64,000 bases of DNA from contig NZ_LT607412.1 of NCBI RefSeq assembly GCF_900091455.1, positions 5,828,001 to 5,892,000 of the forward strand, read 5' to 3'. Under the pieces are notes generated by a model, which had not been told where the DNA came from, did no database searches, and saw nothing but the letters and a program-made list of their open reading frames with translations. Shown here piece by piece: positions 1-64,000 of this stretch. The stretch is from Micromonospora coriariae. GTDB lineage: Bacteria > Actinomycetota > Actinomycetes > Mycobacteriales > Micromonosporaceae. Made by a program: the position numbers and the translations under genes. Each line of letters opens with the position of its first letter. The first letter of the stretch is position 1.

Positions 1-711
1 CAGCGCCCGACCCTGGCCAAGGTGACAAGCGCCTTCGGTCAGCCGGCCCGCCCGCAGGCACAGACCGGGCCGGCCCTGGCCGGCGCAGTGCAGCGGGCCA
101 CCAGCGCCCGGCACGTGCACATCGTGCTGGTCGCCGGCAGCTCCGCCGAACTTGCCGGCAGCCGTCCCGGCGCCGAGGAGCGCTACGGCGCGGTCTCCCG
201 GGACTGGCGGCCGTACCGGCCCGAGCTGGAGGTGCCGATCGGCAGCTGGGCCGGGGCCATCGCCACCACCAAGAGCTACGGCTGGACGGTGGAGGACGCG
301 GAGGACCTGGCCGCGGTCCGGGAATGGGCTCGCGCCCACAACCAGATAGTCGTGCTGGTGGTCGACGTCTGGTCGGCCGACCTGCCGCGCTACCAGCTCA
401 CCCTGATCCGCTACGACCGCGACGTGGGCTCGCCCCGGGCGCCGGTGCTCGTGCCCTGGACGGCCGCCGACGACGCCGCGTCCGGTGGCAACCGCAAGAT
501 GTGGGACACGCTGGCCCGGGTGCTCCCGCATCACGTGCTGCACAACACCCGCGACCTGTGGCGCACCGAGATCGCGACCTCCGCCCGCTTCCAGGAGGAG
601 CTGGAGGACGTGCTGGTGGTCGAACAGGGCCGGATCTACCGCACGGGCACGGTCTACCAGGAGCCACCCACTGACGGCTCCGGCCAACGTCCGATCCTCG
701 AAGGTCCCTAG
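1..711 (+). CDS. fxsC: TIR-like protein FxsC of the FxSxx-COOH system (5' end outside window)
   Basis: The reading frame is open from base 1, so this is the C-terminal part of a longer gene; the first in-window start-like codon (GTG at 22) is probably internal. The visible 236 codons include a WRPYRPE segment, an N-QIVVLVVDVWSAD strand and a VLVPW segment that I associate with the C-terminal half of FxsC, the TIR-like partner in FxSxx-COOH peptide systems. The N-terminal TIR-like domain would lie upstream. It ends 12 nt before fxsT on the same strand, so the two are probably co-transcribed. Its biochemical role is unknown. Assignment rests on family resemblance plus the neighbouring fxsT, fxsB and fxsA genes. 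Confidence 0.75.
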   Translation, partial: QRPTLAKVTSAFGQPARPQAQTGPALAGAVQRATSARHVHIVLVAGSSAELAGSRPGAEERYGAVSRDWRPYRPELEVPIGSWAGAIATTKSYGWTVEDAEDLAAVREWARAHNQIVVLVVDVWSADLPRYQLTLIRYDRDVGSPRAPVLVPWTAADDAASGGNRKMWDTLARVLPHHVLHNTRDLWRTEIATSARFQEELEDVLVVEQGRIYRTGTVYQEPPTDGSGQRPILEGP

Positions 712-723
712 GGGAGGCACGCC

Positions 724-3700
724 ATGGCGGTGAACGAGACGGCACGCGGCCAGATCGTGACCTTCTACTCGTACAAGGGCGGCACCGGCCGGACGATGGC
801 GCTGGCCAACGTGGCCTGGATCCTGGCCAGTCAGGGCCTGCAGGTGCTGGTGGTCGACTGGGATCTGGAATCCCCGGGCCTGCACCGCTACTTCCACCCG
901 TTCCTGCGGGACAAGGAGCTGCGGGCCACCCCGGGCGTGATCGAGATGATCTGGGATTACTCGATCGCCACCATGCAGCGCAACCGGGACGAGGACTCCC
1001 AGGAGCTGCTCACCGGGCACGCCAAGATCCAGCGACGGGCGGTCTCGCTGAACTGGGACTTCAGCCACGGCGGCGTCATCGACTTCGTGGCCGCCGGGCA
1101 GCAGGATTCGGCGTACTCCCGGCTGGTGAGCACGTTCGACTGGGCCAACTTCTACGAGCGGCAGGGCGGCGCGTCGTTCATCGACGCGGTCCGCGCGCAG
1201 ATGCGCGCCGAGTACGACGTGGTGCTGATCGACAGCCGTACCGGCCTCAGCGACGTGGCCGGCATCTGCACCGTGCAGCTGCCCGACCTGGTGGTCAACT
1301 GCTTCACCATGTCCACCCAGAGCATCCGCGGCGCGGCGGCCGTGGCCCGCTCCATCCGCAGCCAGCGCCCGGACGATCCGCCGCTGCTGCTGCCGGTGCC
1401 CATGCGGGTGGAGGACGCCGAGCTGCGCAAGCTGGAGACCGGCCGGGACCTGGTCCGGGCCGAGTTCGCGCCCTTCCTGGACCACCTCTCCGACTCGGCG
1501 GCGGCCCGCTACTGGAACACCATCGAGGTGCCGTACCGCGCCTTCTACGCCTACGAGGAGATCCTCGCCGCCTTCGGCGACCGGCCCGAGCAGGTCGGCA
1601 CCCTGCTCGCCGCGTACGAGCAGCTCGCCTCGGTGGTCACCGGCGGTCGGGTCACCACGTTGCATCCGATGCCCGAGGAGGACCGGCGCCGCTCGCTGAC
1701 CGAGTTCGAGCGCAGTCGGCTCACCGCCGAGCAGGCCGTGCTGGTGAGCTACGCGTCCGCCGACCGGCTCTGGGCCGAGTGGATCACCGACCAGTTGGAG
1801 GAGGCCGGGCTGCGGGTGGACCGCCGGGCGGTGGACGTCCCGCTGCGTGCCGGCGGGCGGGCCGAGTTCGACAGGGCCGTCGGTGGCGCCAGCCGGGTGC
1901 TGGCCGTGCTCACCCGGCACTACGCGGGCACCTCGCTCGCTGCCGAGGTGTGGAAGACCGCCTCCAGCCGGGACCAGCTCGGCGGCGGGGGCCTGCTGGT
2001 GCCGCTGCGGGTGGACGAGTCGCGGCCACCCGTGCCGTACAGCGACCGCAGCCCCGTGGACCTTACCGACGTCGATCCGTCCACCGCCCGGACCCGGCTG
2101 CTGGAGGCGGCCGGCGCCTCGGCGGTCGCGGTCGGCGGGCGCGCGGTCGGTCGGTTCCCCGGCCCGTTTCCGGCGGTGTCCAACGTCCGCCAGCACGGCA
2201 CCCCGTTCGTCGGCAGGGCCGCGCAGCTCGAGGCGCTGCGCGACAGGCTCACCGCCGCACCCGACTCGGCGACACAGGTGGTGCACGGCCTCGGCGGAGT
2301 CGGCAAGACCCAACTCGCCGCCGAGTACGCGCTGCGCTTCGGCCGCGACTACGACCTGGTCTGGTGGATCCCGGCGGACAGCGAGGACCGCATCCGTGGC
2401 GGCCTCGCCGACCTCGGCCAGGCGATGGGGCTGGGCACCGGCGGCGGCGCCGACGCGGTCCGCCGGGTGCTCGACGCGCTGCGCCGGGGCGGCCCGGACC
2501 GGCGCTGGCTGATCATCATGGACAACGCCAACGAACCCACCCGGGGCACGAGGGCGCTGTTGCCGCAGGGCCCGGGCCACGTGCTGCTCACCACCCGCGA
2601 CCAGAGCTGGAGCGAGTACGCCACCGCGACCGAGTTGACCGTCTTCGACCGCGCCGAGAGCGTCCAACTGCTGCGCGACCGGGTCCGGGGGCTCACCGAC
2701 GACGAGGCGACGCAGGTGGCCGAGAAACTCGGTGACCTGCCGCTCGCGGTCGAGCAGGGCGCGGCGTACCTGCGGGCCACCGCGATGCAGGTCGACAGGT
2801 ACCTCGCCTCGCTGGACACCCCGGGGCTGCTGCGGATCCTCGACGGCCGGCAGTCCGCCGGCTACTCCAAGGCGCTCGCCGCCACCTGGCTGGTCACCCT
2901 GGCACAGCTGCGTTCCGAGAAGCCGGCGGCCGCGCGGCTGCTGGAACTCTGCTCGTTCTACGCGCCGGAGCCGATCCCGGTCGCCATGCTCACCGGCGAC
3001 CGCTTCGCGAGCTTCATGGCCCCGTTCGACCCGACGCTGACCGACCCGATCCTGCAGGGCCTGGTCACCGCCGAGCTGGGCCGCTACGGGCTGGCCCAGG
3101 TGGACGCGGAGAACAACTCGGTCCGCATCCACCGGCTGGTCCAGGTGGTCATCCAGGATCAACTCGACGACGCGGACGAGGCCCGCCGGCAGGCCCAGTC
3201 GCTGCTCGCCGCGGCCAGCCCGCGAGACCCGGACAAGCCGGTCAACTGGCCGCGGTATGCCGAGCTGTGGCCGCACGTGCGTCCCAGCGGGTTGCACCTG
3301 TCCAGCATGGACGAGGCGCGTCAACTGGTCGTGGACATCGTGCGCTACCTCTACCGCCGCGGCGACTACGACACGAGCCGGGCGTTGGCTCAGGAGTCGC
3401 TGGCCGGTTGGCGGGACACCGACGACGACGACCCGACCAAGCTGCGGATGCGCTTCCACCTGGCCAACGTGCTGCGCGCGCAGAGTCACTTCGACCAGGC
3501 GTACGAGATCGACCGGGACGTGTACGACCGGCAGCGGCGGATCTTCGGCGAGGAGCATCTCTACACCCTGATGACCGCCCGCAGCCTGGGCGCCGACCTG
3601 CGTGCCCAGGGCCTGTACCACGAGGCCGAGGCGCAGGACCGGCGCACCCTGGAGTTGAGCGTGCGCACCTTCGGTGACGACAGCGGCCGGACCCTGATCG

Positions 3701-4635
3701 CGGAGAACAACCTCGCCGTGTCGCTGCGGCTGGTCGGTGACTTCCGCGGCGCCGCTCTGCTGGACCAGCACATCCATGAGCGGCGGCAGGCCCGCTTCGG
3801 CGAGGAGGACCCGTCCACCCTTGCCTCGGCCAGCAACTACGGGCGGGGGCTGCGGGACACCGGCGAGCTGTGGCGCTCGCACAGCGTGCTGCAACGCACC
3901 TACGCCGTCCAGCAGAAGGTGATCGGCGCGGACCACCCGGAGACCCTCCGGACGGCCAAGGAGCTGGCACTCACGCAGCGCCAGCTCGGCCGCTTCGCCG
4001 ACGCGCACCGGCTGATCGAACGGACCGTGGTCCGCTACCAGCGCGTCCTCGGTGGCGAGCACGCCGACACGTTGTCCGCCGAGATGGCGCTGGCCACCAC
4101 CTGGTCGGCGGTCGGCGACAACCAGACCGCGCTCCGGGTGGCCCGGCGGCTGCGGGACGGCTACAACGAGGTGCTCGGCGAGACGCACGCGATCACCCTT
4201 GCCTGCCTGAACAACCTCGGCGTGCTGCTGCGTAAGCAGGGCGGCCACGTCCAGGCCCGGGACCTCGCCCAGCGGGTCCGCGACCAGTTGCTGGCCACCC
4301 TCGGCGAGCGGCACCCGCACACCCTGCTGGCCACCCTCAACCTCGCCAACGACCTGTTCGCCCTGGGCGACCGGGACACCGCGCTGCTGCTGGACACCAC
4401 CGCGTACGTGGAGCTGACCCGGGCGCTTGGCGCCGAGCATCCGGACACCCTCTCCGCGTCGGTCAACCTGGCGTTGAGCCGGCTCGCCACCGAGAGCGAG
4501 GCGGACGCCGGGCGCGCCCTCTACGACGAGGCGTTCGGGCAGTTGGTGCAGCTCTTCGGTGGGGACAACCCGCGGGTGGTGCAGGCCCGCCAGCGGGAGC
4601 GCGCGAACGCCTACATCGAACCGGCTCTGCTCTAG
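724..4635 (+). CDS. fxsT: FxSxx-COOH system TPR/STAND protein FxsT (ParA-like + TIR + NB-ARC + TPR)
   Basis: A 1303-aa multidomain protein. Residues 18-24 (KGGTGRT) are a deviant Walker A of the MinD/ParA type, followed by VVDWD near residue 43. A TIR-like domain begins near residue 338 (VLVSYASADRLW). An NB-ARC module follows, with P-loop GLGGVGKT near 522 and Walker B WLIIMDNA near 594. From about residue 870 to the end there are many TPR repeats with the recurring G-HP-TL pattern. This order matches the FxsT proteins of FxSxx-COOH loci. The ATG at 724 is preceded by GGGGAGG. A role as sensor or regulatory scaffold for the peptide product is inference. The stop overlaps the convergent Lrp gene by 4 nt. 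Confidence 0.85.
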   Translation: MAVNETARGQIVTFYSYKGGTGRTMALANVAWILASQGLQVLVVDWDLESPGLHRYFHPFLRDKELRATPGVIEMIWDYSIATMQRNRDEDSQELLTGHAKIQRRAVSLNWDFSHGGVIDFVAAGQQDSAYSRLVSTFDWANFYERQGGASFIDAVRAQMRAEYDVVLIDSRTGLSDVAGICTVQLPDLVVNCFTMSTQSIRGAAAVARSIRSQRPDDPPLLLPVPMRVEDAELRKLETGRDLVRAEFAPFLDHLSDSAAARYWNTIEVPYRAFYAYEEILAAFGDRPEQVGTLLAAYEQLASVVTGGRVTTLHPMPEEDRRRSLTEFERSRLTAEQAVLVSYASADRLWAEWITDQLEEAGLRVDRRAVDVPLRAGGRAEFDRAVGGASRVLAVLTRHYAGTSLAAEVWKTASSRDQLGGGGLLVPLRVDESRPPVPYSDRSPVDLTDVDPSTARTRLLEAAGASAVAVGGRAVGRFPGPFPAVSNVRQHGTPFVGRAAQLEALRDRLTAAPDSATQVVHGLGGVGKTQLAAEYALRFGRDYDLVWWIPADSEDRIRGGLADLGQAMGLGTGGGADAVRRVLDALRRGGPDRRWLIIMDNANEPTRGTRALLPQGPGHVLLTTRDQSWSEYATATELTVFDRAESVQLLRDRVRGLTDDEATQVAEKLGDLPLAVEQGAAYLRATAMQVDRYLASLDTPGLLRILDGRQSAGYSKALAATWLVTLAQLRSEKPAAARLLELCSFYAPEPIPVAMLTGDRFASFMAPFDPTLTDPILQGLVTAELGRYGLAQVDAENNSVRIHRLVQVVIQDQLDDADEARRQAQSLLAAASPRDPDKPVNWPRYAELWPHVRPSGLHLSSMDEARQLVVDIVRYLYRRGDYDTSRALAQESLAGWRDTDDDDPTKLRMRFHLANVLRAQSHFDQAYEIDRDVYDRQRRIFGEEHLYTLMTARSLGADLRAQGLYHEAEAQDRRTLELSVRTFGDDSGRTLIAENNLAVSLRLVGDFRGAALLDQHIHERRQARFGEEDPSTLASASNYGRGLRDTGELWRSHSVLQRTYAVQQKVIGADHPETLRTAKELALTQRQLGRFADAHRLIERTVVRYQRVLGGEHADTLSAEMALATTWSAVGDNQTALRVARRLRDGYNEVLGETHAITLACLNNLGVLLRKQGGHVQARDLAQRVRDQLLATLGERHPHTLLATLNLANDLFALGDRDTALLLDTTAYVELTRALGAEHPDTLSASVNLALSRLATESEADAGRALYDEAFGQLVQLFGGDNPRVVQARQRERANAYIEPALL

Positions 4636-5117
4636 GGCGTTGTCCGCGCCCCCGATGGGGCCGGCTGGGTGCCCTGGTCGAGCACGCGCACCGGGCGTTC
4701 GAAGAACGTCTCGAGCACGACGATGGTCTGGGTGCCGGTGACTCCGTCGATGTCGAAGATGCCGCGCAGCACCGCCTGCAGGTCTTCGGTGGTCGCGGTG
4801 CGGATCTTCACCAGCAACGAGGCGGCGCCGGCGATGACATGCGCTTCTTGGATGCCGGGAATGGCCGCCAGGGCGGCAGAGGTGTCGCCCATCCACGTGT
4901 TGCCGTCGACCATCACGAAGGCCGACACGCCCCGGTCCACGGCGACCGGATCGACGTCGATGGTGGTACGGCGGATCACGCCGCGTTCGCGGAGCTTGCG
5001 CACCCGGTCGTGCGCCGCGCCCGCCGACAGACCCACCGCCTTCCCCAGCGCCACGTAGGACTGGGTGGCGTCGTCCTGCAGGCGCGCCAACAACGCCCGG
5101 TCGATGTCGTCTACCAC
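4632..5117 (-). CDS. Lrp/AsnC family transcriptional regulator
   Basis: A 161-aa protein with an N-terminal AsnC-type winged helix-turn-helix (DIDRALLARLQDD, then LSAGAAHDRVRKLRERGVI) and a C-terminal RAM/AsnC effector domain (HVIAGAASLLVKIRT). Length is typical of the family. The GTG at 5117 is preceded by AAGGAG at 7-nt spacing; an upstream ATG at 5141 lacks such a site. It is divergent from the SMP-30-like gene, with about 110 nt between them, and so is the likely regulator of that gene. Ligand unknown. It separates the two halves of the fxs locus, which is unusual. Confidence 0.85.
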   Translation of the reverse strand: MVDDIDRALLARLQDDATQSYVALGKAVGLSAGAAHDRVRKLRERGVIRRTTIDVDPVAVDRGVSAFVMVDGNTWMGDTSAALAAIPGIQEAHVIAGAASLLVKIRTATTEDLQAVLRGIFDIDGVTGTQTIVVLETFFERPVRVLDQGTQPAPSGARTTP

Positions 5118-5228
5118 GCAGCCACTCCTTCGAGATGTCATCCAACCGATTGGCCTGCTGACCGTATCAGATTCGGTACGCGTAGGCTTTGGCCGAACCT
5201 TATCGGTGAAAACCTGGGAGGCGTGACG

Positions 5229-6146
5229 ATGGTCGAGACTGTTCCGGCGGAGTTCCACCTGCTCGACGAGCGTTTCCGTTACCTCGACGGCGACTTCGTC
5301 CTCGAACGGCTGCACACAGGCGCACGCAAGACCGAGGGCCCGGCGTACTTCCCAGCCGGCCGGTACCTGGTGTGGAGCGACATCCCCAACGACCGGCTGC
5401 TGCGCTGGGACGAGACCACCGGCGCGGTCGGCGTCTACCGCCACGCTTCGGGCTACGCCAACGGCAACACTGTGGACCGCCAAGGGCGGCTTGTCACGTG
5501 TGAACAGGGCAACCGGCGAGTCACCCGCACCGAGCATGACGGCACCATCACCGTGCTCGCCAACCGCTACGAGGATCGGCGGCTCAACAGCCCCAACGAC
5601 GTCGTGGTACGCGCCGACGGCACGATCTGGTTCACCGATCCGAGCTACGGCATCCACTCCGACTACGAGGGCAACAAGGGCGAGAACGAGTTCGGCGGCG
5701 CATGCCACGTGTTCCGCCTCGACCCGGCCACCGGCGACCTGCGGATCGTCGTCGACGACTTCTGCCGACCCAACGGCCTGGCCTTCTCCGGTGACGAGCA
5801 GCGGCTCTACATCGTCGACACCCGGCAGGAGCCCAGCCACATCCGCGTTTTCGACGTCACCGCCGACGGATCCCTGACCGGCGGGAGGGTCTTCGCCGAA
5901 TGCGACTTCGGTCGCTTCGACGGCATCCGCGTCGACGACGCCGGGCGTGTGTGGGCCGCGTCCTGGGACGGCGTGCACTGCTTCGACCCCGACGGCACCC
6001 TCATCGGCAAGCTCCTGCTGCCCGAATCGGTCGCCAACCTCACCTTCGGCGGGCCGAAACGCAACCACCTGTTCATCACCGCCGGCGCTTCCGTGTACGC
6101 GCTACGAGTCACCTTCAACGGCGCCCAATACCCGACGGCCACATGA
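5229..6146 (+). CDS. SMP-30/gluconolactonase/LRE family protein
   Basis: A 305-aa six-bladed beta-propeller of the senescence-marker-30/gluconolactonase family, predicted to be a metal-dependent lactonase. The expected metal ligands are visible: Glu in TEGPAYF near residue 36, Asn in LNSPNDVVV, and Asp in the GLAFSGDEQRLYIVDT blade. FTDPSYGI is also typical. The ATG at 5229 is chosen because GGGAGG lies 7 nt upstream; an in-frame GTG at 5223 is too close to it. Substrate cannot be told from sequence; sugar lactones are the usual guess. It is probably controlled by the divergent Lrp gene. Its 3' end faces the HEXXH gene, with 39 nt between them. Confidence 0.85.
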   Translation: MVETVPAEFHLLDERFRYLDGDFVLERLHTGARKTEGPAYFPAGRYLVWSDIPNDRLLRWDETTGAVGVYRHASGYANGNTVDRQGRLVTCEQGNRRVTRTEHDGTITVLANRYEDRRLNSPNDVVVRADGTIWFTDPSYGIHSDYEGNKGENEFGGACHVFRLDPATGDLRIVVDDFCRPNGLAFSGDEQRLYIVDTRQEPSHIRVFDVTADGSLTGGRVFAECDFGRFDGIRVDDAGRVWAASWDGVHCFDPDGTLIGKLLLPESVANLTFGGPKRNHLFITAGASVYALRVTFNGAQYPTAT

Positions 6147-6185
6147 GGCGAGGGCAGATAGGCGTCGACCTGCGCACGGCGCGGG

Positions 6186-7832
6186 TCATGGAGAAGTCGA
6201 GGTGTCGAGGCACCACCGCGCCAACGCCAGCAGGTCGGCGTCGGGCACCGCCCGGTGGACCGCGCGAACCAGGTCCGGGCGGGTCGCCAGGGCAACGGCC
6301 GCGGCCGGATGCCCGGTTCGCCGGGCGGCGAGCGCCAGTCCCACCCACGCGTCGGTATCCCCGGGATCGCCGCTCAGCCGTCGTCGGTACCCATCCAGGG
6401 CACGCACCGGATCGCCTTCCGCGTAGGCCCGGTCCGACCGGTCCAGAGTGGACGGATCCGCGTCGCCGCGCAGCAGTCGCCCGCGTACCGCCGCCTCCGG
6501 TCCGGTTTCCACGGCGAGCGCCGGGGCGGCCGGACGCGGCGCGACCGTCGGCGCAGGGGCGCCGTCCGGGCGCGGCTGCTCGCGCCGCCAGGCCCGCACC
6601 GCGCGGTCGACCTCATCCGGGTGCGGAGTCAGGTTGGCCAGGCCCCAACGCACCGCGCCGCCGTCGGCGATGTCCCGCACCGCCGCCTCGACGCGTTCGT
6701 CGACCGGCTCGCGCCAGCCGCGCAGGCTGCCCGCCATCCCGGCCACGAAGCGCCGCCCGGCGTCGGTCAGCTCCACCGCGTCGGTGAGCTGCCGGACCGC
6801 CCGGACGGTCTGCTCCCGCCAGTACGCGAACTCGAACGCGGCGGCCACGCCCTCCGCCCGTCGGCAGCGCCACACCTCGGCCACCCCCAGGTGCGCGTAC
6901 GCGCCCTGGACCAGGGCGCCGACCGGGCGGGGGTCGAGCCGCCACGGCGCCCGGTAGCGGGCCGGCCCGCCGGGGCCGTGCAGCGGCACCAGGTCCAGCA
7001 GCGCACCGAGTTTGGTGTGTTGCAGCTCGTGCACCAGCAGCAGGGCGAGGGTCTTCGGGTCGGCCGGCACGGACAGGGCGATGGCGCCCAGCGCGTCCCG
7101 ACTGGTCGCGCTCACCGCGTGCCCGGACGGCGGCGGCCGCAGCGGGACCAGCGAGCGCAGCAGCTCGGCCAGCCCGTCGGCGTGCGCCGGCAGGTGGACG
7201 CGCAGCCACCGCCACGCCTGCGCGGTCAGCCGGCTCAGGTCGGCAGCGTCGGCGTCGGCGAGTCGGGGCGCGGGCGGGTGGTGGTAGCGGCGCCGCCACG
7301 GGTCCTGATCGTCGATGGTCACCTCGACGCCGGCGGCCGGGGCGATCCGCCGCGCTGGCAGCCAGCGGGCCGGCCCGTCCCGGGCGATGATCCGCACGGT
7401 GCCGTGTCCGGCGCTCACCACCGTCGGGCCGGGGGTGAGATCCGCCGCGCCGCCGAGGGTGGGCAGCAGCAGCGTGCCATCCGGGCAGGGCAGTGTCAGT
7501 TCGAAGGCGAGACCCGCCCGGCTCGCCGCGGCTGCGGCGAGCGCGGCCAGGTAGCCGGCGTCGGCCGGCCGATCGATGGCCGCGCGCGCCCAGCCGGTGA
7601 GCGGCGGGTGCGCCAGCACAGCGGCGACCGCCGCCGGGTCGGCCCGCTCGGCCCGGGTGAGCAGCTCCAGGCCGCGCCGGACCAGCGGGTCGTCGCCGTA
7701 CGCGCGGGCGGCGGCGACCGTCAGCAGCCGGCGCCGGCCCAACTGCCCGCCGCGCAGCACGTCGAGGGCGGTGGGGTCACCGTGCCCGCCGGCCAGCCCG
7801 GCGAACTGCGCTCCGGACAGCGGCCCCGACAC
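6186..7832 (-). CDS. HEXXH motif-containing protein of the FxSxx-COOH locus
   Basis: A 548-aa protein with a zinc-protease-type HELQH motif near residue 268, in the helix LLLVHELQHTKLG. It matches the HEXXH motif-containing putative peptide modification proteins that accompany radical SAM RiPP maturases, including FxSxx systems. No signal peptide. The GTG at 7832 lies only 3 nt after the fxsB stop, indicating translational coupling in an fxsA-fxsB-HEXXH operon. The C-terminal 200 residues are Ala/Arg-rich with a TPR-like stretch (ALDGYRRRLSGDPGDTDAW). Whether it cleaves the leader, modifies the peptide or is regulatory is not known. Confidence 0.8.
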   Translation of the reverse strand: MSGPLSGAQFAGLAGGHGDPTALDVLRGGQLGRRRLLTVAAARAYGDDPLVRRGLELLTRAERADPAAVAAVLAHPPLTGWARAAIDRPADAGYLAALAAAAASRAGLAFELTLPCPDGTLLLPTLGGAADLTPGPTVVSAGHGTVRIIARDGPARWLPARRIAPAAGVEVTIDDQDPWRRRYHHPPAPRLADADAADLSRLTAQAWRWLRVHLPAHADGLAELLRSLVPLRPPPSGHAVSATSRDALGAIALSVPADPKTLALLLVHELQHTKLGALLDLVPLHGPGGPARYRAPWRLDPRPVGALVQGAYAHLGVAEVWRCRRAEGVAAAFEFAYWREQTVRAVRQLTDAVELTDAGRRFVAGMAGSLRGWREPVDERVEAAVRDIADGGAVRWGLANLTPHPDEVDRAVRAWRREQPRPDGAPAPTVAPRPAAPALAVETGPEAAVRGRLLRGDADPSTLDRSDRAYAEGDPVRALDGYRRRLSGDPGDTDAWVGLALAARRTGHPAAAVALATRPDLVRAVHRAVPDADLLALARWCLDTSTSP

Positions 7833-7835
7833 GGC

Positions 7836-9095
7836 TCACCGCCCCGCCGGCACGGCCTGACCGGGCTGACCGGGCTGGGCGGCGACGCGGCGGCGTAGCG
7901 CGTCCAGGTCGGCGGTGACCACCGACCGCACGTGCCCGATCAAGCGGAACAGGTCGGGGCAGTAGACCGACGGGTGGGCGAAGCCGGCGCCGTCGCGGAA
8001 GCGGTGCGCGTACAGGCCACCGCCGCACGCCCCGACGACCGGGCAGGCCCGGCAGGCCGCCGCGAGAGCCGCCAACCCGGTCGGACGCCCGGCCAGCGAC
8101 GGGTGGCGCAGCGCCTCGTCGAAGCTGTGCCGAAAGACGTCCAACCCGGTACGCATCGCCGACGTGGTGGTCGTCTTGAGGGTGTCGGTGCCCTCGATCG
8201 TGCCGTCGGTCTCGATCGTCATGATGTCCGGCTCGGCGGCGCCCAGCGCCTGGGTGCCGCCGCGCCCACCGAGCAGCAACGCGAGCAGCGACTCGAACAG
8301 CCGGATCCCGGTGCGCCGGGGCGTCTCCCGGTACCAGGTGTCAAAGACGGCGATCAGCCAGTCCGCGTACGGGGTGGCGGGGTCGCCGGGGCGGCGGCCG
8401 GGCGGGGGAGCGCTCCAGTTGCCGTGCGGCAGCAGCAGGTCCAGCAGGGGCGGGTCGAACTCCAGCAGGCTCCGGTAGACGCTTACCGGATCGTTGGCCA
8501 GGTCGACGGTGCAGAGCAGGCCGGCGTACCGGGCCCGGTGCTCGGGTCGGGCCAGCAGGCGCAGCGCGGCGGCCACCTCGGTGAAGCTGCCCCTGCCGTC
8601 GGCGTGCCGGCGGTGCCGGTCGTTGGCCGTCCGGCCGCCGTCCACGCTCACCCCGACGTCGATGCCGTGCGTGTGGCAGAGGGCCAGCACCGCCTCGTCC
8701 AGCAGCAGCCCGTTGGTCTGCATCACGACGTCCAGGATGGTGCCGGCGGGCATCGCGGCGCGTAGCGTACGCACCGTCCGGTCGAGCACGGCGACGCCGG
8801 CCAGCAGCGGCTCCCCGCCGTGCAGCACCACGCGGACCCGGTCGGTGCGGTGCCGGGCGACGTGCGCGGCCAGCCGGTCGGCCACCCGGGCCACGGTGGC
8901 TGACGCGATCACCCGTGGCCGCTCCCGCCAGCCCTGGTCCGCGTGCCGGTAGACGTAGCAGTAGTCACAGGCCAGGTTGCAGCGTGAGTGCACCTTCAGC
9001 ACCAGCTGGCGTACCCGGGGCGCCGTCGAGGTGTCGGGTGGTTCGGTCACGGCCGGGCGGCGTCGGGCGGCCGACGGCGAGGCGTCGGCCGACAC
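7836..9095 (-). CDS. fxsB: FxsB family radical SAM/SPASM cyclophane-forming maturase
   Basis: A 419-aa radical SAM enzyme. Cys39, Cys43 and Cys46 form the CxxxCxxC site for the [4Fe-4S] cluster that cleaves S-adenosylmethionine; HGGEPLL is the conserved GGE motif. The C-terminus holds a SPASM-like Cys set (ACRACPVVGACGGG and VYCPDLF). FxsB-family enzymes are described as cross-linking a Phe ring to a neighbouring residue in the C-terminal FxSxx motif of FxsA; here that substrate is the gene immediately upstream. The GTG start lies 2 nt past the fxsA stop, so the two are translationally coupled. Confidence 0.9.
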   Translation of the reverse strand: MSADASPSAARRRPAVTEPPDTSTAPRVRQLVLKVHSRCNLACDYCYVYRHADQGWRERPRVIASATVARVADRLAAHVARHRTDRVRVVLHGGEPLLAGVAVLDRTVRTLRAAMPAGTILDVVMQTNGLLLDEAVLALCHTHGIDVGVSVDGGRTANDRHRRHADGRGSFTEVAAALRLLARPEHRARYAGLLCTVDLANDPVSVYRSLLEFDPPLLDLLLPHGNWSAPPPGRRPGDPATPYADWLIAVFDTWYRETPRRTGIRLFESLLALLLGGRGGTQALGAAEPDIMTIETDGTIEGTDTLKTTTTSAMRTGLDVFRHSFDEALRHPSLAGRPTGLAALAAACRACPVVGACGGGLYAHRFRDGAGFAHPSVYCPDLFRLIGHVRSVVTADLDALRRRVAAQPGQPGQAVPAGR

Positions 9096-9097
9096 GG

Positions 9098-9310
9098 TCA
9101 GAAGCTCGATTCGAACGCGGACACGTCGCCGGGCCGGCCCGGCTCACCCTCGGTGACCAGCGCGGCAAGCACGTGGGCCAGCACACCGTCACCCGCGCCG
9201 GCCAGCAGATCCGCCAACGGCACGTCGCCGAGCTGCACCAGGGCGGCGCCGGCGGTGACGGGCGTGGGCGGTTGGGCGTGCTCAGCCACCGTGGGCCGCC
9301 CCACGGTCAA
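9098..9310 (-). CDS. fxsA: FxSxx-COOH precursor peptide FxsA
   Basis: A small precursor of up to 70 aa ending in SAFESSF, where FESSF matches the C-terminal FxSxx-COOH signature that names the system. The rest is a leader rich in Ala, Val and Leu, with a LGDVPLADLLAG segment typical of these leaders. In-frame starts are TTG at 9310 (preceded in frame by a stop) or GTG at 9304; neither has a strong ribosome binding site. It lies directly upstream of fxsB. The predicted product is a macrocycle in which Phe of the motif is cross-linked; the exact bond cannot be read from sequence. Confidence 0.85.
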   Translation of the reverse strand: MTVGRPTVAEHAQPPTPVTAGAALVQLGDVPLADLLAGAGDGVLAHVLAALVTEGEPGRPGDVSAFESSF

Positions 9311-9512
9311 CCACCGGCACCTGCGTCACCGCTGCGCTCACAACGCCTTTCTACACCATCGCGCCCGGCCCGTGACGACGCGACACCGCAGCCCGCACAG
9401 GCTGGCCACCGTGCCGTTACCTGGCGTACCACCGACGCCGTCGGAATGCCCCGCGACCTCGGCCGACGCGGGCGACGTTCGAATTCCTCCGGGCGGCCTG
9501 TCGATCCGGGCG

Positions 9513-9741
9513 GTGGCCGTTCGTGTGGAGGAGGAGGCCGTCCAGGACGCCTTCACCATCGCGCTGCGACGGTGGCCGCGGACCGGCCCGCCACCCAGCC
9601 CCGCCGGCTGGATCATCACCACCGCCCGGAACCGGGCATCGACCGGCTGCGCCCGGAAGCGTCCCGTGCCGACCGGCACGCCCAGGCCGCCCTGCTGTAC
9701 GCCGCCGACCCACCCGCCGAGGAGACACCGGTGAGCGACGA
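9513..9741 (+). pseudogene. Remnant of an ECF RNA polymerase sigma factor
   Basis: From 9513 a frame reads EEEAVQDAFTIALRRWP and PAGWIITTARNRA, the region-2 signature of large ECF sigma factors. Near 9645 the homology jumps to another frame, which reads GIDRLRPEASRADRHAQ and then AADPPAEETPVSDE. Region 4 and the usual C-terminal extension are absent and the sequence runs out before 9830. This is a frameshifted, truncated relic. The flanking stretches 9311-9512 and 9742-9828 show no gene that I can support. Confidence 0.7.
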
Positions 9742-9828
9742 GCCGAACAGACGTTCCTCGCCGGGCAGGCGGCGGCCGTGGCACCGGACCGACCGTGCGG
9801 GGCCGGCTGACGGTGCGCCGTCGCCCGC

Positions 9829-11613
9829 TCAGCGGATGTCGTGTGTCTGGAGCCAGAGTTCCAGCAGCCCGAGCTGCCACAGCTTGTTGCTGCCGGCCGC
9901 CGCCTCGGCCCGGTCCGGCTCGGCGAGCAGCCGTGCCACGTACTCCGGGCGGAACAGCCCCCGCTCCCGCGCGGCCGGCGCCTGCAACGCCTCGGCCACC
10001 AGCTCCCGCACCGGCCCGTCCACGTTGCGCAGCGCCGGCACCGGGAAGTAGCCCTTCGGCCGGTCGATGACCTCGGCCGGCAGCACCTCCCGGGCGACCT
10101 CCTTCAGCACGCCCTTGCCACCCTGGGCCACCTTGTGCTCCGGCGGGCACTGCGCGGCCAGGGTGACCAGGTCCTGGTCGAGGAACGGAGTGCGCACCTC
10201 CAGGCCCCACGCCATGCTCATGTTGTCCACCCGCTTGACCGGGTCGTCCGGCAGCATCAGGTGGGTGTCCAGGCGCAGCACCGCGTCCAGCGCGGTCTGC
10301 GCACCGGGGGCGGCGAGGTGCTCGGTCAGCAGGTCGCGGCTGGCGTCGTGGTCCAGCGCGTACGCCGGGCCGACGATCCGGCGCAGCTCGTCGTGGTCAC
10401 GGTCGAAGAATGCGGCGGCGAACGTCTCGGCGGCGCCGTGCCGCGGCACCTCGGTCAGTGGCTGGTGGTAGCCGTACCCGGCGAACACCTCGTCGGCGCC
10501 CTGCCCGGACTGGGCCACCTTCACGTGCTGGGCCACCTGCTCCGAGAGCAGGTGGAAGGCGACGACGTCGTGGCTGCCCATCGGCTCAGCCATTGCCTGG
10601 ACGGCGCGCCGCACGGCGGGCACCAGGTCGTCGTTGGACAGCCGGATCCGGTCGTGGTCGGTGTCGTACGCGCGGGCCACCAGGTCGGAGTAGTGGAACT
10701 CGTCGCCGGACTCGCCGTCGCGGCTGTCGAAGCCGATGCTGAACGTGCGCAGGTGCCGCTGGCCGGCCTCGGCGAGCAGCGCCACGATGAGGCTGGAGTC
10801 CAGTCCGCCGGAGAGCAGCACCCCCACCGGCACGTCCGCGACCAGCCGCCGGCGTACCGCGGTGCGCAGCGCGTCCCCGATGGCGGCCCGCCAGTCGGCG
10901 GCGTCCATGCCGGCGTCGGCCGGTTCCCGCACGTAGTCCGGCCGCCAGTACACCTCCTCCCGGCTGCGCCCGTCCGCCTCGATCACCCGCAGGGTGGCCG
11001 GCGGCAGCTTGCGTACGCCGCGCAGCACGGTCCGTGGCGCGGGCACGATGGAGTGCCAGGACAGGTAGTGGTGCAGTGCCACCGGGTCGATGCTGGTGTC
11101 CACGTCACCGGCGCGCAGCAACGCGGGCAGGGTGGAGGCGAACCGCAGCCGCCCGGGTGTCTCGGCGAGGTAGAGCGGTTTGATGCCGAGTCGGTCACGG
11201 GCCAGCACCAGCCGCCGCCGGGCCCGGTCGACCAGCCCGATCGCGAACATGCCGACCAGGTGGTCGACGAAGCGGTCACCCCAGTGCGCGTACGCCACCA
11301 GGATCACCTCGGTGTCGCTGGTGGAGTGGAAGGCGTACCCGGCGTGGGTCAGTTCCTCGCGCAGCTCGGGATAGTTGTAGATGCAGCCGTTGAAGACCAG
11401 TGCCAGGCCCAGGTCGTCGCGCACCATCGGCTGGCCGCCCGCGTCGGACAGGTCGATGATGGTCAGCCGGCGGTGCCCGAGGGTCACCCAGCCGTCCGTG
11501 AACAGGCCCTCGCCGTCCGGGCCGCGTGACCGCATCGCCTCGGTCATCCGGGTGACCGCCGCCGCGTCGGGCGGCCTGCCGTCGAACCGGGCCTCGCCGC
11601 TGATCCCGCACAT
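9829..11613 (-). CDS. Asparagine synthase-like amidotransferase, N-acetylglutaminylglutamine amidotransferase type
   Basis: A 594-aa glutamine-hydrolysing amidotransferase. Cys2 after the initiator Met is the class II glutaminase nucleophile (MCGISGEARFDG), and GHRRLTIIDL and FNGCIYNY are glutaminase-domain motifs. The synthase domain carries the PP-loop SGGLDSS near residue 270 and GQGADEVFAGY. Signatures such as GVDTSIDPVALHHYLSWH-like text and an EVYW segment resemble the enzymes that amidate N-acetylglutaminylglutamine to make the osmolyte NAGGN more than classical AsnB. The usual partner, an N-acetylglutaminylglutamine synthetase, is not next to it. Start ATG 11613. Substrate assignment is moderate; the amidotransferase fold is certain. 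Confidence 0.8.
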   Translation of the reverse strand: MCGISGEARFDGRPPDAAAVTRMTEAMRSRGPDGEGLFTDGWVTLGHRRLTIIDLSDAGGQPMVRDDLGLALVFNGCIYNYPELREELTHAGYAFHSTSDTEVILVAYAHWGDRFVDHLVGMFAIGLVDRARRRLVLARDRLGIKPLYLAETPGRLRFASTLPALLRAGDVDTSIDPVALHHYLSWHSIVPAPRTVLRGVRKLPPATLRVIEADGRSREEVYWRPDYVREPADAGMDAADWRAAIGDALRTAVRRRLVADVPVGVLLSGGLDSSLIVALLAEAGQRHLRTFSIGFDSRDGESGDEFHYSDLVARAYDTDHDRIRLSNDDLVPAVRRAVQAMAEPMGSHDVVAFHLLSEQVAQHVKVAQSGQGADEVFAGYGYHQPLTEVPRHGAAETFAAAFFDRDHDELRRIVGPAYALDHDASRDLLTEHLAAPGAQTALDAVLRLDTHLMLPDDPVKRVDNMSMAWGLEVRTPFLDQDLVTLAAQCPPEHKVAQGGKGVLKEVAREVLPAEVIDRPKGYFPVPALRNVDGPVRELVAEALQAPAARERGLFRPEYVARLLAEPDRAEAAAGSNKLWQLGLLELWLQTHDIR

Positions 11614-11749
11614 CAGGCGGCGTGGTGGGTCAGATGGGACACCAGCGGCACGGACATCCTCCTGTCACCTCCTCCGACCGTGTCGTGGCCGGTCCCGCCC
11701 ACCGGACGGGCCGCGCTGGCTACCCGGGCGCGGGGTGGGCAAACCCGGT

Positions 11750-11800
11750 GTTAGGAAGGGCCCCTTCCTCTACACCAGGCGTTAACAAGGTGCCCTTCCT
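11750..11800. repeat. Pair of related palindromic elements
   Basis: Two 20-bp elements occur 31 bp apart in the same orientation, at 11750-11769 and 11781-11800. They share GTTA..AAGG..CCCTTCCT. The first contains the near-perfect palindrome AGGAAGGGCCCCTTCCT at 11753-11769. They lie in the intergenic region between the amidotransferase start and the MarR stop. This looks like a dispersed intergenic repeat or a terminator for the MarR transcript. I have a weak recollection of similar GTTAACAAGG-type elements in Micromonospora genomes but cannot verify it here. Confidence 0.65.
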
Positions 11801-11806
11801 TGCAGC

Positions 11807-12235
11807 TCAGCCGAGCAGGGTGCGCAGGATGCGGGCGAGCTGGTCGCGGTCGGCGTCGTCCAGGTGACCGAAGAAGCGGTCGGCCTCGGCCCGGCGGGCG
11901 GCCCGGATGGCGGAGCTGACCCGGTTGCCCTCGTCGGTCAGCGCGACCAGGGTCGCCCTCCGGTCGGCCGGGTCGGGTCGCCGTTCGACGAGCCCCCGGG
12001 CCTGGAGGTCGTCGACGACCTCGGTGGCGGAGCGGGGCGCGATGCGCAGGTGCTCGGCGATGGCGCCGGGGCGCAGCTCACCATGCCGCGCCAGCACCCC
12101 GAGCGCCCGGGACTGGCTGGGGGTGACGTCCCACGGCGCCAACGACTCCCGCGCCTGCCGGCGCAGTCGCCCGGCCACCGCCCAGAACGTCTCCGCCAGG
12201 CTCTCGTCGTCGCCGTCCGCCGTGCGCTCCGTCAC
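11807..12235 (-). CDS. MarR family transcriptional regulator
   Basis: A 142-aa winged-helix regulator. It shows the MarR pattern: LSRA-like helix TPSQSRALGVLARHG, recognition region APRSATEVVDDLQARGLVERRPDPADRRATLVALTDEG split over the beta wing, and terminal dimerisation helices (LARILRTLLG). The GTG at 12235 is the first plausible start; no strong ribosome binding site is seen. It is divergent from an ABC exporter gene. The intervening 82 nt contain a perfect 17-bp palindrome, so it probably represses both itself and the exporter and responds to a drug-like ligand. Confidence 0.85.
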   Translation of the reverse strand: MTERTADGDDESLAETFWAVAGRLRRQARESLAPWDVTPSQSRALGVLARHGELRPGAIAEHLRIAPRSATEVVDDLQARGLVERRPDPADRRATLVALTDEGNRVSSAIRAARRAEADRFFGHLDDADRDQLARILRTLLG

Positions 12236-12266
12236 GGGGAATACGGTAGCAGGGGATGCGGTTGCT

Positions 12267-12283
12267 ACCTCATGATGAGGTAA
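12267..12283. promoter_or_regulatory. MarR operator palindrome
   Basis: TACCTCAT-G-ATGAGGTA is a perfect palindrome around a central G at 12275, in the divergent region between the MarR gene and the ABC exporter. It is sized and placed as a MarR dimer site. Flanking TTGC/GCAA at 12263 and 12290 extend the symmetry imperfectly. Confidence 0.7.
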
Positions 12284-12317
12284 CCTCAGCAATATTCCCG
12301 ACGAGAGGCAGTGCCCC

Positions 12318-14111
12318 TTGGAATCCACCCCCACCGGCCGCGACCGCGGCCACCGCACCGTCAGCGCCGACGAGAAGGCGCAGGCCCGCCAGGTGTCCCT
12401 GCGCCGCATCGGCCGGCTGTTCACCGCCCACCGGCCCGCACTGGCCGCCGTGACCGCGATCATCGTGGCCTCCTCGATCATCGCGATGGCCACCCCGTTC
12501 CTGCTTCGCGCCGTCATCGACCGGGCCCTGCCGCAGGGCGACGTGACCCTGCTGGTCTGGCTTGTCCTCGGCATGGTCGCGGTGGCCGCGGTGACCGCCG
12601 CCCTCGGCGTCATCCAGACCTGGATCTCCACCCGAGTCGGGCAGCAGATCATGCACCGGCTGCGCACCGACGTCTTCGGTCACCTCCAGCGGCAGTCGCT
12701 GGGCTTCTTCACCCGGACCCGCACCGGCGAGGTGCAGTCCCGCATCACCAACGACATCGGCGGCATGCAGTCGGTGGTCACCTCCACCGCCACCGCGGTC
12801 GCGGCCAACCTCACCACCGTGATCGCCACCGCCGTCGCCATGATCGCGCTCTCCTGGCAGCTCTCCCTGGTCTCGCTCGTCGTGCTGCCACCGGCGATCT
12901 GGCTGACCCGCCGGGTCGCCCGCATGCGACGGGAGATCACCGCCCAGCGCCAGCGCGAGCTCGCCGACCTCAACGTCACAGTGGAGGAGGGGCTGTCGAT
13001 CAGCGGCGTCCAACTGGCCAAGACCCTCGGCACCGGACCCGCCTTGATCGACCGGTTCACCGCCTCGTCGGCCCGCCTGGTCGACCTGGAGCTGCGTAGC
13101 GAACTGGCCGGTCGCTGGCGGATGGCCTCGATGAGCATCATCTTCGCCGCCGTACCGGCGGTCATCTACCTCGCCGCCGGCCTGCCCGGCACCGCCGGCA
13201 CGCTGAGCATCGGCACCCTGGTCGCCTTCACCGCGTTGCAGGGTGGCCTGTTCCGGCCACTGATGGGCCTGCTCAACGTGGGCGTCTCACTGACCGCCTC
13301 GCTGGCGCTGTTCGCCCGCATCTTCGAATACCTGGACCTGCCGATCGACGTGGCCGACCCCGCCGAGCCGGTCCGACTCGACCCCGCCCGGGTCCGCGGG
13401 CACCTGCGCCTGGAGGACGTCACCTTCGGCTATCCGGGCAGCGACACCGCCGCCCTCGCGGGGATCACCCTGGACGTGCCCGCCGGCACCAGCCTCGCCC
13501 TGGTCGGCGAGACCGGCTCCGGCAAGAGCACCCTCGCCGGGCTGGTCAGCCGGCTGCACGACCCGAACGCCGGCCAGGTCACCATCGACGGGGTCGACCT
13601 GCGCGACCTGCGCCTGGCCGACCTGGCCGCCGTCGTCGGCGTGGTCAGCCAGGAGACGTACCTGCTGCACACCACCGTCCGGGAGAACCTGCGCTACGCC
13701 CGGCCGGACGCCACCGACACCGAGATCGAGGACGCCGCCCGCGCCGCCCAGATCCACGACCTGATCGCCAGCCTTCCCGACGGGTACGACACCGTGGTCG
13801 GCTCGCGCGGCCACCGGTTCTCCGGTGGCGAGAAGCAGCGGCTGGCCATCGCCCGCACGCTGCTGCGGGACCCGCGCATCCTGGTCCTGGACGAGGCCAC
13901 CAGCGCGCTGGACACCGAGACCGAACGGGCCGTGCAGCGGGCGTTCGACGTCCTCGCCGAAGGCCGCACCACGATCACCATCGCGCACCGGCTCTCCACC
14001 GTGCGCGATGCCGACCAGATTGCGGTGCTCGACCACGGCCGGATCGTCGAGGCTGGCACCCACGACAGCCTGCTGCACCGCAACGGCCGCTACGCCACCC
14101 TGGCCGCCTGA
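12318..14111 (+). CDS. ABC transporter ATP-binding/permease protein (multidrug exporter type)
   Basis: A 597-aa half-transporter with a six-helix membrane domain (about residues 35-315) fused to an ATPase. Motifs are complete: Walker A GETGSGKST, Q-loop VSQETYLL, signature FSGGEKQRLAIARTLL, Walker B ILVLDEATSALD and H-loop IAHRLST. It should dimerise in the membrane and export hydrophobic compounds. The start is taken as TTG 12318, with GAGAGG 9 nt upstream; no ATG or GTG lies nearby in frame. The divergent MarR regulator and palindrome suggest drug-inducible expression. Confidence 0.88.
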   Translation: MESTPTGRDRGHRTVSADEKAQARQVSLRRIGRLFTAHRPALAAVTAIIVASSIIAMATPFLLRAVIDRALPQGDVTLLVWLVLGMVAVAAVTAALGVIQTWISTRVGQQIMHRLRTDVFGHLQRQSLGFFTRTRTGEVQSRITNDIGGMQSVVTSTATAVAANLTTVIATAVAMIALSWQLSLVSLVVLPPAIWLTRRVARMRREITAQRQRELADLNVTVEEGLSISGVQLAKTLGTGPALIDRFTASSARLVDLELRSELAGRWRMASMSIIFAAVPAVIYLAAGLPGTAGTLSIGTLVAFTALQGGLFRPLMGLLNVGVSLTASLALFARIFEYLDLPIDVADPAEPVRLDPARVRGHLRLEDVTFGYPGSDTAALAGITLDVPAGTSLALVGETGSGKSTLAGLVSRLHDPNAGQVTIDGVDLRDLRLADLAAVVGVVSQETYLLHTTVRENLRYARPDATDTEIEDAARAAQIHDLIASLPDGYDTVVGSRGHRFSGGEKQRLAIARTLLRDPRILVLDEATSALDTETERAVQRAFDVLAEGRTTITIAHRLSTVRDADQIAVLDHGRIVEAGTHDSLLHRNGRYATLAA

Positions 14112-14124
14112 CTGTCGGGTTCAC

Positions 14125-14154
14125 AACCGTCTCGAAACCGTCGCTAAAACCGTC
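14125..14154. repeat. Three AACCGTC direct repeats between convergent genes
   Basis: AACCGTC occurs at 14125-14131, 14136-14142 and 14148-14154, a period of 11-12 bp, close to one helical turn. The array lies in the 46-bp gap between the exporter stop and the stop of the TetR gene. It may be a binding array or part of a terminator; no long hairpin was seen. Confidence 0.55.
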
Positions 14155-14157
14155 TCA

Positions 14158-14898
14158 TTATTGCTCGTCCAGGTGGCGGTAGACGGTGGCCCGTGAGACG
14201 CCCAGGGTGGCGGCGATGGCGTCCACCGAGTGGGTGCCCGCCGCGTGCATCCGCCGGGCCGCCTCGACCTGCTCCCGGCCCAGCGCCCGCGGTCGCCCCG
14301 GTCGCCGCCGACGCTCACCCGCCCCGACGCCGGAGGTCCCGGCGGTCGGGGCCGACGGCGCCGCCAGCAGGCGGCGTACGCCGTCGAGCATGTCGGCGCG
14401 CAGCACCTCGTCCGGCACGTCGGTGAAGAACACGACGGGGTCGCTGCACGCGGCGACCGCCTGCACCGCCCGGACCCGCTCCCGGCGCCCGGCGGCCGGT
14501 CCGGCGATGAGGTCGTTGGCCCGCATCGCGATCCTCATCAACCGGTGGTACGTGTCGTTCCGACCGACCAACGCGATGTCGTGGAAGAGCATGCCGAGCG
14601 GCCGACGGTGGGCCAGTATGGTGTCCACCCAGCCCTCCAGCACCGTCCACCGGGCCTGCTCGGTGGGCTGCTCCTGGGCCGCGTCGAGCAGCGCCTCCAG
14701 GTCGGCCAGCAGCGGCTCGACCAGTGCCGCGAGCAGGTGCTCCTTGGCCGGGAAGTGGTACAGGATCGCGGCCTTGGTCAGCCGCAGCCGCTCGCCGATC
14801 TGGCGCAGCGAGGTGCGCTGGTAGCCCTGTTCGGCGAAGAGGTCGAGCGCGGCGCGCAGGATCCGGGTGCGGGTGTCGTCCGCGGGATCGGCGGTCAT
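14158..14898 (-). CDS. TetR family regulator with extra C-terminal Hin-like helix-turn-helix
   Basis: A 246-aa protein. The first 60 residues are a TetR DNA-binding domain (TRILRAALDLFAEQGY, then LTKAAILYHFPAKEHLL). The middle is a TetR effector domain. The last 45 residues are a second helix-turn-helix of the resolvase/Hin type (GREQVEAARRMHAAG, then IAATLGVSRATVYRHLDE), preceded by a basic RRRRPGRPRALGR linker. Two DNA-binding domains in one TetR protein are unusual but known in actinomycetes. Start ATG 14898. It is divergent from the ABC ATPase gene, whose promoter holds a 15-bp palindrome. Confidence 0.85.
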   Translation of the reverse strand: MTADPADDTRTRILRAALDLFAEQGYQRTSLRQIGERLRLTKAAILYHFPAKEHLLAALVEPLLADLEALLDAAQEQPTEQARWTVLEGWVDTILAHRRPLGMLFHDIALVGRNDTYHRLMRIAMRANDLIAGPAAGRRERVRAVQAVAACSDPVVFFTDVPDEVLRADMLDGVRRLLAAPSAPTAGTSGVGAGERRRRPGRPRALGREQVEAARRMHAAGTHSVDAIAATLGVSRATVYRHLDEQ

Positions 14899-14943
14899 GC
14901 CGGCCAGCCTAGCCCGCGTCCTGACCGGTGGCTGACGTCACCG

Positions 14944-14973
14944 TTGATTGTGCTGACCGTCGGTCAGTACAGT
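14944..14973 (+). promoter_or_regulatory. Promoter of the tetronasin-type ABC operon with TetR operator in its spacer
   Basis: A -35 box TTGATT (14944-14949) and -10 box TACAGT (14968-14973) are separated by 18 nt. The spacer is filled by the palindrome CTGACCG-T-CGGTCAG at 14953-14967, the usual shape of a TetR operator. The promoter leads to the ATG at 15009. Repression by the divergent TetR protein is the natural inference. Confidence 0.7.
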
Positions 14974-15008
14974 GGGGACGGTCGACGCATCCAACGGCTG
15001 GAGGGGCG

Positions 15009-15944
15009 ATGCCCGTCATCTCGATCGACAACCTGGTCAAGACCTTCGGCGGCATCCGGGCACTCGACGGGCTCGACCTGCGGGTCGAGGCGGGGGAGGT
15101 GCACGGCTTCCTCGGGCCCAACGGTTCCGGGAAGTCCACCACCATCCGGATCCTGCTCGGGCTGCTCCGCCGCGACTCCGGCGAGGCGCGAGTGCTCGGC
15201 GCCGACCCCTGGCGTGACGCGGTGCGCCTGCACCGCCGGTTGGCGTACGTGCCGGGCGACGTCAACCTCTGGCCGAACCTCTCCGGCGGGGAGGCGATCG
15301 ACCTGCTCGGTGAGCTGCGCGGCGGCCTCGACCGGCGTCGCCGCGACGAGCTGCTGCAACGCTTCGATCTGGACCCCACCCGCGGGTGCCGCACGTACTC
15401 CAAGGGCAACCGGCAGAAGGTCGCCATCGTCGCCGCCTTCTCCTCCAACGTGGAGCTGTACGTGCTCGACGAGCCGACTTCCGGCCTCGACCCCCTCATG
15501 GAGGCGGTGTTCCAGGACGAGGTGCGGCGAATCAAGCAGGCCGGCGCCACCGTGCTGCTCTCCAGCCACGTGCTCGCCGAGGTCGAGGCGCTCTGCGACC
15601 GGGTCAGCATCATCCGCGAAGGACGCACCGTCGAGTCCGGCAGCCTGACCGAGCTGCGCCACCTCACCCGCACGACGGTGATCGTCGAGACGGCCCGCCC
15701 GGTGACCGGCCTCGACGCGCTGCCCGGCGTGCACGACGTGCACGAGGTCGACGGGCGTACCCACCTGGAGGTCGAACCGGCGCACCTCGACGAACTGCTC
15801 GGCCAACTCGTCCGCTTCGGCGTCCGCGCGCTGACCAGCACCCCACCCACCCTGGAGCAGCTGTTCCTGCGCCACTACGGCGACGAGCACGTCTCCGCCG
15901 ACGACCCCGGTCCGGCGCGAGCCCAGCGGGCCGGTGCCCGATGA
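15009..15944 (+). CDS. ABC transporter ATP-binding protein (DrrA/tetronasin-resistance type)
   Basis: A 311-aa ATPase. It has Walker [10 protein letters not shown], the degenerate signature [15 protein letters not shown], Walker [13 protein letters not shown] and H-loop [11 protein letters not shown]-terminal DrrA-like regulatory extension ends with [13 protein letters not shown]. The ATG at 15009 follows GGAGGGG at good spacing. Its stop overlaps the permease start (ATGA at 15941), so the two form one translationally coupled export system. Export of a polyketide- or anthracycline-like antibiotic is the family role; the substrate here is unknown. Confidence 0.9.
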
Positions 15945-17566
15945 CCGCCCTCACCGGCACCCGCCGGCTGGCCCGGCTCGTGCTGCGCCGCGACCGGATC
16001 CGCCTGGCGATCTGGGTGCTCGGCACGCCCCTGCTCGGCTATGCCCTCGCCGGCAGCGTCGTCGGCATCTACCCCGACGAGGCGGCCCGTCAGGGCTACG
16101 CCACCACGTCGGCGTCCAGCCTGGTCGCCCGGGCCTTCAACGGCCCCATCGCCGGCACCGACGTCGGCGCGGTGGCGGTCGCCGAGACGTACGTGACGCT
16201 GGCCCTGATCGTCGCGCTGCTGAGCACCTTCGCGGTGACCCGGCACACCCGGCAGAACGAGGAGACCGGCCGCGCCGAGCTGCTCGGCGCCTCCGTGGTC
16301 GGCCGGTACGCGCCGCTCACCGCAGCGCTGCTGGTCGTGGTCGCGGCGAACGTGGCGGCCGCGGCGCTGCTCGCCGTCGCACTGGCCGGCGCGGGCCTGC
16401 CACTGGCCGGCTCCGTCGCGGCAGCCGGCGCGGTCGGCGGCGTCGGGGTGGCCTTCACCGGCGTCGCCGCGGTCACCGCGCAGGTCTCCGTCACCTCCCG
16501 GGGCGCCAACGCGCTAGCCGCCGCCGTCGTCGGGCTCTCCTTCGTGCTGCGCGCCGCCGGCGACGTTTTCGGCGACACCAGCGTCGACGGCACCCGGGTG
16601 GAGAGCGCCTGGCCCTCCTGGCTCTCCCCGCTCGGCTGGGGCAACCAGGTGCGGGCCTTCGGCGGGGAACGCTGGTGGGTGCTCGCCCTGCCCTTCGCGC
16701 TGCTGCTCGCCGGGGTGGCGCTGGCGTACGCCCTCGCGGAGCGGCGGGACCAGGGCGGCGGGCTGGTCGCACCCCGGCGCAAGCCCGCGACCGGTGCGGC
16801 GTGGCTGCTCAGCCCGGCCGGACTGGCCTGGCGGATGCAGCGCGGCACGCTGCTCGGCTGGGCGGTCGGGATCGCCGTGCTCGGCGTCTCGATGGGCGTG
16901 GCCGCCGACGAGTTCAACGCCATGATCGAGCAGAATCCGGCCGCCGCCGAGGCGATCAACGCGATGGGCGGCGGAGCCGACCTGGTCGACGCGTACCTGG
17001 CCGCGATGCTCGGGCTCTTCGCCCTGACCATCGGGGCGTACGTGGTGCAGGCCCTGCTCCGGGTACGCGGCGACGAAGCCGACGGGGTGCTGGAGGCCGC
17101 CCTCGCCACCGCCGTGAGCCGGACCCGATGGCTCGGCACCCAGGTTCTCGCCGCCGCGCTCGGCGCGCTCGCCCTGCTGCTGCTCGCCGGCCTGACCACC
17201 GGGCTCGGCTACGGCCTGGTCACCGGCGACCCGCTCGGCGAGGCCATCGCGCTGGGCGGCGCCGCGCTGCTGCGGCTGCCGGCCCTGCTCGTGGTGGCCG
17301 GGGTGGTGACCGCGCTCTTCGGCCTGCTGCCCCGCCGGTCGGTGGTGCTCTCCTGGACGGCGCTGCTGGTCTTCCTGCTCCTCGGGCAGCTCGGCGCGGT
17401 GCTGGAGCTGCCGCAGGCCGCGCTCAACGTCTCGCCGTACACGCATGTGCCGTCCGTGCCCGCGGTCGACCCGGCGATGCTGCCGCTGGTGGTGCTCGCC
17501 GGGGTGGCGGCGGCGCTGCTCGCCGTCGGCGTCGCCGGATTCCGTCACCGCGACGTCCCGAGCTGA
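15941..17566 (+). CDS. ABC transporter permease, tetronasin-resistance type
   Basis: A 541-aa membrane protein with about twelve hydrophobic segments arranged as two similar halves (for example [21 protein letters not shown] and [17 protein letters not shown]). The pattern [22 protein letters not shown] and [21 protein letters not shown] matches TnrB3-like permeases of antibiotic exporters. It is encoded directly after and overlaps its ATPase. Expression follows the TetR-controlled promoter at 14944. Confidence 0.85.
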
Positions 17567-17599
17567 TCGGCCGCGACCGGGCAGCGCCGACCCGGCGGG

Positions 17600-20500
17600 G
17601 TGTCGCCGCGTGCAGCAGTGGATCACAATCAGGTGGTGCGGCGTCCGATGTGGAAGTGGGGCCTGCTGACCGTCGTCGCCGCACTGGCGGCCGGCGGGAC
17701 AGGCTGGGTCTGGCTGCGCTACGACTTCGAGAAGGTCAACTGGGCCTGGGGCGTCATCGCCGGGTTCGTCGCCGTCTACGTCGTCCTGGACCAGGTCTTC
17801 ACCAACCGGCCGGCGGCGTCCACGGCGCTCGTCACGCACCGACGTGCCGTCGCGGACCAGCTCGCCGATCTGGTCCGGCGCGACCCCAGCGACGACACGG
17901 TGCTCCGCGCCGTCGATGAGCCGTACCCGCTGCCCGTGCGCTGGTCCACCGCGCCGGCCCGCCTGTTGCCGTCCTGGCGGGCGATCGGCCGCTCCAGCGA
18001 CGCAGTCCCGCTGGACCTGTCCGGCCGCGACGGCGCGCTCTGGACCCGATACCGCAGCATCCCGTCCGGACGGCTGCTCCTGCTCGGCAGCGCCGGTTCC
18101 GGGAAGTCGATCACCGCCTTGCGAATGGCCCGGGAGCTGCCGGCGCACCGCGAGCCCGACACCCCCGTCCCGGTGCCGACACCGGTCGCGTCATGGGACC
18201 CCGACCGGGAGGGCTTCACCGACTGGCTGGTCGACCGGATCGCCCGGCGGTACCCGCAGCTCGCCGCCGAGCACCCCCACCCGGAGGCGGTGCTACGCGA
18301 CCTCGTCGAGGCGGGCCTGTTGGTGCCCGTCCTGGACGGCCTGGACGAGATGCCCGAGCAGCGGTTGGTCTCCTGCCTGGAGCAGTTGAACGCCCTGGCC
18401 ACCCAGCGGTTCGTGCTCACCTGCCGATCATCGGTGTACGAGCGCTACCTCACTCAGGGACAGAAGCTGCGCGGCACTGCCGTCGTGGTGCTGGAACCGC
18501 TGAGCCCCGCCGAGGTGGCCGACTATCTGGTCGACGCGGCCCCGTATCACCAGGCGAAGAACTGGTCCACCGTAGCCGCCACCATCGGGGACGACACCGA
18601 ACTGACCGGCGTACTGTCCACACCGCTGATGGTGGCGATGGCGCGCAGCGCCTTCGACCAGCCCGGCACCGACCCGCGCGACCTCGTCCCGCTGGCCCGG
18701 GAGCAGGGTCGCTGGTCGGTGGAGGACGACTTGCTGACCCGGGCCGTCGATGCCGCACTGCGCTCCGGGCGGGGCGGCCAGGGGCTGCGCCGGTGGGAGC
18801 CGGACACGTCCCGGCGGTACCTCGCCTTCCTCGCCGCGCACCTGGAATCACTCGACCAGCGCGAGTTCCGCTGGTGGCAACTGCCCGCCGCGCTGCCCGG
18901 TCCGTTCTGGGCGATCTTCGACGGCCTGCGCAGCGGGCTGGCCGTTTGGGTAGCACTCTCGTACGCCCATGACGCGCTCACCGAGAGCGCCGCGCTCGTG
19001 AGCGACATCGGCACGCGCCACCTGCTGAACGCGATCGCCCGCAATCCCCACGGCCTGGCCGTCGCGGCCTTCCTGCTAGCCGCGTGCGCCGCGCTGCTGC
19101 GCGGTCGCACGGCGCGGGACACGCCTCGTCGGGTGCTGTTCGTCGGCGGCCGGCGGGCCCTGCGGTACGGGCTGATCGCCGGCCTGGTCGGGGGCGCGTT
19201 CTGGGCGTTCGCCACCCTGACCCTGCTGTCGACCGTCACCCCGTCGCCGGAGCTGGTCCGGTTGCTGGACGGGGTGCCGGGCCTGCCGGCGTGGTCCGAC
19301 CCGGTGCGCGGCGCGGTGGTGGTCGGTGTCCTCTTCTGGACGTACAGCGCCGTCACGGCCGGCCTGCGGGTCGACGTCGCCGCTCCCGCCGCCGAGCTGG
19401 GTGCCACCAGCGCGGCGGAAACCATCGACGCGGACCGTGCGGCGAGCGTCGCGTCCGCTCTCACCACCGTCGCCACCGCAGTCCTGCGCCTGCTCGTCGC
19501 CGTGGCGGTGCTTCGGTTGGGCGGGCTGCTGCCGGCCGCGCCGCCGATGACGTCGCTGGCGTACGCCGGAATGGGTCTGGGGCTGGCCTGGTGGCTGCAC
19601 CGGCGCGGCGGTGCCGCCTGGATCCGGTTCACGGTGGGGAAGGCCATGCTCGCCGCAAGAGGACGCACCCCCTTCCAGCTGCTGGCGTTCCTGGCCTACG
19701 CGGAGTCGGTCGGCCTGCTGCGACACGGCGCCGGCGCGTACCGGTTCCGGCACGGCCGCCTGCAGAGTCGGCTGGCCGCCGGGTCGCTGACCGGGCGGCG
19801 GGGCAGCCGGCTGCGGGAGGAGTTCGGCATCGAGCTGGCCCGGGCCGGCTACTGGACCGAGGCGCTGGGCGCCTTCGCCGCCGTCGCACGGGCCAGGGCG
19901 GAGAGCATCGGGTCGGTCGATCGCCTGACCGTGGCGGCGCTGCGCAAGGCGCTGCTGGCCGGGGCCGCCGCCGGGCAGTGGACCCGCCTCGCGGACCTGC
20001 TGGCGCTGATGCCCGCACCGACCACACCCAGCACCACCACGCCAGTGTCCGCGCAGCGTGAGCGGATCGCCCGGCTGCTCACCGCCAACGCGCCGCTTCC
20101 CGAGCTGCGGGCCGCCGCCGAGCAACTGCGCCACCTTGATGACGACGACACGCGAGCGGATCGCGGCACCGACGAGTTCCTGGCGGCCCTGCACTTCGCC
20201 GAAGGCGACACCGACGCGGCACGGGCCCTGCTGGGCCGGTTGCTCGCCAGCGGCAGCGCCGGCGACGGCGCCGGCCGATCCGTGCCCCTTGCGGCCGGGC
20301 TGCTGGCCCGCCTCCTTCTCGACGACGGCGACCCCGAGGCCGCCGTCGTCGTCTGCCACCACGAGCTGTTGCTCACCGACCAGGCTCCCGACCGCGCCGA
20401 CCTCCTGCTGCTGCAGACGTGGAACTGGTCGGTCCAGGTGCTGCGCCAGGTCACCGACGAACCGGGCGAGGTGCTGCGGCGGGTCCGCGCCGCGCTCGCC

Positions 20501-20701
20501 GAGCAACGCGAGCGGCGTTTCGCGCTGACCCGGCGGGAGCTGGCGGAGATCGGGCTGCAGGCGTGCCACGCGTCCGTCGGGCACGCGACGCTCGGGCCGC
20601 TCGCGGTGGCGGCCAGCCGGCGACTGGTCGGCGTCCTCGCCGACCCCGAGATCGTGGTACGGACCGCCCGGCGCAGCGCACCGATGTGGCACGCCGGCTA
20701 G
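17600..20701 (+). CDS. Membrane-anchored NACHT-domain STAND NTPase
   Basis: A protein of up to 1033 aa with two N-terminal membrane helices (LLTVVAALAAGGTGWVWL, then VIAGFVAVYVVLDQVF). The NACHT NTPase has Walker A GSAGSGKS near residue 159, Walker B VPVLDGLDEMP and sensor FVLTCRSS. Six further hydrophobic segments lie between about residues 430 and 680, followed by an RFRHGRLQ segment and an alpha-helical TPR-like C-terminus. The GTG at 17600 has no clear ribosome binding site; the ATG at 17648, preceded by AGGTGG, is an alternative start that keeps both helices. Membrane NACHT proteins are often linked to antiphage defence or signalling, but the role here is not known. Confidence 0.75.
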   Translation: MSPRAAVDHNQVVRRPMWKWGLLTVVAALAAGGTGWVWLRYDFEKVNWAWGVIAGFVAVYVVLDQVFTNRPAASTALVTHRRAVADQLADLVRRDPSDDTVLRAVDEPYPLPVRWSTAPARLLPSWRAIGRSSDAVPLDLSGRDGALWTRYRSIPSGRLLLLGSAGSGKSITALRMARELPAHREPDTPVPVPTPVASWDPDREGFTDWLVDRIARRYPQLAAEHPHPEAVLRDLVEAGLLVPVLDGLDEMPEQRLVSCLEQLNALATQRFVLTCRSSVYERYLTQGQKLRGTAVVVLEPLSPAEVADYLVDAAPYHQAKNWSTVAATIGDDTELTGVLSTPLMVAMARSAFDQPGTDPRDLVPLAREQGRWSVEDDLLTRAVDAALRSGRGGQGLRRWEPDTSRRYLAFLAAHLESLDQREFRWWQLPAALPGPFWAIFDGLRSGLAVWVALSYAHDALTESAALVSDIGTRHLLNAIARNPHGLAVAAFLLAACAALLRGRTARDTPRRVLFVGGRRALRYGLIAGLVGGAFWAFATLTLLSTVTPSPELVRLLDGVPGLPAWSDPVRGAVVVGVLFWTYSAVTAGLRVDVAAPAAELGATSAAETIDADRAASVASALTTVATAVLRLLVAVAVLRLGGLLPAAPPMTSLAYAGMGLGLAWWLHRRGGAAWIRFTVGKAMLAARGRTPFQLLAFLAYAESVGLLRHGAGAYRFRHGRLQSRLAAGSLTGRRGSRLREEFGIELARAGYWTEALGAFAAVARARAESIGSVDRLTVAALRKALLAGAAAGQWTRLADLLALMPAPTTPSTTTPVSAQRERIARLLTANAPLPELRAAAEQLRHLDDDDTRADRGTDEFLAALHFAEGDTDAARALLGRLLASGSAGDGAGRSVPLAAGLLARLLLDDGDPEAAVVVCHHELLLTDQAPDRADLLLLQTWNWSVQVLRQVTDEPGEVLRRVRAALAEQRERRFALTRRELAEIGLQACHASVGHATLGPLAVAASRRLVGVLADPEIVVRTARRSAPMWHAG

Positions 20702-20820
20702 AGGTGGCGGGCCTTTCAGGCAGGCACATCAGCGGCGACTAACGGGGCGGCCCTTAAGTCGGAGGCTCGTTCTACCCTGCCGGGTGACAGCGATCCGCCT
20801 CCTGACAAGAGAAGACAGTC

Positions 20821-21384
20821 GTGCGACGGGGATATTGGCGAGAGTCCGGGGATGCGGTCAGCGCCGAGGAGGCCTCGGACATCTGGGCACCGCACGCGTA
20901 CGACATCCTGCTGGAGGTGGCGCGGCGGTATCACGCGATCATCACTTACGGTGAGGTTGGCAAGGAGGTGCAGGACAGGTCAGGCGTCCGGACCTCCGCG
21001 CTCCTGCAGAACTGGATCGGTTCCGTCCTCGGCCGGGTGGTCCGGCGCGCGCACAACCAGGGTCACCCACCGCTGACGGCGCTGGTCGTGCACAAGGACG
21101 ACGGCAAGGTCGGCGTTGGATACGCCGAGGTGCTGCAAGTGGCCGGGCAGCCGCCGGTCGAGGACGACATGCAACGCGAGCTACATGCCGCGTCGGCCCG
21201 GCTGGATTGCTACCGCTACTTCGAAGCGTCAGGGCTTCCGGCGGACGGCGGCCAGCCAGCCCTCGCACCGAGGCTCGAGGAGGCCGTACGGCGTCAGCGC
21301 CGGATCGATCCGCAACCTCGTCCCACCTGTCCCCGGTGCAGCATCCAGCTTCCGGTGAGCGGCGCCTGCGACTACTGCGACTGA
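20821..21384 (+). CDS. Conserved hypothetical protein with C-terminal zinc ribbon
   Basis: A 187-aa cytoplasmic protein. Its N-terminal 110 residues resemble a compact helical domain (ITYGEVGKEVQDRSGV, then NWIGSVLGRVVRRAH). The last 20 residues carry a four-Cys knuckle (CPRCSIQLPVSGACDYC), so zinc binding is likely. I recall similar proteins in other actinomycetes but no function. The GTG start at 20821 follows AAGAGAAG. A 119-nt gap separates it from the NACHT gene; it stands beside the HEPN-CBS and PglW genes in the same orientation. Confidence 0.65.
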   Translation: MRRGYWRESGDAVSAEEASDIWAPHAYDILLEVARRYHAIITYGEVGKEVQDRSGVRTSALLQNWIGSVLGRVVRRAHNQGHPPLTALVVHKDDGKVGVGYAEVLQVAGQPPVEDDMQRELHAASARLDCYRYFEASGLPADGGQPALAPRLEEAVRRQRRIDPQPRPTCPRCSIQLPVSGACDYCD

Positions 21385-21532
21385 CACCTGTCGGCGCGTT
21401 CCAACCTGTCGGTGGGACGCCAACCGTCCGCCAACGGCGCAGGTTCCGATCTGAGCTGATCATGGCCCTATGATCTTCCGCTGCGGCACCGGGCCGGTCC
21501 CGGACCGCCAGCTCGGAGGAAGGGGTTGGCTG

Positions 21533-22294
21533 ATGGCGAAGCACGACAGGGAATCACTGGCCAATCGGTTCGACGCCGCCTGGAAGGCACTCGAATCGGA
21601 ACTGAAGCATCGTTGGAGGGAGCGGACGGGAGGCGGCTCGGGGCAGCAGACCGCATTCAGCATGCTGACCTGGGCTCGGGACCAGAAACTGCTCACCACC
21701 GATCAGGAGCGGTTCCTGGACCGCTGCCGCAGCGTCCGCAACGCCTACGCGCACGTGTCGTTCGAGGGCTATTCGGGACCGATCGCGTCCCCGCCCCGAG
21801 AGATCGTGGAGCGCCTGGAAAAGATCCTGGGCGGTCTGCGGCATCCGCAGACAGTCGGGGAGATTGCCACCAAGGCCAGCACCTGCCTGCCGACCACGCA
21901 ACTGCGGGAGGCGCTGCAGACGATGCACCGGGGCGATTTCTCCCAACTGCCCTACCAGGACGCGCAGCGCGGCTGGCTCCTCGTGACCCGGGAACAGGTC
22001 GGCCGCTGGGCGGAGGCCAAAGCTGAAGCGGACGGCATGGTGCTGCTCGATCTGAGCGCCGCCGTGTCGGAGCTCGCGGATCACCCAGAGGTCGGTCCGG
22101 TGCGGCCGAGTCAACTCGACGCATCGGCCACGCTCGCGAGCGCCGTGGCCGCGCTCGAGTCGGCCCTGCACCGGCCGGACGACGCCGACGGCGGTTACCC
22201 GCTGGTCCTGGTGACGGGCAAGGGGGCCGGGGCACCGGTGCAGGTGCTCGCCGTGGACGATCTGCCGCGGGCGTACCGCGAACTCGGCCGCTGA
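21533..22294 (+). CDS. HEPN-like domain protein with CBS-like C-terminal half
   Basis: A 253-aa protein. Residues 69-74 read RNAYAH, the RX4H motif of HEPN nucleases with the usual polar residue after Arg, inside a helical N-terminal domain. From about residue 125 the pattern RGDFSQLPYQDAQRGWLLVTREQV and then YPLVLVTGKGAGAPVQVLAVDDLP resembles a pair of CBS modules, nucleotide-sensing folds. A ligand-gated RNase is a reasonable hypothesis, not shown. ATG 21533 is preceded by GGAGGAAGGGG, which decides the start over an upstream ATG at 21470. It lies 70 nt before the PglW-type kinase and may belong to the same defence unit. Confidence 0.65.
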   Translation: MAKHDRESLANRFDAAWKALESELKHRWRERTGGGSGQQTAFSMLTWARDQKLLTTDQERFLDRCRSVRNAYAHVSFEGYSGPIASPPREIVERLEKILGGLRHPQTVGEIATKASTCLPTTQLREALQTMHRGDFSQLPYQDAQRGWLLVTREQVGRWAEAKAEADGMVLLDLSAAVSELADHPEVGPVRPSQLDASATLASAVAALESALHRPDDADGGYPLVLVTGKGAGAPVQVLAVDDLPRAYRELGR

Positions 22295-22364
22295 TCCGAT
22301 GAGGCTGACCGATGGGGGGAGCGCCGGGCACCGGCCGCCAGGTCACCTGGCCCTAGTCTCTGGC

Positions 22365-25300
22365 ATGCAGGAGGGCCGTTGGACGACGATCACGCCGTCG
22401 CAGTTTGCGCACGAGCGGGAGGCGCTCGCGCACGTCCAGGCGCTGCTACCGGACACCGAGCCCTACCGTGCCTGGTCGAACTTCACCTTCACCGCCCAGA
22501 CCGGGCATCCCTACGAGGTCGACCTGTTGGTCGCCGCGCCCGGCGGCCTCTATCTGATCGAGATCAAGAGCCTGAACGGCAAGCTCATCTCGAGTGGCTC
22601 GAACTGGATTCTTCAAGGTCCGAACGGCACTCGCACATTCGACAACCCCCTGCATCTTGCGGACGCCAAGGCCAAGAAGCTCAAGTCGCTGCTCCAGGTG
22701 GCGGCCTCGCGACGTAAGGGCCAGCAGGTCAGGATCCCCTTCGTGCAGGCGGCCGTGTTCCTGTCCAAGCCCGGCCTCCGGGTCGAGCTGTCCGAGCATC
22801 ACCTGCACGGCATCTACGGTCCGGAGCCCGCCCTGGGCCATGAGCCCGGACCGCTGCCGACGATCACCTCGCTCCTGCAGCGCCCGCCGCAGGACGAACG
22901 CCAGCGGGTCACCAAGGAGGTGTCCGCGGCACTGCCCGACCTCCTGGGCGCGGTGGGCATCGCCCGCAGCCGGCGGCACTATCAGGTTGGCGCGTGGGAG
23001 TTGGAGCCCCGCCCGTTCGACGTCGGCCCCACCTGGCAGGACCACCAGGCGCGGCACCGTGATCTGGAGCGGGAACGTCGCCGGGTGCGGATCTACCTGG
23101 TCGAGCGCAACGCCGTGCAGACCGAACGGGCCAGCATCGAACGCGCCGCCAAGCGGGAGATGCTGGCGCTGCACGGCATCAACCATCCGGGCATCGTGCA
23201 GGTCGACTCGATGGAGTCGCACGAGGCCGGCCCGGCGCTCATCTTCCGGTACGACCCCCGCTCAATGCGTCTCGACCACTACATCGCCCAGTACGGCGAC
23301 CGCCTCGACGCGCTCAGCCGGCTCGCCATGATCCGCCAGCTCGCCGAGACGGTGGCGTACGCGCACCGCCGGCGACTGCACCACCGGGCACTGTCCGCCC
23401 GCAGTGTCTTGGTCAACCCTGGCCGGGTGCGGCGCGGCGGCAGCGAGGACGAAGCCTGGCTGATGCCCCAACTGCAGATCAGCGACTGGCAGGCGGCGAC
23501 CCGGGGCGCGGACAGCGCCGGCGGCAGCAGCGGCGAGCCGGTGACGCTCTCGTCGCATGCGACGGCGCACATCGAGCGGTCCGCAGAGGCGTACCTCGCG
23601 CCGGAGTTGACCGCGCCGACGCCTGACGCGGTGGCGATGGACGTCTTCGGCCTTGGCGCGCTGGCGTACCTGATTCTGACCGGTCATCCGCCGGCTGCGA
23701 AGCGTCCCGAGCTGCTCGCCCGGTTGGCTCGCGACAACGGTCTGCGGGCCGCCGCGGTCGCCGACGGCATCAGCGAGTTCGCCGACGAGCTGATCCAGGC
23801 CGCCACCGCACCGGTTCCGGCCCAGCGGCTCACCACGGTCGCCGACTTCGTCGAGATGCTCCAGGGTGTCGAGGACGAGCTGACCACCCCACCTCCCGGC
23901 TCGGTGCACCCGGAGGACCCGGAGCCGGAGCGGCCCGACCCGCTGGAGGCGCGCGGCGGCGACCGGGTCGGCGAGTGGAAGATCGTCCGACGCCTCGGCA
24001 CCGGTTCGACCTGCCGTGCGTTCCTCGGCTTCAACGAGCGCACCCGCCGGGAGGAGGTGCTCAAGGTCGGGCTCTCCGACGAGAAGGGCGCCCGACTGGC
24101 CCACGAGGCCCGGGTGCTCGGCCCGCTCACCGACTCCCGGGTGATCCGGCTGGCCCGGCCCGAGCCGCTGCAGCTCGGCAACCGGACCGTCGTGGTCCTC
24201 GACCACGCCGGTGACCGCACCCTGGCCCGCAAGCTGCGCGACGACGGCCGGCTCACCGTCGACGAGCTGGAGACCTACAGCGACTACCTCTTCGGCGCGC
24301 TGGACTACCTCGAGGGTGAGGGCGTCTACCACCGCGACATCAAGCCGGACAACATCGCCATCCGGATCCGCCCCAACCGCACCCGGCAGCTGGTGCTCTT
24401 CGACTTCTCCCTGGCCGGGGTCTCGGTCAAGGAGATCAACGCCGGCACGCCGCGCTACCTGGATCCGTTCCTCGGCACCGCCAACCGCCCGGTCTACGAC
24501 AAGCACGCCGAGTGGTATGCGCTCGCGGTCACCCTGCACGAGATGGCCTCCGGGGAACTACCGGTCTGGGGCGACGGTGGCACCGAGCCGCAGCTCACCG
24601 ACGGCCCCCCGGTGCTGGCGGCCGAGGCGTTCGACCCGGCGATCCGCGACGGACTCGTGGAGTTCTTCCAACGCGCCCTGCATCGCGACCACCGCCAGCG
24701 TCACGCCTCGCTCAAGGATCTGCGCGACGCCTGGCAGCAGGTCTTCCGCCGCTCCGACGCGAGCACTCCGGTCGGTAGCGAGCACCCGGAAGTCGACGCC
24801 GACGAGCCGGACGAGCAGGCAGCGGCGGCAGCCCGCGACGAGGCCGCCGGCAAGGCCACCCGGGCCACCGCGCTGGAGGCCGCCGGTCTCACCCCACGCG
24901 CGGTCTCGGCCGCGCACCGCCTGGACGCCACCACCGTCGGTGAGCTGCTCGCGGTCGCGAACAAGCTCGCGCACCTGCCGGGTCTGGGCGCGAAGACCCG
25001 GCAGGAGCTGCAACGCCGGGTCAAGGAGTGGCGCCAGCGCCTGGGGGAGCGGGAAACGCTGCCCACCACGCCCGCCGCCCGCAAGGCGGCCAGCGAAGAG
25101 GCGGCCACCGAGACCGCCGCAGGGCACGGCGACACCGATCTGGTACGCGTCGGCCTGGACGCCATCGCCACGCTGCTCGTCCCGGCGAAGAACGGCCGCA
25201 ACGCCACCGAGATCGAGGGCACCCGGCTGCTGCTGCACCTGCCCGACGAGTCAGGGGCGCTGCCGGCGCTGCAGCTCTGGCCGCAGCAGCCGCAGGTGGC

Positions 25301-26426
25301 CACCGCGCTGGGCGTCACCGCCGGTCGAGTCGCGCAGATCCTCGGCAAGCAGCGCAAACGCTGGCACGACATTCCCGTGGTCGGCAGCCTGCGTACCCAG
25401 GTCATCGAGCTGTTGCACGACGGCGGTCGGGTGATGGGCGTCGCCGAGTTGGCCGCGGCGCTGCTGAGCAGTCGCGGCTCGGTGCGCACCGGGGACGCGC
25501 TGCGTCTCGCGGTGGCCGTCGCGGCGGTACGCGCCGCCGTGGAGGTCGACGCGCTCGCCGACGAGCCGCGTCTCCTGCTGCGTCGACACGCCCGCGCCGA
25601 TATCAACGGCAAGCCGCACCCGCGCGGGGACCGGCTGCTGGTGGCACTCGAGGTGAGCGAGGACGACGCGCCGGACACGCCGGCCGCGCCAGCGCTGCTC
25701 GACTACGCCGACGCGCTCGGCAAGGCCGCCGACCGGCTCGCCGCCAGCGAGGTCCTGCCCAGCCCGGCGACGGTGCTGCGTACCCTCGCGGCAGTGACCG
25801 CGCCCGGCGGGGCGGCCGACGCGTTCGACGAGCGGCGTCGGGTGCTGCTCGCCGCGGTGGCCTCGGAGCGGGCCGCCGCGACCGCGCGGCTGGAGCTCTA
25901 CCCGCGCGACCTCGACCCGGTGCGGGCGCTGCGGCTGGCCCAGGCCGGCGTGGTGCCGCCCGCGATCGCTTCTGACGGTCGGCGTGGGCTGACCCCGACG
26001 CACGTCGCGGACCGGGTCACCGCGCGCTTCCCAGAGCTGGACCCGCTGCCGGGCCACCCCAAACTGGACCGGCTGCTCGCCGAGGCGGGTTTCGAGCTGC
26101 GGTGGGACCGGGACCGGTACGTCTCGCCACCTCTGGCAGCTGACGGCGCCATCGCTGCATGCCTCGCTGTCGGCTTCGGATGGGCCGGTGCTGCTGCACG
26201 ATGCGGCGGTGTTGGCGCGGTACCGGGCGATGGATCGGCTCCACGAGCTGGCCGATGCGGCGCGCGGCGGGTCGGGGGATGTGTGGCTGCTCTGCCCGAT
26301 GGAGGATCCAGCGCTACTGCCCAAGTTGGACGGTGCCGTGGTGCGGGTAGGCGACAACGAGTGGATCGCCCTGCCGGACGCCTGGGTCGTCAACGCCCAT
26401 CGCAGCGCCGCTGCCGCTTGACTTGA
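22365..26426 (+). CDS. pglW: PglW-type kinase: NERD domain, pseudokinase, Ser/Thr kinase (3' end scrambled)
   Basis: From ATG 22365 the product starts with a NERD nuclease-related domain (residues 10-130; YEVDLLVAAPGG, LIEIKSLNGKL). A kinase-like region follows in which the catalytic loop reads HHRALSARS, lacking the HRD Asp, so it is a pseudokinase. A second kinase begins near residue 534 with Gly-rich loop LGTGSTCRAF, active-site YHRDIKPDNIA near 655 and DFSLAG in place of DFG. HhH-like and sigma-like helices lie further on. This is the architecture of PglW from BREX type 2/Pgl phage defence. No pglX, pglY or pglZ is in the window. After about 26130 the frame reads low-complexity Ala/Gly/Arg text, while true C-terminal sequence continues in another frame. 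Confidence 0.75.
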   Translation: MQEGRWTTITPSQFAHEREALAHVQALLPDTEPYRAWSNFTFTAQTGHPYEVDLLVAAPGGLYLIEIKSLNGKLISSGSNWILQGPNGTRTFDNPLHLADAKAKKLKSLLQVAASRRKGQQVRIPFVQAAVFLSKPGLRVELSEHHLHGIYGPEPALGHEPGPLPTITSLLQRPPQDERQRVTKEVSAALPDLLGAVGIARSRRHYQVGAWELEPRPFDVGPTWQDHQARHRDLERERRRVRIYLVERNAVQTERASIERAAKREMLALHGINHPGIVQVDSMESHEAGPALIFRYDPRSMRLDHYIAQYGDRLDALSRLAMIRQLAETVAYAHRRRLHHRALSARSVLVNPGRVRRGGSEDEAWLMPQLQISDWQAATRGADSAGGSSGEPVTLSSHATAHIERSAEAYLAPELTAPTPDAVAMDVFGLGALAYLILTGHPPAAKRPELLARLARDNGLRAAAVADGISEFADELIQAATAPVPAQRLTTVADFVEMLQGVEDELTTPPPGSVHPEDPEPERPDPLEARGGDRVGEWKIVRRLGTGSTCRAFLGFNERTRREEVLKVGLSDEKGARLAHEARVLGPLTDSRVIRLARPEPLQLGNRTVVVLDHAGDRTLARKLRDDGRLTVDELETYSDYLFGALDYLEGEGVYHRDIKPDNIAIRIRPNRTRQLVLFDFSLAGVSVKEINAGTPRYLDPFLGTANRPVYDKHAEWYALAVTLHEMASGELPVWGDGGTEPQLTDGPPVLAAEAFDPAIRDGLVEFFQRALHRDHRQRHASLKDLRDAWQQVFRRSDASTPVGSEHPEVDADEPDEQAAAAARDEAAGKATRATALEAAGLTPRAVSAAHRLDATTVGELLAVANKLAHLPGLGAKTRQELQRRVKEWRQRLGERETLPTTPAARKAASEEAATETAAGHGDTDLVRVGLDAIATLLVPAKNGRNATEIEGTRLLLHLPDESGALPALQLWPQQPQVATALGVTAGRVAQILGKQRKRWHDIPVVGSLRTQVIELLHDGGRVMGVAELAAALLSSRGSVRTGDALRLAVAVAAVRAAVEVDALADEPRLLLRRHARADINGKPHPRGDRLLVALEVSEDDAPDTPAAPALLDYADALGKAADRLAASEVLPSPATVLRTLAAVTAPGGAADAFDERRRVLLAAVASERAAATARLELYPRDLDPVRALRLAQAGVVPPAIASDGRRGLTPTHVADRVTARFPELDPLPGHPKLDRLLAEAGFELRWDRDRYVSPPLAADGAIAACLAVGFGWAGAAARCGGVGAVPGDGSAPRAGRCGARRVGGCVAALPDGGSSATAQVGRCRGAGRRQRVDRPAGRLGRQRPSQRRCRLT
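26150..26421 (+). pseudogene. Displaced C-terminal segment of the PglW-type gene
   Basis: In a different frame from the kinase gene, this stretch reads SASDGPVLLHDAAVLARYRA, then DVWLLCPMEDPALLPKLDG and NEWIALPDAWVV. It looks like the normal PglW C-terminus and ends at a TGA near 26421. The junction with the upstream frame lies near 26130, and roughly 100 residues expected between the two parts seem to be missing. The gene therefore seems to have suffered a deletion that also shifted the frame. The size of the missing part is estimated from memory of PglW lengths (about 1400-1500 aa). Confidence 0.55.
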
Positions 26427-26523
26427 TAGGTTACTGACTGATCAGGCGATTGGCCTTGATCGCTGTGTCTGATGTGCTCGTGGACCTGGCGCATATTTGC
26501 GACACAGACGACCGGGGGTTCAG

Positions 26524-27495
26524 ATGCCCTACTGGGGTACGTTCACGGCCAAGTGTTTCGCGCAAGCGTTCCCTGCGGGAGTGGTTTCCTCCCGCGGGGT
26601 GCTGACCTTCTCAACTGACGATCTTGTTCACGCGTTGTTTGCTACTGGCCGGGCTCCAGGAGACGAAGTTTCTCACGGTCTGGCCTCGGTATGGGAGTTC
26701 ATCCATCGAGTCTCGCTCATTCCCGCGTACGTCCGCAGATCGGACGGGGGCGGCCTCGTCAAATCCGCCTTGGCCCGTGAACTGGACCGTTCGGAAAAGG
26801 TGTCGCTGTCTTACGCCCTCGGGCAGGCGATGACCGGCATCTTCTGCCAAAAAAAGCTGGGTGTGACTTTCCTACTGCATGTGGACAGATATGCAGGCAG
26901 GTACGGCGTGACGTTCGGCACTACCAGGAAAAGGGCCGATCTGTTCGGCTGGAGCCCGCGCGGCTGGGTGGTCGCCGAGGCGAAGGGGCGGTCGAACGCA
27001 ATGGAAGCGGCTCTGCCTAGCACTCTCGTCGCTCAGAAGCGCTCTATCAAATCCATCGCTGGGGAACGCCCGTGGCTCGCTTTGGGCTGCGTCGCATCCT
27101 TCCCGCCCTACGCGTACGAGTTGTTGATCGACGCGGTCGACCCGGACGAGGATGCGCTTGAGTCGATCGACGTGAACATGGACCTGGATAGATACATGCT
27201 CGCGTACTACGAACCATTCCTCGCTGCCGTCGCTGCGGGCACGCCCGACGTGAGGGACCAGGGCTACCTCGCTTCGAGGTTCGATGTGCTCAACCTGCGT
27301 GTCGGCCTACGCCGCGACATAGCCGCACGGGTTCGGCAAGCAGCTGAAGGAGAACTGGTCGGTCTCCACGAATCAGTGCTCGGACTTCTCGAGACTGGGG
27401 GAGAGGCCGATCAGTCGTTCACTACCTTCCCCGACGGCACTCTGGTGGGGAGCAACTGGGCCGACGCCATGTCCCTCAACGACTGGCGCTATTGA
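26524..27495 (+). CDS. Hypothetical protein with PD-(D/E)XK nuclease-like motif
   Basis: A 323-aa protein of no recognised family. Residues 139 to 154 (RADLFGWSPRGWVVAEAKG) give Asp139, Glu152 and Lys154 in the spacing of a PD-(D/E)XK core, with a hydrophobic beta-strand before the ExK. The N-terminus (PYWGTFTAKCFAQAFP) is conserved-looking. The surrounding DNA is visibly less GC-rich than the flanking operons, which suggests recent acquisition. The start ATG 26524 has GGGGG 6 nt upstream. It lies between the broken pglW and a second nuclease-like gene, so a restriction or defence role is plausible but unproven. Confidence 0.6.
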   Translation: MPYWGTFTAKCFAQAFPAGVVSSRGVLTFSTDDLVHALFATGRAPGDEVSHGLASVWEFIHRVSLIPAYVRRSDGGGLVKSALARELDRSEKVSLSYALGQAMTGIFCQKKLGVTFLLHVDRYAGRYGVTFGTTRKRADLFGWSPRGWVVAEAKGRSNAMEAALPSTLVAQKRSIKSIAGERPWLALGCVASFPPYAYELLIDAVDPDEDALESIDVNMDLDRYMLAYYEPFLAAVAAGTPDVRDQGYLASRFDVLNLRVGLRRDIAARVRQAAEGELVGLHESVLGLLETGGEADQSFTTFPDGTLVGSNWADAMSLNDWRY

Positions 27496-27525
27496 GTGGC
27501 CGGGCGCACGGTCTAAGTGGTGACG

Positions 27526-27551
27526 CGTCCCAGCCCTCTCACTCTGGGACG
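27526..27551. promoter_or_regulatory. Hairpin ahead of the second nuclease-like gene
   Basis: CGTCCCAG and CTGGGACG form a perfect 8-bp stem around a 10-nt loop. It ends 6 nt before AAAGG, the ribosome binding site of the gene starting at 27569. It may terminate the upstream transcript, act as an operator, or affect translation. Confidence 0.5.
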
Positions 27552-27568
27552 ACGACGAAAGGTTCTTC

Positions 27569-28240
27569 ATGCAAATCGCGGGGAGTGTTTCCCTCAGCGC
27601 GGTGATGGATGAGCTGCGCTTGCGACGGGCAGTGTTTCACTCCGAGGCGGACTTCCAGCACGCCTTCGCCTGGGCTGTGCATCGCCTAGACGGCGCAGTC
27701 CATGTAAGGCTCGAAGTTCGTCAGAAGGACAGCGAATACCTTGACCTGCTTTGTTTCGGGACCGCAGGTCGGACGGCGATCGAATTCAAATACTTCACTG
27801 ATAGTTGGGACGGTATCGACCCGGGCACCGGCGAGGCGTTTCGGTTGCACAGCCATGCAGCCTCGGACCTGGCCCGGCGCAACTTCCTCTTCGACGTCGC
27901 CAGGCTGGAGAAGTTCTGCCGCTCAAGTTCCGAGCCTATGAACGGTCTCGCGATCATGCTGACCAATGACCGCACGCTGTGGGTTCCGCCGGCAGGCTCT
28001 CGGCCGACCCGTGATCGAGAGTTCCGTATCCATGAAGGCCGGCGGCTGACCGGAGTCCTTCGCTGGGGGGTCAATGGCAGCTATTTCCTGCGGAACCAAC
28101 GCGACCTGGCCGGCGACTACCCGCTCATCTGGCATGACTTCTCGCGTATGGACGGCCCGAACGGCGAGTTCCGTTGGCTACCGGTCCACGTCGAGAATGC
28201 TCAGGTCCACCCCAAGGAAGCGCCAGCTGACACACCTTGA
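27569..28240 (+). CDS. Hypothetical protein with PD-(D/E)XK nuclease-like motif
   Basis: A 223-aa protein. Glu26 in FHSEADFQHAFAWAV, Asp59 in EYLDLLCFG and Glu72/Lys74 in TAIEFKYFT reproduce the E...D...ExK layout of a PD-(D/E)XK nuclease with its N-terminal helix. The rest (DVARLEKF, NDRTLWVPP, YFLRNQRDL) has no recognised family. ATG 27569 follows AAAGG at 6-nt spacing. Base composition is lower in GC than the neighbours, as for the preceding gene. The two may be a functional pair or independent islands; they are separated by 73 nt. Confidence 0.6.
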   Translation: MQIAGSVSLSAVMDELRLRRAVFHSEADFQHAFAWAVHRLDGAVHVRLEVRQKDSEYLDLLCFGTAGRTAIEFKYFTDSWDGIDPGTGEAFRLHSHAASDLARRNFLFDVARLEKFCRSSSEPMNGLAIMLTNDRTLWVPPAGSRPTRDREFRIHEGRRLTGVLRWGVNGSYFLRNQRDLAGDYPLIWHDFSRMDGPNGEFRWLPVHVENAQVHPKEAPADTP

Positions 28241-28741
28241 GAGTTAGGCGATGCTACGACCTCGATCCGATCGCCCGAGACCCGCCGGGGCCCGGCCGGG
28301 CGCGGCGTCACGTTGAGTCCGAGGCGTTGCCCTCGGTCGCTGTGCGAGGGCAAGGTTGCACCGAGGTGGAGGCCGGCGACCTGGACGTAGACCTCGCGTT
28401 TGGCGGTCGCGTTGCCTCGGCGGTTGAGGACGTAGCCCGTCAACCAGATCCAGCCCTCGTACGCGGGCTGGTTCGACACTGAGACGACGCGGAAGGTCAG
28501 CGCGCGATCCCCGGCGAACTGCACCGAGACCCGCCGTCAATGACGAGCAGGTCGCCGGGGGAGGGGCACGCGGTCACCAGTGGCCGGAGTTGTGGTGGTG
28601 CTCCTGCGGTGGCGGGCACTCCCGCGCGTGAATGTCTGCCAGTCACGCAGCGCTTGCCTGATCCGGTCGTTCTCCTGGCTGAGCAGCCGTACCATCTCGT
28701 TGATCATGGCCGGCTCGTCGGCCATCCGGGCCTGCAGATCG
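28241..28741 (-). pseudogene. Degenerate second copy of the DivIVA-like/92-aa gene pair
   Basis: The segment from about 28368 matches 29941-30316. Here the DivIVA-like frame (MINEMVRLLSQENDRIRQALRDWQ) loses one base after DWQT and runs into another frame. The 92-aa gene has a one-base loss after VIDG, although a stretch (AGDRALTFRVVSVSNQPAYEGW) is still recognisable further on. The 5' half of the DivIVA-like gene is absent beyond 28741. Both genes are therefore broken in this copy. From 28742 to 28940 I see no gene. Confidence 0.7.
28368..28741. repeat. Long direct repeat, copy A
   Basis: About 370 bp diverged but clearly alignable to 29941-30316 in the same orientation. The long identical block CAGTGGCCGGAGTTGTGGTG and onward covers the gene junction. 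The two copies flank the 296-aa gene at 28941. Confidence 0.8.
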
Positions 28742-28940
28742 CTTCGACCATGTCCATCAGAAATCCGACAGCATCAATATATGCAGGCGAGGCACGTACG
28801 CGCCTGGCAGCCAAGCAATGCGCAGGAGCGGCAAAATGCCTGATCTTCAGCGACAGGACCCGATTGGCAGCGGCCAGCCAGGTACTTAGGGTTATCGGTG
28901 CTTCACCCCAAGCGACGGCGAGCCGATCGGGGGGCTGTGG

Positions 28941-29831
28941 ATGGCTGTGAACACGCATCGAGCGAACTGCGCGAAGGCCCAAAATCCGGGCTGCAAGTGC
29001 TCCGGCTGTGGCGGCTCGCTGCATGGCTGGGATGGATGGGCGGAGCTCGCCGTCGAGCGCCCGGCCGTACGCGACGAGCGGCGACATGCGCTCAACGGTG
29101 ACATCCAAAAGGGGCGCGCCGGGGAACTGAGGTCCAACGCGAAGAACCGACAGCTCTCCCTCGATCTTGCCCGTCTGGGTATCGCTGAGCACCTGTGGGC
29201 CACAGACCCGCGTCCCAGGACCGAGGGCAGGCTCGAACGTGACTTCGAGGTCGGCGACCCGACGGCGGTGGCGTTCGACAACGGGCGGATGAACATCCTC
29301 GCCGATGCGATCATGGTCGACCCCTGGGACGAGATATCGCGCGATATCGACAACCTCGTTCAGAACGAGCCAACCGCCCGGGAGATCAAGAAGGGTCTCG
29401 CCAGTCACGGCTGGTGCAGTCTCCTGGTGGCGCTGATCCAGTTGATCGAGAGGATCAACAAGGTCATCGCCCTTTTCACCGACGCGGCCAAGCAGGCCGT
29501 CAAGAAGGCGTTGTCGAATCACTTCACGTCCGGCATCTCCGAGCTGGTGAAGGACGCTGTCGTCGACATCGTCGTCGACAAGGTGTGGGCGGCCCTCGCG
29601 CGGTTGCTCGAAGCTCACTTCCCTCTCCTGGGCGCCGACACCGTGCGCGTCCTCCGGATGCTGGCAGTGTTCGCCTGCCCTTCGGTCGAACGGCACCGAG
29701 ACGTCTACCAGCACGCCGTCGTGCCGCTCATGGGTGACGCCCAAGGGTTCGTCGCGGAGGACGTCAAGGCGCAGGTTGTCACCCTCTTCACGGCGTGGTG
29801 GCAGCGCAAGGGCCCAGAGCCTGCCCTGTGA
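28941..29831 (+). CDS. Hypothetical protein with Cys-rich N-terminus
   Basis: A 296-aa protein of unknown function. The first 30 residues hold a Cys/His cluster (HRANCAKAQNPGCKCSGCGG, then SLHGW), a likely metal-binding knuckle. The remainder is helical; a hydrophobic stretch LLVALIQLIERINKVIALF near residues 155-173 and a second at DAVVDIVVDKVWAALARLL may associate with membrane or form a helical bundle. ATG 28941 is preceded by GGGGGG. It sits exactly between two copies of a roughly 370-bp repeat, like cargo. I cannot name a family. Confidence 0.6.
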   Translation: MAVNTHRANCAKAQNPGCKCSGCGGSLHGWDGWAELAVERPAVRDERRHALNGDIQKGRAGELRSNAKNRQLSLDLARLGIAEHLWATDPRPRTEGRLERDFEVGDPTAVAFDNGRMNILADAIMVDPWDEISRDIDNLVQNEPTAREIKKGLASHGWCSLLVALIQLIERINKVIALFTDAAKQAVKKALSNHFTSGISELVKDAVVDIVVDKVWAALARLLEAHFPLLGADTVRVLRMLAVFACPSVERHRDVYQHAVVPLMGDAQGFVAEDVKAQVVTLFTAWWQRKGPEPAL

Positions 29832-29872
29832 CGCCATTCGGCGGCATCTGTCGAGCAGTCGGGTCGTATGGC

Positions 29873-30151
29873 TCAGTGAGCGGCCCGGGGCCGAAGACTT
29901 CGGCCGCGCCGAGACGGCAAGGTGGGCGCGGTGATGGGTCGGAGGCCGGCGAGTTGAACGAAAACCTCTCGCTTTGCGGTTGCGTCGCCTCGGCGGTTGA
30001 TGACGTAGCCGGTCAACCAGACCCATCCCTCGTACGTCGGCCGGTCGCAGACTGAGACGGCGCGGAAGATCAGCGCGCGATCTCCGGAGAACTGCACCGA
30101 GGCCCGGCTGTCGATGACGAGCAGGTCGCCCGGGGAGGGACGCGCGGTCAC
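29873..30151 (-). CDS. Small hypothetical protein downstream of the DivIVA-like gene
   Basis: A 92-aa protein, PSPGDLLVIDSRASVQFSGD then RPTYEGWVWLTGYVINRRGD, probably a small beta-rich domain. Its GTG start overlaps the DivIVA-like stop (GTGA), so they are translationally coupled. The same pair recurs, broken, at 28241-28741. I recall such pairs near mobile and regulatory loci in Micromonosporaceae, without known function. Confidence 0.65.
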   Translation of the reverse strand: MTARPSPGDLLVIDSRASVQFSGDRALIFRAVSVCDRPTYEGWVWLTGYVINRRGDATAKREVFVQLAGLRPITAPTLPSRRGRSLRPRAAH

Positions 30152-30316
30152 CAGTGGCCGGAGTTGTGGTGGTGCTCCTGCGGTGGCGGGCATTCCCGCG
30201 CGTGCATGGTTTGCCAGTCGCGCAGCGCCCGCTTGATCCGGTCGTACTCCTGGCTGAGCAGCCGTACCGTCTCGTTGAGCATGGCCAGCTCGTCGGCCAC
30301 CTGGGCCTGGAGCTCG
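29941..30316. repeat. Long direct repeat, copy B
   Basis: The intact partner of copy A. It covers the 5' two thirds of the 92-aa gene and the 3' half of the DivIVA-like gene. Net length differs from copy A by 2 bases. Confidence 0.8.
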
Positions 30317-30441
30317 CGTACCTCATCGGGGTTGACGCCGCGCCGGCACGCGGCGAACGCGCGGGTCCGCACCTCGTGCGGCGTCAACCGGCCTGGGTAG
30401 CCGGCGGGGTAGGGCTGGGCACCTCGATACACCTGAGCCAC
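30148..30441 (-). CDS. DivIVA-domain-like small protein
   Basis: A 97-aa protein. After a short N-terminus (QVYRGAQPYPAGYPGR) it reads LTPHEVRTRAFAACRRG, then VNPDEVRELQAQVADELAML, the pattern of a DivIVA N-terminal domain with its coiled-coil start. It ends in a His-rich tail (HHHNSGHW). GTG 30441 follows AGAGGA. It is transcribed leftward from a strong-looking promoter at 30666-30694, opposite the GntR gene. A role in polar growth is unlikely for so short a protein; it may be an accessory-element factor. Confidence 0.7.
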   Translation of the reverse strand: MAQVYRGAQPYPAGYPGRLTPHEVRTRAFAACRRGVNPDEVRELQAQVADELAMLNETVRLLSQEYDRIKRALRDWQTMHARECPPPQEHHHNSGHW

Positions 30442-30637
30442 GACGATCCTCTCTAGGGCAGGCGGGAGCGCGGAAGGTCCTTGTGGTGGGTCTGGAAGGG
30501 CGGGCCGTCCGCGCGGGGGCCGCGGGCGACCCGCCCGCTCCGCCGCCGCAGCCCAATCCAGCGGTACGACAGCAGAGCAGTCCGGTGGGTCGGGACGGGC
30601 ACACGCACCCGCCCCGACCAGGGGATGAGCCGAACTC

Positions 30638-30748
30638 GTTGCCACGCGAGGAGCGGCTCGGAATCAACATAGCTAGACATGTCAGGTGAGTCAACGTTGC
30701 TTGTTAGGTGCGTCGCGGTGTGATCAAATCGGGTTGCCACGCGAGGAG
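30638..30748. repeat. 16-bp direct repeat flanking the divergent promoter region
   Basis: GTTGCCACGCGAGGAG occurs at 30638-30653 and again at 30733-30748, 95 bp apart. The second copy contains the GntR gene's ribosome binding site. The leftward promoter lies between the two copies. The 311-bp gene-free stretch 30442-30752 holds this repeat, the promoter and the leader of the DivIVA-like gene. Confidence 0.65.
30666..30694 (-). promoter_or_regulatory. Leftward promoter with GACATGTC palindrome in its spacer
   Basis: On the minus strand a -35 box TTGACT (30694-30689) and -10 box TATGTT (30671-30666) are 17 nt apart. The spacer contains the perfect palindrome GACATGTC at 30676-30683, a plausible operator for the adjacent GntR protein. 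It would drive the DivIVA-like gene with a leader of about 220 nt. Confidence 0.6.
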
Positions 30749-30752
30749 TGCC

Positions 30753-30992
30753 ATGCGAGAAGTGCCGGATTACTGGCGCATCGCCGATGATGTGATCGCC
30801 GACGTCAGGTCGAAGAAGTTGAAGCCGGGGGACAAGCTGCCCTCGATCGTTGAGCTGCGTGCTCGCTACGACGTCAGTCACGGAACCGTGCAGATGGCCT
30901 ACGCCCGGCTGGAGGCGCTGCGGGTGATCCGGCGGCAGCAGGGCAAGGGCGTCTTCGTCACCGACCCGAAGACCTGGATGCGCGAACCGTGA
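30753..30992 (+). CDS. GntR family winged-helix regulator (short form)
   Basis: A 79-aa protein that is almost only a GntR DNA-binding domain: YWRIADDVIADVRSKKLKPG, DKLPSIVELRARYDVSHGT, then VIRRQQGKGVFV. There is no effector domain. ATG 30753 follows GAGGAG, deciding the start over an upstream GTG at 30708. Short GntR proteins of this kind are common near integrative elements in actinomycetes. It probably acts on the palindromic promoter between it and the DivIVA-like gene. Confidence 0.8.
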   Translation: MREVPDYWRIADDVIADVRSKKLKPGDKLPSIVELRARYDVSHGTVQMAYARLEALRVIRRQQGKGVFVTDPKTWMREP

Positions 30993-30998
30993 CCGAAG

Positions 30999-31472
30999 TT
31001 GCTGGGGCTTAATCCGTCGCAGTTCAAAGTCTCAATCCGTGTGCGCTATCGCACCATGGCGGAAGGCCGCAACTGGCAGCTTGTCGGTGAGCCGGTGATT
31101 GGGCACTTGGTCACCGACCTGCCGGGCGACGGGGCGTCGCCCGTCCACGGAGACATCGCGGTCGCGGTGGTCAGGCCCATGAGTGACCCCGGTGCCCGCA
31201 GGGCAACCGCCGCCCACGAGCTGGGCCATCTCGTTATCGGCCTGGAGTATTCGAGCGGAATTCATTGAGGCGTCGGGGTGGACTCCACAGCCCTACCTTG
31301 ACTCGGCGCGGATACCGCCGATGTACGCGCACGGCGGTGATGGAGGCTTGGCGGGCGAACCGGATCACCCAGGCCCGGGCGCTGGAGCTGATGCACGGCC
31401 AGGTCGTCGACGCGGACCTGCCGGTGAACGACGACTTGGAGATGGAGCCGTGTGGTCGGGTTCGCCGGTGCT
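30999..31472 (+). pseudogene. Remnant of an ImmA/IrrE-type metallopeptidase gene
   Basis: One frame reads RRATAAHELGHLVIGLEYSS, an HEXXH zinc-peptidase helix as in ImmA/IrrE proteins, then stops at 31268. Downstream, other frames read VMEAWRANRITQARALELMH and NDDLEMEP, the expected C-terminal helices. The parts are in different frames and the middle is missing, so the gene is dead. Confidence 0.55.
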
Positions 31473-31655
31473 GGTGCCGGTGCCGTCCTGGTCCTGGTCC
31501 TGGTCCTGGACCCGATGGTGCTCAGCCACTTCACCATCGCCGACCGGTTGGATGTCCTCCAGAATCTGCTGATCGACGCGGACTGCCGAACGACGCAGGT
31601 CGTCATCAAGGAATTGAGGGCGGGGGCGAGGGCGAGCACCGTCCCCACGGGATAG
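31452..31655 (+). pseudogene. Fragment of a PIN-like gene with hexanucleotide repeat
   Basis: A 67-codon frame reads LDPMVLSHFTIADRLDVL then CRTTQVVIKELRAGA, which resembles the start of a PIN-domain ribonuclease-like protein that I associate with ImmA-type neighbours. The catalytic C-terminal acidic residues are absent, so it is truncated. GTCCTG is repeated four times at 31485-31508 and encodes alternating Val-Leu. The gene overlaps the end of the ImmA relic. Confidence 0.45.
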
Positions 31656-31727
31656 GGATGGTTGCAAGTGGAGTCGTGACCGTTCGGGTGGTGGCGACGA
31701 GATCAACTTCGGTGCACCCTGGCCGTT

Positions 31728-32660
31728 GTGAAGGCCTTCGTGGGAGTGACGGACGAGAAGTGGTACCGCTTCCTGGCGGCCCGCCCCGGCCTGAACGAGG
31801 TCAACTTCTGGCGCCCTTCAGGAGGCGGATTTCGTGCACTCACCCCTGGCGAGCCCTTCTTCTTCAAGGCTCACTATCCCCTCAACCGGGTCATCGGTGG
31901 CGGCTTCTTCAGTGGCTTCACGCAGTTGCGGATTTCGGAAGCCTGGGAGCTGTTCGGCGAAGCCAACGGCGTCGCCAGCCTTGATGAGATGCGTCGTAGC
32001 GTCGGCCGGTACCGCAAGCAGGCGATCGGCCTCGACGAAGATCCGGTCATCGGGTGCATCTTTGTCCGCGATACCACTTTCTTCCCGAACGAGTCCACCG
32101 TTGCGGCGCCGCCTGGATTCGCGTCGAACGTCGTACAGGGAAAGACCTATGATCTTGCCCATGGGCTCTCGGCCGATTACTTCAACCTGTTGATCCACCG
32201 CCTGATTGGTACGACGGTCGAGCTTGATCTGAGTAAGCCCTGGCACCGTCCGGGGCCGGTGTACGGGGATCCCAGGCTGGTGCCGCAGCGCCTTGGTCAG
32301 CAGTCGTTCAAGGCTGTGGTGCTCGGAGCCTACGGCCGGCGCTGCGCCATCACCGGTAACAAGGTCCAGCCGGTGTTGCAGGCTGCCCACATCCGGCCGC
32401 TTCCAATGGGCGGCGAGCACCGCCTGGACAACGGTCTGCTCCTCAAGTCGGACGTCCACATCCTCTTCGACAGGGGCTATCTGGGGGTGGACCCGAAGCA
32501 CCGGCTGATGGTCAGCCCACGGCTGCGCAGCGAGTTCGGCAACGGCGACCAGTTTTACTCCAAAGCCGGAACGCAGATAGCCCTTCCAGAGCGGCGTGGC
32601 GACCGGCCGAATGGTGAGTTCCTGGAGTGGCATCTCGATACGGTGTTCAAGGCCGCCTGA
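31728..32660 (+). CDS. HNH endonuclease with PUA/EVE-like N-terminal domain
   Basis: A 310-aa protein. The C-terminal part is an HNH nuclease: GRRCAITG, QAAHIRPLPMGG, then LDNGLLLKSDVHILFDRGYL. The N-terminal 120 residues (EVNFWRPSGGGFRALTPGEP, GGGFFSGFTQLRISEAWELFG) resemble PUA-superfamily domains such as EVE/ASCH that read modified bases. That combination suggests a modification-dependent (type IV) restriction enzyme, which is inference. GTG 31728 is the start. It lies in the accessory region with other nuclease-like genes. Confidence 0.7.
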   Translation: MKAFVGVTDEKWYRFLAARPGLNEVNFWRPSGGGFRALTPGEPFFFKAHYPLNRVIGGGFFSGFTQLRISEAWELFGEANGVASLDEMRRSVGRYRKQAIGLDEDPVIGCIFVRDTTFFPNESTVAAPPGFASNVVQGKTYDLAHGLSADYFNLLIHRLIGTTVELDLSKPWHRPGPVYGDPRLVPQRLGQQSFKAVVLGAYGRRCAITGNKVQPVLQAAHIRPLPMGGEHRLDNGLLLKSDVHILFDRGYLGVDPKHRLMVSPRLRSEFGNGDQFYSKAGTQIALPERRGDRPNGEFLEWHLDTVFKAA

Positions 32661-32848
32661 GAACCTTCACGGCTCTCGTACCCGGTGACCGCAGCTGCCG
32701 GCTCGGGAACCCGTCAGGCTCGCGCTGATGGACGAGGGGATTCTCCCCTGCGCCCTTCGCCCGTCGCGTTGGTGGATCGCCGCCTACGCGACCCCGAGAA
32801 TGTGCTGCCTCAGCCAGGGGGAGCCCTCCGCCACAGGTGAAGGGGCAC

Positions 32849-32950
32849 ATGCCAAATGAATCGGACGATCGGTACGCGGCGGCAGTCCGTGAGTTGGCAG
32901 ACCGGCTGCGAGCAGATCTGGAGTGCGGAGTAGCTGGTCGGGCAGCGTGA
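32849..32950 (+). CDS. Possible 33-aa peptide in a gene-poor stretch
   Basis: The gene-poor stretch 32661-33059 holds only this short frame, MPNESDDRYAAAVRELADR and 14 more residues, preceded by GAAGGGG at 5-nt spacing. It could be the truncated start of a helical protein. A following frame reading RKDRRDYATRAWRAGE near 33000 may be a further relic. Low confidence. Confidence 0.25.
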   Translation: MPNESDDRYAAAVRELADRLRADLECGVAGRAA

Positions 32951-33059
32951 CGGCGTGGCGAGGGGTCCACCAAGAACTATCCATTCCAGCGCAAGGACCG
33001 GCGTGACTACGCGACGAGGGCGTGGCGGGCGGGCGAGGTGCTGTGCGCGGACTGCAGCG

Positions 33060-33896
33060 TCACGAAGGGGGTGTGTCCGGGGCTGGGCGCGTCTGCTGGG
33101 GTGGGATGAAGGGGGAGGGGATCGGATCGGTGGGGTGTTTCGAGCGGTGGTGAAGGAGTTCGCTGATCCAACGTGCGGCGTCCTTCTGCGCGGTGAGCAT
33201 GTGGTCGCGGGCGTCGGCGAAGTCCTGGTCGCCGGTCACGTTGGCGTGTTGGGCCAGGATCTCCGCCCAGCGCCGGCTCAACTCCTCGGCGTATCGGGCC
33301 TGCCGAAGCTGCTCGTCGAACTGGTATTCCAGCTTGACCAGCCGGTCGATGTGCGGCTGGAGCGCCGGCATGATCCGCTCGTCGAGCCGGACGGCGGCGT
33401 CGGGTTGGCAGGTGATGACGACGTCGCCCCGCTGGTAGCGCCAGACCGGGTCGGCGGCGAGCGCCCGCTGCAGGGCCAGTTCGAGGTCCCCTGCCCGGTT
33501 CGGTGCCAGGTCCCGGGCGGCGTCGGCGGCGAGCCGGGTCAGCCGCTGGATCGCGTTCGCCTGGAAGTACTGCACGTACCAGCTCAACACCTCGGCCCGC
33601 AGGCTCTTCGGCGATGACCAGGCGAACGTGGCGCGGATGTAGAAGGAGTACACGTAGCCGCGAGCGGGAACCGCGATCAGCCGCGGCACGTGGCGCTGCT
33701 CGACGAGCGGGCCGGATGGCGACGGTGCGGCGCCGGCGGGCGCCTCATCCTGCAGCGCGGCGACCAGTTGGTCCCAGGTCCGCGTCCACCAGCGCCAACC
33801 GCGGACGCTCGCGTCCCGGGTGACGCTCAGGCCGCGGGTACCCCACTGTCGCCACCGATCCGCGGTCTTCGGCGTCCCGTCGGGGGCGTCCGTCAT
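33060..33896 (-). CDS. Conserved hypothetical protein
   Basis: A 278-aa protein with no recognised domain. It has a basic, Trp-rich N-terminus (TASVRGWRWWTRTWDQL-like), a beta segment (RGYVYSFYIRATFAWSS), then long helices rich in Arg, Ala and Glu (FDEQLRQARYAEELSRRWAE) and a Pro-rich end. ATG 33896 has GGAGGG 5 nt upstream. It is divergent from the contractile-tail operon, with 336 bp between, and could be unrelated to it. Confidence 0.6.
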   Translation of the reverse strand: MTDAPDGTPKTADRWRQWGTRGLSVTRDASVRGWRWWTRTWDQLVAALQDEAPAGAAPSPSGPLVEQRHVPRLIAVPARGYVYSFYIRATFAWSSPKSLRAEVLSWYVQYFQANAIQRLTRLAADAARDLAPNRAGDLELALQRALAADPVWRYQRGDVVITCQPDAAVRLDERIMPALQPHIDRLVKLEYQFDEQLRQARYAEELSRRWAEILAQHANVTGDQDFADARDHMLTAQKDAARWISELLHHRSKHPTDPIPSPFIPPQQTRPAPDTPPS

Positions 33897-34019
33897 GGCA
33901 GCCCTCCATGGTCACGGATCCGCATGCCACGCTAACAACCGGTGACCGATCCGCTTGCCGCCACGCCGACGCGAGCGGCAAGCGGCAGAGCTGGGGCGCT
34001 GGCAACCACGACGAGCGTG

Positions 34020-34054
34020 ATGACTCTGAGGTATCAAAATGACTCTGAGGTATC
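34020..34054. repeat. Tandem 16-bp repeat upstream of the contractile-tail operon
   Basis: ATGACTCTGAGGTATC occurs at 34020-34035 (first base shared with the preceding stretch) and 34039-34054, period 19 bp. It is the only conspicuous element in the 336-bp gap 33897-34232, apart from a run of GGTGACGG-like triplet repeats near 34134-34163. It lies about 180 bp before the first gene of the operon and may be an activator site. Confidence 0.65.
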
Positions 34055-34232
34055 GCGCTCGCGAGAGGACATGCCGTCCGGCGCCGGCCGTCCCCGGTGC
34101 TCACTTCCCGACAGTCCGGGCCGCTGCCGGGAACGGTGACGGTGGCGGTGACGGTCGGGTGACGGCCCCTTCGCGATCCTCGTGCCGGGCCGGGCACTGT
34201 GCACCGGCGCGGGCAGCGGGGAGGCCGGTGCG

Positions 34233-35174
34233 GTGGACTTCGTCGACGGAGTGCTGGTGCGGCTGGCCGATCCGGGCACCCGCGCCGCGGTCTTCGACGA
34301 CGCGTCGCTGGCCCACCTGGTGGAGGCCGCGTACGACACCGAGGCGATGCCGGTCGGGCCCCCGTACGCGGCGGTCTTCGACGAGCTGACCCTCGGCTTC
34401 GCCGCCGCCCCGGTCACCCTGGCCGAGGGGGAGTGGCTGGGCTCCGGCGGCACCACCCGCACCGAGCTGCGGGTACGCCTGCACGGCCTCGGCGGCTCGG
34501 CGCTGCGCATCGACGCGCTCTGGCGGGGCAGCCTGGTGGTGCGTACCAGCGCGGCCCGGGACCGGGTCGAGGACCTCGACGTCGCGGTGCCCGCCTTCGA
34601 CGTCGACCCACAGATCATCGCCGACCTGGGCGCGCTGCCGACCGACCCGGCGCAGTTGGAGACCGAGCGCCGGACCCGGCTGGTGACCCGGCTGCGGGCC
34701 GGGCTGCACCAGCCGGCCGCGTTCACCGACGCGCACCTGGACCGGCTGCTCGCCGGCGTGGGCGCCGCTAACGCCGGCGACCTGGTGGCGCGGATGCGCG
34801 GGCAGGCCGCCGGCGCCACCGTGCAACTGCGCTACGCGGCCCCGCCGGCCGCGCCGCCCACCCCGCGCCCGCTGCCGTTCGCCGCCGCCGTACTGATCCG
34901 CGACCAGGGCTTCTCCCTGGCCGACCTGCTCGTCGAGACCCGCCTGGTCCGGGCCCGGGCCGAGGAGCTGGGGCTGGACGTGCCCGCGCCGGACGACATC
35001 CGGCGCCGGCACCGGATCGTCGCCGTCTGGGTGGTCCCCATCGAGACGTTCGACGACGCGGGCTGGCCCGGTGGCGACAGCGGCAGCGACGCGCAGCGGC
35101 GGGCCGCCCGGTTCGCCCGGGCCGGCCAGTGGCTCGCCCGCAGTGGCATCGGGCTGGCCGCCCTGACGACCTGA
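34233..35174 (+). CDS. Hypothetical protein, first gene of the contractile-tail cluster
   Basis: A 313-aa protein with no recognised domain. A segment WLGSGGTTRTELRVRLHGLGG followed by LRIDALWRGSLVVRTSA looks beta-rich. Other parts are helical (DAHLDRLLAGVGAANAGDLV, and HRIVAVWVVPIETFDD near the end). GTG 34233 is preceded by GGGGAGG at about 8-nt spacing, which I prefer to the upstream GTG at 34182. In other injection systems the gene before the sheath may encode a cap protein, but no such family is visible here. A 13-bp-stem hairpin lies just after its stop. Confidence 0.65.
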   Translation: MDFVDGVLVRLADPGTRAAVFDDASLAHLVEAAYDTEAMPVGPPYAAVFDELTLGFAAAPVTLAEGEWLGSGGTTRTELRVRLHGLGGSALRIDALWRGSLVVRTSAARDRVEDLDVAVPAFDVDPQIIADLGALPTDPAQLETERRTRLVTRLRAGLHQPAAFTDAHLDRLLAGVGAANAGDLVARMRGQAAGATVQLRYAAPPAAPPTPRPLPFAAAVLIRDQGFSLADLLVETRLVRARAEELGLDVPAPDDIRRRHRIVAVWVVPIETFDDAGWPGGDSGSDAQRRAARFARAGQWLARSGIGLAALTT

Positions 35175-35176
35175 GA

Positions 35177-35209
35177 CTCCCGGCCGCTGCCAGCCACAGC
35201 GGCCGGGAG
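35177..35209 (+). terminator. Strong hairpin between the first gene and the sheath gene
   Basis: CTCCCGGCCGCTG (35177-35189) and CAGCGGCCGGGAG (35197-35209) pair perfectly around a 7-nt loop, 2 nt after the stop of the 313-aa gene. There is no U-run. It may be a terminator, partial attenuator or processing site separating the first gene from the sheath and tube transcripts. Confidence 0.65.
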
Positions 35210-35249
35210 CCGCAAACGACCGCAGCAGCAACTCCGTCCGGGAGGACCC

Positions 35250-36419
35250 GTGGCACCGACAGCAGCATTCCCGTTCATCGAGGTCCGGATCGTGCCGCCA
35301 CCGGCGCCACTGGCCCAGCGCTCGCCGGGCGTCATCGCCGTGGTGGGCAAGACCCCGGCCACCGCAGACGGTGGTTCGGCGCCCGCGAACACCCCGGTCC
35401 GGATCGAGACCCTCGACGACGCGGTCACCAACTTCGCCCGTCGGCAGGCCGGCAACGTGGTCCGCAACGCCCTCTACAACTCGCTCGAACTGGCCTTCCT
35501 CCAGGACCCACGCCCGGCCAAGGTGTACGGGGTCAAGGTCTCCGGGGACGACTACGCCGCCGCGCTCAGCGGCCTGGAAGCCGCCGACGACGTGACCATG
35601 GTGTCGCTGGCCAACGAGTCGACCGTCGGCAACCCCGCCGGGGCGGGCGCGCCGACCGGGCTGCACGCGCTCAAGGCGCACGTGGAGACGATGTCCGCGG
35701 CCGGCCAGCGGCGGATCGGCTTCGCCATGGTCAACCCGGCCACCGAGAAGGCCCCCACCTACGTCGCCGACATCACCACCGCGGCGAACCCGCTCAAGAG
35801 CAGCACCAGTCGGATGGTGATGATCGCGGCCCGGGGCGCGGACGGCGACGCCGCCACCGCCGCGATGGCCGCAGTGGCCGGGCTGCCGGTGCACCACAGC
35901 ATCGTGCTGAAGAAGATCCGCGGGGTGGCCGTCCCGGTGGCCAAGCAGTACAGCCCGGCCGAGATCAAGGGCCTCTCCGAGGCCAACCTCACCCCGATCA
36001 TCGATCCGACGCTGATCACCGGGGAGAGCCTGCACTTCGCCGACGGGCGGCTCTTCACCTCCGACGCGAGCCTGCTGCACGTCGACCTGGTGCGCACCCT
36101 CGACCAGATCGAGTTCATGCTCCGCGCCGGCCTGATCGGCCTGGTCGGCGACGCGCGGATCACCAAGCCGGGGATGACCCTGCTGAAGACCCAGGTGGAC
36201 GGCATCCTCGGCCCGCTCAAGCGGCAGGCGGTGATCGACGACTACCGGATCGAGATCCCGGTGCTGGACATCCTCACAATTCCGGAGGTCGCCCGCACCG
36301 CCACCGACACCTCGATCGTCACCGCCGCCCGGGCCGACCGCACCGTCGACCTGGTCGTCACCGTCACGTACGGCCCGGCCGTGAGCCGCCTGCTGGTCAC
36401 GCTCGTGGCCAAGTTCTGA
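35250..36419 (+). CDS. Contractile tail sheath protein
   Basis: A 389-aa protein with the layout of phage and injection-system sheaths. The N-terminal part has RSPGVIAVVGKTP and TLDDAVTNFARRQAGN; the middle has KVYGVKVSGDDY; the C-terminal domain has DQIEFMLRAGLIGLVGDARIT and ends in strands suited to the inter-subunit handshake (AVSRLLVTLVAKF). It is shorter than most eCIS sheaths. GTG 35250 follows GGGAGG at 4-nt spacing. It is followed after 17 nt by the tube gene, as usual. Assembled sheath would surround the inner tube and contract to drive it outward. Confidence 0.88.
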   Translation: MAPTAAFPFIEVRIVPPPAPLAQRSPGVIAVVGKTPATADGGSAPANTPVRIETLDDAVTNFARRQAGNVVRNALYNSLELAFLQDPRPAKVYGVKVSGDDYAAALSGLEAADDVTMVSLANESTVGNPAGAGAPTGLHALKAHVETMSAAGQRRIGFAMVNPATEKAPTYVADITTAANPLKSSTSRMVMIAARGADGDAATAAMAAVAGLPVHHSIVLKKIRGVAVPVAKQYSPAEIKGLSEANLTPIIDPTLITGESLHFADGRLFTSDASLLHVDLVRTLDQIEFMLRAGLIGLVGDARITKPGMTLLKTQVDGILGPLKRQAVIDDYRIEIPVLDILTIPEVARTATDTSIVTAARADRTVDLVVTVTYGPAVSRLLVTLVAKF

Positions 36420-36436
36420 CCCGGAGGAACCAGACC

Positions 36437-36865
36437 ATGGAGTGGAAGACCCGCCTCGCGGTGCAGTACACCAAGGGCACCGAGACGGTGCTGATCAGCC
36501 CGATCGACTCGTTCAGCCCGTCCTTCTCGCTCAACGTCGAGCCGCTGCACTCGTGCGAGGTGACCCACATGGGGGCCATCCACGCGCCGGTGTCGATGAA
36601 CTTCACGATGACCGTCAAGGCCATCGGGGACGTCGCCGGCCGGCTCACCAAACTGGCGCTCGACGGCGAACTCTTCGACATCACCCTGCTCGAGCACACC
36701 GGCGACGACTGGGCGTTCTCCTCCTTCGTGCTCCAGGACTGCCTGATCACCAGCGCGACGCCGACCACCGCCACCATCTCCGGCGCCCCGGCGGCGACCT
36801 TCAGCGGATTCAGCCTGGCGGCCACCGTCGACCCGAAGACCGGCGACCCGTCCGTGCTGCCGTAA
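36437..36865 (+). CDS. Tail tube protein
   Basis: A 142-aa protein of the size and pattern of T4 gp19/Hcp-like tubes: FSPSFSLNVEPLHSCEVTHM, VSMNFTMTVKAIGD, FDITLLEHTGDDWAFSSFVL and a final beta segment. It is placed directly after the sheath. ATG 36437 follows GGAGGA. It should polymerise into the inner tube that is pushed through the target envelope. Confidence 0.85.
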   Translation: MEWKTRLAVQYTKGTETVLISPIDSFSPSFSLNVEPLHSCEVTHMGAIHAPVSMNFTMTVKAIGDVAGRLTKLALDGELFDITLLEHTGDDWAFSSFVLQDCLITSATPTTATISGAPAATFSGFSLAATVDPKTGDPSVLP

Positions 36866-36908
36866 CCCGCCAAAGACAGTCCGCCGACCGACGAACCGGA
36901 GGTAGCAG

Positions 36909-37163
36909 ATGGCGACCGGTGCTGGCCGCGCCGCCCGGGTCACCCGTACCGGGCTGGCCCTGGTGCACGCGGGTGAACTGGTGCTGCCCGCGGCCGGCAG
37001 CGAGGCGCAGGCCGAACAGGTGGCCGAGGACGACCGCGCGGTCATCGCGTACCACTTTCCCGTGGAGATCGAGGTGGTCGACGCCGGCGGCGCGGTCGAC
37101 GCCGACGCGCTCGCCGACCTCGCGCTGACCCGGCTCGCCGAGCACCTGGACGGGCGGTCCTGA
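36909..37163 (+). CDS. Small protein in the contractile-tail cluster
   Basis: An 84-aa protein: VTRTGLALVHAGELVLPAAG, then AEQVAEDDRAVIAYHFPVEIEV and a helical end. No known family. ATG 36909 follows CGGAGG. Its place between tube and the large 1072-aa gene is that of a tail assembly chaperone or a tube-associated initiator, which is position-based inference. It ends 2 nt before the next start. Confidence 0.6.
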   Translation: MATGAGRAARVTRTGLALVHAGELVLPAAGSEAQAEQVAEDDRAVIAYHFPVEIEVVDAGGAVDADALADLALTRLAEHLDGRS

Positions 37164-37165
37164 CG

Positions 37166-40100
37166 GTGGCCATCTCGGTGCATGTGCCGGTGCGGATCCG
37201 GCTGGACGCCCGGTCGGTGACCGAGCGGCCGGAGGCGGTGACCGAGGCGCTCGCCACGGCCCTGGCCCGCGCCCTGGAACGCTCCCGCCGCGAGGTGGTC
37301 GCGCCGCGCGGTGGCTACCTGGAGGTACGCCCCGGGGCTCCGGAGTTCCGCTGGACCGGCCCGGCCGGCGAGCGGGTGTCCCCGGACGACCGGCGGGCCT
37401 TCGAGGCCCGGCTGCGCCGGCGCATCGACGAGGTGGTGACCGCGGCCCGGCTCGACCCGGGTCTGCCTCCCGGCGTTGCCGCGCCGCTGAGCCGGCCGCC
37501 CACCGAGCTGTTCGACCCGCAGCGGATGCGGCACCTGCTGGCCGTCTACCGGGTGCCCTCCTACGACGACGGTGGCGACGCCGCCGAGGTGCCGGTGGAG
37601 GGCGAAGAGTCGGCCCCGGTGACCTACCAGTGGCTGCTACGCCCGGCCGCCGATCTGGTCAACCACCTCGTCGAGCTGGGCCGCGCGGCGGTACGCCAAC
37701 ACGGCGGCCTGCCGACCGGCACGCCGCAGGGGGTCATCGCCCGGGTGCTCGGCTCCGACGGTCGGCCGGTCTGGGGAGTCGTGGTGACCACCACCCCGCT
37801 GTCCCTCTTCACCTTCGACGCCTTCGGTGAGACGGTCCCGGTGCCAGGTCCGGAGCCGCGCTTCGAGGTCCGGCCGGTGCAGCCCGCCCCGCAGCTCGGA
37901 ACGGTGGAACGCCGTCCGGTCGCCGACCGGGCCGCCCTGATCGCCATGGTGGACAGCGAAATGGCCGGCGACGCTCGGCAGCGGTTGCGCATCGCCATGC
38001 CACGTGCCGAGACCACCAGTGCGGAGGAGTACCAGGCGCAGCTCGACCGCGCCGTCGACGCGGAGGTGATCCGACGGGTCAACCAGATCTTCCCGTCCGA
38101 TGGGCCGGCGCCGACCTGCCTGGTGATCGTCCGCATCGGTAGGGCCAGCGTGCTGCTGGTGGGCAACGCGGAGAGCGACGCCATGTTGCACTGGACCGGC
38201 ACGGCCAACCTGCTGCCGATCACCGTCGAGCAGCCCCCGACTGCACCGTCGGACCCGAACGCGCCCTCCGGCGGCGGCGACGGCTCGGGAACAGGTTCAG
38301 GGTCAGGTGGCAGCAGTGGGTCTGGAGCGGGCAGTGGTTCCGGCAGCGGACCGGGCGGCAGTGGACCGGGCGGCGCCGGCACGGGCACCGGGCCAGGGGG
38401 TGGGGCCGGCGGCACCGGCGGGGACGGGACCGGCGGCGCCCGGCGGGGCGGGTTCGTGTTCGACCCGAGCAGCCCCGGCGCGCCAGCCGGCGCCGAGGGC
38501 CGACGGTTCCCCGCCGTCACCGGCGAACACTCCGAGATGCCCGCCTGCGCCCCGTTCAACGGCGAGCCGGAGTTGGCCGCGCTCGGCCCGGACGGCGACG
38601 AACTGCGCCGGCTGATGGACGACATCGCGTTCCGGCTCCAGATGGGCGAGCCGTGCCGCTACCCGGCGAACTTCTGCCTCCAGGCCGCCGCCGTGCTGCG
38701 TGGCCGGGCGGCGGCGATCGGCCTGCTGGTCGGCGCCGCGGAACGCGAGGCGTTCACCCGGCCCGTCCCGGAGGGCACCGGCCGGCTCGGCCCGCTGGAC
38801 TTCCGGCCGGTCGCCTCGCCCGCCGTGCAGTTCCTGCGCCACCTGGCCGGCGTGGTGCCACGCCTCGACCACCTCGCCCAGCTGGTCATGCGCCGCTACA
38901 GCCAACCCCAGCACTTCGCGCGGATCCACGGCGGCTGGATCGACTCGTCCGCCTCCTGGAACCTGCACTTCGTCCAGGCGCTCAGCCCGGCCGTCAAGGC
39001 CGCCGTCGGGCAGCTGTTCATCGTCGGCAGTCAGGCGATGCTGGTGCAGCTGCTGCTCACCTCCCGCAGCGGCATCGAAGCCCGGATCACCAACTTCGAC
39101 CGGTACGCGCCGATCTTCGAGCGGCTGATCGTCTCCCAGCTCACCGACTACGCCGAACTCCAGGGGCTGCGCGAGCGGCTGCGCCGCCACGAGGCCGCCC
39201 GCTGGACGCAGGAGCACACCGCCATCGGCGGCGGCACCCTCGCCACGGTGAGCATGGCCAACCCGGCCACCGCCTGGTACGGGGCCGCCCGCGCCATCTC
39301 CGGCGCGTTCCTCGCCGCCGAGGCCACGATGACCAGCCCCGGCGCGGCCGGCGAGATCATCGAGCGGGACGGCACCACCCGGATCCGCGACTCGCACGCG
39401 GTGCTCTGGACCCTCGCCGAGATCGAACAGGCGCTGGTCGTCCAGCGCGGCGAGGCCGAGGGCATCGACCCGCTGGTCAAGCAGATCACCGACCTGCCCG
39501 ACGTGCTGGCCCGTTTCGCCGGCAACCGGTCGGCGATCCGCGACGAGCTGTGGCGGGTGCTGCAGGACATGCGGCGCAACAACACCGAGATGCTCGGCCG
39601 CGCCCGCACCGACGCCCGGTTCGCGTTCCGGTCCAGCCGGATCAGCGAACACATCCCGTCGGCCACCATCCCCGGTGGCCGCTTCGCCCTGCAGGGCATC
39701 CACCTCGTCACCCACCAGCAGCTCGGCGAGTTCTTCGGCGGCAACCTCTACTACGCCACCGGCGTCGACGAGCTGTTCGGCACCGAGCTGGGCCGCGAGG
39801 CGCTGACCGCGTTCGGCATCACCGTGGGCATCATCGCGCTGTCCATCCTCTGCCCGCCGCTGGGCTTCCTGGTCGGGGTGGCCGTCGCCGTGGGCGACGT
39901 CGTCCACGCCCACCAGCGGGAACGGCTCTACGGGGCGCTGCTCGACCCGGAGCTGGTGCTCACCCGCACCGAGGTGGAGGTCGAGCTGTTCGCCGCGTAC
40001 CTCGGGTTGGCGCTGTCGCTGATCCCGGAGGTCGGCACCATCGGCGGGGTGGTCGTGCGCGGCGGCCGGGTCGCCCTGCGTTTCGGGGTGCGCGCCGGGC

Positions 40101-40384
40101 TGCGCGCCGCCGGGCGGCACGCGTTGCGCCGGCTCACCCGGCAGGTCGTCGAGGCCGCCTCCCGCGACCTGCTCCAGGCGTTCCTCACCGAGATCCTGCT
40201 CAACGAGGTGCTCGAACGCGTCGTGCAGAAGCTGATGGATCCGTTGCTGGCGTACGTGGAACGCGAGGCGATGCTCAGCGGCGCGGTCGGCGGACCGGAG
40301 GGCGCCCGCTTCATCCTCATGGTGCTCGACTCGCAACCCGGTGGCGCCGCCGCCGGGCCGCCCGTCCCGGTGGTACGGCCGTGA
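37166..40384 (+). CDS. Large 1072-aa protein at the tape-measure position
   Basis: The N-terminal 350 residues are mixed and end before a Gly/Ser-rich linker (about residues 367-425). The C-terminal 640 residues are largely helical, with hydrophobic stretches near 875-912 (FGITVGIIALSILCPPLGFL) and 935-960 (LFAAYLGLALSLIPEVG). It sits where contractile-tail operons keep the tape measure, and hydrophobic helices are common in those. The linker-separated layout would also suit a pore-forming or pre-toxin effector. No known domain was recognised. The GTG start lies 2 nt after the preceding stop, and its stop overlaps the next start, so it is tightly coupled. Confidence 0.65.
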   Translation: MAISVHVPVRIRLDARSVTERPEAVTEALATALARALERSRREVVAPRGGYLEVRPGAPEFRWTGPAGERVSPDDRRAFEARLRRRIDEVVTAARLDPGLPPGVAAPLSRPPTELFDPQRMRHLLAVYRVPSYDDGGDAAEVPVEGEESAPVTYQWLLRPAADLVNHLVELGRAAVRQHGGLPTGTPQGVIARVLGSDGRPVWGVVVTTTPLSLFTFDAFGETVPVPGPEPRFEVRPVQPAPQLGTVERRPVADRAALIAMVDSEMAGDARQRLRIAMPRAETTSAEEYQAQLDRAVDAEVIRRVNQIFPSDGPAPTCLVIVRIGRASVLLVGNAESDAMLHWTGTANLLPITVEQPPTAPSDPNAPSGGGDGSGTGSGSGGSSGSGAGSGSGSGPGGSGPGGAGTGTGPGGGAGGTGGDGTGGARRGGFVFDPSSPGAPAGAEGRRFPAVTGEHSEMPACAPFNGEPELAALGPDGDELRRLMDDIAFRLQMGEPCRYPANFCLQAAAVLRGRAAAIGLLVGAAEREAFTRPVPEGTGRLGPLDFRPVASPAVQFLRHLAGVVPRLDHLAQLVMRRYSQPQHFARIHGGWIDSSASWNLHFVQALSPAVKAAVGQLFIVGSQAMLVQLLLTSRSGIEARITNFDRYAPIFERLIVSQLTDYAELQGLRERLRRHEAARWTQEHTAIGGGTLATVSMANPATAWYGAARAISGAFLAAEATMTSPGAAGEIIERDGTTRIRDSHAVLWTLAEIEQALVVQRGEAEGIDPLVKQITDLPDVLARFAGNRSAIRDELWRVLQDMRRNNTEMLGRARTDARFAFRSSRISEHIPSATIPGGRFALQGIHLVTHQQLGEFFGGNLYYATGVDELFGTELGREALTAFGITVGIIALSILCPPLGFLVGVAVAVGDVVHAHQRERLYGALLDPELVLTRTEVEVELFAAYLGLALSLIPEVGTIGGVVVRGGRVALRFGVRAGLRAAGRHALRRLTRQVVEAASRDLLQAFLTEILLNEVLERVVQKLMDPLLAYVEREAMLSGAVGGPEGARFILMVLDSQPGGAAAGPPVPVVRP

Positions 40385-41859
40385 CCCCGCCCCGCCGGTT
40401 CCGTGCCGGCCGCTTCCTCGACGCCGCCGCCGTGCACGCCGCCGCCGACGCCAACCCCCGGCTGCGCCGCTTCATCCGCACCGTCGCCGAGCACAGCGAG
40501 GCCGGCGAGGTGCGCTCCCGGCGGCTGCTGGAACACCTCATCCGCCGTGTCGTCGACGATGTCGGTGACCTGCACCTGGGCAACGCGATCAACCGGCTGG
40601 AACGCATCGCCGTGCTGCGGGACAACATCGCCGCCATCCTCGACCACGTGCTCGAGGGCGGCACCCTGCCCGAGGGGGTGCGGGTGGCGACCCTCGGCGA
40701 GTACTTCGACCAGCTCAGCACGGAGATGCGCGAGCTCAGCCGACCCCGCGAGGGCATCGTCGGGGACGCGCCGCTGCGGCTGGCCGACGACGCCAGCGTG
40801 TACGCCGAGTCGTTGCTGCGCGAGTTCGACGCGGGCGGCGGGACGGCCGGCCGGCACACCGAGCCGGCCGCCGTGGTCACCGACGCGTTCCGGGCCATGC
40901 CGGCGGACCGGCAGGCCGCCCTGCGTCGGGCCGCCGACCTGGAACCGGCCGCGCTGTGGCACGCGGTGGCCGCCGAGTCCGAGGCCGGCAAGCGGGCCGC
41001 CGTCGCGGACCTGGAGACCCGGCTCGCTGGCCGGCTCACCCCCGACGAACTGGGTCGGCTACGCACCGCCGTCGACGACCTCGGTCGGGCCCGCTCGCGC
41101 GGCCTGCAGATGAGCGAGGCCCGGCTGACCGAGGCCCTCGCAAGGATCAGCGACCCGGATCTGCGCGCCGTGGTGGCCGGCGGCGACGTCTGGCTCACCC
41201 AACAGCTCGCCGTGCACAACCCGGAGGCGCTCGCCACCCTCTGGCGGCGCTTCCGCGACCGGGGCGGCCGGGCCGACGACGGCCCCGGCTTCCGCGCCTA
41301 CCTGAGACACGACATGGTCACCTACGGCCGGGGCGTGCTCGGCGAGTACACCGCCGCGTTCTCGCTGAGCAGCATCGAGCTGTTCCTCAAGGGCCCCGAC
41401 GCCAACGTCAAGGTCGCCGGCACCGACCTGGTGGGCATCGGCCACGACGGCTGGGTGTGGCTGGTCGACGACAAGTCGCACCGGGCCACGAGCGTCAGCG
41501 GAGTCGGCGCGCTCACCGACAACCTGGTCACCAACCTGCGCCGCGACGCCGCGGACTTCCGTGACGGCATCGCCCGGCTGCAACGCGACGACCCGGGTTT
41601 CACCCCCGACCCGCGGATCCTCGACGCGATCTCCCGGATGGAGGACGCCGCCGCCGAGATCGACCGGATCAACCGGCGCGGTTCGGCGTCCACCCGGCCG
41701 GCGCGGATCAGCCGGGCACTGGAGGAACGCCGGCTGCGGCTGCGGGTGACCAGCGCCGCCGGCGAGGTCCGCGAGATCACCCAGGCGCTGCGCGACCTGG
41801 GACTGGCCGTCGAACCCACCGGCGCGCCGGTGGCGCTGCCACCCACCGGAGGGCGCTGA
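40381..41859 (+). CDS. Nuclease-like protein, candidate payload of the contractile system
   Basis: A 492-aa soluble, mainly helical protein. Around residue 320 begins a segment GVLGEYTAAFSLS, then AGTDLVGIGHDGWVWLVDDK near residues 347-365, whose Glu...Asp...(D)xK spacing resembles restriction-endonuclease-fold toxins. The upstream 300 residues are helices with no match (LLEHLIRRVVDDVGDLHLG). It starts with a GTG that overlaps the stop of the 1072-aa gene. No counterpart is expected in a minimal tail operon, so a cargo or effector role is plausible. No immunity protein is evident beside it. Confidence 0.6.
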   Translation: MTPPRRFRAGRFLDAAAVHAAADANPRLRRFIRTVAEHSEAGEVRSRRLLEHLIRRVVDDVGDLHLGNAINRLERIAVLRDNIAAILDHVLEGGTLPEGVRVATLGEYFDQLSTEMRELSRPREGIVGDAPLRLADDASVYAESLLREFDAGGGTAGRHTEPAAVVTDAFRAMPADRQAALRRAADLEPAALWHAVAAESEAGKRAAVADLETRLAGRLTPDELGRLRTAVDDLGRARSRGLQMSEARLTEALARISDPDLRAVVAGGDVWLTQQLAVHNPEALATLWRRFRDRGGRADDGPGFRAYLRHDMVTYGRGVLGEYTAAFSLSSIELFLKGPDANVKVAGTDLVGIGHDGWVWLVDDKSHRATSVSGVGALTDNLVTNLRRDAADFRDGIARLQRDDPGFTPDPRILDAISRMEDAAAEIDRINRRGSASTRPARISRALEERRLRLRVTSAAGEVREITQALRDLGLAVEPTGAPVALPPTGGR

Positions 41860-41861
41860 GC

Positions 41862-42362
41862 ATGGCATTCACCAGCAGCTTCATGCGGTACGACACGGTG
41901 CCGTCGGCGATCATCAGTGACGGGGTGCTGCCGATCCCACTCTGGGCGGTGACCGCCATCTCCCTCGCCCAGACCTACCACCTGCCACCGATCGGCTCCA
42001 CCGCGCACAAGGCCATCGTGGCCACCCACGACGACACCATCACGCTGACCGGGGTGCTGGTCGGCGCGGAGCGCTACGCCTGGAAGTTCGCCCTGGAGAC
42101 GATGGCCGAGGCGAGCAAACGCGGCACCGCGCTGGCCGCGTACTCCGGCGGGAGGTTCGGTGGGCTGATCCTGGTCACCTCGATGACCATCCGCACCGAC
42201 ATGCAGGTGCAGTCGCTGACCTTCAACGCGTCGGCCGCCCGCCGGGACGTCCTGGACACCACCATCACCCTCGTCCACGTGCCCCGTCCCAGCCTGCTCG
42301 GCAAGCTGCTCGACGTGGCCAGCATCGGAGTCGGCGCGCTCGCCGACGGGTTGGGCAACTGA
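41862..42362 (+). CDS. Tail/baseplate-associated protein, gpU-like by pattern
   Basis: A 166-aa protein: DDTITLTGVLVGAERYAWKF, ALETMAEASKRGTALAAYSG, GGLILVTSMTIRTDMQVQ, then FNASAARRDVLDTTITLV. The sequence pattern and its position before the hub-spike resemble phage P2 gpU-like or LysM-linked baseplate proteins. Certainty is low. The ATG lies 2 nt after the previous stop, and its TGA overlaps the next ATG. Confidence 0.55.
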   Translation: MAFTSSFMRYDTVPSAIISDGVLPIPLWAVTAISLAQTYHLPPIGSTAHKAIVATHDDTITLTGVLVGAERYAWKFALETMAEASKRGTALAAYSGGRFGGLILVTSMTIRTDMQVQSLTFNASAARRDVLDTTITLVHVPRPSLLGKLLDVASIGVGALADGLGN

Positions 42363-43015
42363 TGCCACAGTTCCCGATCGACCGCTACCTGCTGCCGGAG
42401 ACGCCGATCGAGGTGCCGGCCGGGTTCACCGAGGTCCGGCAGAGCCTCACCGCGGGCCTGCCGCACCGCGTGGAGCTGGGCGCCGGCGTGCACGCGGTGC
42501 TGATCCTGCCCACCGGGTTGGCCCGGCAGTGGCTGGACACCGACCCGCTCGCCGTGGTCAGCAGCTCCGCCGACGACCTGGCGCCCCGGCCGGCACCACC
42601 GGCCACGCCCCGACCGCCGGCGCTGGTCGGCCGGGTGCCACTGCGGCTGGTCGTCCGCCAGGGCACCCGGATCCTCGGCTCGGTGCCGCTGGCCGCCGGG
42701 CTGCGCCGGGTCTGCCCCGACGCCGGCCCACCGGCCGCCGACGCCGCCGGGACCGCCCCGGTCGCCGTGGAACTGCTGGTGCTCACCTGGCTGCTGCACG
42801 CCGGGACGGTACGCGGCTCCGGAGACTACGGCTCGTCCGTGACGCTGGCCTGGCGGCCCGCGGACCGTGCGGTGGACCGGTTCGGACCGCCGCCGATCAA
42901 CGAGTTCGTCTGGCGTCGCCGCCCGCCCGCCCAGCGGGTCGAATCCGAGTTGGGCCCCGGCAAGCTGCGCTACCGCTACCTGCTCGACAAGAAGCTGCGG
43001 AGGGTCCTGCGATGA
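42362..43015 (+). CDS. Baseplate-linked hypothetical protein
   Basis: A 217-aa protein with no clear family. It starts FPIDRYLLPETPIEVPAGFT and has a Pro-rich linker near residue 75, then beta-rich stretches (VPLRLVVRQGTRILG, SSVTLAWRPADRAVDRFGPP). It lies where other systems carry a LysM or gp53-like adaptor between tube-side and hub proteins. Its start overlaps the previous stop by 1 nt and its stop overlaps the spike gene's ATGA. Confidence 0.55.
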   Translation: MPQFPIDRYLLPETPIEVPAGFTEVRQSLTAGLPHRVELGAGVHAVLILPTGLARQWLDTDPLAVVSSSADDLAPRPAPPATPRPPALVGRVPLRLVVRQGTRILGSVPLAAGLRRVCPDAGPPAADAAGTAPVAVELLVLTWLLHAGTVRGSGDYGSSVTLAWRPADRAVDRFGPPPINEFVWRRRPPAQRVESELGPGKLRYRYLLDKKLRRVLR

Positions 43016-45039
43016 CACTCACGCCGTTCCAGACCGGCCAGGTGCGCCAGGGCGCGGTCGGCAACGACGCCGGCTGGACCCTGACCTTCCACCGGGAGAC
43101 ACCGACCGGGATCAGCCAGGACGCGGCGCTCACCCTGTCCAGCGCCGACTACTACGCGGCCATCGACGCCGCGCTGCCCGACGGGCTGGGCCCCGGCGCC
43201 TACACGATCACCGTGCAGGGGCTGATCGACGAGCACTTCGCCGCGCTGCGCACCGCCGAGGGGCAACCGCCGCTGGTGGCGAAGCTGCACCTGTACTGGC
43301 GGGACGCCAACACCTCGGTCGGCGCGTTCTTCACCAACCTGGTCGGGGTCAACGCCGGCCCGTCACCGGCCGAGCTGACCCAGGCGCTGGTGGCCGTGCT
43401 GCGGGTGACCAAGGTGCGCCGGCTCACCGGCGAGCGGACGTACGACACCGAACTGACCCTCGTCGAGCAGGCGTACGCCCGCCTGGGCCAGCGGGTCGCC
43501 GAGCGGTTCGAGGCGGCCACCTTCACCGCCGCGATCCGGGCCGTCTCCGAGCGGACCAGGGTGGACATCGCCAGCTGGGGCGCCAACGCGGACGGCACGA
43601 TGACCCGGGGCGCCACCGAGGCGGCCGGTGACGAGCGGGTGGCCTTCGGCGCCGGGCTGCTGTACCGCGCCGCGCTGGACCGGATCGGTGGCGCGTTGCA
43701 GCAGTCGCTGAACGCGTACGGGCGGGGGATGCTGCTGATCCGCGACGGCACCGTGCACGTCGGCAAGCGGCCGGTCCCGTACCCGGAGGGGGAGCCGAAG
43801 CCACTCACCCTCGCCACCGGCCTGCTGGAGTGCACCGAGAACGGCAGCCAGGACACCGACCCGTACGCGGCCACCGAGGCCGGCGGCACGGCGCCGCCGC
43901 GCCGGCGGGCGTGGACGCTCACCCTCAAGGGCCGCCCCGACCTGAAGCCCGGTGACCTGGTCCGCTTCGACCCGCCAGCGGTGGACGAGGCGACCACGCT
44001 GGGCAGCGTCGGCGCGGCGCTGCTCGGCTCGTTCGCCGCCCCGTTCGCCCCGTCCACCGGGGAGTTGGGTCCCGGGGCGAAGCTGCTCTACCTCAGCGCC
44101 GCCCGGCACACCCTGTCGCGGACGGCCAGCTTCGTGACGGTGGTGCAGGGGGTGGAGGTGGCATCCGCCACCCAGGCCTGGGACAGCTGGAGCGACGCCT
44201 CCGGCGTGGGCACCGCCGAGCCGGCCGGTCCGGCCTCCTCGCCCGGGGTGGCCGCCGCCGAGGCGGTGCGGCGGGCGGCCCGCGCGGCCCGGGGCGAGAC
44301 GCGCGGGCTGGAGATCGGCGAGGTGCGGGCGGCGGCCACCAACGCCAGCGGCGCGGTCGAGCCACCGGCCCAGACCGAGACGGTCTGGGAGGGGCTGGCC
44401 CGCCCGGACGGCCGGCCGAACGGGGCCCGCCGGCTTCCGGTACGCCGGGAACAGCCGGCGCCACTGCCCGGCGTGACCTACCTGACCCCGTTCGCCTGGG
44501 GTGGCTGCGGGCTCATCCTGCCCCGCTACCCGGGCACCCGGGTGGCCCTGGCCTACCGCAACGGCGCACCCGACGACCCGGTCGAGGTTGGTGCGCTGTG
44601 GCCCACCGGGCACGCCCCGGTCTCCCAGCCGGGGGACTGGTGGCTGTCGCTGCCGGTCGGGGTCGCCAGCGACCGCCGCTCCTCGATCGGTGACACCGTG
44701 GTGCCCGCCGACCACGACGGCAAGGTGGCGCACGACCTCACCGACGGCGACGGCAACCGGGTCATCGAGCTGGGGGAGCTGACCGTGCGGGTGGGCCGCG
44801 CCCAGCTGCGCGGCCGGGGCCAGCGCCCGGAACGCGCCGACGAGGCCGACAGCATCACCATCGAGCACGCCGCCGGCGGCTCCTCGATCGTGATGAAGCA
44901 GGACGGCTCGATCACCATCACCGCCACCCGGATCGACCTGGACGCCGGCGACGGCGCGGTGAACATCAGCGGCGGCTCGGTCAGCATCGCCGCCGACGAC
45001 GTCGACGTCCAGGTCAGCAACGCGATGAACGTCCACTGA
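43012..45039 (+). CDS. Hub-spike baseplate protein (gp27/gp5, VgrG-like)
   Basis: A 675-aa protein. The N-terminal 350 residues resemble a gp27-type hub. From about residue 480 an OB-fold/gp5-like region is seen (YLTPFAWGGCGLILPRYPGTRVALAYRNG). The C-terminus is a repetitive beta-helix needle (SSIVMKQDGSITITATRIDL, then VNISGGSVSIAADDVDVQVS) typical of spikes. It is followed by a PAAR-like gene that would cap the needle. The ATG overlaps the previous stop. This is the piercing complex at the centre of the baseplate. Confidence 0.8.
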   Translation: MTLTPFQTGQVRQGAVGNDAGWTLTFHRETPTGISQDAALTLSSADYYAAIDAALPDGLGPGAYTITVQGLIDEHFAALRTAEGQPPLVAKLHLYWRDANTSVGAFFTNLVGVNAGPSPAELTQALVAVLRVTKVRRLTGERTYDTELTLVEQAYARLGQRVAERFEAATFTAAIRAVSERTRVDIASWGANADGTMTRGATEAAGDERVAFGAGLLYRAALDRIGGALQQSLNAYGRGMLLIRDGTVHVGKRPVPYPEGEPKPLTLATGLLECTENGSQDTDPYAATEAGGTAPPRRRAWTLTLKGRPDLKPGDLVRFDPPAVDEATTLGSVGAALLGSFAAPFAPSTGELGPGAKLLYLSAARHTLSRTASFVTVVQGVEVASATQAWDSWSDASGVGTAEPAGPASSPGVAAAEAVRRAARAARGETRGLEIGEVRAAATNASGAVEPPAQTETVWEGLARPDGRPNGARRLPVRREQPAPLPGVTYLTPFAWGGCGLILPRYPGTRVALAYRNGAPDDPVEVGALWPTGHAPVSQPGDWWLSLPVGVASDRRSSIGDTVVPADHDGKVAHDLTDGDGNRVIELGELTVRVGRAQLRGRGQRPERADEADSITIEHAAGGSSIVMKQDGSITITATRIDLDAGDGAVNISGGSVSIAADDVDVQVSNAMNVH

Positions 45040-45049
45040 GGAGAGCGAC

Positions 45050-45373
45050 ATGGCATTCGTGCTCACCACGTCGAGTGACGTGCACTGTCCCAGCCAGGGC
45101 TCGGTCACCCCGGCCGGGCAGGCGAAGCTGACGGTGGCCGGCACCCCGGTGGTCCGCCCCGACGGCATCACCGGCAAGTCGGTGACCGGCTGCCTGATCA
45201 CCGACAGCAGCTCCACGGTGCAGTGCAAGAACGTCGTGTCGGCGTCCGGCGCCGCCCAGAAGCTGCACGTCGGCGGCGCCGGGGTCGCCCTGGACACGCT
45301 CAGCGGCGCCACCAACGGCTCGACCCCGGGCCTGTCCGCCAGCGCCGGGCAGAGCAAGCTGCGGGCGGTCTGA
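45050..45373 (+). CDS. PAAR-like spike tip protein
   Basis: A 107-aa protein: VLTTSSDVHCPSQGSV, KLTVAGTPVVRPDGITGKSV, then GCLITDSSSTVQCKNVV. Several short beta repeats with Cys/His fit the PAAR-like tip proteins found in injection systems, where they sharpen the spike. ATG 45050 follows GAGGAG. Position between spike and gp25 is as expected. Confidence 0.7.
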   Translation: MAFVLTTSSDVHCPSQGSVTPAGQAKLTVAGTPVVRPDGITGKSVTGCLITDSSSTVQCKNVVSASGAAQKLHVGGAGVALDTLSGATNGSTPGLSASAGQSKLRAV

Positions 45374-45374
45374 G

Positions 45375-45878
45375 ATGGACCGGACCGAGCGGGAACGGCA
45401 GGCCGCCCAACGCCGGTACCTCGGCTGGGGCCTGGCCTTCGAACCCACCATGCCCGGGCTGGACCTGGCCCGGGACGTCGTCTTCGACGACGGCCCGAAC
45501 GGTCGGGTGCTGGCCCTGGTCGCCGGCACCGACAACGTGGCGCAGAGCCTCGCGGTGGCGCTGACCACGCTGCGCGGCTCGAACGTCTTCGACGCCACCT
45601 TCGGCTTCGACGGGCTCAACGCCCTGGCCGAACCGGTCGAACCGACCCTGATCCGCGAGCAGGTGCGGATCGGCATCATCACGCTGCTCGACCGGGACCC
45701 CCGGGTCCGCCGGATCGTCGACGTCAACCTCGACGACGGCCGGCTCGGCGCCGGCGGCACCGATGACGCCACCCGGGCGGCGCTGCGCGCCTCGCGCACC
45801 CTGCAGGTGCAGGTCCAGTTCGAAACCATCACCGACGACCGGCTCTCGGTGCACCTCGGGGAGCTGCCCAATGTCTGA
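45375..45878 (+). CDS. gp25/gpW-like baseplate wedge protein
   Basis: A 167-aa protein with the gp25 signature: NVAQSLAVALTTLRGSNVFD, EPTLIREQVRIGIITLLDRD, then RVRRIVDVNL. gp25 proteins link the baseplate wedge to the sheath and start sheath polymerisation. ATG 45375 is separated by 1 nt from the preceding stop; its 3' end overlaps the next gene by 8 nt. Confidence 0.8.
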   Translation: MDRTERERQAAQRRYLGWGLAFEPTMPGLDLARDVVFDDGPNGRVLALVAGTDNVAQSLAVALTTLRGSNVFDATFGFDGLNALAEPVEPTLIREQVRIGIITLLDRDPRVRRIVDVNLDDGRLGAGGTDDATRAALRASRTLQVQVQFETITDDRLSVHLGELPNV

Positions 45879-47307
45879 TCCCACACTGCCCGCCGAGCTG
45901 GCCGACGTCCTCGCGGTCGACGCCGCCGCGTTGCGGGCCACCGGCTCGACCGGGTTCGGCATCGTCGAGACCGGCTTCGTGCCGAAGTCCTTCGCCCGGC
46001 TGCTCGCCGAGAAGCTGGCCACCGCCCGGCTGCTCTTCGGCGAGGACGTCGACCTGACCAGCGGTGCGGTGCTGCGCAAGGTCCTCGAGCTGGCCGCGCT
46101 GGAGGACGCCCGGCTGTGGGCGGCCCTCGGCTCGGTCTACGACAACTCGTACGTGGTGTCGGCGACCGCCGACGCGCTGACCCGCCTCGGCGAGGAACTC
46201 GGCATCGGACGGCCGTACCTGCCGGCCCGCGGCACGGTGAAACTGAAGCTGAAGGCCGCCCTCCCGACCGGTCGCACCCAGCTCACGCTGCCCCGGGGCG
46301 CGCGGCTGTCCACCCCCGGCGGGCACCACGTCGCGCTGGACGAGACGGTGGTGCTCTCCGCCGCCGTCGGCGAGCGGACACCGGCCGTCGCCGCGTTCTA
46401 CCCCGGCCCGTCGCACAACCTCGACCCCACCCAGCCCAGCCAGAAGATCGACAGGTGGAACCGGGCCGACACCCTGCTGGCCGATCTGGACGACGCCGAG
46501 CAGGCCGCCGGGAACGAGCTGGTGGAGATCACCCACACCGTCGCGCTGACCGGCGGCGAACAGCAGGTCCCCGACGCCCGTTACCGGCAGCTCCTGCTGG
46601 CCGCGCCCCGGTCCATCTGGACGGCCGAGGCGATCGGGCTGGCCGTGGCCACCGTGCCGGGCGTACGCCAGGTGCAGGTCTTCGACGGTCGGGGCGGGCT
46701 GGACCTCAACCAGTCCATCTTCGGCAACTTCAACTTCATCGAGCGGGTCTTCAGCACCGAACGGGACCTCGGCAACCCGTACTACGTGACGGTGCTGGTC
46801 GCGCCGACCGCGGCGGCCATCTGGGACGGCCCCGACGGGCTGCACGCCGCCGTCGAGTCGGTGATCGAGGACCTGCGCCCGGTGGGCATCTTCGCCTCGG
46901 TGGACCGGGCCGACGAGGTGGGCATCGGGGTGGAGGCCGACCTGGTGATCCGTGGGCTGCCACTGCCCACCGGCTCCCGGGAGACGGTGAACGCGTCCAC
47001 CGCCGCCACCGAGCTGCGTGCCCGGCTGCACGCCCGGCTGCGCCGCTACGTCGACGAGCTGCCGTTCGGTGAGCCGGTCCGCGCGGCCGAGGTGATCTGG
47101 ACGCTGATGAACGAGCCGGGCGTCGCGGACGTGCGTGAGCTGCGGCTGGTCCGCTTCCCGGCCGACTCGGCGGTGGTGGTGACCGGCAGCGCGCCCACCG
47201 GCGACGGGGTGCAGCGTCTGCCGGTGGGCGACAACGCGGTGCTCGCCGCCAACCAGGTGCCCGTCTACGTCGACCGGGACGACCCCCGGCCGTTCCGGAT
47301 CGTCTGA
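45871..47307 (+). CDS. Baseplate J-like wedge protein
   Basis: A 478-aa protein of the baseplate J/gp6 type: FARLLAEKLATARLLFG, VLRKVLELAALEDARLWAAL, GRPYLPARGTVKLKLKAALP, PRGARLSTPGG, then AIGLAVATVPGVRQVQVFDG and a C-terminal LRRYVDELPFGEPVRAAEV. It should form the ring of wedges round the hub. ATG 45871 overlaps the gp25 gene, indicating coupling. Its position after gp25 matches phage P2, Mu and eCIS order. Confidence 0.82.
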   Translation: MSDPTLPAELADVLAVDAAALRATGSTGFGIVETGFVPKSFARLLAEKLATARLLFGEDVDLTSGAVLRKVLELAALEDARLWAALGSVYDNSYVVSATADALTRLGEELGIGRPYLPARGTVKLKLKAALPTGRTQLTLPRGARLSTPGGHHVALDETVVLSAAVGERTPAVAAFYPGPSHNLDPTQPSQKIDRWNRADTLLADLDDAEQAAGNELVEITHTVALTGGEQQVPDARYRQLLLAAPRSIWTAEAIGLAVATVPGVRQVQVFDGRGGLDLNQSIFGNFNFIERVFSTERDLGNPYYVTVLVAPTAAAIWDGPDGLHAAVESVIEDLRPVGIFASVDRADEVGIGVEADLVIRGLPLPTGSRETVNASTAATELRARLHARLRRYVDELPFGEPVRAAEVIWTLMNEPGVADVRELRLVRFPADSAVVVTGSAPTGDGVQRLPVGDNAVLAANQVPVYVDRDDPRPFRIV

Positions 47308-47318
47308 GCGGGGGCGCG

Positions 47319-49664
47319 ATGACCGACATCCGGGTGCCGGTGGACGGGGCCGACCCGTCCGTCGAACGTAACCTCGTCGACCAGTTGGAGGGCCCGTACC
47401 CGGGGAGCGTGCGGCGGGTGGTGGTGCCGATCGGCGCTACCGGCACCGCCGCGGTGGACTGGACCAGCCGCCATCCGCTGCTCACCGTGGTGCTGCGCCG
47501 GGACCTGGTCGAGGAGACCGTCCGGGTGACGGTCACCGTGGGTCCGGGCGGCGCCGGCGAGCGGGTGCTGCCGCCGGTGGTCTTCGCGCAGTGGTCGGCG
47601 GCCGGCGCGTCGGTGCCGGGGTACGTGCCGGACACGGCCGACGAGCCGCTGGTCGCGCCGTTCACCGTCGCCGTGGCGGTCGAGCGGGCCGTCGGCGGCG
47701 GCGCGTACACGGCGGTCACCGGGGCGGCGCTCACCGCCCTGGTCGAGCTTGCCGTGCTGGAGGGCAACCTGGGCCGGCTGCTCTACCTGGTGTCGCACGA
47801 GAAGCACCGGCTGCGCCGCGCCGCCCGGGAGGTGCACGCGTACCGCACCCTCGCGCACGCGCGGCGGGACGCGCTGGACCGGATCGGCGCGGACGTCGGG
47901 GTGGCCCGTTTCGTCGACGAGCTGGTGCACGAGCCGGCCAGCGGCGAGGTGTACGCCCGTCGGCTGGCACCGCCGGCTCGGGAGCCGGACTCCGCGTACG
48001 CCCACCGGCTCGGGCTCTACCGGCGGTTCCTGCTGCCCACCCCGGGCGCGGTGCGCCGGCTGCTCAACGGGCCGGGGGCGGACACCGACCCGAACACCGG
48101 ACTCTTCGCCGACCTGCCCGGTGGCGCCCGGTTCACCGTGCGGGAGGACGACGACCGGTTCGCGGTGGCGATCCGGCTGGTCGCCGCCGGGGACCCGCAG
48201 CACCGCACCAACTTCCTCGCCCAGCTGCGCCGGGACCGGCTGGTGCTGCCCGCGAACACCCCGCCGAACAACACAGTGCACGCCGGCCGGGCGCTGCCCG
48301 CGAGCCGGCTGGCCGAGGTCACCGCGCTGCGGGCCAGCCTGCGCCAGTCGTACGCTTTCGGCAGCGGGCACGGTGTCGCGCCGCCGCTCGCCGTCGCGCT
48401 GGACCGGGCCGGGCGGGTCTGCCGGGCGCTCGGCTCGACGGCGGTGTGGCAGGTGACCCGGGCCCAGGACGACGCCGGTGGCAGCCGCTACGAGCTGGGC
48501 CTCGGCGTGGACCTCACCCCGCCGACCGCGGCGCAGGCCACCGACCTGCGCAACCGGGTGCTGGACACCGGCCGCGCCGCCACCGCCGACCGGACCGCCG
48601 AGGCGCTGATCGCCGCGGCCCGCGCGGCCGGCGTGCCCACCGTGGCGGCCGACGGCGAGCTGGCCTGGCTGTGGCGGGTGTGCGGGGTGCAGACCGCACA
48701 CCGGGTCAGCACCGCCGGCCTCTACCTGTCGCACCTGCCCACCCGAGGGCTGGCGGTGACGGCGCCGGTGACCGCCGCGGTCGGCGCCGACACGGCCGTC
48801 GAGGCGCAGTTCCACGCGCCGGGCGACCCGGGCGGCAACGCGCTGCTGCTGGCCGGACTGACCGCCGCCCGGGCGGCCTGGACCGGCGCCGGGGAGCCGG
48901 CGTGGACGTCGCTGACCGACGCGGCGGCCCGAACGCGCTGGGCCGCTGTGCCGACCCGGTCGGCCGGGCAGCCGGTGGACCAGGTGCTGGCCGCCGCCGG
49001 CCTGCCCGCGGTACGGGAACCGGCGCCGGTGGTGGCCGCGCTGAACCGGCTCCCCGACGAACTGGTGGAGACCATCGAGCTGCCGGCGGCACTCGCCGCG
49101 GCGCTGGTGGCCGGGCAACCCGCTGCCGCCGACCGGCTGGCCCGACTGGTCGGCCTGCTGCGTGACCAGCACCTCGCCGCCGCGCTGCCGCTGGTCGAGA
49201 CCGGCAACCGGGTGCTGCTGGTGTGCAGTGTCATCGGTCTGCCGCAGGCCGGGCTGAACCTGGCCGAGCGGCGGGCCACCGGGTTCCGTTGGTACACCGT
49301 GGGGATCGGCGGCGGCACGGCGGAGATCAAGGCGGTCGGCGCGCGGACCACGCTGCGCCCCACCCACGCCGGACTGGTCGCCGTGGTGGCGCTCTCGTAC
49401 GTGCGCACCGGGCTGACCGACCCGTACGAGTTCCGGGTGGAGCTGCCCGACGGGGTGCCGCTGACCCTGGCGCAGTACGAGCGGCTGATGAACGCCCTGA
49501 CCCGGGTCTGTCCGCTCGGCGTGGAGATCAACACCTTCGGTATCCGGCGCGATCACGTCGACCTCGACGCCGATGGCGACGCCGAGCCGCTGCGCCCTGC
49601 GGTGGCCCGGACCTTCCGCACCTTCCAGCAGCGCCGGCACCGCGGCGTGTACGACCAGCTCTGA
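47319..49664 (+). CDS. Large baseplate-associated protein
   Basis: A 781-aa protein placed where gpI/gp7-like wedge proteins usually lie. It starts TDIRVPVDGADPSVERNLVD, has a helical middle (SHEKHRLRRAAREVHAYRTL) and ends with YEFRVELPDGVPLTLAQYER and GVEINTFGIRRDHVDLD, which suggests a beta-rich C-terminal domain. No database family was recognised. ATG 47319 lies 12 nt after the previous stop. Baseplate role is inferred from place. Confidence 0.65.
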   Translation: MTDIRVPVDGADPSVERNLVDQLEGPYPGSVRRVVVPIGATGTAAVDWTSRHPLLTVVLRRDLVEETVRVTVTVGPGGAGERVLPPVVFAQWSAAGASVPGYVPDTADEPLVAPFTVAVAVERAVGGGAYTAVTGAALTALVELAVLEGNLGRLLYLVSHEKHRLRRAAREVHAYRTLAHARRDALDRIGADVGVARFVDELVHEPASGEVYARRLAPPAREPDSAYAHRLGLYRRFLLPTPGAVRRLLNGPGADTDPNTGLFADLPGGARFTVREDDDRFAVAIRLVAAGDPQHRTNFLAQLRRDRLVLPANTPPNNTVHAGRALPASRLAEVTALRASLRQSYAFGSGHGVAPPLAVALDRAGRVCRALGSTAVWQVTRAQDDAGGSRYELGLGVDLTPPTAAQATDLRNRVLDTGRAATADRTAEALIAAARAAGVPTVAADGELAWLWRVCGVQTAHRVSTAGLYLSHLPTRGLAVTAPVTAAVGADTAVEAQFHAPGDPGGNALLLAGLTAARAAWTGAGEPAWTSLTDAAARTRWAAVPTRSAGQPVDQVLAAAGLPAVREPAPVVAALNRLPDELVETIELPAALAAALVAGQPAAADRLARLVGLLRDQHLAAALPLVETGNRVLLVCSVIGLPQAGLNLAERRATGFRWYTVGIGGGTAEIKAVGARTTLRPTHAGLVAVVALSYVRTGLTDPYEFRVELPDGVPLTLAQYERLMNALTRVCPLGVEINTFGIRRDHVDLDADGDAEPLRPAVARTFRTFQQRRHRGVYDQL

Positions 49665-49677
49665 GAGGGACACCACA

Positions 49678-50805
49678 ATGGCGAGCGAGATCAACTACGA
49701 CGGGGTGACCGTCACCGAGCTGTACGAGGCGTTCACCAAGCACGGCATCCCGGCCTCGGACGCCAGCGTGCTGGTCTCCTCCTGGATCTACGAGAACGTG
49801 GGCACGGCGAAGCGGGTGTTCAGCTACGCCGAGCCGTTTCCGGCGGTGGAGCCGGGCTGCGCGCCGCCGCCGTTCGCCCGTACCTTCGCGCACAGCGACT
49901 GGGTCGACGGCGAGGATGTCGTGCAGGCCGGGCAGACGCCCGGCGAGCAGGGCTTCAACGAGCGCTTCCACCGCATCGAGCACGACCTGGACCACCTCGG
50001 GACCGACCTCGCCAAGGCGTTCTCCTGCATGGCGGCGATGCGGGTGAGCCTGCGGCGGCTGCTCGACGAGATCCGCGCGGAGATCAACCGGCTGCACTCG
50101 ACGGTGCACGAGACCAAGGTCAGCCCCGGTCCGTACACGATCGAGCAGATCCCGAACTACATCGGCGCGCTGGACTTCGGCAAGTACATGGGCACCACGA
50201 TGTTCCTGGACAAGAAGGTCAGCATCTGGCAGACCAAGGCCGGCACCATCGTGCTGCCCGCAGTGGAGACCCTCGGCGTGGACGTGGTCGCCGGGCCGAA
50301 GGTCCGTGGTGCCGCCCAGCTCGCCCGCTACACCGCCGAGCACGGAGACGTCCGGCAGCGCTTCCCGCGCGAGGTGAAGCTGGAGGAGTTCATCCGCGTC
50401 TTCGGCGAGGACGAGGTGGCCGACGGCCGGCTGGTCCGTGACGTGCTCAAGGTGCTGCCCGCGGAGACCGCCTACCCGAGCGTCGACGCGATGCTCGCCG
50501 AGGTGAGCGAGCGGGAGGCGGTGATCGTACGGACCACCGTCGGCGCCCAGGCGGCGGTCGCCGCGGCGCTGGGCATCGAGACCGAGCTGGAGAACGTCGG
50601 GGACGCCGACATCGCGATGCTCGCCGGAGTGCCGACCAAGGCCCGGGCGGCGCTGGCCCGCAGCGGCATCAGCACCCTCGGCAAACTGGCCGAGGCGCCG
50701 GCCGAGCAGGTGCTCGCCATCATGAAGGAGGCCCAGATACGCGCCGACGTCGGCGACGCCGCCGAGTGGACCGGATACGCCCGGACGCTGAGCAAGCTGC
50801 GCTGA
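49678..50805 (+). CDS. Protein with C-terminal helix-hairpin-helix domain, last gene of the tail cluster
   Basis: A 375-aa protein. Residues 1-60 are helical (VTVTELYEAFTKHGIPASDA). A long helix lies near 100-150 (HRIEHDLDHLGTDLAKAF, RRLLDEIRAEINRLHST). The C-terminus, ADIAMLAGVPTKARAALARS and then TLGKLAEAPAEQVLAIM, is a helix-hairpin-helix like DUF4332. Function in the particle is unknown; DNA binding or structural packing are both possible. ATG 49678 is 14 nt after the preceding gene, with GAGAGGG upstream. Confidence 0.6.
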   Translation: MASEINYDGVTVTELYEAFTKHGIPASDASVLVSSWIYENVGTAKRVFSYAEPFPAVEPGCAPPPFARTFAHSDWVDGEDVVQAGQTPGEQGFNERFHRIEHDLDHLGTDLAKAFSCMAAMRVSLRRLLDEIRAEINRLHSTVHETKVSPGPYTIEQIPNYIGALDFGKYMGTTMFLDKKVSIWQTKAGTIVLPAVETLGVDVVAGPKVRGAAQLARYTAEHGDVRQRFPREVKLEEFIRVFGEDEVADGRLVRDVLKVLPAETAYPSVDAMLAEVSEREAVIVRTTVGAQAAVAAALGIETELENVGDADIAMLAGVPTKARAALARSGISTLGKLAEAPAEQVLAIMKEAQIRADVGDAAEWTGYARTLSKLR

Positions 50806-50941
50806 ACGGCCGGGCCGGGATCCGGCGAACGGCTGGACCGGCTCACTCGCCGCGTCGGTGTGACGACACAGCGCTGGCGCGTCGACCGTCCACATCCGAG
50901 CGTGGAACTCCCACGATGCGATCGGGTGTGGAGGCGCGCGA

Positions 50942-51778
50942 ATGGTTCTTTCCCAGGTGACGCACCCGCCCCGGTACGTCCTGCGGCTGCTGGGCGGGTT
51001 CGGGCTGGAGCGCGACGGGCGGGCCGTGGCGGTGCCGCAGGGCGCCCGTCGGCTGCTGGCGTACCTCGGGGTGCGCCAGCGGTGCGCCCGGGCGGAGGCC
51101 GCCGGCACGCTCTGGCCCGGCTCACACGAGGAGCGGGCCCGGGCCAACCTGCGCACCATGCTCTGGCGACTGCACCGGGTCACCCCCGAGCCGCTGCTGG
51201 AGGAGGACGACCGGCTGGCCCTGGCCGCCGGCGTGACCAGCGACGTGGCCACCCTGGGCGCGGCGGCTGCCGCACTGCTGGCCGGCGGGTCACCGGTGGG
51301 CACCGGCCCCGGACTGCCGGCGATGGCGACCGGCGAGCTGCTGCCGGGTTGGTACGACGACTGGGTCCTGACCGAGCGGGAACGGCTACGCCAGACGCAG
51401 CTGTACGCGCTGGAGGCGTTCGCTGAGCGGCTCACCGCGCAGGGCCGGTTCGGCGAGGCCGTGCAGGTGGCGTTGACCGCCGTGCAGTTGGAGCCGCTGC
51501 GCGAGAGCGCCACCCGGACGCTGATCGCCGTACATCTGGCCGAGCGGAACATCAACGAGGCGGTACGCCGGTTCGAGTTGTTCCGCGCCGACCTGGGCCG
51601 GGAGCTCGGCGTCGCGCCGACCCCCTGGCTGGAGCACCTCGTGCGGGCCGGTCTGCACCCGGGGCAGGGCGCGTCGGCCGGCCGGTCAGTTCGGGTGGAC
51701 GGGCTGGTCCAGGATCGCGCTGAACCGCTCCTCGGCCAGGTCGAGCTGGCTGAAGATGTGTCGCTTCACCGCTTGTGA
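50942..51778 (+). CDS. SARP-like BTAD-domain transcriptional regulator
   Basis: A 278-aa protein of the SARP layout. The N-terminal OmpR-like winged helix reads LRLLGGFGLERDGRAVAVPQ, then RAEAAGTLWPGSHEERARAN. A BTAD domain follows (LLPGWYDDWVLTERERLR, VQVALTAVQLEPLRESATRT, AVRRFELFRADLGRELGVAP). SARPs activate operons by binding direct repeats. It is 137 nt downstream of the tail cluster in the same direction and is a good candidate to control it. Its last 93 nt overlap the convergent HD-domain gene, so its final 20-odd residues may be a read-through extension. Confidence 0.8.
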   Translation: MVLSQVTHPPRYVLRLLGGFGLERDGRAVAVPQGARRLLAYLGVRQRCARAEAAGTLWPGSHEERARANLRTMLWRLHRVTPEPLLEEDDRLALAAGVTSDVATLGAAAAALLAGGSPVGTGPGLPAMATGELLPGWYDDWVLTERERLRQTQLYALEAFAERLTAQGRFGEAVQVALTAVQLEPLRESATRTLIAVHLAERNINEAVRRFELFRADLGRELGVAPTPWLEHLVRAGLHPGQGASAGRSVRVDGLVQDRAEPLLGQVELAEDVSLHRL

Positions 51779-52408
51779 GAGCGGCGTGTCGGGCCGGCCG
51801 ATCAGGTCGCGGAAGAGCGGCACGAGCGGCCGGTACTTGATCGCCGAGGAGACGACCTTCGGCCCGACCGTGTGGATCACGCCCACCCCGTTGTCGGTGA
51901 AGTCGGACACCTTGATCACCCGTGCCCAGGGCTCCCGGTCCAGGCTGACCCGCAGGTGCTCGCGGTACTGCGTGTTGCGGTCGCGCTGCGGGTCGTACAC
52001 CGGGTTGGTGACCGCGGCGACCAGCGTCGCCACCCGCGGCCCGAACCGGGTGGCCAGCGTGGCCAGCGCGCCCCCGCGCGGATCGCCGACCCTGTCGGCC
52101 AGCTCGGCGGGGTGGTCCTCGACGGCGTCGTGCAGCAGCCCGGCGATGATCACGTCGACGTCGCGCACCTGGTAGTGGTGCATCAACCGGATGGCCACCC
52201 GCAGCAGGTGGTTGAGGTACGGCTCGCGAACCCGCCGGTCGTCACGGTGCAGGTCGGCGGCCAGGTCGAGCGCGGCGGTCAGCCGGGCCCGGGCGGTGTC
52301 GTCGAACTGGTGGATCTCCAACCGGAAGCGTTCCAGCAGGCCCGGTTCGCCGTGGATCTCGGTGATCGCGTGCATCGGCATGCTGCCCAGGTGCGGCGGG
52401 AAGTCCAT
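51686..52408 (-). CDS. HD-domain hydrolase (SpoT/MESH-like)
   Basis: A 240-aa protein with the HD pattern of (p)ppGpp hydrolases: REPYLNHLLRVAIRLMHHY, DVIIAGLLHDAVEDHPAE, then ARVIKVSDFTDNGVG with the later Asp. There is no synthetase or ACT domain. Small standalone SpoT-like hydrolases are known, but nucleotide specificity cannot be told. Start ATG 52408. It overlaps the 3' end of the SARP gene by 93 nt on the opposite strand. Confidence 0.8.
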   Translation of the reverse strand: MDFPPHLGSMPMHAITEIHGEPGLLERFRLEIHQFDDTARARLTAALDLAADLHRDDRRVREPYLNHLLRVAIRLMHHYQVRDVDVIIAGLLHDAVEDHPAELADRVGDPRGGALATLATRFGPRVATLVAAVTNPVYDPQRDRNTQYREHLRVSLDREPWARVIKVSDFTDNGVGVIHTVGPKVVSSAIKYRPLVPLFRDLIGRPDTPLSQAVKRHIFSQLDLAEERFSAILDQPVHPN

Positions 52409-52474
52409 GCGTCACTTATAGCCGATCTTCACCACATCGATGGTCCCGTGCGTCGCCGACCCGACCGTGCCGGA

Positions 52475-52505
52475 CCGGGCCGACGCCGCGCGGGCGTCGG
52501 CCCGG
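52475..52505 (-). terminator. Terminator-like hairpin after the first pectate lyase
   Basis: CCGGGCCGACGCC (52475-52487) and GGCGTCGGCCCGG (52493-52505) make a perfect 13-bp stem with a 5-nt loop, 17 nt past the stop of the pectate lyase gene at 52522. It should end that leftward transcript before the HD-domain gene. Confidence 0.7.
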
Positions 52506-52521
52506 TCGTGGGCGGTCGGGG

Positions 52522-54150
52522 TCAGCCGGTGATCCGTCCGGTGCCCGAACCGGCGGTCACCGTCGCCTTGACGGTGCTCGCGGCGTCCATCGTGTACGGG
52601 TAGGGGATGGCGGCCACCGAGCCGGCCGTCTGCGGGGTGCCCGAGTTGACGAACTGGTTGTTGCGGGCCACCAGGTTGCCGGCGGGGGAGGAGCCCTCGC
52701 CGACGTGCGTGGGGTCTGTCATGTTCTCGAAGTAGTTCCCCTCGACCAGCACGCCGGCGCCGTTGGTGGTGGCGATGCCGTAGCTGTAGGACGGGTTGGC
52801 CGTGTTCACGTAGTAGTTGTTGTACACGTGCACCGGGTTGCCGAAGCGCACCCGCGGGTTGCGCTGGAAGCAGTTGCTGAACACGTTGTGGTGGTAGGTC
52901 ACCTTCAGCCGGCCGGTGTCCTCGCCGGAGTTGCTGTCGCTGTGCCCGACCAGCGAGCACTTGACGTGGTCGTGCAGCCGGTTCCAGGAGACTGTCACGT
53001 AGTTCGAGCCGTGCGTGACGTCCAGCAGGCCGTCGTAGTAGTCGGTGCCGCTGGTGGTGTCGCTGGACAGGTCATTGTGGTCGATCCAGACGTTTGTGGC
53101 GTTGTCCAGGTGGATGGCGTCACCGTTGCCGACCCCGGCCCGCACCTTGGAGATGTTCAGGTTGCGCACGATGACGTTGCTGACGTCGCGCAGGTTGAGC
53201 CCGCAGCCGGACCATCCGGAGCCGGCACCCACTCCGATGATCGTCTTGTTCGAGCCGCTGCGGATCTCCGTCGAGCAGTTGAATGCGCCGTTCACCCGAA
53301 CGGTCGCCGGCGCGTCGCCCTGCACGGCGCTGGCCAGCGCCGTCGCGCTGGTGACGGTCACCGTGCCACCGCCGGCACCGCCGGTGGTGCCGCCATTCTG
53401 GGTGGCCCACCCGACCAGGCCGGTCTGCGGCGGAGTGGTGGGCGGCGGGTCGGTCGGTGGCGGGTCGGTGGGTGGCGGCGTGGTGGTGGGTGGCGGCGTG
53501 GTGGTGGGTGGGGTGGTCGGTCCGCCGCCGGCGCCGTCCACCACGACGTCGTCGAAGACCGCGCTGGCGTACGCGGTGACCAGCGCGATCCGGCCGGCCG
53601 GGTACGCGGTGCTCGTGCCGGCGCCGACCTGCGCGCCGTTGACGAAGCCGCGCACTGTGCTGCCGGCGGTCTCCAGGCGCAGCGTGTACCAGGTGCCGGT
53701 GGCGACGGAAAGCGCGGTCGAGCCGAGCACGGTGATCGAGCTGCCGTTGACCACCTGGAGTTCGGCCCGGTTGGCGTTGGTCAACGCGAGCCGGTACATC
53801 TTGGTCGCGCTGCCGGATCGGGCGGCCAGCGCGACCAGCCGGTTGGCACCGCTGAACGACAGGGGCTTGACCCGCGCCTGTACCTGGTAGTCGGTCCAGC
53901 TGGTCTGCCCGGCGAAGGCCCGGGCCAGCTCGCTGCCGGTGTTGGCCTGCCGGTAGGCCGGCGTGCCGTCGGTGACCACCGACCAGTCGCCGCCGGACTT
54001 CGACCAGCCGTCGGCGTTGCCGTCGTCGAAGGTGTCGCCGAACAGGGCGGCCGCCTGGGCGCCGGTGGTCACGCCGACGGCCAGTGCGACGGCGGCGAGG
54101 CCGGCGCCGGCCGTGGCCAGCGCTGCTCGGGGTGGGTGGGGGATGCGCAC
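52522..54150 (-). CDS. Secreted polysaccharide lyase family 1 pectate lyase with N-terminal beta-sandwich domain
   Basis: A 542-aa secreted enzyme. A signal peptide spans about residues 1-33 (GAGLAAVALAVGVTTGAQA). A carbohydrate-binding-like beta-sandwich (residues 36-215, DTFDDGNADGWSKSGGDW) is followed by a Pro/Thr-rich linker. The PL1 catalytic beta-helix has VWIDHNDLSSDT, DGLLDVTHGSNYVTVSWNRL, HDHVKCSLVG and NPRVRFGNPVHVYNNYY, where the RxR-type Arg is catalytic. It should cleave pectate extracellularly with Ca2+. GTG 54150 follows GAGGAG. Two hairpins flank the gene, so it is a separate transcription unit from the next lyase. Confidence 0.9.
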   Translation of the reverse strand: MRIPHPPRAALATAGAGLAAVALAVGVTTGAQAAALFGDTFDDGNADGWSKSGGDWSVVTDGTPAYRQANTGSELARAFAGQTSWTDYQVQARVKPLSFSGANRLVALAARSGSATKMYRLALTNANRAELQVVNGSSITVLGSTALSVATGTWYTLRLETAGSTVRGFVNGAQVGAGTSTAYPAGRIALVTAYASAVFDDVVVDGAGGGPTTPPTTTPPPTTTPPPTDPPPTDPPPTTPPQTGLVGWATQNGGTTGGAGGGTVTVTSATALASAVQGDAPATVRVNGAFNCSTEIRSGSNKTIIGVGAGSGWSGCGLNLRDVSNVIVRNLNISKVRAGVGNGDAIHLDNATNVWIDHNDLSSDTTSGTDYYDGLLDVTHGSNYVTVSWNRLHDHVKCSLVGHSDSNSGEDTGRLKVTYHHNVFSNCFQRNPRVRFGNPVHVYNNYYVNTANPSYSYGIATTNGAGVLVEGNYFENMTDPTHVGEGSSPAGNLVARNNQFVNSGTPQTAGSVAAIPYPYTMDAASTVKATVTAGSGTGRITG

Positions 54151-54208
54151 GGGGTCTCCTCGGGGGTGGGGTGCCGGGCGTCCGTGGGCGGTCGGAGTGG
54201 GGCCCGAC

Positions 54209-54231
54209 GGGCGCCGGTCGGTCCGGCGCCC
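54209..54231 (-). terminator. Terminator-like hairpin between the two pectate lyase genes
   Basis: GGGCGCCGG (54209-54217) and CCGGCGCCC (54223-54231) pair perfectly with a 5-nt loop, 20 nt beyond the stop of the upstream lyase gene at 54251. Confidence 0.6.
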
Positions 54232-54250
54232 GCGATGGTGGGCCGGTCGG

Positions 54251-55609
54251 TCAGACCGGCAGCCGGTCGGCGCCGGCGAGCGGGCCGACCAGGAGCGGGA
54301 CCAGCGGGGCCGGCAGGACCGGGCCGTGGCGCAGGGTGGGCGTCCAGCCGGCGTCGGCGCCCAGGTCGGGGTCGTGCGCCGTGTTGTACGCCGCCAGCAG
54401 GTCGACCGGCCGGGCCGGGCCGCCGCCCTGGCGGATCCAGGTGCCCCGCTCGGTGAGCGCGGTGCCGCCCCAGTCGTACAGCAGGTCGGCCGGGTCGACA
54501 GCGGTGTCCAGCGTGAAGTGGTTGTTCTGGACGTACAGCGCGGACTGCACGCCGACGCCGAGCGCGTACTGGAAGTCGTTCCCGCCGAGCCGGTAGTGGT
54601 TGTTGTAGAGGTCGACCTGGCCGAAGCGCACCCGGGGCAGCCGTTGCAGGACGCCGTCGAAGAGGTTGTGGTGCAGCGTGACCTTCAGCCGGCCGACGTC
54701 CGGGCCGACCGTGTTGGACGAGCCGATCAGCATCAGCTTGTCGCGCCCCGTGAAACGGTTCCAGGAGGCGGTGACCAGGCTGGCCGTGTGCGTGACGTCC
54801 AGCGAACCGTCGTGCACCTGGTACGGCCGTCCGAAGTAGGTCGGTTGGGCGCTGTCCGGGTTGCCGCCGTCGGTGAAGGTGTTGTGGTCGACCCAGACGT
54901 GCTCGCTGCGGCGTACCGAGATCTGGTCGTACTGGCTGTTCCAGTTGCCGGCCTCGCCGTCCGTCGGTGACCAGGCGGGGAAGCAGTCCCGGGCGTCCAC
55001 GAAGGTCAGGTTGCGCACGATGACGTTCGACGCCCGGTCGATCATGAGGGTGAGCCCGGTCAGCCGGGCGCCGCGCAGCCCGACGATCGTGGTGTTGGGG
55101 CCGACGTTGAGCTGGGTCTGCCGGGTCTGGTTGGCCACCGAGCGCACCCGGGCCTCCTCCAGCGGCCCGGCCGGCGGCACCCGACCCCACACCGCCGGGT
55201 CGTACGCGGCCAGGTAGGCGTCCAGCCGGTACGCCGGGTCGGCCAGATCCGCGCAGCTCAGCGGTGTGCCGTCGGGCCCCTCGAAGCCGTCGACGACGCC
55301 GTCCAGGTAGATGAGTTTCGGGGTGGCGTCGGTGGCGTTGCCGGCGTTGTCGCCACCGAGCGCGGCGACCAGCTCGGCCCGGCTGCGGACCACCCGGGTC
55401 CGCTCGGGCGTCGCGGCCGAGCCGCCGGTGGTCCCGGTGCCCTCGGCCGCCCAGCCGTCGCGTTCGGGCAGCACCTGCCGGCCGAGGTGGTGGGCCGCCC
55501 GGGACAGCCGGTCGGCGGCTGCCGGTGCGTCGGCGCGGGGGGCGGCGCCGGCCGGAGCGGCACCGAGCACAAGGGCGGTCACCGTAGCGGCGGTGAGGAT
55601 TCTGCGCAT
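54251..55609 (-). CDS. Secreted pectate lyase, polysaccharide lyase family 1
   Basis: A 452-aa secreted protein. The signal peptide is residues 1-22 (ILTAATVTALVLGAAPAGA). The catalytic domain shows NTTIVGLRGARLTGLTLMID, HVWVDHNTFTDGGNP, DGSLDVTHTASLVTASWNRF, DKLMLIG and LPRVRFGQVDLYNNHYR, the PL1 set. It lacks the N-terminal sandwich domain of its neighbour. The two lyases probably work together on pectate, and the products would feed the hexuronate operon upstream. Start ATG 55609; promoter candidate at 55653-55682. Confidence 0.9.
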   Translation of the reverse strand: MRRILTAATVTALVLGAAPAGAAPRADAPAAADRLSRAAHHLGRQVLPERDGWAAEGTGTTGGSAATPERTRVVRSRAELVAALGGDNAGNATDATPKLIYLDGVVDGFEGPDGTPLSCADLADPAYRLDAYLAAYDPAVWGRVPPAGPLEEARVRSVANQTRQTQLNVGPNTTIVGLRGARLTGLTLMIDRASNVIVRNLTFVDARDCFPAWSPTDGEAGNWNSQYDQISVRRSEHVWVDHNTFTDGGNPDSAQPTYFGRPYQVHDGSLDVTHTASLVTASWNRFTGRDKLMLIGSSNTVGPDVGRLKVTLHHNLFDGVLQRLPRVRFGQVDLYNNHYRLGGNDFQYALGVGVQSALYVQNNHFTLDTAVDPADLLYDWGGTALTERGTWIRQGGGPARPVDLLAAYNTAHDPDLGADAGWTPTLRHGPVLPAPLVPLLVGPLAGADRLPV

Positions 55610-55652
55610 CGATTCTTCCCGTTCGCTGGTGGTGGTTCGGCAGTCACCAGAA

Positions 55653-55682
55653 ACGGTAGGTTCGCAGTTTTATAAGAGTCAA
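55653..55682 (-). promoter_or_regulatory. Possible promoter of the pectate lyase gene
   Basis: On the minus strand TTGACT (55682-55677) and TACCGT (55658-55653) are 18 nt apart, in an AT-rich patch for this genome. The leader to ATG 55609 would be about 40 nt. The -10 match is weak. Confidence 0.4.
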
Positions 55683-55823
55683 TATGTATTGTGTGCAGGA
55701 ATGTTGCAGTTGTCGGGCTCGACCGGCATTGCCCCGACCGTCGCGGGTCGGGTATCCGAGGATCCGTCCGATGCGGCCCGAACGAGTCCGGGCGGTGTTT
55801 GCAGTCCGGTTGCCGTCGCCTCC

Positions 55824-57002
55824 CTATCCCGCCAGCTCCGCGCGGTACGCCGGCACCGCCCACGGCACCGCCAGCTCACACGGCAGCGCCCCCCTCTCGG
55901 CCGCCCGGCGCAGCACGTCGACCACGTCCCGCAGGTGGCGTACCCGCTCCCCGCCGTCGCCCACCACGGAGACCAGGTCGCCGTCGAGCAGTCGGGGCTC
56001 CGGCGCGGCCCGCAGCGCGTCCAGCAGCGCGGTGAACGGCGCGGTACGGGCCAGCGGGGCGATCAGTGGGGTGCCGGCCGGGTCGGCCCGGTGCGCGAGC
56101 AGGTTCTCCAGCATCCCCCGCCGGCCGGGCACCCGGCGGGTCACCACGTCGCCGGGCAGGCGCAACCGGTCCGTCGGATACTCCAGCACCGCCAGCCCCG
56201 CCGTGCCGGTGACCACCACCTCGCCCGCCACGAACTCCTCCGCGGCCAGGGTGACGGCGGCCAGCACCGGCGGGCCGGCGCGGAACCGGACCCGCAGCAC
56301 CGCTGTGTCCTCCACCTCGATCGGTCGTACCCGGTAGCGCTCCACCTCGATCGCGACCGGCCACTGCGGCGCCCCGCCGAGCGTCTCGGCGACCGCCAGG
56401 CACTGCATCACCGCGTGCGCGAGTGGATTGGCCAGCGCGCCGTCCAGCACCGGACGGCCGTCCACGCTGCGCCGACCGGCCCACGGGGAGCGGGCGTAGT
56501 AGGCGTCCGGCCGCTGCCACGCGGCGACTGTGGCGATGCCGGTGACCGTGCCCAGCCGGCCGGCGGCCAGCGCGTCGGTCAGCGCGGTCAGCGCCGCCGA
56601 GCCGAGCGCCTGGAAACCGACCTGGGCCACCCGGCCGGCCGCCGCCAGCGCCGCGCTCAGCTCCTCGTGCTCGGCCAGCGACAGCACCGGCGGCTTCTCC
56701 AGCAACAGGTCCGCGCCGGCGGCCAGGGCGTCCCGGGCGATCGGCAGGTGGGTGTGCGGCGGAGTGCAGATCACCACCACCTCCGGGCGCGCCGCGGCGA
56801 GCATCGCGCGGTGGTCGGTGAACACCTGCACCCCGGGCGGCACCGGTGCGTTCGGGTCGTCCTCCACCGGCCGGACGTCGACCAGGGCGACCAGCCGCAG
56901 CCGACCGGCGGCGTGCAGCGGCGCGATGACCCGCCGGTGCCACCGGCCGTGCCCGTTCGCCCCGATCACCGCCACCCGCGGCGGCGGCGCCGGCCCGTTC
57001 AC
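55824..57002 (-). CDS. Gfo/Idh/MocA family oxidoreductase
   Basis: A 392-aa NAD(P)-dependent oxidoreductase. The Rossmann motif is VAVIGANGHGRWHRR; VVVICTPPHTHLPIARDAL and DLLLEKPP with its conserved EKP are typical. The C-terminal substrate domain is present. The start is taken as GTG 57002; an in-frame GTG at 57038 would add 12 residues encoded by a duplicated 29-bp repeat. It is the last gene of the hexuronate operon. The substrate is probably a sugar or sugar acid, and cannot be specified. Confidence 0.82.
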   Translation of the reverse strand: MNGPAPPPRVAVIGANGHGRWHRRVIAPLHAAGRLRLVALVDVRPVEDDPNAPVPPGVQVFTDHRAMLAAARPEVVVICTPPHTHLPIARDALAAGADLLLEKPPVLSLAEHEELSAALAAAGRVAQVGFQALGSAALTALTDALAAGRLGTVTGIATVAAWQRPDAYYARSPWAGRRSVDGRPVLDGALANPLAHAVMQCLAVAETLGGAPQWPVAIEVERYRVRPIEVEDTAVLRVRFRAGPPVLAAVTLAAEEFVAGEVVVTGTAGLAVLEYPTDRLRLPGDVVTRRVPGRRGMLENLLAHRADPAGTPLIAPLARTAPFTALLDALRAAPEPRLLDGDLVSVVGDGGERVRHLRDVVDVLRRAAERGALPCELAVPWAVPAYRAELAG

Positions 57003-57045
57003 CGGGCACCCGCCAGCGTCGGCCCGTTCACCGGGCACCCGCCAG
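56991..57045. repeat. 29-bp tandem duplication at a gene junction
   Basis: A 26-bp unit CGGCCCGTTCACCGGGCACC plus CGCCAG occurs at 56991-57016 and 57020-57045, separated by CGT. It spans the end of the dehydrogenase gene and the start of the Gfo/Idh/MocA gene. It duplicates the stop codon region and the candidate GTG start, so each copy offers a stop and a start. Confidence 0.75.
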
Positions 57046-58515
57046 GGTCGCCTCGACGCCGTGCCGCGCCAGCGCGGTCAGCCAGCCGGTCACCTCGGCC
57101 CGTACCTCGTCGTCCCCGGCCACCTCGGCCGGGACGATTTCGCGCAGCGCGAAGACCGCGTCCACCGCGCCGGCCGGGCTCTGCGTGCCGGCGGACAGCG
57201 CGGCCCGGATCGGCTCGGCGAGGGGGTCCTGAAAGGGCAGCGACCGGCCGTCGTCGGTGTACCCCAGCGCGAAGCGCAGCCAGGCCGCCACGACCAGCGC
57301 GGCCCAGCGCGCGGACCGGCCGGCCGCGCGCAGGTCGGCGATGGTGTGCAGGACCCGCTGCGGCAGCTTCTGCGAGCCGTCCGTCGCCACCTGCAGGGTG
57401 CGGTGCCGGATCGCCGGGTTGCCGAACCGGGCCAGGACCTGCTCGCCGTAGTCGACGACCCGGACCCCGTCCGGCGGGGTGAAGCTGTGTGCCACGTCCT
57501 CGGCGATGAGCCGGCGCAGCACGTCGGCCAGGTGCGGGATCTCCAGCGCGTCGGCGATCGTCTCCCGACCGGCCAGCGCACCCAGGTACGCGATGGCCGA
57601 GTGGACGCCGTTGAGGCTGCGCAGCTTCAACCGCTCCCACGGGCCGGCGTCGTCGGTGAGCACCGCCCCGGCGTGCTCCCATCCCGGCCGGCCGCCAAGG
57701 AAGTCGTCCTCGATCACCCACTGCGCGTACGGCTCGGCGGCCACCGCGGCGAGGTCGGTCACGCCGAGCGCCCGGCGGGCCGCCTCGATCGTCTCCGGGG
57801 TGCTGGCCGGCACGATCCGGTCCACCATGGTGCCCGGGCAGGTGACGTTGCCGGCCACCCAGTCGACCAGCCCGGTGGGCACCCCGACGGCCCGGCCGAC
57901 CGCCTGGTCGACGAGGCCGCGCAGCCGCCGGCCGTTGGCCGGGAGGTTGTCGCAGCTGACCAGCGCCACCGGTCCCGCGTCGGCGGCGGCCCGGGCGGCC
58001 AGGCCACGCAGCAGCAGACCCGGCACGGTGGTCGGCGGGCGGCCGCCGGCCAGGTCCGCGGCGAGCGCCGAGTCGGGGCACAACTGACCGGTCACCGGGT
58101 CGAGTTGGTACGCCTTCTCGGTGACGGTCAGCGTCACGACCCGCACCGCCGGGTCGGCCAGCAGCGCCACCACCGCGTCCGGGTCGCTGGGCGCGTGCCG
58201 TACCCCGCTCAGCGCACCCACCACCCGCGTGGCGCTGCCGGCGGCGGAGAGGGTGCTGACGCTGAACAGGTTGTCCTGCGCGGCGAGCGCCTCGACCAGG
58301 GAGGTGCTGCGCGGGGCGACCGCCACGATGCCCCAGTCGCCACCGGCCGCGCCGATCGCGGCCTCGGTGTAGACGGCCTGGTGCGCCCGGTGGAACGCAC
58401 CCAGCCCGAGGTGCACGACGCCGGCCGGCACTGTGCCCGGACGCACGAGCGGTCGGGCCGCGGCGGGCAGCCGGCGCAGCACACCCAGGCCGAGCCGGGA
58501 GGAGCCGACGGTCAC
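57028..58515 (-). CDS. Mannitol dehydrogenase family protein (fructuronate/tagaturonate reductase type)
   Basis: A 495-aa polyol/uronate dehydrogenase. N-terminal HLGLGAFHRAHQAVYTEAA is the family signature; VVTLTVTEKAYQ, VSCDNLPANG, CPGTMVDRIVP and LKLRSLNGVHSAIAYLG with the catalytic Lys are all present. In hexuronate breakdown such enzymes reduce fructuronate or tagaturonate to mannonate or altronate with NADH. GTG 58515 overlaps the stop of the dehydratase gene (GTGA). Exact substrate is uncertain; a uxuB-like role fits the uronate isomerase beside it. Confidence 0.85.
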   Translation of the reverse strand: MTVGSSRLGLGVLRRLPAAARPLVRPGTVPAGVVHLGLGAFHRAHQAVYTEAAIGAAGGDWGIVAVAPRSTSLVEALAAQDNLFSVSTLSAAGSATRVVGALSGVRHAPSDPDAVVALLADPAVRVVTLTVTEKAYQLDPVTGQLCPDSALAADLAGGRPPTTVPGLLLRGLAARAAADAGPVALVSCDNLPANGRRLRGLVDQAVGRAVGVPTGLVDWVAGNVTCPGTMVDRIVPASTPETIEAARRALGVTDLAAVAAEPYAQWVIEDDFLGGRPGWEHAGAVLTDDAGPWERLKLRSLNGVHSAIAYLGALAGRETIADALEIPHLADVLRRLIAEDVAHSFTPPDGVRVVDYGEQVLARFGNPAIRHRTLQVATDGSQKLPQRVLHTIADLRAAGRSARWAALVVAAWLRFALGYTDDGRSLPFQDPLAEPIRAALSAGTQSPAGAVDAVFALREIVPAEVAGDDEVRAEVTGWLTALARHGVEATLAGAR

Positions 58516-59816
58516 CGCCACGCCGGGCCGTCCGGGAAGCGGAACTCGGCGATCGACGCCGGCTTCATGGCGGCGCTGTAGCCGGGCCGCTCGGGCAGCA
58601 GGTAGCGGCCACCACGGGTGCGTACCGGGTCGACGAAGTGTTCGTGCAGATGGTCGACGTACTCGATCATCCGCCCGTCCAGGTCGGTGCCGACCCGCAG
58701 GTAGTCGAAGATCGCCAGGTGCTGGACGTACTCGCAGAGGCCGACGCCGCCGGCGTGCGGGCAGACCGGCACCCCGAACTTCGCCGCCAGCAGCAGTTCC
58801 GCGAGCACCTCGTTGACCCCGCCGACCCGGCACGCGTCGATCTGCATCACGCCGATCGCCTCGGCCTGGAGCAGCTGCTTGAAGATCACCCGGTTGGCGG
58901 CCACCTCACCGGTGGCCACCCGGCACCGGCCGCCGGTCAGCTCGTCGACAGCGCGGGCGATCCGGGCGTGGCCGAGGATGTCGTCGGCGTGCGTCGGCTC
59001 CTCGATCCAGTACGGGTCCACCTCGGCCAGCACTGTCATCGCGGTGATCGCCTCGTCGACGTCCCAGACCTGGTTGGCGTCCATCATCAACAGCGCGTCC
59101 GGGCCGATCTCGGCCCGGATGATCCGGGCCCGGCGCAGGTCGTCGGCGAGTGGGCCGCCGACCTTCATCTTCATCGCCCGCCAGCCGTCGTCGTACGCCT
59201 GCCGGGTCAGGGCCCGCACCTTGTCGTCCTGGTAGCCCAGCCAGCCGACCGAGGTGGTGTAGGAAGCGAAACCACTCTGCCTGAGTTCCGCGAGCCGGCC
59301 ATCGGATCCGATCAATCCCTTGTCGAGGATGGCCGCCGCCTCGTCGGGGGTGAGCGCGTCGGTGATGTGCTTGAAGTCGACGCTGGCGACGAGGTCGTCG
59401 GTGGGCAGTTCGGCGAGGAACCGCCACATCGGTTTGCCGGCCAGGGTGGCCCGCAGGTCCCACACCGCGTTGACCAGAGCGCCGGTCGCCATGTGGATGA
59501 CGCCCTTCTCCGGGCCCAGCCAGCGCAGCTGCACGTCGGCGCTGAGCGAACGCCAGAACGCGACCGGCTCGGCGGCGATCTCCTCGACCGTGCGCCCCCG
59601 CACGTGGTGGGACAGCGCGCGCACGGCCGCACAGGTGATCTCGTTGCCCCGCCCGTTGGTGAAGGTGAAGCCGGCGCCGGTCGGCCCGGCGTCGGTGCCC
59701 AGCTCCACGTAGGTCGCCGAGTAGTCGCCCCGGTTGATCGCGTCGGAGCCGTCGCCCCGCGCGGCGGTCGGGAACCGCACGTCGTGCACCTCGACGGAGG
59801 TGATGGTGACGCTCAC
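58512..59816 (-). CDS. Enolase-superfamily sugar-acid dehydratase (L-fuconate dehydratase type)
   Basis: A 434-aa enolase-superfamily enzyme. The capping domain includes FTNGRGNEIT and QLRWLGPEKGVIHMATGAL. The barrel has the MKMKV base motif, metal ligands in MMDANQVWD, PYWIEEPTHADD and ATGEV, and the terminal HAGG segment (CPHAGGVGLCEY). The sequence pattern is that of L-fuconate dehydratase, but in this operon it could dehydrate another sugar acid. GTG 59816 overlaps the stop of the isomerase gene. Confidence 0.85.
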   Translation of the reverse strand: MSVTITSVEVHDVRFPTAARGDGSDAINRGDYSATYVELGTDAGPTGAGFTFTNGRGNEITCAAVRALSHHVRGRTVEEIAAEPVAFWRSLSADVQLRWLGPEKGVIHMATGALVNAVWDLRATLAGKPMWRFLAELPTDDLVASVDFKHITDALTPDEAAAILDKGLIGSDGRLAELRQSGFASYTTSVGWLGYQDDKVRALTRQAYDDGWRAMKMKVGGPLADDLRRARIIRAEIGPDALLMMDANQVWDVDEAITAMTVLAEVDPYWIEEPTHADDILGHARIARAVDELTGGRCRVATGEVAANRVIFKQLLQAEAIGVMQIDACRVGGVNEVLAELLLAAKFGVPVCPHAGGVGLCEYVQHLAIFDYLRVGTDLDGRMIEYVDHLHEHFVDPVRTRGGRYLLPERPGYSAAMKPASIAEFRFPDGPAWR

Positions 59817-61246
59817 TGGTTGATGCCTCCGAAGTTGAAGACCCGCTTGGGCAGCCGGTACGCCAGGTCGACGATGGTCTCGGCGGCCTCGTCGAGAGGA
59901 AGCCGGTGCTCGGCGACCAGCCGGGCCAGGAAGCCGGCGTCCACCCGGCGGGCCACGTCGTGGCGGACCGGGATCGAGCAGAACGCCCGGGTGTCGTCGA
60001 CGAATCCGGTGGTGTTGTAGAACCCGGCGGTCTCGGTGACCGTCTCCCGGAACCGGCGCAGCACCTCGGGGGAGTCCAGGAACCACCAGGGCGCGCCGAG
60101 CAGCAGCGCGGCGTAGCCGCCGGCCAGGGGCGCCAGCTCGCGGGTGAAGGTGTCCTCGTCGAGGGTGTAGAGCACCACCCGCAGCCGGGGATCGTTGCCG
60201 TAGCGCTCCAGCAGTGGAGCGAGCCCGTGCACGTACTCGGTGGCCTGCGGGACGTCCCCGCCGACGTCGCGACCGTGCCGGGCGTACAGCCAGCGGTTGT
60301 GGTTGCGCACCGCTCCGGGGTGCAGCTGCATGACCAGGCCGTCGTCGAGCGACATCCTTGCGAACTCCACAAGCATGTGCGCCCGGAACGCTTCCGCGTC
60401 GGCCGGGTCGGCCTCGCCGCGCCGGCCCCGGTCGAACAGCCGCGCGGCCTCCTGTGGTGCCAGGTCCAGCGTGCGGGCGGTGGGGTGGCCGTGGTCGGAG
60501 GAGGTCGCCCCGGCGGCGATGAACGCGGCCCGGCGTGCCCGCAACGCGGCCAGGTAGCCGGCGTACGTGCCGGTGTCCTCACCGGCCAGTTCGCCGAGGC
60601 GGTCGACGTTTGTCGACCAGCCCTCGAACTCCATGTCCACCACGTCGTCCGGGCGGAAGGTGGTGACGACCCGGCCGCCCGGCCCGCCCCAGCCGTCGGC
60701 GGCGAGCTTGGCGTGCTGGCCGAGGTCGTCCAGCGGAGACTCGGTGGTGGCCAGCACCTCGATGCCGAACCGCTCGAACAGCGCCCGGGGCCGGAAGTCC
60801 GGCTCGGCGAGCCGGGCGGCCAGCTCGTCGTAGAGGGTGTCGGCGGTGGCCGGGCCGAGCGGAGTGTGCACCCCGAACACGGTGCGGAAGGTCTGCTCCA
60901 GCCACAGTCGCGACGGAGTGCCCCGGAACAGGTGCCAGTGCGCGGCGAAGCGCCGCCAGATGACCCGGCCGTCGGTCTCCACGGTGCTGCCGTCGCGGGC
61001 GGGCACGCCCAGGTCCGACGGGGGTACGCCCTGGCTGAGCAGCATCCGGGTCAGGTAGTGGTCGGGCACGATGAGCAGCTGCGCCGGGTCGGGGAACGGC
61101 CGGTCCTCGGCGAGCAGGGCCGGGTCGACGTGCCCGTGCGGCGAGATGATGGGTTGCTCGGCCGCGAGGGCGTACAGCTCCCGGGCCAGCGCGCGCAGGC
61201 CGGGCTCGGGCGGCAGGAGCAGGTCGGTGTTGTCGAACGTCGGCAC
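59813..61246 (-). CDS. uxaC: Glucuronate/uronate isomerase
   Basis: A 477-aa member of the uronate isomerase family. The metal-site HGHVDP (PIISPHGHVDPALLAEDRPF) is clear, as are DHYLTRMLLSQGV, WRRFAAHWHLFRGTPSRLWL and MQLHPGAVRNHN. It interconverts glucuronate with fructuronate and galacturonate with tagaturonate, the first intracellular step for pectin sugars. GTG 61246 is chosen at the family's usual N-terminus, with GAGGAG about 10 nt upstream. Confidence 0.9.
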   Translation of the reverse strand: MPTFDNTDLLLPPEPGLRALARELYALAAEQPIISPHGHVDPALLAEDRPFPDPAQLLIVPDHYLTRMLLSQGVPPSDLGVPARDGSTVETDGRVIWRRFAAHWHLFRGTPSRLWLEQTFRTVFGVHTPLGPATADTLYDELAARLAEPDFRPRALFERFGIEVLATTESPLDDLGQHAKLAADGWGGPGGRVVTTFRPDDVVDMEFEGWSTNVDRLGELAGEDTGTYAGYLAALRARRAAFIAAGATSSDHGHPTARTLDLAPQEAARLFDRGRRGEADPADAEAFRAHMLVEFARMSLDDGLVMQLHPGAVRNHNRWLYARHGRDVGGDVPQATEYVHGLAPLLERYGNDPRLRVVLYTLDEDTFTRELAPLAGGYAALLLGAPWWFLDSPEVLRRFRETVTETAGFYNTTGFVDDTRAFCSIPVRHDVARRVDAGFLARLVAEHRLPLDEAAETIVDLAYRLPKRVFNFGGINQ

Positions 61247-61271
61247 GGGGGATGCGCTCCTCGTCGGTGGG

Positions 61272-62600
61272 TCAGCGGGGGGTGAGCAGGTCGGCGACCC
61301 GGACCGGTTGACCGGTCTCGAAGGACCGGTTGGCGGCCAGGCCGGTGAGCAGGGCCAGGGCGCCGTCGTCGGCGGTCGCGGCGCGGTCCAGTGGGTCCGG
61401 GTGGCCACCGAAGAGCACGCCTGTCATCCGGGCGTCCGCGCCGCCGTGTCCGTGCCGGGTGCGGCCCTCGACGGGGATGTGCCGGGGCGGCGCCCAGAAC
61501 GGGCGCAGGGTGAGCGTCGCGCCGCCGCCCTCGGCCGGCGCTTCGGCACCGTGCAGCGCGGCGCCCTTGACCGCGCCGGCGGTGCCCCGGTCGACGAAGT
61601 CGTTCTCGGTCACCTCCAGCTCCAGCCGACCCCGGCTGCCGTTGACCATCACCCGGTAGCCCTCCCAGGGGGCGTACGCGGTGAGGTGGTAGGTCATCGT
61701 CGCGCCGGTGGAGTAGCGGGCGAGCACCGCCATGTCGTCCTCGATGCTCATGCCGGGGGCGAACACGTTGCGGTCGCGCTGGTAGCCGTCCTCGGCCTCG
61801 GCGTCGAGGTACAGCTCGCGCAGTCGAGGGTGCGCGTCCAGCCGCAGCGCGAAGGGGTCGTCCGCGGCGGCGGGGGAGCCGTACGCCCGGTCGTAGTCGC
61901 GGGCGTAGCCGTGCCGGCGGCCGGTGTCGCCGTAGAAGAAGAGGCGCCCGGCCGAGTACACCTCGACCGGAATGGCGTCCAGCCACCAGTTGACCAGGTC
62001 GAAGTGATGGCTGGCCTTGTGCACCATCAGCCCGCCGGAGACGGCCTTGTCCCGGTGCCAGCGGCGGAAGTAGTCGGCCCCGTGCCGCACGTCGAGCAGC
62101 CACTCGAAGTGGACCGAGCCGATCTCGCCGACCGCGCCCTCGGCGAGCAGTCGGCGTACCTGCTCGTGCAGCGGGTTGTAGCGGTAGTTGAAGGCGACCG
62201 TCACCCGGCCGCCGGTCTCCGCCACGGCGTCCAGGATCCGCCGGCAGCGCGGCGCGTCCACGGTCATCGGCTTCTCGGTGACGACCTCGCGCCCGGCGCG
62301 CAGCGCGGCCACCACGTACTCGTCATGGGTGACGTCCACGCTGGTGACCAGGACGACGTCAACCCGCTCCTTGTCCAGCATGGCCGGAAAGTCGCCGGCC
62401 GGGTACGTCGGCACCGGGCGGTGGCCCAGCTCGGTGAGCCAGCGGTTGTGCGCGTCCATCCGGGCCTGGTTGACGTCGGCGAAGGCGACCAGCTCGGTGG
62501 TGTCGGCGTGGTCGAGCACCAGGGCCCGGACGAACATCTCCGCCCGCGCTCCGGTGCCCACGACGGCGTACCGGACCCGGCCGTCGGCTGTGGGTGACAT
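61272..62600 (-). CDS. Gfo/Idh/MocA family oxidoreductase, first gene of the hexuronate operon
   Basis: A 442-aa oxidoreductase. The Rossmann fold starts YAVVGTGARAEMFVRAL; VVLVTSVDVTHDEYVVAALR and VVTEKPMTVDAPRC carry the EKP motif; VAFNYRYNPLHEQ and GGLMVHKASHHFDLVNWWL are characteristic of a subgroup linked to glycoside or uronate metabolism. ATG 62600 follows GGGAGG at 7-nt spacing. Its promoter and LacI-type operator lie just upstream. Confidence 0.85.
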   Translation of the reverse strand: MSPTADGRVRYAVVGTGARAEMFVRALVLDHADTTELVAFADVNQARMDAHNRWLTELGHRPVPTYPAGDFPAMLDKERVDVVLVTSVDVTHDEYVVAALRAGREVVTEKPMTVDAPRCRRILDAVAETGGRVTVAFNYRYNPLHEQVRRLLAEGAVGEIGSVHFEWLLDVRHGADYFRRWHRDKAVSGGLMVHKASHHFDLVNWWLDAIPVEVYSAGRLFFYGDTGRRHGYARDYDRAYGSPAAADDPFALRLDAHPRLRELYLDAEAEDGYQRDRNVFAPGMSIEDDMAVLARYSTGATMTYHLTAYAPWEGYRVMVNGSRGRLELEVTENDFVDRGTAGAVKGAALHGAEAPAEGGGATLTLRPFWAPPRHIPVEGRTRHGHGGADARMTGVLFGGHPDPLDRAATADDGALALLTGLAANRSFETGQPVRVADLLTPR

Positions 62601-62621
62601 GCGGTCGCCTCCCGGGTGGTC

Positions 62622-62669
62622 CTGCAAAGGTTTGCAGTGAAGTAATCACGCTCGATCCGATCGCGTCAA
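62622..62669 (-). promoter_or_regulatory. Hexuronate operon promoter with LacI-type operator
   Basis: On the minus strand TTGACG (62669-62664) and ATTACT (62646-62641) are 17 nt apart. Just downstream, CTGCAAA-GG-TTTGCAG (62622-62637) is a palindrome of the LacI-family kind, placed over the expected transcription start and 22 nt before the first ATG. Repression by the divergent LacI protein is likely. Confidence 0.6.
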
Positions 62670-62763
62670 CGAGGGCGGAACAATCGGCGGTAAATGTCAG
62701 TGTTTGCCGGCCTGGAAGTCGCCATCGGGAGTCCTGGCGCAACAGAACCGTAATCGTTCGCCG

Positions 62764-62792
62764 TTGACACTGGAGCAACCGTTTGCATTAAT
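62764..62792 (+). promoter_or_regulatory. lacI-family gene promoter with operator in spacer
   Basis: TTGACA (62764-62769) and ATTAAT (62787-62792) form a strong promoter with 17-nt spacing. The spacer holds GCAACCGTTTGC (62775-62786), a near-palindrome sharing GCAA/TTGC half-sites with the operator of the divergent operon. Autoregulation is likely. Confidence 0.65.
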
Positions 62793-62838
62793 TGGCCCCA
62801 CCCACGTGACCGCCGCCACATCGGACGAAGGGGCCGCC

Positions 62839-63969
62839 GTGCCAGTCACCATCCGGGACGTCGCCCGCGCCTCCGGGGTGCATATCTCCACCGTGTCGCG
62901 CACCTTCTCCGCTCCGCACCTGGTCAACCCGGAGACCCGGGTCCGGGTGCTGGCCTGCGCGGAGGACCTGGGCTACCGGCCGAACCGCGCCGCACGGGCC
63001 CTGATCACCGGGCGGACGCACAACATCGGGCTGATCATCGCGGACATCGCGAACCCCTTCTTCCCGCCGCTGATCAAGGCGGCGGAGAGTCAGGCCCGGC
63101 ACCGCGACTACCACGTCTTCGTGGCCGACACCAATGAGGACCCGACCGCCGAGGAGGAGTTGGTCCACGCTCTGGCCAAGCAGGTGGACGGGGTGCTGCT
63201 GTGCAGCCCACGGATGAGCAACAGCCTGATCGAGCAGCTCAGCCGCGAGGTGCCGCTGGTGGTGGTGAACCGCCAGGTCACCGGGCTGCCCTGTGTGCTG
63301 ATGGATGTCGGGCAGGGTGCCCGGGCCGCGATCGAGCACCTGATCGGCCTGGGCCACACCCGCATCGCGCTGCTCGGCGGCCCACGCAGCTCGTGGACCA
63401 ACCGGGAGATGCGCCGGGCCGCCACCACGGCCGCGCGGGCCGGCGGCGCCGAGCTGACGGTGCTCGGCCCGAACGCGCCCACCGAGACCGGTGGGTCCGC
63501 GGTCGCCGAGCAGGTGCGGCGCAGCGGCGTGTCCGGCGTGCTCGCCTACAACGACCTGATGGCGATCGGCCTCATCGAGGGGCTGGACGCGCTCGGGGTC
63601 CGGGTGCCGCAGGAGGTGAGCGTCGTCGGGGTCGACGACATCGCCCTGAGCCGGCTCACCCGCCCCAAACTGACGACGGTGGCCACACCCACCGCGGCCG
63701 CCGGCCGGACGGCCGTCGACATGCTGCTGCAACAGGACACCGAGTCACCGCGCGGTGCGCGGGGGCCCGGTGCCGGCACGGCGCTCGGCGTCCGTCGTAC
63801 CACCGCACAGGTAATGCTCCAGACCGACCTGGTCATCCGCGACTCGACCGGCCCGGGCCCGCGGGCCCGACCGGCACGTCCCCTGGCCGCGCCGCTGGGC
63901 CCGGACCCGCATTGCCCTGCGGGCCCGGGCACCCCGACCACGGCCACCGGTGACGCCGTCGCCTCCTAA
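62839..63969 (+). CDS. LacI family transcriptional regulator of the pectin/hexuronate locus
   Basis: A 376-aa repressor. The DNA-binding domain is complete (VTIRDVARASGVHISTVSRTF, then LGYRPNRAARALITGRT), and the periplasmic-binding-like sensor has IGLIIADIANPFFPPLI, VDGVLLCSPR and SVVGVDDIALSRLTRPKLTT. GTG 62839, with GAAGGGG upstream, gives the normal N-terminus; longer readings would add non-homologous sequence. The last 50 residues are a low-complexity Pro/Gly/Ala extension. Divergent from the hexuronate operon with operator-like palindromes between, so it likely senses a uronate or derivative. Confidence 0.85.
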   Translation: MPVTIRDVARASGVHISTVSRTFSAPHLVNPETRVRVLACAEDLGYRPNRAARALITGRTHNIGLIIADIANPFFPPLIKAAESQARHRDYHVFVADTNEDPTAEEELVHALAKQVDGVLLCSPRMSNSLIEQLSREVPLVVVNRQVTGLPCVLMDVGQGARAAIEHLIGLGHTRIALLGGPRSSWTNREMRRAATTAARAGGAELTVLGPNAPTETGGSAVAEQVRRSGVSGVLAYNDLMAIGLIEGLDALGVRVPQEVSVVGVDDIALSRLTRPKLTTVATPTAAAGRTAVDMLLQQDTESPRGARGPGAGTALGVRRTTAQVMLQTDLVIRDSTGPGPRARPARPLAAPLGPDPHCPAGPGTPTTATGDAVAS

Positions 63970-63988
63970 TGCCGAGGAGTGAGCGCAC

Positions 63989-64000
63989 ATGCACCCCGCA
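63989..64000 (+). CDS. Start of a further gene, cut by window end
   Basis: ATG 63989 lies 20 nt after the LacI stop with GAGGAG about 8 nt upstream, and reads MHPA before the window ends. It is probably a downstream operon member; nothing can be said of its product. Confidence 0.4.

Follow-up and report, generated by a model that had tools for sequence, protein, structure and literature searches.

Gene content of a putative contractile injection system in Micromonospora and of its predicted modular cargo

Does an operon that encodes the parts of a contractile tail, and in which no phage head gene is recognised, belong with the described contractile injection systems (CIS), with phages, or with a lineage of its own? 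The question is raised by a locus in the 64,000-nucleotide stretch of DNA analysed here (the window), which comes from the soil bacterium Micromonospora coriariae, the genome of which is a single 6.93-Mb contig. At positions 34233-50805 lie 14 open reading frames (ORFs), all rightward (+ strand), with high third-position GC in all 14 coding frames. Gaps between neighbours run from about -8 to +75 bp, so that genes overlap or stand at most 75 bp apart, and the tight operon of the original prediction is confirmed. We read this operon, with a probability of roughly 0.7, as encoding an injection machine of contractile type that belongs to a lineage of its own and would be loaded with modular toxins through a shared N-terminal module. 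From these genes a particle would presumably be built.

Structural genes of the operon

Three genes are recognised by direct matches. The tail sheath (35250-36419, 389 aa) matches the tail sheath family PHROG 23 with an E-value of 1.6e-7. The gp25-like sheath initiator or wedge (45375-45878, 167 aa) matches PHROG 975 at 1.4e-5, its Pfam gp25 match falling below cut-off at 0.0014, and the baseplate J-like wedge (45871-47307, about 478 aa) matches Pfam Baseplate_J above cut-off at 2.1e-7 and PHROG 6 at 6.4e-31. With a sheath, a baseplate J and a gp25 wedge together, the operon has the parts that mark contractile injection machines in the broad sense. Among the operon genes scanned against Pfam, a set lying outside which is the sheath ORF, only J passed a cut-off, and beyond these three genes nothing convincing was obtained from Pfam, PHROGs or NCBIfam. 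The starts of two genes were corrected from the translations: 36437 is the most likely start of the 142-aa tube protein, and 45871 that of the 478-aa J protein.

The sheath is divergent by several measures. Six-frame searches of the genome with PF04984 and PF17482 did not find the operon sheath, only the genome's second, canonical PF04984 sheath, encoded about 16 kb beyond the window. Neither family is present in the precomputed Pfam annotation of the operon sheath's 120 best relatives. Against 177,635 PDB sequences the sheath profile matched no solved sheath, while the J profile found wedge 2 of 9cuy as its best match (2.6e-5) and the gp25 profile reached 9euf (2e-4) and Anabaena All3318 (7b5h, 3e-4). 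Since J and gp25 reach tails in the PDB and the sheath profile does not, kinship with contractile tails can still be recognised in the baseplate, whereas sheath and tube have diverged.

The tube (36437-36865, 142 aa) has weak similarity to Hcp (E 0.32), the hub-spike (43009-45039, 676 aa) is weakly VgrG/gp5-like in its C-terminal part (E 0.0062 and 0.026), and the 107-aa PAAR-like spike tip (45050-45373) gave no direct PAAR match. These three are assigned weakly, from such similarities and from the corresponding genes of a Streptomyces canus relative described below: the gene after its sheath, its hub and the gene after its hub, respectively. The original prediction had placed all six of these tail genes in one rightward operon; sheath, gp25 and J stand on direct matches, and hub, tube and PAAR on weak matches or on the relative. 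A 166-aa protein (41862-42362), which has a Dit-like Pfam match below cut-off (E 0.065) and a positional counterpart in S. canus, is a candidate tube-initiator or distal-tail-like protein. The 781-aa protein (47319-49664), one region of which weakly matches phage baseplate proteins (E about 0.1), may be a second wedge or outer baseplate protein. By position, the first gene (34233-35174, 313 aa) could encode an end-cap or terminator-like structural protein; its AF2 model has a pLDDT of 82.7 and gave no Foldseek match at 0.001. No function is assigned to the 217-aa protein (42362-43015) or to the 375-aa product of the final gene (49678-50805), in which residues 65-120 or so form the most conserved block.

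Between the tube and the 166-aa gene lie a small 84-aa protein (36909-37163), a 1072-aa predicted cargo protein (37166-40384) and a 492-aa predicted nuclease partner (40381-41859). As had been anticipated, the 313, 84, 1072, 492, 217, 781 and 375 aa proteins have no Pfam family above cut-off. The predicted absence of phage and ATPase genes also holds: neither Walker A (G-x4-GK[ST]) nor HExxH occurs in any of the 15 window proteins checked, so that no P-loop ATPase is recognised, and no capsid, terminase, lysis or fibre gene was recognised within the operon. Nor was a separate immunity-like gene, either in the operon as a whole or between the cargo and the next structural gene. Adjoining the operon is a BTAD-domain regulator (50942-51778, + strand; PF03704, 5.7e-14), a possible activator. 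Its homologs are labelled beside the loci of M. lupini, PLK6-60, Cellulomonas and Modestobacter; they adjoin some actinobacterial loci and were found in two of the 15 genomes mapped outside Micromonospora.

Distribution and relatives of the cassette

Profiles made from the window genes found twelve of them in every one of those 15 mapped genomes, which span five phyla: Pseudomonadota (Microvirga, two Paraburkholderia, a Roseomonas MAG and an Ectothiorhodospiraceae MAG), Cyanobacteriota (Nodosilinea and Leptolyngbya), Planctomycetota (Aquisphaera), Myxococcota (Myxococcus) and Actinomycetota (Cellulomonas, two Amycolatopsis, Kutzneria, Modestobacter and a MAG). The twelve are the 313-aa gene, sheath, tube, the 84-, 1072-, 166- and 217-aa genes, hub, PAAR-like gene, gp25, J and the 781-aa gene, it being understood that a match to the 1072-aa gene can be to its N-terminal module alone. 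The 375-aa gene is present in 14 of the 15 (the remaining locus stops at the 781-aa gene), and the 492-aa family in eight. An operon from which twelve of 14 genes are met again in all 15 genomes is no chance assembly. Wherever one stretch holds the cluster the gene order is that of the window, with the clear exception of the Myxococcus cargo gene, which is inverted and upstream; the Nodosilinea cluster is split across two contigs. Among 211 flanking ORFs, BTAD homologs having been set aside beforehand, none was linked across more than two genera, and the cassette therefore seems complete as listed.

More broadly, 626 sheath relatives were found among 7994 candidates scored from a set of 5.8 billion proteins. 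The lowest identity among the 120 listed is 61%, and Actinomycetota, Gammaproteobacteria, Cyanobacteria and Fimbriimonas are represented among them. A scan of genome contigs yielded 26 loci. The sheath is present in seven of 101 near relatives, the window genome included in that count, and in one of 396 genomes across the phylum, namely the window genome itself, each genome being scored on its top few candidates. Of 160 Micromonospora genomes, 19 have J at full length with 85% identity or more and seven others have only partial J matches at 31-39%, and the J profile was found in 23 of 300 genomes of the family, spanning four of its 44 genera.

A more distant relative is found on a plasmid. When compared with plasmid sequences the sheath gave one match, at about 30% identity, on plasmid NZ_CP109336 of S. 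canus NBC_01585, in a cluster annotated mostly as 'hypothetical protein'. In a comparison of family profiles, covering the families other than J and gp25, nine window families match colinear S. canus proteins at 1e-5 or better. These are, in the same order, the 313-aa protein (1e-5), sheath (2.4e-37), tube (8e-33), 84-aa protein (6e-10; counterpart of 62 aa), 166-aa protein (4e-18), hub (5e-32), PAAR (1e-19), 781-aa protein (1.5e-16) and 375-aa protein (5e-12; counterpart of 161 aa). The 217-aa gene has a counterpart by position only (E 0.018), and the same comparison gave nothing below 0.003 with proteins of P2, Mu and T4. Equivalents of J and gp25 are in place, the S. canus J matching PHROG 6 at 1.1e-48, and its hub matches the baseplate hub family PHROG 196 at 1.2e-7. 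The S. canus cluster differs from that of the window in the LamG annotation of its 781-aa counterpart and in the absence of any gene separating its 84- and 166-aa equivalents; its cargo gene, which carries the same N-terminal module, lies downstream.

Might the locus nevertheless be a tailocin or the remnant of a P2-like prophage? Its sheath is of P2 size (389 aa, compared with 396 aa for P2 FI), its gene order is P2/Mu-like, and PHROGs 23 and 6 also contain P2 proteins. The sheath, however, found no match at E 0.01 when searched against 50,697 translated phage records, and of 41 pattern matches in viral contigs none was confirmed. J was found in 21 phage records, the 20 listed being at only 21-31% identity over 20-50% of the length. 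The sheath tree has 35 rows, of which the 15 that make up the clade group together (92/66) and join S. canus (98/99). A branch supported at 98/97 parts the clade from the sheaths of P2 and T4 and from those of canonical type, and so places it opposite the genome's own canonical sheath in the phylogeny that had been suggested as a check. Mu and two Mu-like sheaths fall on the clade's side, a point in favour of phage descent that is to be read knowing that the tree holds three phage and two Mu-like sheaths and that its deeper placement is unsafe owing to long branches. Sheaths with PF04984, belonging to CIS or to prophages, occur also in nine of the 15 other genomes. We also looked around related loci for the capsid genes that a prophage would bring: 124 flanking ORFs match 64 PHROG families, and among the 25 of these that are listed no capsid, portal or terminase is named, though one endolysin-family and one tail-lysozyme-family member are. 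The sheath without phage or viral-contig relatives, the remote J matches in phages, the lack of any recognised lysis or fibre gene, purifying selection within Micromonospora (see below) and presence in five phyla together render a P2-like remnant very improbable. The divergent, dedicated lineage originally proposed gains support from a sheath unmatched in phage records, viral contigs and solved sheaths alike.

The predicted cargo and its N-terminal module

The 1072-aa protein consists of an N-terminal module (residues 1-130 or so), a Gly/Ser-rich linker and a C-terminal half with hydrophobic segments. The module, inside which there is no Pfam match, was found once in each of 16 genomes, 14 of which supplied its profile and in most of which 150 candidates were scored. 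In Micromonospora, with 24 of about 250 candidates scored per genome, it is present in 19 of the 160 genomes, exactly the 19 with full-length J; in one of these, G587, it is in two pieces, and the seven genomes with weak J matches lack it. Because only part of the first-look candidates was scored, further copies could have been missed. The two ends of the carrier proteins behave very differently. Across 37 carriers (13 chosen by locus and 24 by the module itself, with the Nodosilinea row truncated where its contig stops), BLAST joins the first 130 residues into a single cluster with 557 of 666 pairs linked, whereas the last 250 residues fall into 11 groups unlinked by BLAST, with 169 pairs linked. 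This combination of shared module and variable C-termini is new with respect to the original prediction.

The biggest C-terminal group, of 18 rows, is the window type, and those of its loci in which the nuclease-like protein is present encode that protein in a gene of its own. The S. canus module stands at the head of a 1313-aa protein (E 1.4e-9 among four proteins and 1e-7 among the ORFs of the locus, the profile containing no S. canus sequence) the C-terminal domain of which is an AHH nuclease (PF14412, above cut-off at 4.4e-7). Matches below cut-off are Tox-REase-9 at 7.7e-4, for a piece on another Nodosilinea contig, and GmrSD_C at 0.0012 for the P0160 cargo. The Myxococcus cargo has a P-loop string near its end, one Amycolatopsis cargo contains an HExxH string, and a Pfam scan of 24 carrier rows yielded three further families, in one row each and none clearly a toxin. 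In Paraburkholderia sacchari, a 244-aa protein with no assigned function lies between the cargo and the next structural gene. Several of the C-termini are likely to be nuclease-like, and the carriers are predicted toxins for which the shared module is probably a docking tag, a putative role in loading suggested by genomic linkage and modularity.

The 492-aa partner family has an E...GTD...D[D/N]K signature in which E322, D349, D363 and K365 are invariant in 11 of 11 aligned members, each of which has the active-site pattern E ... D ... (D/E)-X-K of PD-(D/E)XK nucleases. Although the model is poor (pLDDT 67), a helix, three strands and a helix are ordered around the signature residues, in a sequence that matches such nucleases; a fold search with this low-confidence model matched no solved nuclease. 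In some other genomes the nuclease is apparently part of the large protein, in place of the separate gene of the window. The 84-aa protein, the alignment of which shows a motif of the type G[IL]ALVHEGELVLPAAGSEA, bears a weak C-terminal likeness to the cargo module (P 0.0024, probability 12) and may be a cargo adaptor or chaperone.

The position of the 1072-aa gene invites another explanation, that its product is primarily a tail tape measure with a varying C-terminus, any toxin activity being secondary. The slot after sheath, tube and small protein is that of the tape measure in P2 (FI-FII-E-T) and Mu (L-M-41-42), the large gene occurs once per genome in 16 of 16, and the protein has hydrophobic stretches. 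Tape-measure-related CIS effectors are reported for Streptomyces in the available part of one paper (PMC13277306). Yet the S. canus slot is empty and its module-bearing protein ends in a nuclease, the Myxococcus gene is displaced, and the cargo proteins range from 863 to 1587 aa (the Amycolatopsis start being uncertain) with dissimilar C-termini. A primary tape measure therefore appears unlikely, though by no means negligibly so. Since the cargo slot is the one used in P2 and Mu, the gene may have descended from a tape measure, or its product may serve in both capacities; a mixed form, in which an effector was derived from a tape measure, is also possible.

Selection was assessed through Nei-Gojobori dN/dS, with base-composition bias ignored, over 45 strain pairs from ten Micromonospora loci (36 pairs for PAAR and gp25). 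In eight structural segments the median lies between 0.10 and 0.29. The 1072-aa gene has a median of 0.50 in its N part and 0.34 in its C part, the 492-aa gene one of 0.30 and the PAAR tip one of 0.74. Cargo and tip have the highest median dN, the tip ranking first of the 12 segments. At 0.29, the 217-aa gene evolves at much the same rate as the 492-aa gene, and the hub, 313-aa, 375-aa and gp25 genes reach 0.46-0.59 in the strain pair that is farthest apart. Between the window and strain U21 the dS of cargo and tip is 0.26-0.34, compared with 0.12 for the median of the structural genes, a hint of allele exchange; in other pairs this signal is weak or lacking.

In the preferred reading as a toxin-loaded machine, sheath and tube would polymerise on a baseplate of gp25, J and the 781-aa protein, around a hub-spike with its PAAR-like tip. 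The cargo module would bind the tube or spike, perhaps via the 84-aa adaptor, and contraction would push the spike, and the cargo with it, through a membrane; the 1072-aa protein would help the nuclease (here the 492-aa protein) across by means of its hydrophobic half. Since no fibre, lysis or separate immunity-like gene is recognised, firing within the producing cell is somewhat likelier than a released particle aimed at a receptor. By analogy with Streptomyces CIS, as portrayed in the available text of PMC12237407, it is a fair guess that the machine fires from inside.

Comparison with known contractile systems

The nearest comparison by parts is with extracellular CIS (eCIS/PLTS: Afp, PVC, MAC and AlgoCIS), with which the window shares sheath, tube, VgrG-like hub, PAAR, gp25 and J in a capsid-free operon. 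It differs in the absence of an AAA+ ATPase, in the cargo module, and in that no DUF4255 cap, LysM protein or Afp13-like fibre is recognised. A genome search for the DUF4255/Pvc16 cap gave no matches, the controls likewise giving none. The window could be a divergent subtype of eCIS/PLTS, overlooked because its proteins escape Pfam. The gp25 match to the Anabaena CIS protein is consistent with this, as are the 12 Micromonosporaceae clusters counted in the available part of the PLTS paper (PMC4122934), which may or may not correspond to the window lineage. That same part of the paper states that PLTS/eCIS clusters always hold an AAA+ ATPase (PMC4122934), and here there is neither a Walker A protein in the operon nor a conserved neighbour. 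Moreover, one tube gene is recognised, the window proteins have no HExxH cargo marker, and the sheath stands apart from PF04984 CIS sheaths in the PDB profile search and the tree. We regard an eCIS subtype as improbable: placement in a described eCIS type might have overturned the original prediction, and the cluster lacks the supposedly constant ATPase.

For three known classes, characteristic traits were looked for and not found. For eCIS/PLTS, the operon has no ATPase and no sheath of PF04984/PF17482 type, and the window no HExxH effector; for T6SS i-iii, the TssC (VipB) sheath PF05943 is absent from the genome, an E. coli control being positive; for tailocins and prophage tails, the sheath is not nested among phage sheaths in phage records, viral contigs or the tree. 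Because the ATPase, the T6SS sheath and the tailocin affiliation are all wanting, we file the system as a separate contractile-injection variant, neither eCIS, T6SS nor tailocin. Whether it is also a further major CIS branch, independent of T6SS and eCIS, comprising a self-contained, ATPase-free cassette of about 13 genes that has spread over no fewer than five phyla and brings along an N-terminal module of its own for recruiting effectors, is a bolder proposal that falls a little short of even odds. One published eCIS survey selects loci, according to its available text, by Pfam families and at least ten Afp-like core genes (PMC8213781). A cluster with J alone above the Pfam cut-off would probably escape such a survey, and CIS diversity may consequently be undercounted. 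The shared module offers a handle for finding new toxins and raises the question of how cargo is loaded without an ATPase, and the presence of two distant contractile systems in one genome makes a division of labour testable.

The sheath of Streptomyces class IId CIS is of the canonical type. Those systems (CISSc/SLP), described in the available text of PMC12237407 as cytoplasmic and actinobacterial, resemble the window in having neither fibre nor tape-measure gene, and differ in their DUF4157 partner proteins. P2 and Mu tails and R-type tailocins share with the window the order sheath, tube, small protein, large protein and a sheath of P2 size, and the Mu tail also the later position of hub, gp25 and J; in the window, by contrast, no fibre, lysis or head genes are recognised, and the C-termini of the large protein are dissimilar. 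The cargo itself resembles, in the partial descriptions available, the MIX/RIX-type polymorphic effectors of T6SS, in which one N-terminal module likewise heads many C-terminal toxins, a likeness of description between a module without a Pfam match, in a genome without VipB, and theirs. If the major new branch is real, the module would be a functional counterpart of DUF4157 or MIX/RIX, and would make a family of polymorphic toxins findable by sequence.

Flanks of the operon

GC content falls to 63-68% over window 26-34 kb, a stretch that holds, 5' of the operon, a gene for an HNH_2 endonuclease-domain protein (window 31728-32660; 6.7e-11). Close by on the 3' side of the operon lies a small HD hydrolase related to RelA/SpoT (window 51686-52408, minus strand; 4.5e-12). 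It is followed on the same strand (window 52525-58833) by two pectate lyase genes side by side and then by oxidoreductase and mannitol dehydrogenase genes, perhaps together a plant-sugar locus.

A second sheath

The M. coriariae genome encodes a second contractile sheath, of the canonical PF04984 type (C1:5907692-5908279 in contig positions, minus strand; region L003), in a frame of 567 aa situated approximately 16 kb past the window end.

Related loci and predicted cargo genes in other genomes

Patatin-like and DNA/RNA non-specific endonuclease genes precede the Streptomyces canus plasmid cluster (L071, NZ_CP109336 179755-212702); the cargo N-module was found in neither. In one Micromonospora genome (G587), the module is broken across two frames (C1:3915695-3916125), and the adjoining J gene is intact. 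The Myxococcus cargo protein (L030:4335-8867, minus strand) carries the P-loop string GNTAAGKTT near its C-terminal end and is possibly a kinase-type toxin.
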